Of a stretch of DNA of 39,365 nt, positions 1-39,365 are shown in pieces; the first letter of the stretch is position 1, and each line of letters starts with the position of its first letter. Origin of the DNA: Saccoglossus kowalevskii (taxonomy: Eukaryota; Hemichordata; Enteropneusta; Harrimaniidae); contig NW_003156171.1 in the NCBI RefSeq assembly GCF_000003605.2, forward strand, positions 1 through 39,365, written 5' to 3'. The notes beneath the pieces were generated by a model. That model did no database searches. It had not been told where the DNA came from and saw only the letters and a program-made list of their open reading frames with translations. The position numbers and the translations under genes were made by a program.

Positions 1-82
1 CAGGTGAGTGCTCTGTCGTAAAGTTGATGTGTAATGAAAACATACATATATAACTTGAAAACTAATACATGTGCCACAATAT

Positions 83-162
83 CGAGCGTGCCAGGATTTG
101 AGATTTGAAGCTGGAATCTTCTGATCAGTAGTCAGACGCGGTATCCGTTGCGCCACACGCTC
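83..162 (-). pseudogene. tRNA-Arg-like class B pseudogene, locus 1
   Basis: Type copy of class B. The T loop is doubled (minus TTCAAAT then CTCAAAT), giving a 14-nt loop, a C-C mismatch at the top of the T stem and a broken B box. The anticodon loop reads CTACTGA, anticodon ACT instead of ACG. Acceptor base 2 is A, which pairs with T71. Identical in these respects to loci 9 and 15. Confidence 0.9.
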
Positions 163-574
163 TGTTCGCCTTTGATGCGTTTGCCTAACACTCGTGACAC
201 GTATTCAAACAATCAAAATACATAGGAATTAAAAGTTAAGTCATTTGAATTCTGGATATTCAGAATTTTGAATTATAGTATGCGTTGATTGTTTGACCGT
301 AACGCTCGTCGGTCACAAGAGCGTTCATCGATGACTGTTTGGAGAAATGCAAATTTTCGAACCGCAGAAACTCCAGCCGATTCGTTTGATCTGTAGATGT
401 TCACATGCTCATAGGTCCCTCCGGTGTTCACCAATGACACGTGTGAGAAAATGAAACAGATTTGGGGATTCATATGACACATGTTTATCGCAGGTGAGTT
501 GCTCTGTCGTAAAGTTGATGTTGTGATGAAAACATACATATATAACTTGAAAACTAATACATGTGCCACAATAT

Positions 575-654
575 CGAGCGTGCCAGGATTTGAGATTTGA
601 AGCTGGAATCTTCTGATCTGTAGTCAGACGCGGTATCCGTTGCGCCACACGCCC
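575..654 (-). pseudogene. tRNA-Arg-like class B pseudogene, locus 2
   Basis: Class B T-loop duplication (80 nt). The anticodon loop reads CTACAGA, so the anticodon is ACA. The acceptor 5' strand is the normal GGGCGTG. Confidence 0.88.
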
Positions 655-1065
655 TGTTCGCCTTTGATGCGTTGCCTAACACTCGTGACACGTATTGAAA
701 CAATCAAAATACATAGGAATTAAAAGTTAAGTCAACTGAATTCTGGATATGCAGAATTTTGAAGTATAGTATGCGTTGACTGTTTGGCCGTAACGCAAGT
801 CGGTCACAATAGCGTTCATCGATGACAGTATTGAGACATGCAAATTTTGGAACAGCAGAAACTCCAGCCGATTCGTTTGATCTGTAGATGTTCACATGCT
901 CAGAGGTCCCACCGGTGCTCACCAATGGCAGGTGTGAGAATATGAAACAGATTTTGGAATTCATATGACACATGTTTATCGCAGGTGAGTTGCTATGACG
1001 CAAAGTTGATGTTGTGATGAAAACAAACATATATAACTTGAAAACGAATACATGTGCCATAATAC

Positions 1066-1138
1066 CGAGCGTGCCAGGATTCGAACCTGGAATCTTCTGA
1101 TCCGTAGACAGACGCGTTATCCGTTGCGCCACACGCCC
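1066..1138 (-). tRNA. tRNA-Arg(ACG), locus 3, T31 allele
   Basis: 73 nt, identical to consensus except A31 to T, which makes a T31-T39 mismatch next to the anticodon loop. The B box and anticodon ACG are intact. Linked to the tgttcgcgtttga spacer. Confidence 0.85.
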
Positions 1139-1322
1139 TGTTCGCGTTTGATGCGTTTGTCTATTACTCGTAACACGTAATGAAACAATCAAAATACATA
1201 GGAATTAAAAGTTAAGTCAATTGAATTCTGGATATGCAGAATTTTGAAGTATAGTATGCGTTGACTGTTTGACCGTAACGCTCGTCGGTCACAAGAGCGT
1301 TCATCGACGACAGTTTTGAGAA

Positions 1323-1330
1323 ATGCAAAT
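1323..1330. promoter_or_regulatory. Octamer-like ATGCAAAT motif upstream of locus 3
   Basis: The + strand has ATGCAAAT (ATTTGCAT in tRNA sense), 184 nt upstream of the tRNA 5' end. The octamer is the POU/Oct-1 site found in distal elements of snRNA-type Pol II/III promoters. It recurs in many monomers but is replaced by atgaaaat, atgaacat or atgacaat in others, including upstream of consensus loci 17, 19, 44 and 72. Function here is speculative. Confidence 0.35.
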
Positions 1331-1550
1331 TTTGGAACCGCAGAAACTCCAGCCGATTCGTTTGATCTGTAAATGTTCACATGCTCATAGGTCCCTCCGG
1401 TGTTCACCAATGACACGTGTGAGAAAATGAAACAGATTTGGAGATTCATATGACACATGTTTATCGCAGGTGAGTTGCTCTGTCGTAAAGTTGATGTTGT
1501 GATGAAAACAGACATTTATAACTTGAAAACTAATGCATGAGCCATAATAC

Positions 1551-1622
1551 CGAGCGTGCCAGGATTCGAACCTGGAATCTTATGATCCGTAGTAGACGCG
1601 TTATCCGTTGCGCCACACGCCC
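1551..1622 (-). pseudogene. tRNA-Arg(ACG)-like, locus 4, 1-nt deletion
   Basis: 72 nt. One base is missing from the 5' side of the anticodon stem (+ agtagac for agtcagac) and the other side has a substitution (+ tatga). The paralogous locus 10 lacks the deletion. Confidence 0.8.
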
Positions 1623-1849
1623 TGTTCAAAGTCGATGCGTTTGTCTATCACTCGTGACACGTATTGAAACAATCGAAATACATATGACTTAAAAGTTAAG
1701 TCAATTGAATTCTGGATACTCAGAATTTTGAAGTATAGTTTACGTTGACTGTTTGGTCGTAACGGTCGTCGGTCACAATTGCGTTCATCGATGACAGAAT
1801 TGAGACATGAAAATTTTGGAACGGCAGAAACTCCAGCCAATACATTTTA

Positions 1850-1886
1850 CCGTAGTCAGACGCGTTATCCGTTGCGCCACACGCCC
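1850..1886 (-). pseudogene. tRNA fragment, locus 5 (5' half only)
   Basis: 37 nt covering acceptor 5' strand, D arm and anticodon stem-loop start; T arm and variable loop are gone. The spacer text ttttac joins directly to ccgtag, so 221 bp are missing and the monomer is 264 bp. The join shares cc with both parents. Confidence 0.9.
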
Positions 1887-2298
1887 TGTTCAAAGTCGAT
1901 GCGTTTGCCTATCACTCGTGACACGTATTGAAACAATCGAAATACATAAGGCTTAAAAGTTAAGTCAATTGAATTCTGGATACTCAGAATTTTGAAGTAT
2001 AGTTTGCGTTGACTCTTTGGCCGTAACGGTCGTCGGTCACAATTGCGTTCATCGATGACAGAATTGAGACATGACAATTTTGGAACCGCAGAAACTCCAG
2101 CCAATTCATTTTACCTGCAGATGTTCACATGCTCAGAGGTCCCACCGGTGCTCACCAATGGCAGGTGTGAGAATATGAAACAGATTTTGGAATTCATATG
2201 ACACATGTTTATCGCAGGTGAGTTGCTCTGTCGTAAAGTTGATGTTGTGATGAAAACAAACATTTATAACTTGAAAACTAATGCATGAGCCATAATAC

Positions 2299-2371
2299 CG
2301 AGCGTGCCAGGATTCGAACCTGGAATCTTCTGATCCGTAGACAGACGCGTTATCCGTTGCGCCACACGCCC
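2299..2371 (-). tRNA. tRNA-Arg(ACG), locus 6, T31 allele
   Basis: Same 73-nt sequence as locus 3: only the T31-T39 mismatch departs from consensus. Confidence 0.85.
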
Positions 2372-2783
2372 TGTTCGCGTTTGATGCGTTTGTCTATTAC
2401 TCGTAACACGTAATGAAACAATCAAAATACATAGGAATTAAAAGTTAAGTCATTTGAATTCTGGATATTCAGAATTTTGAATTATAGTATGCGTTGACTG
2501 TTTGACCGTAACGCTCGTCGGTCACATGAGCGTTCATCGACGACAGTTTTGAGAAATGCAAATTTTGGAACCGCAGAAACTCCAGCCGATTCGTTTGATC
2601 TGTAAATGTTCACATGCTCATAGGTCCCTCCGGTGTTCACCAATGACACGTGTGAGAAAATGAAACAGATTTGGGGATTCATATGACACATGTTTATCGC
2701 AGGTGAGTTGCTCTGTCGTAAAGTTGATGTTGTGATGAAAACAGACATTTATAACTTGAAAACTAATGCATGAGCCATAATAC

Positions 2784-2856
2784 CGAGCGTGCCAAGATTC
2801 GAACCTGGAATCTTCTGATCCGTAGACAGACGCGTTATCCGTTGAGCCACACGCCC
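2784..2856 (-). tRNA. tRNA-Arg(ACG), locus 7, T31 plus D- and T-arm changes
   Basis: 73 nt with the T31 change, a G-T wobble in the T stem (+ ccaag) and a base change in the D stem (+ gttgagcc). Locus 13 is its higher-order repeat partner. Confidence 0.75.
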
Positions 2857-3268
2857 TGTTCGTGTTTGATGCGTTTGTCTATTACTCGTAACACGTAATG
2901 AAACAATCAAAATACATAGGAATTAAAAGTTAAGTCATTTGAATTCTGGATATTCAGAATTTTGAATTATAGTATGCGTTGACTGTTTGACCGTTACGCT
3001 CGTCGGTCACAAGAGCGTTCATCGATGACAGTTTTGAGAAATGCAAATTTTGGAACCGCAGAAACTCCAGCCGATTCCTTTGATCGGTAGATGTTCACAT
3101 GCTCATAGGTCCCTCCGGTGTTCACCAATGACACGTGTGAGAAAATGAAACAGATTTGGGGATTCATATGACACATGTTTATCGCAGGTGAGTTGCTCTG
3201 TCGTAAAGTTGATGTTGTGATGAAAACAAACATTTATAACTTGAAAACTAATGCATGATCCATAATAC

Positions 3269-3341
3269 CGAGCGTGCCAGGATTCGAACCTGGAATCTTC
3301 TGATCCGTAGTCAGATGCGTTATCCGTTGCGCCACACGCCC
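3269..3341 (-). tRNA. tRNA-Arg(ACG), locus 8
   Basis: 73 nt; only base 26 differs from consensus (G to A). All stems pair as in the reference copy. Confidence 0.92.
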
Positions 3342-3753
3342 TGTTCAAAGTCGATGCGTTTGCCTATCACTCGTGACACGTATTGAAACAATCGAAATAC
3401 ATATGACTTAAAAGTTAAGTCAATTGAATTCTGGATACTCAGAATTTTGAAGTATAGTTTGCGTTGACTGTTTGGCCGTAACGGTCGTCGGTCACAATTG
3501 CGTTCATCGATGACAGAATTGAGACATGAAAATTTTGGAACGGCAGAAACTCCAGCCAATTCATTTTACCTGCAGATGTTCACATGCTCATCGGTCCCAC
3601 CGGTGTTCATCATTGACACATGTGAGAAAATGAAACAGATTTTGGGATTCATATGACATATGTTTATCGCAGGTGAGTTGCTCTGTCGTAAAGTTGATGT
3701 TGTGATGAAAACATACATATATAACTTGAAAACTAATACATGTGCCACAATAT

Positions 3754-3833
3754 CGAGCGTGCCAGGATTTGAGATTTGAAGCTGGAATCTTCTGATCAGT
3801 AGTCAGACGCGGTATCCGTTGCGCCACACGCTC
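3754..3833 (-). pseudogene. Class B pseudogene, locus 9, anticodon ACT
   Basis: 80 nt; same T-loop doubling, ACT anticodon and A2 acceptor as loci 1 and 15. Confidence 0.88.
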
Positions 3834-4245
3834 TGTTCGCCTTTGATGCGTTTGCCTAACACTTGTGACACGTATTCAAACAATCAAAATACATAGGAAT
3901 TAAAAGTTAAGTCATTTGAATTCTGGATATTCAGAATTTTGAATTATAGTATGCGTTGATTGTTTGACCGTAACGCTCGTCGGTCACAAGAGCGTTCATC
4001 GATGACAGTTTGGAGAAATGCAAATTTTCGAACCGCAGAAACTCCAGCCAATTCATTTTACCTGCAGATGTTCACATGCTCAGAGGTCCCACCGGTGCTC
4101 ACCAATGGCAGGTGTGAGAATATGAAACAGATTTTGGAATTCATATGACACATGTTTATCGCAGGTGAGTTGCTCTGTCGTAAAGTTGATGTTGTGATGA
4201 AAACAAACATTTATAACTTGAAAACTAATGCATGAGCCATAATAC

Positions 4246-4318
4246 CGAGCGTGCCAGGATTCGAACCTGGAATCTTATGATCCGTAGTCAGACGCGTTAT
4301 CCGTTGCGCCACACGCCC
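4246..4318 (-). tRNA. tRNA-Arg(ACG), locus 10, one anticodon-stem mismatch
   Basis: 73 nt; + tatga replaces tctga, giving a C28-T42 mismatch. The rest is consensus. Confidence 0.8.
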
Positions 4319-4545
4319 TGTTCAAAGTCGATGCGTTTGTCTATCACTCGTGACACGTATTGAAACAATCGAAATACATATGACTTAAAAGTTAAGTCAA
4401 TTGAATTCTGGATACTCAGAATTTTGAAGTATAGTTTACGTTGACTGTTTGGTCGTAACGGTCGTCGGTCACAATTGCGTTCATCGATGACAGAATTGAG
4501 ACATGAAAATTTTGGAACGGCAGAAACTCCAGCCAATACATTTTA

Positions 4546-4582
4546 CCGTAGTCAGACGCGTTATCCGTTGCGCCACACGCCC
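4546..4582 (-). pseudogene. tRNA fragment, locus 11
   Basis: 37-nt fragment with the same join as locus 5, copied by the ~2.7 kb higher-order repeat. Confidence 0.9.
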
Positions 4583-4994
4583 TGTTCAAAGTCGATGCGT
4601 TTGCCTATCACTCGTGACACGTATTGAAACAATCGAAATACATAAGGCTTAAAAGTTAAGTCAATTGAATTCTGGATACTCAGAATTTTGAAGTATAGTT
4701 TGCGTTGAATCTTTGGCCGTAACGGTCGTCGGTCACAATTGCGTTCATGGATGACAGAATTGAGACATGACAATTTTGGAACCGCAGAAACTCCAGCCAA
4801 TTCATTTTACCTGCAGATGTTCACATGCTCAGAGGTCCCACCGGTGCTCACCAATGGCAGGTGTGAGAATATGAAACAGATTTTGGAATTCATATGACAC
4901 ATGTTTATCGCAGGTGAGTTGCTCTGTCGTAAAGTTGATGTTGTGATGAAAACAAACATTTATAACTTGAAAACTAATGCATGAGCCATAATAC

Positions 4995-5067
4995 CGAGCG
5001 TGCCAGGATTCGAACCTGGAATCTTCTGATCCGTAGACAGACGCGTTATCCGTTGCGCCACACGCCC
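4995..5067 (-). tRNA. tRNA-Arg(ACG), locus 12, T31 allele
   Basis: 73 nt, same sequence as loci 3 and 6. Confidence 0.85.
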
Positions 5068-5479
5068 TGTTCGCGTTTGATGCGTTTGTCTATTACTCGT
5101 AACACGTAATGAAACAATCAAAATACATAGGAATTAAAAGTTAAGTCATTTGAATTCTGGATATTCAGAATTTTGAATTATAGTATGCGTTGACTGTTTG
5201 ACCGTAACGCTCGTCGGTCACAAGAGCGTTCATCGACGACAGTTTTGAGAAATGCAAATTTTGGAACCGCAGAAACTCCAGCCGATTCGTTTGATCTGTA
5301 AATGTTCACATGCTCATAGGTCCCTCCGGTGTTCACCAATGACACGTGTGAGAAAATGAAACAGATTTGGGGATTCATATGACACATGTTTATCGCAGGT
5401 GAGTTGCTCTGTCGTAAAGTTGATGTTGTGATGAAAATAGACATTTATAACTTGAAAACTAATGCATGAGCCATAATAC

Positions 5480-5552
5480 CGAGCGTGCCAAGATTCGAAC
5501 CTGGAATCTTCTGATCCGTAGACAGACGCGTTATCCGTTGAGCCACACGCCC
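5480..5552 (-). tRNA. tRNA-Arg(ACG), locus 13, T31 plus D- and T-arm changes
   Basis: 73 nt, identical to locus 7. Confidence 0.75.
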
Positions 5553-5964
5553 TGTTCGTGTTTGATGCGTTTGTCTATTACTCGTAACACGTAATGAAAC
5601 AATCAAAATACATAGGAATTAAAAGTTAAGTCATTTGAATTCTGGATATTCAGAATTTTGAATTATAGTATGCGTTGACTGTTTGACCGTTACGCTCGTC
5701 GGTCACAAGAGCGTTCATCGATGACAGTATTGAGAAATGCAAATTTTGGAACTGCAGAAACTCCAGCCGATTCCTTTGATCTGTAGATGTTCACATGCTC
5801 ATAGGTCCCTCCGGTGTTCACCAATGACACGTGTGAGAAAATGAAACAGATTTGGGGATTCATATGACACATGTTTATCGCAGGTGAGTTGCTCTGTCGT
5901 AAAGTTGATGTTGTGATGAAAACAAACATTTATAACTTGAAAACTAATGCATGATCCATAATAC

Positions 5965-6037
5965 CGAGCGTGCCAGGATTCGAACCTGGAATCTTCTGAT
6001 ACGTAGTCAGATGCGTTATCCGTTGCGCCACACGCCC
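5965..6037 (-). tRNA. tRNA-Arg(ACG), locus 14
   Basis: 73 nt; base 26 is A as in locus 8, and base 37 next to the anticodon is T instead of G (+ tacgtag). Stems are intact. Confidence 0.82.
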
Positions 6038-6449
6038 TGTTCAAAGTCGATGCGTTTGCCTATCACTCGTGACACGTATTGAAACAATCGAAATACATAT
6101 GACTTAAAAGTTAAGTCAATTGAATTCTGGATACTCAGAATTTTGAAGTATAGTTTGCGTTGACTGTTTGGCCGTAACGGTCGTCGGTCACAATTGCGTT
6201 CATCGATGACAGAATTGAGACATGAACATTTTGGAACGGCAGAAACTCCAGCCAATTCATTTTACCTGCAGATGTTCACATGCTCATCGGTCCCACCGGT
6301 GTTCATCATTGACACATGTGAGAAAATGAAACAGATTTTGGGATTCATATGACATATGTTTATCGCAGGTGAGTTGCTCTGTCGTAAAGTTGATGTTGTG
6401 ATGAAAACATACATATATAACTTGAAAACTAATACATGTGCCACAATAT

Positions 6450-6529
6450 CGAGCGTGCCAGGATTTGAGATTTGAAGCTGGAATCTTCTGATCAGTAGTC
6501 AGACGCGGTATCCGTTGCGCCACACGCTC
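6450..6529 (-). pseudogene. Class B pseudogene, locus 15, anticodon ACT
   Basis: 80 nt, copy of loci 1 and 9 in the second ~2.7 kb repeat. Confidence 0.88.
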
Positions 6530-6940
6530 TGTTCGCCTTTGATGCGTTTGCCTAACACTTGTGACACGTATTCAAACAATCAAAATACATAGGAATTAAA
6601 AGTTAAGTCATTTGAATTCTGGATATTCAGAATTTTGAATTATAGTATGCGTTGATTGTTTGACCGTAACGCTCGTCGGTCACAAGAGCGTCATCGATGA
6701 CAGTATTGAGAAATGCAAATTTTGGAAAGGCAGAAACTCCAGCCAATTCATTTTACCTGCAGATGTTCACATGCTCATTGGTCCCACCGGTGTTCATCAA
6801 TGACACATGTGAGAAAATGAAACAGATTTTGGGATTCATATGACATATGTTTATCGCAGGTGAGTTGCTCTGTCGTAAAGTTGATGTTGTGATGAAAACA
6901 TACATATATAAGTTGAAAACTAATACACGTGCCATAATAC

Positions 6941-7013
6941 CGAGCGTGCCAGGATTCGAACCTGGAATCTTCTGATCCGTAGTCAAACGCGTTATCCGTC
7001 GCGCCACACGCCC
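6941..7013 (-). tRNA. tRNA-Arg(ACG), locus 16
   Basis: 73 nt; T28-G42 wobble in the anticodon stem (+ tcaaa) and one D-loop change (+ ccgtcg). Otherwise consensus with perfect B box. Confidence 0.88.
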
Positions 7014-7098
7014 TGTTCTCCTTTGATGCGTTTGCCTAACACTTGTGACACGTATTGAAACAATCGAAATACATATGACTTAAAAGTTAAGTCAATTG

Positions 7099-7118
7099 AA
7101 TTCTGGATATTCAGAATT
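7099..7118. repeat. Spacer inverted repeat AATTCTG-n6-CAGAATT
   Basis: Perfect 7-bp arms around a 6-nt loop (gatatt here; gatact, gatatg or gatgtt elsewhere). The arms are kept in nearly all monomers while the loop varies; 11408-11480 and 13861-13890 have one arm mutated (gctgaattt). Confidence 0.75.
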
Positions 7119-7400
7119 TTGAAGTATAGTTTGCGTTGACTGTTTGGCCGTAACGGTCGTCGGTCATAATTGCGTTCATCGATGACAATATTGAGACATG
7201 AAAATTTTGGAACGGCAGAAACTCCAGCCAATTCATTTTACCTGCAGATGTTCACATGCTCATTGGTCCCACCGGTGTTCATCAATGACACATGTGAGAA
7301 AATGAAACAGATTTTGGGATTCATATGACATATGTTTATCGCAGGTGAGTTGCTCTGTCGTAAAGTTGATGTTGTGATGAAAACATACATATATAAGTTG

Positions 7401-7404
7401 AAAA
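7401..7404 (-). terminator. Pol III T4 terminator of locus 17
   Basis: The + strand aaaa gives TTTT in the transcript, 21 nt beyond the tRNA 3' end. A second TTTT lies at 7380-7383. The first site, + strand gaaaac, is present at the same spacing in nearly every monomer, so each locus would have its own short trailer. Confidence 0.8.
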
Positions 7405-7436
7405 CTAATACACGTGCCATAATACCGAGCGTGCCA

Positions 7437-7447
7437 GGATTCGAACC
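7437..7447 (-). promoter_or_regulatory. Pol III B box of locus 17
   Basis: The minus strand reads GGTTCGAATCC, an exact match to the B-box consensus GGTTCGANTCC in the T arm. Class B loci (for example 83-162) replace it with GCTTCAAATCT and should bind TFIIIC less well. Confidence 0.92.
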
Positions 7448-7480
7448 TGGAATCTTCTGATCCGTAGTCAGACGCGTTAT

Positions 7481-7491
7481 CCGTTGCGCCA
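7481..7491 (-). promoter_or_regulatory. Pol III A box of locus 17
   Basis: The minus strand reads TGGCGCAACGG, a close match to the tRNA A-box consensus TRGCNNARYNGG, in the D arm. It is the TFIIIC contact that sets the start site. The same box is present in most loci; loci 7 and 13 read TGGCTCAACGG and locus 81 loses the second base. Confidence 0.9.
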
Positions 7492-7498
7492 CACGCCC

Positions 7499-7910
7499 TG
7501 TTCTCCTTTGATGCGTTTGCCTAACACTTGTGACACGTATTGAAACAATCGAAATACATATGACTTTAAAGTTAAGTCAATTGAATTCTGGATGTTCAGA
7601 ATTTTGAAGTATAGTTTGCGTTGACTGTTTGGCCGTAACGGTCGTCGGTCATAATTGCGTTCATCGATGACAATATTGAGACATGAAAATTTTGGAACGG
7701 CAGAAACTCCAGCCAATTCATTTTACCTGCAGATGTTCACATGCTCATTGGTCCCACCGGTGTTCATCAATGACACATGTGAGAAAATGAAACAGATTTT
7801 GGGATTCATATGACACGTGTTTATCGCATTTGAGTTGCTCTGTCGTAAAGTTGATGTTGTGATGAAAACATACATATATAACTTGAAAACTAATACATGT
7901 GCCATAATAT
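7499..7910 (-). repeat. Representative spacer between loci 17 and 18
   Basis: This is the typical non-tRNA part of a monomer, 412 bp. It is AT-rich and holds, in + order, the 5' flank of the tRNA on its left, an AATTCTG/CAGAATT dyad, a cgtcggtca block, the A/T-rich site that is ATGCAAAT in other monomers, a gttcat/caatgacac block, CATATG-type E-box-like palindromes, and a run of gaaaac that gives T4 stretches in the sense of the tRNA on its right. No coding or structural RNA signal is convincing. The same description applies to the other ~80 spacers. Confidence 0.85.
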
Positions 7911-7983
7911 GAAGCGTGCCAGGATTTGAACCTGGAATCTTCTGATATGTAGTCAAACGCGTTATCCGTTGCGCCACACGCCC
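7911..7983 (-). tRNA. tRNA-like with anticodon ACA, locus 18
   Basis: 73 nt with a complete cloverleaf but loop CTACATA, so the anticodon is ACA (would read UGU). The T loop is TTCAAAT, T72 wobbles with G1, the discriminator is C and base 28 is T. Body and acceptor are still tRNA-Arg type, so real charging with cysteine is unlikely. Nearly the same as loci 80 and 82. Confidence 0.6.
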
Positions 7984-8395
7984 TGTTCGCCTTTGATGCG
8001 TTTGCCTAACAGTCGTGATACGTATTGAAACAATAAAAATACATTTGATTTAAAAGTTAAGTCAATTGAATTCTGGATATGCAGAATTTTGAAGTATAGT
8101 ATGCGTTGACTGTTTGGCCGTAACGCTCGTCGGTCACAATAGCGTTCATCGATGACAGTATTGAGACATGCAAATTTTGGAAAGGCAGAAACTCCAGCCA
8201 ATTCATTTTACCTGCAGATGTTCACATGCTCATTGGTCCCACCAGTGTTCATCAATGACACATGTGAGAAAATGAAACAGATTTTGGGATTCATATGACA
8301 TATGTTTATCGCAGGTGAGTTGCTCTGTCGTAAAGTTGATGTTGTGATGAAAACATACATATATAAGTTGAAAACTAATACACGTGCCATAATAC

Positions 8396-8468
8396 CGAGC
8401 GTGCCAGGATTCGAACCTGGAATCTTCTGATCCGTAGTCAGACGCGTTATCCGTTGCGCCACACGCCC
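8396..8468 (-). tRNA. tRNA-Arg(ACG), locus 19, consensus
   Basis: 73 nt, identical to locus 17, 970 bp (two monomers) away. Confidence 0.95.
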
Positions 8469-8869
8469 TGTTCTCCTTTGATGCGTTTGCCTAACACTTG
8501 TGACACGTATTGAAACAATCGAAATACATATGACTTTAAAGTTAAGTCAATTGAATTCTGGATGTTCAGAATTTTGAAGTATAGTTTGCGTTGACTGTTT
8601 GGCCGTAACGGTCGTCGGTCATAATTGCGTTCATCGATGACAATATTGAGACATGAAAATTTTGGAACGGCAGAAACTCCAGCCAATTCATTTTACCTGC
8701 AGATGTTCACATGCTCATTGGTCCCACCGGTGTTCATCAATGACACATGTGAGAAAATGAAACAGATTTTGGGATTCATATGACATATGTTTATCGCAAA
8801 GTCGTAAAGTTGATGTTGTGATGAAAATAAACATATATAACTTGAAAACGAATACATGTGCCATAATAC

Positions 8870-8942
8870 CGAGGGTGCCAGGATTCGAACCTGGAATCTT
8901 CTGATCCGTAGTCAGACGCGTTATCCGTTGCGCCACACGCCC
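8870..8942 (-). tRNA. tRNA-Arg(ACG), locus 20, acceptor mismatch
   Basis: 73 nt; + gagggtg puts C at 69, mismatched with C4. Everything else is consensus. Its 3' trailer carries an 11-bp net deletion (near 8798) shared only with loci 69, 73 and 76, which have the same acceptor change. Confidence 0.78.
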
Positions 8943-9347
8943 TGTTCGCGTTTGATGCGTTTGTCTATTACTCGTAACACGTAATGAAACAATCGAAATA
9001 CATAGGAATTAAAAGTTAAGTCAATTGAATTCTGGATATTCAGAATTTTGAATTATAGTATGCGTTGACTGTTTGACCGTAACGCTCGTCGGTCACAAGA
9101 GCGTTCATCGACGACAGTTTTGAGAAATGCAAATTTTGGAACTGCAGAAACTCCAGCCGATTCGTTTGATCTGTAGATGTTCACATGCTCATAGGTCCCT
9201 CCGGTGTTCACCAATGACACGTGTGAGAAAATGAAACAGATTTGGGGATTCATATGACACGTGTTTATCGCAGGTGAGTTGCTCTGTCGAAAAGTTGATG
9301 TTGTGATGAAAACAAACATTTATAACTTGAAAACTAATGCATAATAT

Positions 9348-9420
9348 CGAGCGTACCAGGATTCGAACCTGGAATCTTCTGATCCGTAGTCAGACGCGTT
9401 ATCCGTTGCGCCACACGCCC
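9348..9420 (-). tRNA. tRNA-Arg(ACG), locus 21
   Basis: 73 nt; one G7-T66 wobble in the acceptor (+ gagcgta). Anticodon stem and T arm are consensus. Confidence 0.9.
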
Positions 9421-10200
9421 TGTTCGCGTTTGATGCGTTTGTCTATTACTCGTAGCAAGTAATGAAACAATCGAAATACATAGGAATTAAAAGTTAAGTC
9501 ATTTGAATTCTGGATATTCAGAATTTTGAATTTTGTATGCGTTGACTGTTTGACCGTAACGCTCGTCGGTCACAAGAGCGTCCATCGATGACAGTTTTGA
9601 GAAATGACAATTTTGGAACGGCAGAAACTCCAGCCAATTCATTTTACCTGCAGATGTTCACATGCTCATCGGTCCCACTTGTGTTCATCAATGACACAGG
9701 TGAGAAAATGAAACAGATTTTGGGATTCTCATGACATATGTTTATCGCAGGTGAGTTGCTCTGTCGTAAAGTTGATGTTGTGATGAAAACATACATATAT
9801 AACTTGAAAACTAATACATGTGCGATAATATCGAGCGTGCCAGGAATTGGGATTTGAACCTGGAATCTTCTGATCCGTAGTCAGACGCGGTATCCGTTGC
9901 GCCACACGCCCTGTTCATGTTCGATGCGTTTGTCTAATACTCGTGACACGTATTGAAACAATCGAAGTACGTAGGACTTAAAAGTTAAGTCAATTAAATT
10001 CTGGATATTCAGAATTTTGAATTATAGTATGCGTTGAGTGTTTGGCCGTAACGCTCGTCGGTCACAATTGCGTTCATCGATGACAGTATTGAGACATGAA
10101 CATTTTGGAACCGCAGAAACTCCAGCCAATTCATTTTACCTGCAGATGTTCACATGCTCATCGGTCCCACTGGTGTTCATCAATGACACAGGTGAGAAAA
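9421..10200. repeat. Long-range shared segment, copy 1
   Basis: Contains rare markers: cgtagcaagtaatg, the shortened gaattttgtatgcg and class B2 locus 22. Matches 36562-37340 at an offset of 27141 bp. Confidence 0.85.
9832..9911 (-). pseudogene. tRNA-Arg-like class B2, locus 22
   Basis: 80 nt with a different 7-nt T-loop insertion: minus CCAGG-TTCAAAT-CCCAATT-CCTGG. The B box GGTTCAAATCC and both T-stem strands remain, so transcription could continue, but the loop is 14 nt. Anticodon ACG. Only locus 79 shares it. Confidence 0.85.
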
Positions 10201-10323
10201 TGAAACAGATTTTGGGATTCATATGGCACATGTATATCGCAGGTGAGTTGCTCTGTCATAAAGTTGATGTTGTGATGAAAATATACATATATAACTTGAA
10301 AACTAATACAAGTGCCATAATAT

Positions 10324-10396
10324 CGAGCGTGCTAGGATTTGAACCTGGAATCTTCTGATCCGTAGTCAGACGCGTTATCCGTTGCGCCACACGCCA
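10324..10396 (-). tRNA. tRNA-Arg(ACG)-like, locus 23
   Basis: 73 nt with T loop TTCAAAT, a C50-A64 mismatch in the T stem (+ ctagg) and T at base 1 (+ cacgcca), mismatched with C72. Probably decayed. Identical to locus 37. Confidence 0.65.
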
Positions 10397-10800
10397 TGTT
10401 CGCCTTTGATACGTTTGCCTAACAGTCGTGACACCGTGACGTATTGAAACAATCGAAATACATTTGAATTAAAAGTTAAGTCAATTGAATTCTGAATATT
10501 CAGAATTTTGAAGTATAGTTTGCGTTGACTGTTTGGCTGTAACGCTCGTCGGTCACAATTGCGTTTTGAGACATGCAAATTTTGGAACGGCGGAAACTCC
10601 AGCCGATTCGTTTGATCTGTAGATGTTCACATGCTCATAGGTCCCACCGGTGTTCTTCAATGACACGTGTGAGAAAATGAAACTGATTTGGGGATTCATA
10701 TGACACCTGTTTATCGCAGGTGAGTTGCTATGTCGTAAAGTTGATATTGTGATGAAAACAAACATTTATAAGTTGAAAACTAATGCATGTGCCATAATAC

Positions 10801-10872
10801 CGAGCGTGACAGGATTCGAACCTGGAATGTTCAATCCGTAGTCAGACGCGTTATCCGTTGCGCCAAACGCCC
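10801..10872 (-). pseudogene. Degenerate tRNA-Arg, locus 24
   Basis: 72 nt; a 1-nt loss and changes in the 3' anticodon stem (+ aatgttcaatccg), a C49-T65 T-stem mismatch (+ acagg) and T7-C66 in the acceptor. Copied as locus 38. Confidence 0.85.
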
Positions 10873-11284
10873 TGTTCGCCTTTGATACGTTTGCCTAACA
10901 GTCGTGAAACGTATTGAAACAATAAAAATACATTTGATTTAAAAGTTAAGTCAATTGAATTCTGGATATGCAGAATTTTGAAGTATAGTATGCGTTGACT
11001 GTTTGGCCGTAACGCTCGTCGGTCACAATAGCGTTCATCGATGACAGTATTGAGACATGCAAATTTTGGAACCGCAGAAACTCCAGCCGATTCGTTTGAT
11101 CTGTAGATGTTCACATGCTCATAGGTCCCTCCGGTGTTCACCAATGACACGTGTTAGAAAATGAAACAGATTTGGGGATTCATATGACACATGTTTATCG
11201 CAGGTGAGTTGCTCTGTCGAAAAGTTGATGTTGTGATGAAAACAAACATTTATAACTTGAAAACTAATGCATGAGCCATAATAC

Positions 11285-11357
11285 CGAGCATGCCAGGATT
11301 CGAACCTGGAATCTTCTGATCCGTAGTCAGACGCGTTATCCGTTGCGCCACACGCCC
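11285..11357 (-). tRNA. tRNA-Arg(ACG), locus 25
   Basis: 73 nt; single G5-T68 wobble (+ gagcatg), otherwise consensus. Confidence 0.92.
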
Positions 11358-11769
11358 TGTTCAAAGTCGATGCGTTTGCCTATCACTGGTGACACGTATT
11401 GAAACAATCAAAATACATAGGAATTAAAAGTTAAGTCAATTGAATTCTGGATATGCTGAATTTTGAAGTATAGTATGCGTTGACTGTTTGACCGTAACGC
11501 TCGTCGGTCACAAGAGCGTTCATCGACGACAGTTTTGAGAAATGCAAATTTTGGAACCGCAGAAACTCCAGCCGATTCGTTTGATCTGTAGATGTTCACA
11601 TGCTCATAGGTCCCTCCGGTGTTCACCAATGACACGTGTGAGAAAATGAAATAGATTTGGGGATTCATATGACACATGTTTATCGCAGGTGAGTTGCTCT
11701 GTCGTAAAGTTGATGTTGTGATGAAAACAAACATTTATAACTTGAAAACTAATGCATGTGCCACAATAT

Positions 11770-11849
11770 CGAGCGTGCCAGGATTTGAGATTTGAAGCTG
11801 GAATCTTCTGATCCGTAGTTAGACGCGTTATCCATTGCGCCACACGCCC
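11770..11849 (-). pseudogene. Class B pseudogene, locus 26, anticodon ACG
   Basis: 80 nt T-loop duplication. The anticodon is ACG but base 30 is A (+ ttaga), mismatched with C40. Loci 39, 53 and 56 are the same type. Confidence 0.88.
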
Positions 11850-12253
11850 TGTTCAAATTCGATGCGTTTGCCTATCACTCGTGACACGTATTGAAACAAT
11901 CGAAATACATATGACTTAAGGTTAAGTCAATTGAATTCTGGATACTCAGAATTTTGAAGTATAGTTTACGTTGACTGTTTGGTCGTAACGGTCGTCGGTC
12001 ACAATTGCGTTCATCGATGACAGAATTGAGACATGAAAATTTTGGAACGGCAGAAACTCCAGCCAATTCATTTTACATGCAGATGTTCACATGCTCAGAG
12101 GTCCCACCGGTGCTCACCAATGGCAGGTGTGAGAATATGAAACAGATTTTGGAATTCATATGACACATGTTTATCGCAGGTGAGTTGCTCTGTCGTAAAG
12201 TTGATGTTGTGATGAAAACAAACATTTATAACTTGAAAACTAATGCATGATAC

Positions 12254-12326
12254 CGAGCGTGCCAGGATTCGAACCTGGAATCTTCTGATCCGTAGTCAGA
12301 CGCGGTATCCGTTGCGCCACACGCCC
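12254..12326 (-). tRNA. tRNA-Arg(ACG), locus 27
   Basis: 73 nt; only base 22 in the D arm differs (A to C, + gcggtat). The 3' trailer is 9-10 nt shorter than usual (+ gcatgataccg), with gaaaac still present. Confidence 0.9.
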
Positions 12327-12737
12327 TGTTCGCCTTTGATGCGTTGCCTAACACTCGTGACACGTATTGAAACAATCAAAATACATAGGAATTGAAAGTT
12401 AAGTCAATTGAATTCTGGATATGCAGAATTTTGAAGTATAGTATGCGTTGACTGTTTGACCGAAACGCTCGTCGGTCACAAGAGCGTTCATCGACGACAG
12501 TTTTAAGAAATGCAAATTTTGGAACCGCAGAAACTCCAGCCGATTCGTTTGATCTGTAGATGTTCACATGCTCATAGGTCCCCCCGGTGTTCACCAATGA
12601 CACGTGTGAGAAAATGAAACAGATTTGGGGATTCATATGACACATGTTTATCGCAGGTGAGTTGCTCTGTCGTAAAGTTGATGTTGTGATGAAAACAGAC
12701 ATTTATAACTTGAAAACTAATGCATGAGCCATAACAC

Positions 12738-12810
12738 CGAGCGAGCCAGGATTCGAACCTGCAATCTTCTGATCCGTAGTCAGACGCGTTATCCGTTGCG
12801 CCACACGCCC
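12738..12810 (-). pseudogene. Decaying tRNA-Arg, locus 28
   Basis: 73 nt; T6-T67 in the acceptor (+ gagcgag) and G49-G65 in the T stem (+ cctgc). Anticodon ACG and stem are normal. Confidence 0.7.
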
Positions 12811-13222
12811 TGTTCAAATTCGATGCGTTTGCCTATCACTCGTGACACGTATTGAAACAATCGAAATACATATGACTTAAAAGTTAAGTCAATTGAATTC
12901 TGGATACTCAGAATTTTGAAGTATAGTTAACGTTGACTGTTTGGTCGTAACGGTCGTCGGTCACAATTGCGTTCATCGATGACAGAATTGAGACATGAAA
13001 ATTTTGGAACGGCAGAAACTCCAGCCGATTCGTTTGATCTGTAGATGTTCACATGCTCATAGGTCCCTCCGGTGTTCACCAATGACACGTGTGAGAAAAT
13101 GAAACAGATTTGGGGATTCATATGACACATGTTTATCGCAGGTGAGTTGCTCTGTCGTAAAGTTGATGTTGTGATGAAAACAGACATTTATAACTTGAAA
13201 ACTAATGCATGAGCCATAACAC

Positions 13223-13295
13223 CGAGGGGGCCAGGAATCGAACCTGCAATCTTCTGATCCGTAGTCAGACGCGTTATCCGTTGCGCCACACGCCC
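13223..13295 (-). pseudogene. Decaying tRNA-Arg, locus 29
   Basis: 73 nt; duplicate of locus 28 with further acceptor damage (+ gaggggg: mismatches at 4-69 and 6-67) and a changed T loop (+ aatcgaa). Confidence 0.75.
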
Positions 13296-13707
13296 TGTTC
13301 AAATTCGATGCGTTTGCCTATCACTCGTGACACGTATTGAAACAATCGAAATACATATGACTTAAAAGTTAAGTCAATTGAATTCTGGATACTCAGAATT
13401 TTGAAGTATAGTTAACGTTGACTGTTTGGTCGTAACGGTCGTCGGTCACAATTGCGTTCATCGATGACAGAATTGAGACATGAAAATTTTGGAACGGCAG
13501 AAACTCCAGCCGATTCGTTTGATCTGTAGATGTTCACATGCTCATAGGTCCCTCCGGTGTTCACCAATGACACGTGTGAGAAAATGAAACAGATTTGGGG
13601 ATTCATATGACACATGTTTATCGCAGGTGAGTTGCTCTGTCGTAAAGTTGATGTTGTGATGAAAACAGACATTTATAACTTGAAAACTAATGCATGAGCC
13701 ATAATAC

Positions 13708-13780
13708 CGAGCATGCCAGGATTCGAACCTGGAATCTTCTGATCCGTAGTCAGACGCGTTATCCGTTGCGCCACACGCCC
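13708..13780 (-). tRNA. tRNA-Arg(ACG), locus 30
   Basis: 73 nt, identical to locus 25 (one G5-T68 wobble). Confidence 0.92.
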
Positions 13781-14193
13781 TGTTCAAAGTCGATACGTTT
13801 GCCTATCACTGGTGACACGTATTGAAACAATCAAAATACATAGGAATTAAAAGTTAAGTCAATTGAATTCTGGATATGCTGAATTTTGAAGTATAGTATG
13901 CGTTGACTGTTTGACCGTAACGCTCGTCGGTCACAAGAGCGTTCATCGACGACAGTTTTGAGAAATGCAAATTTTGGAACCGCAGAAACTCCAGCCGATT
14001 CGTTTGATCTGTAGATGTTCACATGCTCAGAGGACCCACCAGTGCTCACCAATGGCAGGTGTGAGAATATGAAACAGATTTTGGAATTCATATGACACAT
14101 GTTTATCGCAGGTGAGTTGCTCTGTCCTAAAGTTGATGTTGTGATGAAAAAAAAACATTTATAACTTGAAAACTAATGCATGAGCCATAATAC

Positions 14194-14266
14194 CGAGCGT
14201 GCCAGGATTCGAACCTTGAATTTTCTAATCCGTAGTCAGACGCGTTATCCGTTGCGCCACACGCCC
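14194..14266 (-). tRNA. tRNA-Arg(ACG)-like, locus 31
   Basis: 73 nt; A50-G64 mismatch in the T stem (+ ccttg), G30-T40 wobble (+ tctaa) and a variable-loop change. Possibly inactive. Confidence 0.65.
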
Positions 14267-14678
14267 CGTTCAAAGTTGATGCGTTTGCCTATCACTCGTG
14301 ACACGTATTGAAACAATCGAAATACATATGACTTAAAAGTTAAGGCACTTGAATTCTGGATACTCAGAATTTTGAAGTATAGTTTGCGTTGACTGTTTGG
14401 TCGTAACGGTCGTCGGTCACAATTGCGTCCATCGATGACAGAATTGAGACATGAAAATTTCGGAACGGCAGAAACTCCAGCCAATTCATTTTACCTGCAG
14501 ATGTTCACATGCTCATCGGTCCCACCGGTGTTCATCATTGACACATGTGAGAAAATGAAACAGATTTTGGGATTCATATGACATATGTTTATCGCAGGAG
14601 AGTTGCTCTGTCGTAAAGTTGATGTTGTGATGAAAACAAACATATATAACTTGAAAACTAATACATGTGCCACAATAT

Positions 14679-14758
14679 CGAGCGTGCCAGGATTTGAGAT
14701 TTGAAGCTGGAATCTTCTGATCCGTAGTCAGACGCGGTATCCGTTGAGCCACACGCTC
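14679..14758 (-). pseudogene. Class B pseudogene, locus 32
   Basis: 80 nt; T-loop duplication, anticodon ACG, A2-T71 acceptor pair as in loci 1, 9 and 15, and a D-stem change (+ gttgagcc). Confidence 0.85.
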
Positions 14759-15170
14759 TGTTCGCCTTTGATGCGTTTGCCTAACACTCGTGACACGTAT
14801 TCAAACAATCAAAATACATAGGAATTAAAAGTTAAGTCATTTGAATTCTGGATATTCAGAATTTTGAATTATAGTATGCGTTGACTGTTTGACCGTAACG
14901 CTCGTCGGTCACAAGAGCGTTCATCAACGACAGTTTTGAGAAATGCAAATTTTGGAACCGCAGAAACTCCAGCCGATTCGTTTGATCTGTAGATGTTCAC
15001 ATGCTCATAGGTCCCTCCGGTGTTCACCAATGACACGTGTGAGAAAACGAAATAGATTTGGGGATTCATATGACACATGTTTATCGCAAGTGAGTTGCTC
15101 TGTCGTAAAGTTGATGTTGTGATGAAAACAAACATTTATAACTTGAAAACTAATGCATGAGCCATAATAC

Positions 15171-15243
15171 CGAGCGTGCCAAGATTCGAACCTGGAATCT
15201 TCTGATCCATAGTCAGACGCGTTATCCGTTGCGCCACACGCCC
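15171..15243 (-). tRNA. tRNA-like with anticodon ATG, locus 33
   Basis: 73 nt, intact cloverleaf with one G-T in the T stem (+ ccaag). The loop reads CTATGGA, so the anticodon is ATG (would read CAU). The body is tRNA-Arg type and lacks the extra 5' G of tRNA-His. Same change in locus 62. Confidence 0.65.
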
Positions 15244-15655
15244 TGTTCAAAGTCGACGCGTTTGCCTAATACTCGTGACACGTATTGAAACAATCGAAAT
15301 ACATATGACTTAAAAGATAAGTCAATTGAATTCTGGGTATGCAGAATTTTGAATTATAGTATGCGTTGACTGTTTGACCGTAACGGTCGTCGGTCACAAT
15401 TGCGTTCATCGATGACAGAATTGAGACATGGAAATTTTGGAACGGCAGAATCTCCAGCCAATTCATTTTACCTGCAGATGTTCACATGCTCATCGGTCCC
15501 ACCGCTGTTCATCATTGACACATGTGAGAAAATGAAACAGATTTTGGGATTGATATGACATATGTTTATCGCAGGTGAGTTGCTCTGTCGTAAAGTTGAT
15601 GTTGTGATGAAAACATACATATATAACTTGAAAACTAATACATGTGCCACAATAT

Positions 15656-15734
15656 CGAGCGTGCCAGGATTTGAGATTTGAAGCTGGAATCTTCTGATCC
15701 GTAGTCAGACGCGGTATCCGTTGGCCACACGCCC
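15656..15734 (-). pseudogene. Class B pseudogene, locus 34
   Basis: 79 nt; T-loop duplication plus one base lost in the D arm (+ ttggcc for ttgcgcc). Anticodon ACG. Confidence 0.85.
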
Positions 15735-16145
15735 TGTTCGCCTTTGATGCGTTTGCCTAACACTCGTGACACGTATTGAAAAAATCAAAATACATATGAC
15801 TTAAAAGTTAAGTCAATTGAATTCTGGATACTCAGAATTTTGAAGTATAGTTTGCGTTGACTGTTTGGTGGTAACGGTCGTCGGTCACAATTGCGTTCAT
15901 CGATGACAGAATTGAGACATGCAAATTTTGGAACCGCAGAAACTCCAGCCGATTCGTTTGATCTGTAGATGTTCACATGCTCATAGGTCCCTCAGTGTTC
16001 ACCAATGACACGTGTGAGAAAATGAAACAGATTTGGGGATTCAGATGACACATGTTTATCGCAGGTGAGTTGCTCTGTCGTAAAGTTGATGTTGTGATGA
16101 AAACAAACATTTATAACTTGAAAACTAATACATGTGCCACAATAT

Positions 16146-16225
16146 CGAGCGTGCCAGGATTTGAGATTTGAAGCTGGAATCTTCTGATCCGTAGTCAGAC
16201 GCGGTATCCATTGAGCCACACGCCC
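16146..16225 (-). pseudogene. Class B pseudogene, locus 35
   Basis: 80 nt; T-loop duplication, anticodon ACG, D-arm changes (+ tccattgagcc). Confidence 0.85.
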
Positions 16226-16636
16226 TATTCGCCTTTGATGCGTTTGCCTAACACTCGTAACACGTATTGAAACAATCAAAATACATAGGAATTAAAAGTT
16301 AAGTCAATTGAATTCTGGATATGCAGAATTTTGAAGTATAGTATGCGTTGACTGTTTGGCCGTAACGCAAGTCGGTCACAATAGCGTTCATCGATGACAG
16401 TATTGAGACATGCAAATTTTGGAACCGCAGAAACTCCAGCCGATTCGTTTGATCTGTAGATGTTCCATGCTCAGAGGTCCCACCGGTGCTCACCAATGAC
16501 AGGTGTGAGAATATGAAACAGATTTTGGAATTCATATGACACATGTTTATCGCAGGTGAGTTGCTGTGTCACAAAGTTGATGTTGTGATGAAAACAAACA
16601 TATATAACTTGAAAACTAATACATGTGCCATAATAC

Positions 16637-16709
16637 AGAGCGCGCCAGGATTCGAACCTGGAATCTTCTAATCCGTAGACAGACGCGTTATCCGTTGCGC
16701 CACACGCCC
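16637..16709 (-). tRNA. tRNA-Arg(ACG), locus 36, weakened
   Basis: 73 nt; T31-T39 mismatch beside a G30-T40 wobble, T6-G67 wobble (+ gagcgcg) and discriminator T. The anticodon stem is the weakest of the T31 group. Confidence 0.68.
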
Positions 16710-17121
16710 TGTTCGCGTTTGATGAGTTTGTCTATTACTCGTAACACGTAATGAAACAATCAAAATACATAGGAATTAAAAGTTAAGTCATTTGAATTCT
16801 GGATATTCAGAATTTTGAATTATAGTATGCGTTGACTGTTTGACCGTAACGCTCGTCGGTCACAAGAGCATTCATCGATGACAGTTTTGAGAAATGCAAA
16901 TTTTGGAACCGCAGAAACTCCAGCCGATTCGTTTGATCTGTAGATGTTCACATGCTCATAGGTCCCTCCGGTGTTCACCAATGGCACGTGTGAGAAAATG
17001 AAATAGATTTGGGGATTCATATGACACATGTTTATCGCAGGTGAGTTGCTCTGTCGTAAAGTTGATGTTGTGATGAAAATATACATATATAACTTGAAAA
17101 CTAATACAAGTGCCATAATAT

Positions 17122-17194
17122 CGAGCGTGCTAGGATTTGAACCTGGAATCTTCTGATCCGTAGTCAGACGCGTTATCCGTTGCGCCACACGCCA
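17122..17194 (-). tRNA. tRNA-Arg(ACG)-like, locus 37
   Basis: 73 nt, identical to locus 23 (T1-C72 and C50-A64 mismatches), carried by the repeated ~1 kb block. Confidence 0.65.
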
Positions 17195-17598
17195 TGTTCG
17201 CCTTTGATACGTTTGCCTAACAGTCGTGACACCGTGACGTATTGAAACAATCGAAATACATTTGAATTAAAAGTTAAGTCAATTGAATTCTGAATATTCA
17301 GAATTTTGAAGTATAGTTTGCGTTGACTGTTTGGCTGTAACGCTCGTCGGTCACAATTGCGTTTTGAGACATGCAAATTTTGGAACGGCGGAAACTCCAG
17401 CCGATTCGTTTGATCTGTAGATGTTCACATGCTCATAGGTCCCACCGGTGTTCTTCAATGACACGTGTGAGAAAATGAAACTGATTTGGGGATTCATATG
17501 ACACCTGTTTATCGCAGGTGAGTTGCTATGTCGTAAAGTTGATATTGTGATGAAAACAAACATTTATAAGTTGAAAACTAATGCATGTGCCATAATAC

Positions 17599-17670
17599 CG
17601 AGCGTGACAGGATTCGAACCTGGAATGTTCAATCCGTAGTCAGACGCGTTATCCGTTGCGCCAAACGCCC
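17599..17670 (-). pseudogene. Degenerate tRNA-Arg, locus 38
   Basis: 72 nt, identical to locus 24. Confidence 0.85.
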
Positions 17671-18082
17671 TGTTCGCCTTTGATACGTTTGCCTAACAGT
17701 CGTGAAACGTATTGAAACAATAAAAATACATTTGATTTAAAAGTTAAGTCAATTGAATTCTGGATATGCAGAATTTTGAAGTATAGTATGCGTTGACTGT
17801 TTGGCCGTAACGCTCGTCGGTCACAATAGCGTTCATCGATGACAGTATTGAGACATGCAAATTTTGGAACCGCAGAAACTCCAGCCGATTCGTTTGATCT
17901 GTAGATGTTCACATGCTCATAGGTCCCTCCGGTGTTCACCAATGACACGTGTGAGAAAATGAAACAGATTTGGGGATTCATATGACACATGTTTATCGCA
18001 GGTGAGTTGCTCTGTCGTAAAGTTGATGTTGTGATGAAAACAAACATTTATAACTTGAAAACTAATGCATGTGCCACAATAT

Positions 18083-18162
18083 CGAGCGTGCCAGGATTTG
18101 AGATTTGAAGCTGGAATCTTCTGATCCGTAGTTAGACGCGTTATCCATTGCGCCACACGCCC
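18083..18162 (-). pseudogene. Class B pseudogene, locus 39
   Basis: 80 nt; same allele as locus 26 (A30-C40 mismatch, ACG). Confidence 0.88.
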
Positions 18163-18573
18163 TGTTCAAAGTCGATGCGTTTGCCTATCACTCGTGACAC
18201 GTATTGAAACAATCGAAATACATATGACTTAAAAGTTAAGTCAATTGAATTCTGGATACTCAGAATTTTGAAGTATAGTTTGCGTTGACTGTTTGGTCGT
18301 AACGGTCGTCGGTCACAATTGCGTTCATCGATGACAGAATTGAGACATGACAATTTTGGAACGGCAGAAACTCCAGCCAATTCATTTTACCTGCAGATAT
18401 TCACATGCTCATCGGTCCCACCAGTGTTCATCATTGACACATGTGAGAAAATGAAACAGATTTTGGATTCATATGACACATGTTTATCGCAGGTGAGTTG
18501 CTATGTCGCAAAGTTGATGTTGTGATGAAAACAAACATATATAACTTGAAAACTAATACATGTGCCAAAATAA

Positions 18574-18646
18574 CGAGCGCGCCAGGATATGAACCTGGAA
18601 TCTTCTGATCCGTAGACAGACGCGTTATCCGTTGCGCCACACGCCC
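18574..18646 (-). tRNA. tRNA-Arg(ACG)-like, locus 40, B-box mutation
   Basis: 73 nt; T loop TTCATAT loses the invariant A58, T31-T39 mismatch, T6-G67 wobble. B-box function is doubtful. Confidence 0.6.
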
Positions 18647-19058
18647 TGATCGCGTTTGATGCGTTTGTCTATTACTCGTAACACGTAATGAAACAATCAA
18701 AATACATAGGAATTAAAAGTTAAGTCATGTGAATTCTGGATATTCAGAATTTTGAATTATAGTATGCGTTGACTGTTTGACCGTAACGCTCGTCGGTCAC
18801 AAGAGCGTTCATCGATGACAGTTTTGAGAAATGCAAATTTAGCAACCGCAGAAACTCCAGCCAATTTATTTTACCTGCAGATGTTCACATGCTCATCGGT
18901 CCCACCGGTGTTCATCAATGACACATGTGAGAAAATGAAACAGATTTTGGGATTCATATGACACATGTTTATCGCAGGTGAGTTGCTCTGTCGTAAAGTT
19001 GATGTTGTGATGAAAACATACATATATAACTTGAAAACTAATACATGTGCCACAATAT

Positions 19059-19138
19059 CGTGCGTGCCAGGATTTGAGATTTGAAGCTGGAATCTTCTGA
19101 TCCGTAGTCAGACGAGGTATCCGTTGCGCCACACGCCC
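19059..19138 (-). pseudogene. Class B pseudogene, locus 41
   Basis: 80 nt; T-loop duplication, A71 opposite G2 (+ gtgcgtg) and a D-stem C11-T24 mismatch (+ cgagg). Confidence 0.87.
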
Positions 19139-19550
19139 TGTTCGCCTTTGATGCGTTTGCCTAACACTCGTGACACGTATTGAAACAATCGAAATACATA
19201 GGAATTAAAAGTTAAGTCATTTGAATTCTGGATATTCAGAATTTTGAATTATAGTATGCGTTGACTGTTTGACCGTAACGCTCGTCGGTCACAATAGCGT
19301 TCATCGATGACAGTTTTGAGACATGCAAATTTTGGAAAGGCAGAAACTCCAGCCGATTCGTTTGATCTGTAGATGTTCACATGCTCAGAGGTCATACCGG
19401 TGCTCACCAATGGCAGGTGTGAGAATATGAAACAGATTTTGGGATTCATATGACATATGTTTATCGCAGGTGAGTTGCTATGTCGCAAAGTTGATGTTGT
19501 GATGAAAACAAACATATATAAGTTGAAAACTAATACACGTGCCATAATAC

Positions 19551-19623
19551 CGAGCGTGCCAGGATTCGAACCTGGAATCTTCTGATCCGTATTCAGACGC
19601 GTTATCCGTTGCGCCACACGCCC
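19551..19623 (-). tRNA. tRNA-Arg(ACG), locus 42
   Basis: 73 nt; only base 32 differs (C to A, + tccgtat). Anticodon ACG and all stems are intact. Confidence 0.88.
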
Positions 19624-20035
19624 TGTTCGCCTTTGATGCGTTTGCCTAACACTTGTGACACGTATTGAAACAATCGAAATACATATGACTTAAAAGTTAA
19701 GTCAATTGAATTCTGGATATTCAGAATTTTGAAGTATAGTTTGCGTTGACTGTTTGGCCGTAACGGTCGTCGGTCATAATTGCGTTCATCGATGACAATA
19801 TTGAGACATGAACATTTTGGAACCGCAGAAACTCCAGCCAATTCATTTTACCTGCAGATGTTCACATGCTCATCGGTCCCACTGGTGTTCATCAATGACA
19901 CCGGTGAGAAAAGGAAACAGATTTTGGGATTCTCATGACATATGTTTATCGCAGGTGAGTTGCTCTGTCGTAAAGTTGATGTTGTGATGAAAACATACAT
20001 ATATAACTTGAAAACTAATACATGTGCCATAATAT

Positions 20036-20108
20036 CAAGCGTGCCAGGATTTGAACCTGGAATCTTCTTATCCGTAGTCAGACGCGTTATCCGTTGCGCC
20101 AAACGCCC
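20036..20108 (-). tRNA. tRNA-Arg(ACG)-like, locus 43
   Basis: 73 nt; T loop TTCAAAT, G1-T72 wobble, T7-C66 mismatch (+ aacgccc) and A40 opposite G30 (+ tctta). Identical to locus 50. Confidence 0.65.
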
Positions 20109-20520
20109 TGTTCGCCTTTGATACGTTTGCCTAACAGTCGTGAAACGTATTGAAACAATAAAAATACACTTGATTTAAAAGTTAAGTCAATTGAATTCTG
20201 GATATGCAGAATTTTGAAGTATAGTATGCGTTGACTGTTTGGCCGTAACGCTCGTCGGTCACAATAGCGTTCATCGATGACAGTATTGAGACATGCAAAT
20301 TTTGGAAAGGCAGAAACTCCAGCCAATTCATTTTACCTGCAGATGTTCACATGCTCATTGGTCCCACCGGTGTTCATCAATGACACATGTGAGAAAATGA
20401 AACAGATTTTGGGATTCATATGACATATGTTTATCGCAGGTGAGTTGCTCTGTCGTAAAGTTGATGTTGTGATGAAAACATACATATATAAGTTGAAAAC
20501 TAATACACGTGCCATAATAC

Positions 20521-20593
20521 CGAGCGTGCCAGGATTCGAACCTGGAATCTTCTGATCCGTAGTCAGACGCGTTATCCGTTGCGCCACACGCCC
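20521..20593 (-). tRNA. tRNA-Arg(ACG), locus 44, consensus
   Basis: 73 nt, identical to locus 17, with the same flanking tgttctcctttga spacer as loci 17, 19 and 72. Confidence 0.95.
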
Positions 20594-21005
20594 TGTTCTC
20601 CTTTGATGCGTTTGCCTAACACTTGTGACACGTATTGAAACAATCGAAATACATATGACTTAAAAGTTAAGTCAATTGAATTCTGGATATTCAGAATTTT
20701 GAAGTATAGTTTGCGTTGACTGTTTGGCCGTAACGGTCGTCGGTCATAATTGCGTTCATCGATGACAATATTGAGACATGAAAATTTTGGAACGGCAGAA
20801 ACTCCAGCCAATTCATTTTACCTGCAGATGTTCACATGCTCATTGGTCCCACCAGTGTTCATCAATGACACATGTGAGAAAATGAAACAGATTTTGGGAT
20901 TCATATGACATATGTTTATCGCAGGTGAGTTGCTCTGACGTAAAGTTGATGTTGTGATGAAAACATACATATATAAGTTGAAAACTAATACACGTGCCAT
21001 AATAC

Positions 21006-21078
21006 CGAGCGTGCCAGGATTAGAACCTGGAATCTTCTGATCCGTAGTCAGACGCGTTATCCGTTGCGCCACACGCCC
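21006..21078 (-). tRNA. tRNA-Arg(ACG), locus 45, B-box base change
   Basis: 73 nt; base 57 is T (T loop TTCTAAT), altering the B box at a normally purine position. Otherwise consensus. Confidence 0.78.
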
Positions 21079-21490
21079 TGTTCGCCTTTGATGCGTTTGC
21101 CTAACACTTGTGACACGTATTGAAACAATCGAAATACATAGGAATTAAAAGTTAAGTCATTTGAATTCTGGATATTCAGAATTTTGAATTATAGTATGCG
21201 TTGACTGTTTGACCATAACGCTCGTCGGTCACAAGAGCGTTCATCGATGACAGTTTTGAAAAATGCAAATGTTGGAACTGCAGAAACTCCAGCCGATTCG
21301 TTTGATCTGTAGATGTTCACATGCTCATACGTCCCACCGGTGTTCACCAATGCCACGTGTGAGAAAATGAAACAGATTTGGGGATTCATATGTCACATGT
21401 TTATCGCAGGTGAGTTGCTCTGTCGTAAAGATGATGTTGTGATAAAAACATACATATATAACTTGAAAACTAATACATGTGCCACAATAT

Positions 21491-21570
21491 CGATCCTGCC
21501 AGGATTTGAGATTTGAAGCTGGAATCTTCTGATCCGTAGTCAGACGCGTTATCCGTTGCGCCAAACGCCC
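21491..21570 (-). pseudogene. Class B pseudogene, locus 46
   Basis: 80 nt; T-loop duplication and a heavily mispaired acceptor (+ gatcctg with + aacgccc: mismatches at 3-70, 5-68, 7-66). Repeated as locus 48. Confidence 0.9.
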
Positions 21571-21982
21571 TGTTCGCCTTTGATACGTTTGCCTAACAGT
21601 CGTGAAACGTATTGAAACAATAAAAATACACTTGATTTAAAAGTTAAGTCAATTGAATTCTGGATATGCAGAATTTTGAAGTATAGTATGCGTTGACTGT
21701 TTGGCCGTAACGCTCGTCGGTCACAATAGCGTTCATCGATGACAGTATTGAGACATGCAAATTTTGGAAAGGCAGAAACTCCAGCCAATTCATTTTACCT
21801 GCAGATGTTCACATGCTCATTGGTCCCACCAGTGTTCATCAATGACACATGTGAGAAAATGAAACAGATTTTGGGATTCATATGACATATGTTTATCGCA
21901 GGTGAGTTGCTCTGTCGTAAAGTTGATGTTGTGATGAAAACATACATATATAAGTTGAAAACTAATACACGTGCCATAATAC

Positions 21983-22055
21983 CGAGCGTGCCAGGATTCG
22001 AACCTGGAATCTTCTGATCCGAGGTCAGACGCGTTATCCGTTGCGCCACACGCCC
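21983..22055 (-). tRNA. tRNA-like with anticodon TCG, locus 47
   Basis: 73 nt; loop CCTCGGA gives anticodon TCG, which would still read an arginine codon (CGA). The otherwise invariant T33 is C, so decoding is doubtful. Body is consensus. Only copy with this change. Confidence 0.65.
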
Positions 22056-22467
22056 TGTTCGCCTTTGATGCGTTTGCCTAACACTTGTGACACGTATTGA
22101 AACAATCGAAATACATAGGAATTAAAAGTTAAGTCATTTGAATTCTGGATATTCAGAATTTTGAATTATAGTATGCGTTGACTGTTTGACCATAACGCTC
22201 GTCGGTCACAAGAGCGTTCGTCGATGACAGTTTTGAAAAATGCAAATTTTGGAACCGCAGAAACTCCAGCCGATTCGTTTGATCTGTAGATGTTCACATG
22301 CTCATACGTCCCACAGGTGTTCACCAATGCCACGTGTGAGAAAATGAAACAGATTTGGGGATTCATATGTCACATGTTTATCGCAGGTGAGTTGCTCTGT
22401 CGTAAAGATGATGTTGTGATAAAAACATACATATATAACTTGAAAACTAATACATGTGCCACAATAT

Positions 22468-22547
22468 CGATCCTGCCAGGATTTGAGATTTGAAGCTGGA
22501 ATCTTCTGATCCGTAGTCAGACGCGTTATCCGTTGCGCCAAACGCCC
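22468..22547 (-). pseudogene. Class B pseudogene, locus 48
   Basis: 80 nt, copy of locus 46, 977 bp away. Confidence 0.9.
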
Positions 22548-22959
22548 TGTTCGCCTTTGATACGTTTGCCTAACAGTCGTGAAACGTATTGAAACAATAA
22601 AAATACACTTGATTTAAAAGTTAAGTCAATTGAATTCTGGATATGCAGAATTTTGAAGTATAGTATGCGTTGACTGTTTGGCCGTAACGCTCGTCGGTCA
22701 CAATAGCGTTCATCGATGACAGTATTGAGACATGCAAATTTTGGAAAGGCAGAAACTCCAGCCAATTCATTTTACCTGCAGATGTTCACATGCTCATTGG
22801 TCCCACCGGTGTTCATCAATGACACATGTGAGAAAATGAAACAGATTTTGGGATTCATATGACATATGTTTATCGCAGGTGAGTTGCTCTGTCGTAAAGT
22901 TGATGTTGTGATGAAAACATACATATATAAGTTGAAAACTAATACACGTGCCACAATAC

Positions 22960-23032
22960 CGAGCGTGCCAGGATTCGAACCTGGAATCTTCTGATCCGTA
23001 GTCAGACGGGTTATCCGTTGCGCCACACGCCC
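22960..23032 (-). tRNA. tRNA-Arg(ACG), locus 49
   Basis: 73 nt; one D-stem mismatch C11-C24 (+ cggg). The flank ccacaatacc mixes the class A and class B forms. Confidence 0.82.
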
Positions 23033-23380
23033 TGTTCTCCTTTGATGCGTTTGCCTAACACTTGTGACACGTATTGAAACAATCGAAATACATATGACTT
23101 AAAAGTTAAGTCAATTGAATTCTGGATATTCAGAATTTTGAAGTATAGTTTGCGTTGACTGTTTGGCCGTAACGGTCGTCGGTCATAATTGCGTTCATCG
23201 ATGACAATATTGAGACATGAACATTTTGGAACCGCAGAAACTCCAGCCAATTCATTTTACCTGCAGATGTTCACATGCTCATCGGTCCCACTGGTGTTCA
23301 TCAATGACACCGGTGAGAAAAGGAAACAGATTTTGGGATTCTCATGACATATGTTTATCGCAGGTGAGTTGCTCTGTCGT

Positions 23381-23425
23381 AAAAGTTGATGTTGTGATGA
23401 AAACATACATATATACTTGAAACTA
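23381..23425. other. Suspected assembly consensus-error patch
   Basis: One run is lengthened (gtaaaag for gtaaag) and two are shortened (tatataacttg to tatatacttg, gaaaac to gaaac) within 45 bp. Confidence 0.6.
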
Positions 23426-23443
23426 ATACATGTGCCATAATAT

Positions 23444-23516
23444 CAAGCGTGCCAGGATTTGAACCTGGAATCTTCTTATCCGTAGTCAGACGCGTTATCC
23501 GTTGCGCCAAACGCCC
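23444..23516 (-). tRNA. tRNA-Arg(ACG)-like, locus 50
   Basis: 73 nt, identical to locus 43. Its 3' trailer lies in a suspected consensus-error patch (23381-23425). Confidence 0.65.
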
Positions 23517-23928
23517 TGTTCGCCTTTGATACGTTTGCCTAACAGTCGTGAAACGTATTGAAACAATAAAAATACACTTGATTTAAAAGTTAAGTCAATT
23601 GAATTCTGGATATGCAGAATTTTGAAGTATAGTATGCGTTGACTGTTTGGCCGTAACGCTCGTCGGTCACAATAGCGTTCATCGATGACAGTATTGAGAC
23701 ATGCAAATTTTGGAAAGGCAGAAATTCCAGCCAATTCATTTTACCTGCAGATGTTCACATGCTCATTGGTCCCACCAGTGTTCATCAATGACACATGTGA
23801 GAAAATGAAACAGATTTTGGGATTCATATGACATATGTTTATCGCAGGTGAGTTGCTCTGTCGTAAAGTTGATGTTGTGATGAAAACATACATATATAAG
23901 TTGAAAACTAATACACGTGCCATAATAC

Positions 23929-24001
23929 CGAGCGTGCCAGGATTCGAACCTGGAATCTTCTGATCCGTAGTCAGACGCGTTATCCGTTGCGCCACACGCC
24001 C
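23929..24001 (-). tRNA. tRNA-Arg(ACG), locus 51, consensus
   Basis: 73 nt, identical to locus 17. First member of a 3-monomer repeat with loci 52 and 53. Confidence 0.95.
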
Positions 24002-24329
24002 TGTTCGCCTTTGATGCGTTTGCCTAACACTTGTGACACGTATTGAAACAATCGAAATACATATGACTTAAAAGTTAAGTCAATTGAATTCTGGATATTC
24101 AGAATTTTGAATTATAGTATGCGTTGACTGTTTGACCGTAACGCTCGTCGGTCACAAGAGCGTTCATCGACGACAGTTTTGAGAAATGCAAATTTTGGAA
24201 CTGCAGAACCTCCAGCCGATTCGTTTGATCTGTAGATGTTCACATGCTCATAGGTCCCTCCGGTGTTCACCAATGACACGTGTGAGAAAATGAAACAGAT
24301 TTGGGGATTCATATGACACGTGTTTATCG

Positions 24330-24464
24330 CAGTGAGTTGCTCTGTCGAAAAGTTGATGTTGTGATGAAACAAACATTTATAACTTGAAACTAATGCATAA
24401 TACCGAGCGTACAGATCGACTGAATCTCTGATCGTAGTCAGACGCTATCGTGCGCCACACGCCC
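24330..24464. other. Suspected assembly consensus-error patch
   Basis: Runs are shortened throughout: cagg to cag, gaaaac to gaaac, ttgaaaac to ttgaaac, and 12 doublets reduced to single bases within locus 52. The flanks return to normal. Confidence 0.8.
24404..24464 (-). pseudogene. Collapsed tRNA-Arg, locus 52 (likely sequencing error)
   Basis: 61 nt. Against locus 55, 12 bases are missing and each loss turns a doublet (cc, gg, tt or aa) into a single base. That pattern points to homopolymer-length errors rather than mutation; the true copy is probably a 73-nt gene like locus 55. Confidence 0.8.
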
Positions 24465-24876
24465 TGTTCGAAGTCGATGCGTTTGCCTATCACTCGTGAC
24501 ACGTATTGAAACAATCGAAATACATATGACTTAAAAGTTAAGTCAATTGAATTCTGGATACTCAGAATTTTTAAGTATAGTTTGCGCTGACTGTTTGGTC
24601 GTAACGGTCGTCGGTCACAATTGCGTTCATCGATGACAGAATTGAGACATGAAAATTTTGGAACCGCAGAAACTCCAGCCGATTCGTTTGATCTGTAGAT
24701 GTTCACATGCTCATAGGTCCCTCCCGTGTTCACCAATGACACGTGTGAGAAAATGAAACAGATTTGGGGATTCATATGACACATGTTTATCGCAGGTGAG
24801 TTGCTCTGTCGTAAAGTTGATGTTGTGATGAAAACAAACATTTATAACTTGAAAACTAATGCATGTGCCACAATAT

Positions 24877-24956
24877 CGAGCGTGCCAGGATTTGAGATTT
24901 GAAGCTGGAATCTTCTGATCCGTAGTTAGACGCGTTATCCATTGCGCCACACGCCC
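24877..24956 (-). pseudogene. Class B pseudogene, locus 53
   Basis: 80 nt; same allele as loci 26, 39 and 56 (ACG, A30-C40 mismatch). Confidence 0.88.
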
Positions 24957-25368
24957 TGTTCGCCTTTGATGCGTTTGCCTAACACTCGTGACACGTATTG
25001 AAACAATCAAAATACATAGGAATTAAAAGTTAAGTCAATTGAATTCTGAATATGCAGAATTTTGAAGTATAGTATGCGTTGACTGTTTGGCCGTAACGCT
25101 CGTCGGTCACAATAGCGTTCATCGATGACAGTATTGAGACATGCAAATTTTGCAAAGGCAGAAACTCCAGCCAATTCATTTTACCTGCAGATGTTCACAT
25201 GCTCATTGGTCCCACCGGTGTTCATCAATGACACATGTGAGAAAATGAAACAGATTTTGGGATTCATATGACATATGTTTATCGCAGGTGAGTTGCTCTG
25301 TCGTAAAGTTGATGTTGTGATGAAAACATACATATATAAGTTGAAAACTAATACACGTGCCATAATAC

Positions 25369-25441
25369 CGAGCGTGCCAGGATTCGAACCTGGAATCTTC
25401 TGATCCGTAGTCAGACGCGTTATCCGTTGCGCCACACGCCC
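25369..25441 (-). tRNA. tRNA-Arg(ACG), locus 54, consensus
   Basis: 73 nt, identical to locus 17. First member of the second 3-monomer repeat. Confidence 0.95.
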
Positions 25442-25846
25442 TGTTCGCCTTTGATGCGTTTGCCTAACACTTGTGACACGTATTGAAACAATCGAAATAC
25501 ATATGACTTAAAAGTTAAGTCAATTGAATTCTGGATATTCAGAATTTTGAATTATAGTATGCGTTGACTGTTTGACCGTAACGCTCGTCAGTCACAAGAG
25601 CGTTCATCGACGACAGTTTTGAGAAATGCAAATTTTGGAACTGCAGAAACTCCAGCCGATTCGTTTGATCTGTAGATGTTCACATGCTCATACGTCCCTC
25701 CGGTGTTCACCAATGACACGTGTGAGAAAATGAAACAGATTTGGGGATTCATATGACACGTGTTTATCGCAGGTGAGTTGCTCTGTCGAAAAGTTGATGT
25801 TGTGATGAAAACAAACATTTATAACTTGAAAACTAATGCATAATAC

Positions 25847-25919
25847 CGAGCGTACCAGGATTCGAACCTGGAATCTTCTGATCCGTAGTCAGACGCCTTA
25901 TCCGTTGCGCCACACGCCC
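25847..25919 (-). tRNA. tRNA-Arg(ACG), locus 55
   Basis: 73 nt; G7-T66 wobble (+ gagcgta) and a D-stem G12-G23 mismatch (+ cgcctta). Anticodon and T arms are consensus. Confidence 0.8.
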
Positions 25920-26331
25920 TGTTCGAAGTCGATGCGTTTGCCTATCACTCGTGACACGTATTGAAACAATCGAAATACATATGACTTAAAAGTTAAGTCA
26001 ATTGAATTCTGGATACTCAGAATTTTGAAGTATAGTTTGCGCTGACTGTTTGGTCGTAACGGTCGTCGGTCACAATTGCGTTCATCGATGACAGAATTGA
26101 GACATGAAAATTTTGGAACCGCAGAAACTCCAGCCGATTCGTTTGATCTGTAGATGTTCACATGCTCATAGGTCCCTCCGGTGTTCACCAATGACACGTG
26201 TGAGAAAATGAAACAGATTTGGGGATTCATATGACACATGTTTATCGCAGGTGAGTTGCTCTGTCGTAAAGTTGATGTTGTGATGAAAACAAACATTTAT
26301 AACTTGAAAACTAATGCATGTGCCACAATAT

Positions 26332-26411
26332 CGAGCGTGCCAGGATTTGAGATTTGAAGCTGGAATCTTCTGATCCGTAGTTAGACGCGTTATCCATTGC
26401 GCCACACGCCC
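26332..26411 (-). pseudogene. Class B pseudogene, locus 56
   Basis: 80 nt, same allele as locus 53. Confidence 0.88.
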
Positions 26412-26490
26412 TGTTCAAAGTCGATGCGTTTGCCTATCACTCGTGACACGTATTGAAACAATCGAAATACATATGACTTAAAAGTTAAAA

Positions 26491-26512
26491 GTATCCGTTG
26501 CGCCACACGCCC
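26491..26512 (-). pseudogene. tRNA fragment, locus 57
   Basis: 22 nt: acceptor 5' strand and part of the D arm only. It joins spacer text aaagttaaaa directly to gtatccg, leaving a remnant monomer of 101 bp. Confidence 0.85.
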
Positions 26513-26924
26513 TGTTCGCCTTTGATGCGTTTGCCAAACACTCGTGACACGTATTGAAACAATAAAAATACATTTGATTTAAAAGTTAAGTCAATTGAAT
26601 TCTGGATATGCAGAATTTTGAAGTATAGTATGCGTTGACTGTTTGGCAGTAACGCTCGTCGGTCACAATAGCGTTCATCGATGACAGTATTGAGACATGC
26701 ACATTTTGGAAAGGCAGAAACTCCAGCCAATTCATTTTACCTGCAGATGTTCACATGCTCATTGGTCCCACCAGTGTTCATCAATGACACATGTGAGAAA
26801 ATGAAACAGATTTTGGGATTCATATGACATATGTTTATCGCAGGTGAGTTGCGCTATCGTAAAGTTGATGTTGTGATGAAAACATACATATATAAGTTGA
26901 AAACTAATACACGTGCCATAATAC

Positions 26925-26997
26925 CGAGCGTGCCAGGATTCGAACCTGGAATCTTCTGATCCGTAGTCAGACGCGTTATCCGTTGCGCCACACGCCC
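26925..26997 (-). tRNA. tRNA-Arg(ACG), locus 58, consensus
   Basis: 73 nt, identical to locus 17. Confidence 0.95.
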
Positions 26998-27409
26998 TGT
27001 TCGCCTTTGATGCGTTTGCCTAACACTTGTGACACGTATTGAAACAATCGAAATACATATGACTTAAAAGTTAAGTCAATTGAATTCTGGATATTCAGAA
27101 TTTTGAATTATAGTATGCGTTGACTGTTTGACCGTAACGCTCGTCAGTCACAAGAGCGTTCATCGACGACAGTTTTGAGAAATGCAAATTTTGGAACTGC
27201 AGAAACTCCAGCCGATTCGTTTGATCTGTAGATGTTCACATGCTCATAGGTCCCTCCGGTGTTCACCAATGACACGTGTGAGAAAATGAAACAGATTTGG
27301 GGATTCATATGACATATGTTTATCGCAGGTGAGTTGCTATGACGCAAAGTTGATGTTGTGATGAAAACAAACATATATAACTTGAAAACGAATACATGTG
27401 CCATAATAC

Positions 27410-27482
27410 CGAGCGTGCCAGGATTCGAACCTGGAATCTTCTGATCCGTAGACAGACGCGTTATCCGTTGCGCCACACGCCC
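27410..27482 (-). tRNA. tRNA-Arg(ACG), locus 59, T31 allele
   Basis: 73 nt, same as loci 3, 6, 12 and 67, but here followed by the tgttcaaagtcga spacer, showing the allele has moved to another flank. Confidence 0.85.
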
Positions 27483-27894
27483 TGTTCAAAGTCGATGCGT
27501 TTGCCTATCACTCGTGACACGTATTGAAACAATCGAAATACATATGACTTAAAAGTTAAGTCAATTGAATTCTGGGTATGCAGAATTTTGAAGTATAGTA
27601 TGCGTTGACTGTTTGACCGAAACGCTCGTCGGTCACAAGAGCGTTCATCGACGACAGTTTTAAGAAATGCAAATTTTGGAACCGCAGAAACTCCAGCCGA
27701 TTCGTTTGATCTGTAGATGTTCACATGCTCATAGGTCCCTCCGGTGTTCACCAATGACACGTGTGAGAAAATGAAACAGATTTGGGGATTCATATGACAC
27801 ATGTTTATCGCAGGTGAGTTGCTCTGTCGTAAAGTTGATGTTGTCATTAAAACAGACATTTATAACTTGAAAACTAATGCATGAGCCATAATAC

Positions 27895-27967
27895 CGAGCG
27901 TGCCAGGATTCGAACCTGGAATCTTACGATCCGTAGTCAAACGCGTTATCCGTTGCGCCACACGCCC
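27895..27967 (-). tRNA. tRNA-Arg(ACG)-like, locus 60, weak anticodon stem
   Basis: 73 nt; + tacga and + tcaaa give T28-T42 and T29-G41. The anticodon is ACG. Confidence 0.7.
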
Positions 27968-28378
27968 TGTTCGCCTTTTATGCGTTGCCTAACACTCGTG
28001 ACACGTATTGAAACAATCAAAATACATAGGAATTAAAAGTTAAGTCATTTGAATTCTGGATAATCAGAATTTTGAAGTATAGTTTGCGTTGACTGTTTGG
28101 CCGTAACGGTCGTCGGTCACAATTGCCTTCATCGATGACAGAATTGAGACATGAAAATTTTGGAACGGCAGAAACTCCAGCCAATTCATTTTACCTGCAG
28201 ATGTTCACATGCTCATCGGTCCCACCGGTGTTCATCATTGACACATGTGAGAAAATGAAACAGATTTTGGGATTCATATGACATATGTTTATCGCAGGTG
28301 AGTTGCTCTGTCGTAAAATTGATGTTGTGATGAAAACATACATATATAACTTGAAAACTAATACATGTGCCACAATAT

Positions 28379-28458
28379 CGTGCGTGCCAGGATTTGAGAT
28401 TTGAAGCTGGAATCTTCTGATCCGTAGTCAGACGCGGTATCCGTTGCGCCACACGCCC
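28379..28458 (-). pseudogene. Class B pseudogene, locus 61
   Basis: 80 nt; T-loop duplication, G2-A71 mismatch as in locus 41, anticodon ACG. Confidence 0.87.
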
Positions 28459-28870
28459 TGTTCGCCTTTGATGCGTTTGCCTAACACTCGTGACACGTAT
28501 TGAAACAATCAAAATACATAGGAATTAAAAATTAAGTCAATTGAATTCTGGATATGCAGAATTTTGAAGTATAGTATGCGTTGACTGTTTGACCGTAACG
28601 CTCGTCGGTCACAAGAGCGTTCATCGACGACAGTTTTGAGAAATGCAAATTTATGAACCGCAGAAACTCCAGCCGATTCGTTTGATCTGTAGATGTTCAC
28701 ATGCTCATAGGTCCCTCCGGTGTTCACCAATGACACGTGTGAGAAAACGAAATAGATTTGGGGATTCATATGACACATGTTTATCGCAAGTGAGTTGCTC
28801 TGTCGTAAAGTTGATGTTGTGATGAAAACAAACATTTATAACTTGAAAACTAATGCATGAGCCATAATAC

Positions 28871-28943
28871 CGAGCGTGCCAGGATTCGAACCCGGAATCT
28901 TCTGATCCATAGTCAGACGCGTTATCCGTTGCGCCACACGCCC
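28871..28943 (-). tRNA. tRNA-like with anticodon ATG, locus 62
   Basis: 73 nt; anticodon ATG as in locus 33, with G51-T63 in the T stem (+ cccgg). The flanking monomers match those around locus 33. Confidence 0.65.
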
Positions 28944-29355
28944 TGTTCAAAGTCGATGCGTTTGCCTAATACTCGTGACACGTATTGAAACAATCGAAAT
29001 ACATATGACTTAAAAGTTAAGTCAATTGAATTCTGGATATGCATAATTTTGAATTATAGTATGCGTTGACTGTTTGACCGTAACGCTCGTCGGTCACAAG
29101 ATCGTTCATCGATGACAGTTTTGAGAAATGCAAATTTTGGAACCGCAGAAACTCCAGCCGATTCGTTTGATCTGTAGATGTTCACATGCTCAGAGGTCCC
29201 ACCGGTGCTCACCAATGGCAGGTGTGAGAATATGAAACAGATTTTGGAATTCATATGACACATGTTTATCGCAGGTGAGTTGCTATGTCGCAAAGTTGAT
29301 GTTGTGATGAAAACAAACATATATAACTTGAAAACTAATACATGTGCCATAATAC

Positions 29356-29432
29356 CGAGCGTGCCAGGATTCGAACCTGGAATCTTCTGTCTGATCCGTA
29401 GACAGACGCGTTATCCGTTGCGCCACACGCCC
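29356..29432 (-). tRNA. 77-nt tRNA-Arg(ACG) variant, locus 63
   Basis: A T31 allele with a 4-nt duplication on the 3' side of the anticodon stem (+ tctgtctgatcc). The minus strand can now form TCTGTC/GACAGA, a 6-bp perfect stem closing a 9-nt loop that contains ACG. The standard fold leaves T31-T39 mismatched and a 9-nt variable region. Acceptor, D and T arms are consensus. Confidence 0.7.
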
Positions 29433-29680
29433 TGTTCGCCTTTGATGCGTTTGCCTAACACTCGTGACACGTATTGAAACAATCAAAATACATAGGAATT
29501 AAAAGTTAAGATAATTGAATTCTGGATATGCAGAATTTTGAAGTATAGTATGCGTTGACTGTTTGACCGTAACGCTCGTCGGTCACAAGAGCGTTCATCG
29601 ACGACAGTTTTGAGAAATGCAAATTTTGGAACTGCAGAAACTCCAGCCGATTCGTTTGATCTGTAGATGTTCACATGCTC

Positions 29681-29740
29681 ATAGTCCCTCCGTGTTCACC
29701 AATGACACGTGTGAGAAATGAACAGATTTGGGGATCATAT
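29681..29740. other. Suspected assembly consensus-error patch
   Basis: Shortened runs in about 60 bp: ataggtcc to atagtcc, ccggtg to ccgtg, gaaaatgaaac to gaaatgaac, gattcat to gatcat. Confidence 0.75.
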
Positions 29741-29839
29741 GACATATGTTTATCGCAGGTGAGTTGCTCTGTCGTAAAGTTGATGTTGTCATTAAAACAG
29801 ACATTTATAACTTGAAAACTAATGCATGAGCCATAATAC

Positions 29840-29912
29840 CGAGCGTGCCAGGATTCGAACCTGGAATCTTACGATCCGTAGTCAGACGCGTTATCCGTTG
29901 CGCCACACGCCC
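29840..29912 (-). tRNA. tRNA-Arg(ACG)-like, locus 64
   Basis: 73 nt; + tacga gives C28-T42 mismatch and T29-G41 wobble. Identical to locus 68. Confidence 0.72.
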
Positions 29913-30322
29913 TGTTCGCCTTTTATGCGTTGCCTAACACTCGTGACACGTATTGAAACAATCAAAATACATAGGAATTAAAAGTTAAGTCATTTGAATT
30001 CTGGATATTCAGAATTTTGAAGTATAGTTTGCGTTGACTGTTTGGCCGTAACGGTCGTCGGTCACAATTGCCTTCATCGATGACAGAATTGAGACATGAA
30101 AATTTTGGAACGGCAGAAACTCCAGCCAATTCATTTTACCTGCAGATGTTCACACGCTCATCGGTCCACCGGTGTTCATCATTGACACAAGTAAGAAAAT
30201 GAAACAGATTTTGGGATTCATATGACATATGTTTATCGCAGGTGAGTTGCTCTGTCGTAAAGTTGATGTTGTGATGAAAACATACATATATAACTTGAAA
30301 ACTAATGTATGAGCCATAATAC

Positions 30323-30395
30323 CGAGCGTGCCAGGATTCGAACCTGGAATCTTCTGACCCGTAGTCAGACGCGTTATCCGTTGCGCCACACGTCC
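30323..30395 (-). tRNA. tRNA-Arg(ACG), locus 65
   Basis: 73 nt; A3-C70 mismatch in the acceptor (+ cacgtcc) and base 38 A to G. Anticodon ACG. Confidence 0.75.
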
Positions 30396-30806
30396 TGTTC
30401 AAAGTCGATGCGTTTGCCTATCACTCGTGACACGTATTGAAACAATCGAAATACATATGACTTAAAAGTTAAGTCAATTGAATTCTGGATATGCAGAATT
30501 TTGAAGTATAGTATGCGTTGACTGTTTGACCGAAACGCTCGTCGGTCACAAGAGCGTTCATCGACGACAGTTTTAAGAAATGCAAATTTTGGAACGGCAG
30601 AAACTCCAGCCAATTCATTTTACCTGCAGATGTTCACACGCTCATCGGTCCACCGGTGTTCATCATTGACACAAGTAAGAAAATGAAACAGATTTTGGGA
30701 TTCATATGACATATGTTTATCGCAGGTGAGTTGCTCTGTCGTAAAGTTGATGTTGTGATGAAAACATACATATATAACTTGAAAACTAATGTATGAGCCA
30801 TAATAC

Positions 30807-30879
30807 CGAGCGTGCCAGGATTCGAACCTGGAATCTTCTGATCCGTAGTCAGACGCGGTATCCGTTGCGCCACACGCCC
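30807..30879 (-). tRNA. tRNA-Arg(ACG), locus 66
   Basis: 73 nt; only base 22 differs (C), same sequence as locus 27. Confidence 0.9.
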
Positions 30880-31290
30880 TGTTCGCCTTTGATGCGTTGC
30901 CTAACACGCGTGACACGTATTGAAACAATCAAAATACATAGGAATTGAAAGTTAAGTCAACTGAATTCTGGATATTCAGAATTTTGAAGTATAGTATGCG
31001 TTGACTGTTTGGCCGTAACGCAAGTCGGTCACAATAGCGTTCATCGATGACAGTATTGAGACATGCAAATTTTGGAACCGCAGAAACTCCAGCCGATTTG
31101 TTTGATCTGTAGATGTTCACATGCTCAGAGGTCCCACCGGTGCTCACCAATGGCAGGTGTGAGAATATGAAACAGATTTTGGGATTCATATGACATATGT
31201 TTATCGCAGGTGAGTTGCTATGACGCAAAGTTGATGTTGTGATGAAAACAAACATATATAACTTGAAAACGAATACATGTGCCATAATAC

Positions 31291-31363
31291 CGAGCGTGCC
31301 AGGATTCGAACCTGGAATCTTCTGATCCGTAGACAGACGCGTTATCCGTTGCGCCACACGCCC
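31291..31363 (-). tRNA. tRNA-Arg(ACG), locus 67, T31 allele
   Basis: 73 nt, identical to locus 59, 3881 bp away. Confidence 0.85.
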
Positions 31364-31775
31364 TGTTCAAAGTCGATGCGTTTGCCTATCACTCGTGACA
31401 CGTATTGAAACAATCGAAATACATATGACTTAAAAGTTAAGTCAATTGAATTCTGGATATGCAGAATTTTGAAGTATAGTATGCGTTGACTGTTTGACCG
31501 AAACGCTCGTCGGTCACAAGAGCGTTCATCGACGACAGTTTTAAGAAATGCAAATTTTGGAACCGCAGAAACTCCAGCCGATTCGTTTGATCTGTAGATG
31601 TTCACATGCTCATAGGTCCCTCCGGTGTTCACCAATGACACGTGTGAGAAAATGAAACAGATTTGGGGATTCATATGACACATGTTTATCGCAGGTGAGT
31701 TGCTCTGTCGTAAAGTTGATGTTGTCATTAAAACAGACATTTATAACTTGAAAACTAATGCATGAGCCATAATAC

Positions 31776-31848
31776 CGAGCGTGCCAGGATTCGAACCTGG
31801 AATCTTACGATCCGTAGTCAGACGCGTTATCCGTTGCGCCACACGCCC
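31776..31848 (-). tRNA. tRNA-Arg(ACG)-like, locus 68
   Basis: 73 nt, identical to locus 64 (C28-T42 mismatch). Confidence 0.72.
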
Positions 31849-32247
31849 TGTTCGCCTTTTATGCGTTGCCTAACACTCGTGACACGTATTGAAACAATCA
31901 AAATACATAGGAATTAAAAGTTAAGTCATTTGAATTCTGGATATTCAGAATTTTGAAGTATAGTTTGCGTTGACTGTTTGGCCGTAACGGTCGTCGGTCA
32001 CAATTGCCTTCATCGATGACAGAATTGAGACATGAAAATTTTGGAACGGCAGAAACTCCAGCCAATTCATTTTACCTGCAGATGTTCACACGCTCATCGG
32101 TCCACCGGTGTTCATCATTGACACAAGTAAGAAAATGAAACAGATTTTGGGATTCATATGACATATGTTTATCGCAAAGTCGTAAAGTTGATGTTGTGAT
32201 GAAAACAAACATATATAACTTGAAAACGAATACATGTGCCATAATAC

Positions 32248-32320
32248 CGAGGGTGCCAGGATTCGAACCTGGAATCTTCTGATCCGTAGTCAGACGCGTT
32301 ATCCGTTGCGCCACACGCCC
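32248..32320 (-). tRNA. tRNA-Arg(ACG), locus 69, acceptor mismatch
   Basis: 73 nt; C4-C69 mismatch and the linked 11-bp trailer deletion, as locus 20. Confidence 0.78.
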
Positions 32321-32732
32321 TGTTCGCGTTTGATGCGTTTGTCTATTACTCGTAACACGTAATGAAACAATCGAAATACATAGGAATTAAAAGTTAAGTC
32401 AATTGAATTCTGGATATTCAGAATTTTGAATTATAGTATGCGTTGACTGTTTGACCGTAACGCTCGTCGGTCACAAGAGCGTTCATCGACGACAGTTTTG
32501 AGAAATGCAAATTTTGGAACTGCAGAAACTCCAGCCGATTCGTTTGATCTGTAGATGTTCACATGCTCATAGGTCCCTCCGGTGTTCACCAATGACACGT
32601 GTGAGAAAATGAAACAGATTTGGGGATTCATATGACACGTGTTTATCGCAGGTGAGTTGCTCTGTCGAAAAGTTGATGTTGTGATGAAAACATACATATA
32701 TAAGTTGAAAACTAATACACGTGCCATAATAC

Positions 32733-32805
32733 CGAGCGTGCCAGGATTCGAACCTGGCATCTTCTGATCCGTAGTCAGACGCGGTATCCGTTGCGCCACA
32801 CGCCC
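32733..32805 (-). tRNA. tRNA-Arg(ACG), locus 70
   Basis: 73 nt; base 22 C and one variable-loop change (+ cctggcatct). Stems outside the D arm are consensus. Confidence 0.88.
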
Positions 32806-33217
32806 TGTTCATGTTCGATGCGTTTGACTAATACTCGTGACACGTATTGAAACAATCGAAGTACGTAGGACTTAAAAGTTAAGTCAATTAAATTCTGGAT
32901 ATTCAGAATTTTGAATTATAGTATGCGTTGAGTGTTTGGCCGTAACGCTCGTCGGTCACAATTGCGTTCATCGATGACAGTATTGAGACATGAACATTTT
33001 GGAACGGCAGAAACTCCAGCCAATTCATTTTACCTGCAGATGTTCACATGCTCATCGGTCCCACTGGTGTTCATCAATGACACAGGTGAGAAAAGGAAAC
33101 AGATTTTGGGATTATCATGACATATGTTTATCGCAGGTGAGTTGCTCTGTCGTAAAGTTGATGTTGTGATGAAAACATACATATATAACTTGAAAACTAA
33201 TACATGTGCCATAATAT

Positions 33218-33290
33218 CAAGCGTGCCAGGATTTGAACCTGGAATCTTCTGATCCGTAGTCAGACGCTTTATCCGTTGCGCCAAACGCCC
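33218..33290 (-). tRNA. tRNA-Arg(ACG)-like, locus 71
   Basis: 73 nt; T loop TTCAAAT, G1-T72 wobble, T7-C66 mismatch and a D-stem G12-A23 mismatch (+ cgcttta). Confidence 0.65.
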
Positions 33291-33702
33291 TGTTCGCCTT
33301 TGATACGTTTGCCTAACAGTCGTGATACGTATTGAAACAATAAAAATACATTTGATTTAAAAGTTAAGTCAATTGAATTCTGGATATTCAGAATTTTGAA
33401 GTATAGTTTGCGTTGACTGTTTGGCCGTAACGCTCGTCGGTCACAATTGCGTTCATCGATGACAGTATTGAGACATGAACATTTTGGAACCGCAGAAACT
33501 CCAGCCAATTCATTTTACCTGCAGATGTTCACATGCTCATTGGTCCCACCGGTGTTCATCAATGACACATGTGAGAAAATGAAACAGATTTTGGGATTCA
33601 TATGACATATGTTTATCGCAGGTAAGTTGCTCTGTCGTAAAGTTGATGTTGTGATGAAAACATACATATATAAGTTGAAAACTAATACACGTGCCATAAT
33701 AC

Positions 33703-33775
33703 CGAGCGTGCCAGGATTCGAACCTGGAATCTTCTGATCCGTAGTCAGACGCGTTATCCGTTGCGCCACACGCCC
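33703..33775 (-). tRNA. tRNA-Arg(ACG), locus 72, consensus
   Basis: 73 nt, identical to locus 17; the last consensus copy in the window. Confidence 0.95.
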
Positions 33776-34176
33776 TGTTCTCCTTTGATGCGTTTGCCTA
33801 ACACTTGTGACACGTATTGAAACAATCGAAATACATATGACTTAAAAGTTAAGTCAATTGAATTCTGGATATTCAGAATTTTGAAGTATAGTTTGCGTTG
33901 ACTGTTTGGCCGTAACGGTCGTCGGTCATAATTGCGTTCATCGATGACAATATTGAGACATGAAAATTTTGGAACGGCAGAAACTCCAGCCAATTCATTT
34001 TACCTGCAGATGTTCACATGCTCATTGGTCCCACCGGTGTTCATCAATGACACATGTGAGAAAATGCAACAGATTTTGGGATTCATATGACATATGTTTA
34101 TCGCAAAGTCGTAAAGTTGATGTTGTGATGAAAACAAACATATATAACTTGAAAACGAATACATGTGCCATAATAC

Positions 34177-34249
34177 CGAGGGTGCCAGGATTCGAACCTG
34201 GAATCTTCTGATCCGTAGTCAGACGCGTTATCCGTTGCGCCACACGCCC
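34177..34249 (-). tRNA. tRNA-Arg(ACG), locus 73, acceptor mismatch
   Basis: 73 nt, same as loci 20, 69 and 76. Confidence 0.78.
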
Positions 34250-34661
34250 TGTTCGCGTTTGATGCGTTTGTCTATTACTCGTAACACGTAATGAAACAAT
34301 CGAAATACATAGGAATTAAAAGTTAAGTCAATTGAATTCTGGATATTCAGAATTTTGAATTATAGTATGCGTTGACTGTTTGACCGTAACGCTCGTCGGT
34401 CACAAGAGCGTTCATCGACGACAGTTTTGAGAAATGCAAATTTTGGAACTGCAGAAACTCCAGCCGATTCGTTTGATCTGTAGATGTTCACATGCTCATA
34501 GGTCCCTCCGGTGTTCACCAATGACACGTGTGAGAAAATGAAACAGATTTGGAGATTCATATGACACGTGTTTATCGCAGGTGAGTTGCTCTGTCGAAAA
34601 GTTGATGTTGTGATGAAAACATACATATATAAGTTGAAAACTAATACACGTGCCATAATAC

Positions 34662-34733
34662 GGAGCGTGCCAGGATTCGAACCTGGAATGTTCTATCCGT
34701 AGTCAGACGCGTTATCCGTTGCGCCACACGCCC
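34662..34733 (-). pseudogene. tRNA-Arg(ACG)-like, locus 74, 1-nt deletion
   Basis: 72 nt; one base lost from the 3' anticodon stem (+ aatgttctatccg); discriminator C. Confidence 0.8.
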
Positions 34734-35145
34734 TGTTCATGTTCGATGCGTTTGCCTAATACTCGTGACACGTATTGAAACAATCGAAGTACGTAGGACT
34801 TAAAAGTTAAGTCAATTAAATTCTGGATATTCAGAATTTTGAATTATAGTATGCGTTGAGTGTTTGGCCGTAACGCTCGTCGGTCACAATTGCGTTCATC
34901 GATGACAGTATTGAGACATGAACATTTTGGAACCGCAGAAACTCCAGCCAATTCATTTTACCTGCAGATGTTCACATGCTCATCGGTCCCACTGGTGTTC
35001 ATCAATGACACAGGTGAGAAAAGGAAACAGATTTTGGGATTATCATGACATATGTTTATCGCAGGTGAGTTGCTCTGTCATAAAGTTGATGTTGTGATGA
35101 AAACATACATATATAACTTGAAAACTAATACATGTGCCATAATAT

Positions 35146-35218
35146 CAAGCGTGCCAGGATTTGAACCTGGAATCTTCTGATCCGTAGTCAGACGCGTTAT
35201 CCGTTGCGCCAAACGCCC
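35146..35218 (-). tRNA. tRNA-Arg(ACG), locus 75
   Basis: 73 nt; T loop TTCAAAT, G1-T72 wobble and T7-C66 mismatch. Anticodon stem is fully paired. Confidence 0.75.
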
Positions 35219-35619
35219 TGTTCGCCTTTGATACGTTTGCCTAACAGTCGTGATACGTATTGAAACAATAAAAATACATTTGATTTAAAAGTTAAGTCAA
35301 TTGAATTCTGGATATTCAGAATTTTGAAGTATAGTTTGCGTTGACTGTTTGGCCGTAACGCTCGTCGGTCACAATTGCGTTCATCGATGACAGTATTGAG
35401 ACATGAACATTTTGGAACCGCAGAAACTCCAGCCAATTCATTTTACCTGCAGATGTTCACATGCTCATTGGTCCCACCGGTGTTCATCAATGACACATGT
35501 GAGAAAATGAAACAGATTTTGGGATTCATACGACATATGTTTATCGCAAAGTCGTAAAGTTGATGTTGTGATGAAAACAAACATATATAACTTGAAAACG
35601 AATACATGTGCCATAATAC

Positions 35620-35692
35620 CGAGGGTGCCAGGATTCGAACCTGGAATCTTCTGATCCGTAGTCAGACGCGTTATCCGTTGCGCCACACGCCC
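35620..35692 (-). tRNA. tRNA-Arg(ACG), locus 76, acceptor mismatch
   Basis: 73 nt, same as loci 20, 69 and 73. Confidence 0.78.
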
Positions 35693-36093
35693 TGTTCGCG
35701 TTTGATGCGTTTGTCTATTACTCGTAACACGTAATGAAACAATCGAAATACATAGGAATTAAAAGTTAAGTCAATTGAATTCTGGATATTCAGAATTTTG
35801 AATTATAGTATGCGTTGACTGTTTGACCGTAACGCTCGTCGGTCACAAGAGCGTTCATCGACGACAGTTTTGAGAAATGCAAATTTTGGAACTGCAGAAA
35901 CTCCAGCCGATTCGTTTGATCTGTAGATGTTCACATGCTCATAGGTCCCTCCGGTGTTCACCAATGACACGTGTGAGAAAATGAAACAGATTTGGGGATT
36001 CATATGACACGTGTTTATCGCAGGTGAGTTGCTCTGTCGAAAAGTTGATGTTGTGATGAAAACAAACATTTATAACTTGAAAACTAATGCATA

Positions 36094-36127
36094 ATATCGA
36101 GCGTACCAGGATATCGAGCGTACCAGG
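36094..36127. repeat. 17-bp tandem duplication at the 3' end of locus 77
   Basis: The text atatcgagcgtaccagg occurs at 36094-36110 and again at 36111-36127. Confidence 0.95.
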
Positions 36128-36180
36128 ATTCGAACCTGGTGATCCGTAGTCAGACGCCTTATCCATTGCGCCACACACCC
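36115..36180 (-). pseudogene. Deleted tRNA-Arg, locus 77
   Basis: 66 nt; 7 bases of variable loop and anticodon stem are missing (+ cctggtgatccg). D-stem G12-G23 as in locus 55. A 17-bp tandem duplication of its 3' end lies at 36094-36127. Confidence 0.88.
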
Positions 36181-36520
36181 TGTTCAAAGTGGATGCGTTT
36201 GCCTATCACTCGTGATACGTATTGAAACAATCAAAATACATAGGAATTAAAAGTTATGTCAATTGAATTCTGGATATGTAGAATTTTGAAGTATAGTATG
36301 CGTTGACTGTTTGGCTGTAACGCAAGTCGGTCACAATAGCGTTCATCGATGACAGTATTGAGAAATGCAAATTTTGGAACCGCAGAAACTCCAGCCGATT
36401 CGTTTGATCTGTAGATGTTCACATGCTCAGAGGTCCCACCGGTGCTCACCAATGGCAGGTGTGAGAATATGAAACAGATTTTGGAATTCATATGACACAT
36501 GTTTATCGCAGGTGAGTTGC

Positions 36521-36561
36521 TGATCCGTAGTCAGACGCGTTATCCGTTGGGCCACACGCCC
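36521..36561 (-). pseudogene. tRNA fragment, locus 78
   Basis: 41 nt: acceptor 5' strand, D arm and anticodon stem-loop. Spacer text gagttgct joins directly to gatccgtag, so the T arm and part of the spacer are deleted; the join shares ct with both parents. Confidence 0.88.
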
Positions 36562-37340
36562 TGTTCGCGTTTGATGCGTTTGTCTATTACTCGTAGCAAG
36601 TAATGAAACAATCAAAATACATAGGAATTAAAAGTTAAGTCATTTGAATTCTGGATATTCAGAATTTTGAATTTTGTATGCGTTGACTGTTTGACCGTAA
36701 CGCTCGTCGGTCACAAGAGCGTCCATCGACGACAGTTTTGAGAAATGACAATTTTGGAACGGCAGAAACTCCAGCCAATTCATTTTACCTGCAGATGTTC
36801 ACATGGTCATCGGTCCCACTTGTGTTCATCAATGACACAGGTGAGAAAATGAAACAGATTTTGGGATTCTCATGACATATGTTTATCGCAGGTGAGTTGC
36901 TCTGTCGTAAAGTTGATGTTGTGATGAAAACATACATATATAACTTGAAAACTAATACATGTGCGATAATATCGAGCGTGCCAGGAATTGGGATTTGAAC
37001 CTGGAATCTTCTGATCCGTAGTCAGACGCGGTATCCGTTGCGCCACACGCCCTGTTCATGTTCGATGCGTTTGCCTAATACTCGTGACACGTATTGAAAC
37101 AATCGAAGTACGTAGGACTTAAAAGTTAAGTCAATTAAATTCTGGATATTCAGAATTTTGAATTATAGTATGAGTTGAGTGTTTGGCCGTAACGCTCGTC
37201 GGTCACAATTGCGTTCATCGATGACAGTATTGAGACATGAACATTTTGGAACCGCAGAAACTCCAGCCAATTCATTTTACCTGCAGATGTTCACATGCTC
37301 ATCGGTCCCACAGGTGTTCATCAATGACACAGGTGAGAAA
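36562..37340. repeat. Long-range shared segment, copy 2
   Basis: Same rare markers and locus 79. Similarity to copy 1 is far higher than to adjacent monomers. Confidence 0.85.
36973..37052 (-). pseudogene. tRNA-Arg-like class B2, locus 79
   Basis: 80 nt, identical to locus 22 in its T-loop insertion, and embedded in the same monomers 27141 bp away. Confidence 0.85.
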
Positions 37341-37464
37341 AGGAAACAGATTTTGGGATTATCATGACATATGTTTATCGCAGGTGAGTTGCTCTGTCGT
37401 AAAGTTGATGTTGTGATGAAAACATACATATATAACTTGAAAACTAATACATGTGCCATAATAT

Positions 37465-37537
37465 CAAGCGTGCCAGGATTTGAACCTGGAATCTTCTGAT
37501 ATGTAGTCAAACGCGTTATCCGTTGCGCCACACGCCC
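37465..37537 (-). tRNA. tRNA-like with anticodon ACA, locus 80
   Basis: 73 nt; loop CTACATA, T loop TTCAAAT, G1-T72 wobble, T28-G42 wobble; identical to locus 82. Confidence 0.6.
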
Positions 37538-37949
37538 TGTTCGCCTTTGATGCGTTTGCCTAACAGTCGTGATACATATTGAAACAATAAAAATACATTT
37601 GATTTAAAAGTTAAGTCAATTGAATTCTGGATATGCAGAATTTTGAAGTATAGTATGCGTTGACTGTTTGGCCGTAACGCTCGTCGGTCACAATAGCGTT
37701 CATCGATGACAGTATTGAGACATGCAAATTTTGGAAAGGCAGAAACTCCAGCCAATTCATTTTACCTGCAGATGTTCACAGGCTCATTGGTCCCACCAGT
37801 GTTCACCAATGACACATGTGAGAAAATGAAACAGATTTTGGGATTCATATGACATATGTTTATCGCAGGTGAGTTGCTCTGTCATAAAGTTGATGTTGTG
37901 ATGAAAACATACATATATAAGTTGAAAACTAATATACGTGCCATAATAC

Positions 37950-38022
37950 CGAGCGTGCCAGGATTCGAACCTGGAATCTTCCAATCCGTAGTCAGACGCG
38001 TTATCCGTTGCGCAACACGCCC
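37950..38022 (-). tRNA. tRNA-Arg(ACG)-like, locus 81
   Basis: 73 nt; + tccaa makes the anticodon stem pair through two G-T wobbles; base 9 is T, altering the A box (TTGC). Confidence 0.7.
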
Positions 38023-38434
38023 TGTTCGCCTTTGATGCGTTTGCCTAACACTTGTGACACGTATTGAAACAATCGAAATACATATGACTTAAAAGTTAAG
38101 TCAATTGAATTCTGGATATTCAGAATTTTGAAGTATAGTTTGCGTTGACTGTTTGGCCGTAACGGTCGTCGGTCATAATTGCGTTCATCGATGACAATAT
38201 TGAGACATGAACATTTTGGAACCGCAGAAACTCCAGCCAATTCATTTTACCTGCAGATGTTCACATGCTCATCGGTCCCACTGGTGTTCATCAATGACAC
38301 CGGTGAGAAAAGGAAACAGATTTTGGGATTCTCATGACATATGTTTATCGCAGGTGAGTTGCTCTGTCGTAAAGTTGATGTTGTGATGAAAACATACATA
38401 TATAACTTGAAAACTAATACATGTGCCATAATAT

Positions 38435-38507
38435 CAAGCGTGCCAGGATTTGAACCTGGAATCTTCTGATATGTAGTCAAACGCGTTATCCGTTGCGCCA
38501 CACGCCC
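38435..38507 (-). tRNA. tRNA-like with anticodon ACA, locus 82
   Basis: 73 nt, same as locus 80, 970 bp away. Confidence 0.6.
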
Positions 38508-38919
38508 TGTTCGCCTTTGATGCGTTTGCCTAACAGTCGTGATACGTATTGAAACAATAAAAATACATTTGATTTAAAAGTTAAGTCAATTGAATTCTGG
38601 ATATGCAGAATTTTGAAGTATAGTATGCGTTGACTGTTTGGCCGTAACGCTCGTCGGTCACAATAGCGTTCATCGATGACAGTATTGAGACATGCACATT
38701 TTGGAAAGGCAGAAACTCCAGCCAATTCATTTTACCTGCAGATGTTCACATGCTCATTGGTCCCACCAGTGTTCATCAATGACACATGTGAGAAAATGAA
38801 ACAGATTTTGGGATTCATATGACATATGTTTATCGCAGGTGAGTTGCTCTGTCGTAAAGTTGATGTTGTGATGAAAACATACATATATAACTTGAAAACT
38901 AATACATGTGCCACAATAT

Positions 38920-38999
38920 CGAGCGTGCCAGGATTTGAGATTTGAAGCTGGAATCTTCTGATCCGTACTCAGACGCGGTATCCGTTGCGCCACACGCCC
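38920..38999 (-). pseudogene. Class B pseudogene, locus 83
   Basis: 80 nt; T-loop duplication, base 32 is G (+ tccgtac), anticodon ACG. It is the last tRNA locus before the MITE. Confidence 0.87.
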
Positions 39000-39114
39000 T
39001 GTTCGCCTTTGATGCGTTTGCCTAACACTCGTGACACGTATTGAAACAATCAAAATACATAGGAATTAAAAGTTAAGTCAATTGAATTCTGAATATGCAG
39101 AATTTTGAAGTATA

Positions 39115-39150
39115 CTGTAAAAGGGGTAATTATTCACTGGGTTTTAATTT
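39115..39150 (+). repeat. Left terminal inverted repeat of the MITE
   Basis: CTGTAAAAGGGGTAATTATT then CACTGGGTTTTAATTT; pairs with 39288-39322 with a few mismatches and one or two gaps. Confidence 0.78.
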
Positions 39151-39287
39151 AGCTTATTTCGCTGACTGGAAAAATGCGCTAAATTAAAACACAGTGAATA
39201 TGTAACATTTAGCATAGAACACATTATCTAAATGACGAAACCGTGAATTTAAAACCCACTGAATATGCCTGAAATGGTAAATCAGTG

Positions 39288-39322
39288 AAATTTAAACCCA
39301 GTGAAAATTAGTCATTTTACAG
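39288..39322 (-). repeat. Right terminal inverted repeat of the MITE
   Basis: Its reverse complement starts CTGTAAAATGACTAATTTTC and continues ACTGGGTTTAAATTT, matching the left end. Confidence 0.78.
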
Positions 39323-39324
39323 TA

Positions 39325-39365
39325 CATAAGAATTAAAAGTTAAGTCAATTGAATTCTGGATATTC
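39325..39365. repeat. Monomer fragment beyond the MITE
   Basis: Spacer text cataagaattaaaagttaag and onward, the part that normally lies about 70 bp before the point where the monomer stopped at 39112. It shows the satellite continues, at least briefly, past the element. Confidence 0.85.

Follow-up and report, generated by a model that had tools for sequence, protein, structure and literature searches.

A tandem array of tRNA-Arg(ACG) units in a probable hemichordate, with an intact minority among many damaged copies

The window analyzed here, a stretch of 39,365 bp that makes up one whole contig of a 572-Mb genome, consists almost entirely of tandem monomers of ~485 bp, each carrying a tRNA-Arg(ACG) gene or its remnant. 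Most copies in the array are damaged, and an intact minority remains. We regard it as likely that the array is a satellite that grew from a single tRNA-Arg(ACG) gene with its flanks and was shaped by unequal exchange, in which the majority of copies decayed and a minority stayed intact. The architecture of the window is as follows.

1 to 39114, minus strand: tandem array with 83 loci, one tRNA-Arg(ACG) gene or remnant in every ~485-bp monomer
1594 to 3995, no strand assigned: 2,402-bp block, second copy at 4290-6691 with 99.6% identity
39115 to 39322, no strand assigned: MITE-like insert of 208 bp with terminal inverted repeats and TA at both sides
39325 to 39365, minus strand: array sequence resuming after the insert and running to the contig end

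A BLAST search of the window with one 73-nt copy as query returned 83 tRNA-Arg(ACG) loci, some of them remnants, every one on the minus strand, and TRF gave a period of 485 in most rows up to position 39114, in agreement with an earlier note on this DNA that had described 83 loci in one orientation and a ~485-bp monomer and had proposed the TRF run. Start-to-start spacing was 485 in 33 of 82 cases and 484 in 11. That note had the array spanning 1 to 39114; the array is there, but it resumes at 39325 after the insert. Both contig ends lie inside the array, position 1 falling within a monomer. Mean identity of the window monomers was 91.9%, in an alignment that left out the five of 82 units outside 440-520 bp as well as the last locus, since no start comes after it. 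Similar monomers arranged head to tail over tens of kilobases are characteristic of a satellite, and the Arg-ACG array has this form. The block pair 1594-3995 and 4290-6691 is, by its sequence, a recent multi-monomer duplication, and block copies are present both within and between array contigs.

Seven contigs including the window carry the same array (142,815 bp, 299 loci), end to end, interrupted by five insert gaps of ~207 bp and by short gaps no longer than 35 bp; an eighth, C574, carries it within the 2 kb read. All seven fully read contigs are array to their ends. No junction of the array with unique DNA was found, and the founding event is therefore not seen. An assembly that had artificially multiplied one or a few units would also leave such contigs, and the insert close to the end of the window, to which four further copies on array contigs are 100% identical, has the flanks of two different insertion sites. 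Against such an artefact, which we consider extremely improbable, window monomers differ by ~8% on average, the 270 copies comprise 141 different tRNA sequences (the commonest in 24), and an exact-seed ungapped diagonal scan within and between the seven contigs found no shared block longer than 2.4 kb at 98.5% identity or more. The seven contigs are therefore not redundant copies of one another.

Individual tRNA loci in the window illustrate the range from intact to broken.

3269 to 3341, minus strand: top-scoring window tRNA, Arg(ACG), 73 nt, 61.6 bits, one base off the commonest array sequence
3244 to 3247, minus strand: T4 terminator of the 3269 copy, following the tRNA 3' end at a distance of 21 nt
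7426 to 7498, minus strand: copy with the commonest exact 73-nt sequence, 61.3 bits, identical to three genes elsewhere
Starts 8396, 20521, 23929, 25369, 26925 and 33703: the other six window copies of the commonest 73-nt sequence
3754 to 3831, minus strand: example of the T-arm insertion class, a 7-nt insertion disrupting the B box
83, 575, 3754, 6450, 9832, 11770, 14679, 15656, 16146, 18083, 19059, 24877, 26332, 28379, 36973 and 38920: T-arm insertion loci, 16 of the 83 in the window
1850 to 1886, minus strand: tRNA remnant truncated at an irregular monomer junction (BLAST)
4546, 24422, 26492 and 36520: further short tRNA loci (BLAST)
7911 to 7983, minus strand: anticodon-shifted copy, ACG to ACA (ARAGORN), with ACA also at 37465 and 38435
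15171 and 28871 (ATG) and 21983 (TCG): further anticodon-shifted copies (ARAGORN)

ARAGORN identified 58 tRNA genes in the window, each of them minus-strand (52 Arg-ACG, 3 Cys-ACA, 2 His-ATG and 1 Arg-TCG). Rfam placed 59 of the 83 loci above the tRNA family cut-off, at 29.7 to 61.6 bits; together with the ARAGORN Arg-ACG calls, these matches fit a cytosolic tRNA-Arg(ACG) gene, and the remaining loci fall short. Across the seven contigs, 270 of the 299 loci were counted as copies, the 29 that span less than 70 of the 73 positions having been excluded. Sixty-one of these are 77 nt or longer, 59 with the 7-nt T-arm insertion and two with an insertion in the anticodon arm, and ARAGORN accepts only two of the 61, versus 205 of the 209 shorter copies. 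Anticodons shifted to ACA, ATG, GCG, AGG, ACT, AAG and TCG occur among the array copies.

In the consensus tRNA, 13-22 is the one pair of 21 that does not form. Pairing and promoter boxes were scored on 206 aligned shorter copies, five copies without enough flank having been removed to leave 265 and then the 59 of at least 77 nt, and rows gapped within the 73 columns were scored as failing. All 20 canonical pairs are kept in 71 of the 206, and pairs, ACG anticodon, A box and B box together in 50, which, with the 59 T-arm insertions among 270 copies, bears out the mix of intact and broken copies noticed earlier.

The consensuses for the A and B boxes, taken from general knowledge, are both matched in 175 of the 270 near-full-length copies from the seven contigs, and in 230 of the 270 a T4 begins 21 nt past the tRNA; the array terminator is therefore distal and minimal rather than adjacent. 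The earlier attribution of A box, B box and T4 to the intact copies thus stands as to presence in most copies, with the T4 at a distance, and other copies fail. Box retention of this extent would also be expected if the boxes recruited TFIIIC and the array formed a TFIIIC- or Pol III-bound chromatin domain, serving as a boundary or clustering element whether or not the tRNA is functional, and boundary roles of tDNAs are discussed in a report on human 1q23.3 (PMC4041453). The B box is disrupted in the 59 T-arm insertion copies and no flanks that could be insulated were found on the array contigs, and we consider this explanation quite improbable.

Three genes elsewhere in the genome, on C2340, C286 and C3850, are identical over 73 nt to the commonest array copy. 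Their flanks are unrelated to the array, each is the sole tRNA in the 2 kb read around it, and their T-runs of at least four start 5, 10 and 1 nt past the tRNA. Because such genes exist with other flanks and could carry out the usual function of this tRNA, individual array copies may be dispensable.

These genes also bear on whether the array is a functional dosage array for tRNA-Arg(ACG), like multi-copy 5S or oocyte-type tRNA arrays, with the broken copies as passengers. The intact minority shares its 73 nt with the genes elsewhere, diversity in copies without the insertion is about half as high in the tRNA as in the spacer (0.061 versus 0.111), and ARAGORN acceptance of the copies below 77 nt exceeds the 87% obtained in a simulation at the flank rate. 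However, 59 of the 265 flanked copies are too long to be scored for pairing and only about a quarter of the others pass all checks, and the three genes elsewhere carry these 73 nt with terminators closer to the tRNA. The best 5S candidates of the same genome score tightly, with 22 of the 47 genes listed at 112.7-112.9 bits and 19 at 110.2, unlike the window tRNAs over the cut-off with their wide spread of scores, although the two lists were drawn differently. A functional dosage array is, in our view, unlikely. Of the dosage store proposed earlier, the pure form is unlikely given so many broken copies, while the intact minority and the reduced tRNA diversity are compatible with some expression.

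Variation within the tRNA points in more than one direction. Copies shorter than 77 nt diverge from the consensus by 3.3% in the tRNA versus 6.1-6.6% in the flanks; this reduction is gone in the class of 77 nt and longer (5.7% versus 5.2-6.7%). Rare variants are over-represented in the tRNA relative to the spacer (Fisher p 0.0007, an optimistic value as copies share ancestry). Among stem variants, 10 common ones keep and 13 break pairing, versus 5 and 32 of the rare ones (p 0.014, optimistic for the same reason), a contrast that is not significant with transitions alone (p 0.11). Singletons are denser in the tRNA (39 in 73 sites versus 150 in 410 spacer sites). Closely similar window monomers, compared as 35 disjoint pairs, differ by 3.1% in the tRNA and by 1.7% in the spacer; T-arm length variants are part of this set, in which the tRNA lies at the unit edge. 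The dense singletons and the close-pair excess speak against simple constraint, unless mutation is faster in the tRNA. The lowered tRNA diversity could alternatively be caused by gene conversion by genes elsewhere. The CpG observed/expected ratio stands at 1.25 for the window and 1.24 for the consensus; decay of CpG in a methylated, silent array was also considered and is unsupported, with CpG transitions showing no consistent excess over other C/G sites.

The spacer was searched for relatives and for a second RNA. A 68-nt spacer query gave 324 candidate places, and the 40 of these that were scored all lie on the seven array contigs. No exact 25-base word of the spacer was found in viral_contigs and no exact 30-base word in genome_contigs. 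Three phage records matched, two at an annotated tRNA-Arg and one in an unannotated 39-base stretch, and each match is confined to the tRNA part. In one monomer, a permissive threshold yielded three sub-cut-off matches besides the tRNA. A tRNA head followed by ~412 bp of other sequence would suit a tRNA-Arg-headed SINE turned tandem, and a SINE-derived satellite, PcH-Sat, proposed to stem from Nin-SINE, has been described (PMC11121367). With the scored spacer candidates confined to array contigs and three genes of the same 73 nt lacking the spacer, such an origin is very improbable.

A satellite seeded by a tRNA locus is the best supported of the three readings offered in the earlier note, given the damaged copies, the genes of the same 73 nt elsewhere and a spacer unlike the other arrays tested. 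A unit of ~485 bp would have been amplified in tandem from one tRNA-Arg(ACG) gene and its flanks, and unequal exchange may still be rearranging the array in blocks of up to about five monomers. Most array copies have decayed, through T-arm insertions, truncations, stem-breaking changes and anticodon shifts. The intact minority retains the 73 nt of the genes elsewhere, a minimal T4 and the two internal promoter boxes. Pol III probably still transcribes this minority to some extent, and weak selection or conversion may be holding the tRNA segment.

The gene order and genetic code of the mitochondrion indicate that the host is an acorn worm, most likely Saccoglossus kowalevskii. This mitochondrial evidence led to the rejection of a bivalve host, which the appearance of the MITE-like insert had suggested, and a cnidarian, considered in view of the Hydractinia arrays, was rejected because the mitochondrial contig carries many tRNA genes. 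Other tRNA genes of this genome seem to have been hit by the same process, as separate Arg-TCG, Cys-GCA, Thr-TGT and Trp-CCA arrays exist beside that of Arg-ACG, whose spacer is unrelated to the ten loci tested from the other arrays. Taken together, and only tentatively, tRNA genes may be recurrent satellite seeds in this acorn-worm lineage, with at least five isoacceptors each having founded an array of its own, of differing period, and with no relation between the Arg-ACG spacer and the others. The array of Arg-ACG would then be partway from gene array to satellite, with selection holding the intact minority while T-arm-insertion and anticodon-shifted copies drift. If so, the denser rare variants in the tRNA would be a mark of transcription-associated mutation. 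Intact and broken copies side by side, with the same tRNA body elsewhere, provide a natural test of dosage upkeep against a tRNA-seeded satellite, and the anticodon-shifted copies make copy-specific tRNA sequencing informative.

Among the matches listed, the open-licence literature holds no report of acorn-worm tRNA arrays. The earlier remark that tandem tRNA satellites are uncommon but known agrees with papers on Entamoeba, Hydractinia, Nippostrongylus and human 1q23.3. In Hydractinia, tandem arrays are described with nearly identical or highly similar copies and tRNAs for all 20 amino acids (PMC11067881), whereas here most Arg-ACG copies are damaged, arrays of five isoacceptors are seen and the host is a probable deuterostome. 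Entamoeba has almost all its tRNA genes in arrays, with up to five genes per unit and STRs; homogenization is ascribed to concerted evolution, and pseudogene copies are reported to be without clear evidence (PMC2652664). The units are likewise tandem here but hold one gene each, with many broken copies and same-sequence genes elsewhere. Several isoacceptors with an array each thus follow the Hydractinia and Entamoeba kind, while near-identical or pseudogene-free copies, also typical of that kind, are absent at 91.9% identity and with the T-arm insertions. In the nematode Nippostrongylus brasiliensis, a tRNA-Trp unit of ~200 bp recurs in nearly 150 copies and a tRNA-Ser unit with a species-specific spacer in 90 (PMC5765664); these are tandem tRNA units as here but of other isoacceptors. 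The human 1q23.3 VNTR is also a tandem tRNA repeat, with 7.3-kb units of five tRNA genes, CTCF binding and a copy number that varies between persons (PMC4041453). PcH-Sat of Patella, a 179-bp unit whose proposed source is a truncated SINE lacking both the A and the B box, resembles the present array as a satellite of Pol III-related origin (PMC11121367). The oocyte tRNA arrays of Xenopus, described as activated at zygotic genome activation (PMC11500080), are likewise tandem tRNA genes in a deuterostome. With the present array, which is of a kind already known, a probable hemichordate joins the few organisms in which tandem tRNA arrays have been described.

The earlier note had claimed 83 tRNA-Arg(ACG) loci in one orientation on monomers of about 485 bp. 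A BLAST search with one 73-nt copy returned exactly 83, all on the minus strand, and the window units centre on 485 bp (mean pairwise identity 91.9%, 77 aligned units). ARAGORN called 58 tRNA genes (52 Arg-ACG, 3 Cys-ACA, 2 His-ATG, and 1 Arg-TCG) and Rfam gave 59 tRNA matches in the window, a tandem pattern far above chance expectation. The window spans the complete contig C4549 of a 572-Mb genome. Position 39114, thought to be the array end, is instead the edge of a 208-bp insert, and the array is found again from ~39325.

Features of the window
39115-39322: MITE-like insert, 208 bp, inverted ends, TA on both sides
1594-3995 and 4290-6691: longest repeated block, 2,402 bp at 99.6% identity

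A 68-nt spacer query (best 40 of 324 candidates scored) located the monomer on six further contigs. The seven array contigs, including the window, comprise 142,815 bp and 299 tRNA loci in a single direction, and are covered end to end by monomer alignment save for five gaps of ~207 bp, each at an insert copy, and smaller ones no longer than 35 bp. The 2 kb read of an eighth contig, C574, is likewise array. No junction between array and unique DNA was found in the seven contigs in full and these 2 kb.

Within and between the seven contigs there are 132 ungapped block pairs of at least 600 bp at 98.5% identity or more, and truncated tRNAs are left at irregular monomer junctions. The insert occurs in five 100% identical copies (window, C4645, C4113, and C3594), two at one monomer site and two at another, each flanked by TA. 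The window copy is a hybrid with one flank from each of the two sites, as expected after an exchange between two copies of the insert, but it sits in the last 300 bp of the contig and may instead reflect an assembly join. In the last 4 kb of another array contig (C3521:20001-24000), small non-monomer gaps recur every ~823-829 bp, pointing to a higher-order unit.

The state of the tRNA was assessed in the 270 of 299 loci covering at least 70 of the 73 positions. The commonest exact 73-nt sequence accounts for 24 of these (7 in the window), both the A box and B box are matched in 175, and a T4 run starts 21 nt downstream of the tRNA in 230. Sixty-one copies reach 77 nt or more, 59 carrying a 7-nt T-arm insertion, and ARAGORN accepted only 2 of the 61 versus 205 of the 209 shorter copies, 181 of the 205 as Arg-ACG. 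Among 206 aligned copies shorter than 77 nt, with any copy gapped within the tRNA scored as a failure, all 20 pairs are intact in 71, and pairs, ACG, and both boxes in 50. The stretch C3521:10001-20000 is unusually regular and holds anticodon-shifted copies (GCG four times; ACT, AGG, and AAG once each).

A human tRNA-Arg(ACG) query (best 40 of 325 candidates scored) revealed at least three genes outside the array, among the top-scoring 33 matches, on contigs measuring 1.35, 0.72, and 0.20 Mb. Each is the sole tRNA within the 2 kb read, is identical over 73 nt to the commonest array copy, and has no spacer in common with the array; T-runs of four or more start 5, 10, and 1 nt past the tRNA. The array is therefore not the sole apparent source of tRNA-Arg(ACG).

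Copies shorter than 77 nt diverge from the consensus by 3.3% in the tRNA versus 6.1-6.6% in the 200-bp flanks; for longer copies the values are 5.7% and 5.2-6.7%. Among the 206 copies, diversity is 0.061 in the tRNA versus 0.111 in the spacer (non-CpG, 0.052 versus 0.105). Rare variants are enriched in the tRNA (70 rare/32 common versus 254/250 in the spacer, p 0.0007) and common stem variants preserve pairing more often than rare ones (p 0.014; transitions alone, p 0.11), although these p-values are indicative because the copies are related. Simulation at the flank rate gave 87% ARAGORN-accepted and 0.65% exact copies, versus 205/209 (98%) and 24/209 (11.5%) observed; at the observed tRNA rate it gave 97.5% and 8.7%, so these counts say little that the rate does not already say. 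Two observations speak against constraint: singletons per site number 0.53 in the tRNA versus 0.37 in the spacer, and close monomer pairs differ more in the tRNA than in the spacer. The evidence on either side of constraint is consistent with a raised mutation rate combined with weak selection, and conversion from the genes elsewhere might account for it as well. No other 20-bp bin of the monomer is as diverse as the one immediately upstream of the tRNA (0.163, 206 copies).

Other tRNA and 5S rRNA genes are also in tandem, the tRNA arrays being known from short stretches of each contig.

Other loci in the genome
C237, C1937, C3006: Arg-TCG tandem, spacing mostly ~550-567 bp
C926, C682, C4368: Cys-GCA tandem, spacing mostly ~238 bp
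C4103: Thr-TGT tandem, spacing ~570-680 bp
C4826: Trp-CCA tandem, spacing ~462 and ~653 bp
C3484: solitary Arg-TCG gene, alone within the 2 kb read
C3485: 5S rRNA array, spacing about 1.13-1.14 kb
C2212, C3801: 5S rRNA arrays, spacing mostly about 1.58 kb

Listed matches (E up to 1e-3) between the Arg-ACG monomer and the ten other loci compared with it were confined to the tRNA region. The C237 array likewise has anticodon-shifted copies (TCA, TGG), and by eye the Thr-TGT units show apparent further tRNA-like remnants between called genes. Genome-wide, the first look gave 25,204 tRNA and 18,217 5S candidates, of which the best 63 and 47 were scored; 41 of these 47 best 5S candidates score 110.2-112.9 bits. 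So many first-look candidates may reflect abundant tRNA-like and 5S-like sequence in the genome.

The 17,037-bp contig C4830 is mitochondrial (8.0 kb from the start and 4.3 kb around cox1 read). Its cox1 is opposite in strand to nad1, nad3, nad4, nad4L, nad5, cox2, and atp6, names we presume for all but cox1 from open frames and tRNA order. In cox1 neither AGA nor AGG occurs, nad4 and nad5 contain a single AGA in total, and AAA stands at what we take to be conserved lysines. The published mitochondrion of S. kowalevskii, in the portion of the account drawn on here, has COX1 inverted relative to Balanoglossus and a code with AAA as Lys, AGA as Ser, and no AGG (PMC3121625). C4830 thus points to an acorn worm, most likely S. 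kowalevskii.

Judged from its sequence, the Arg-ACG array appears to be a tRNA-seeded satellite, and the supported role extends no further than that. That tandem tRNA repeats were already known, as the earlier note held, is borne out by the portions of the literature cited here, which describe arrays in Hydractinia and Nematostella (PMC11067881), Nippostrongylus (PMC5765664), Entamoeba (PMC2652664), and at human 1q23.3 (PMC4041453), with tRNA gene clustering differing widely between animals (PMC2888827). The Arg-ACG array belongs to this known kind, but is distinct from those arrays in its heavy decay alongside genes of the same sequence elsewhere.
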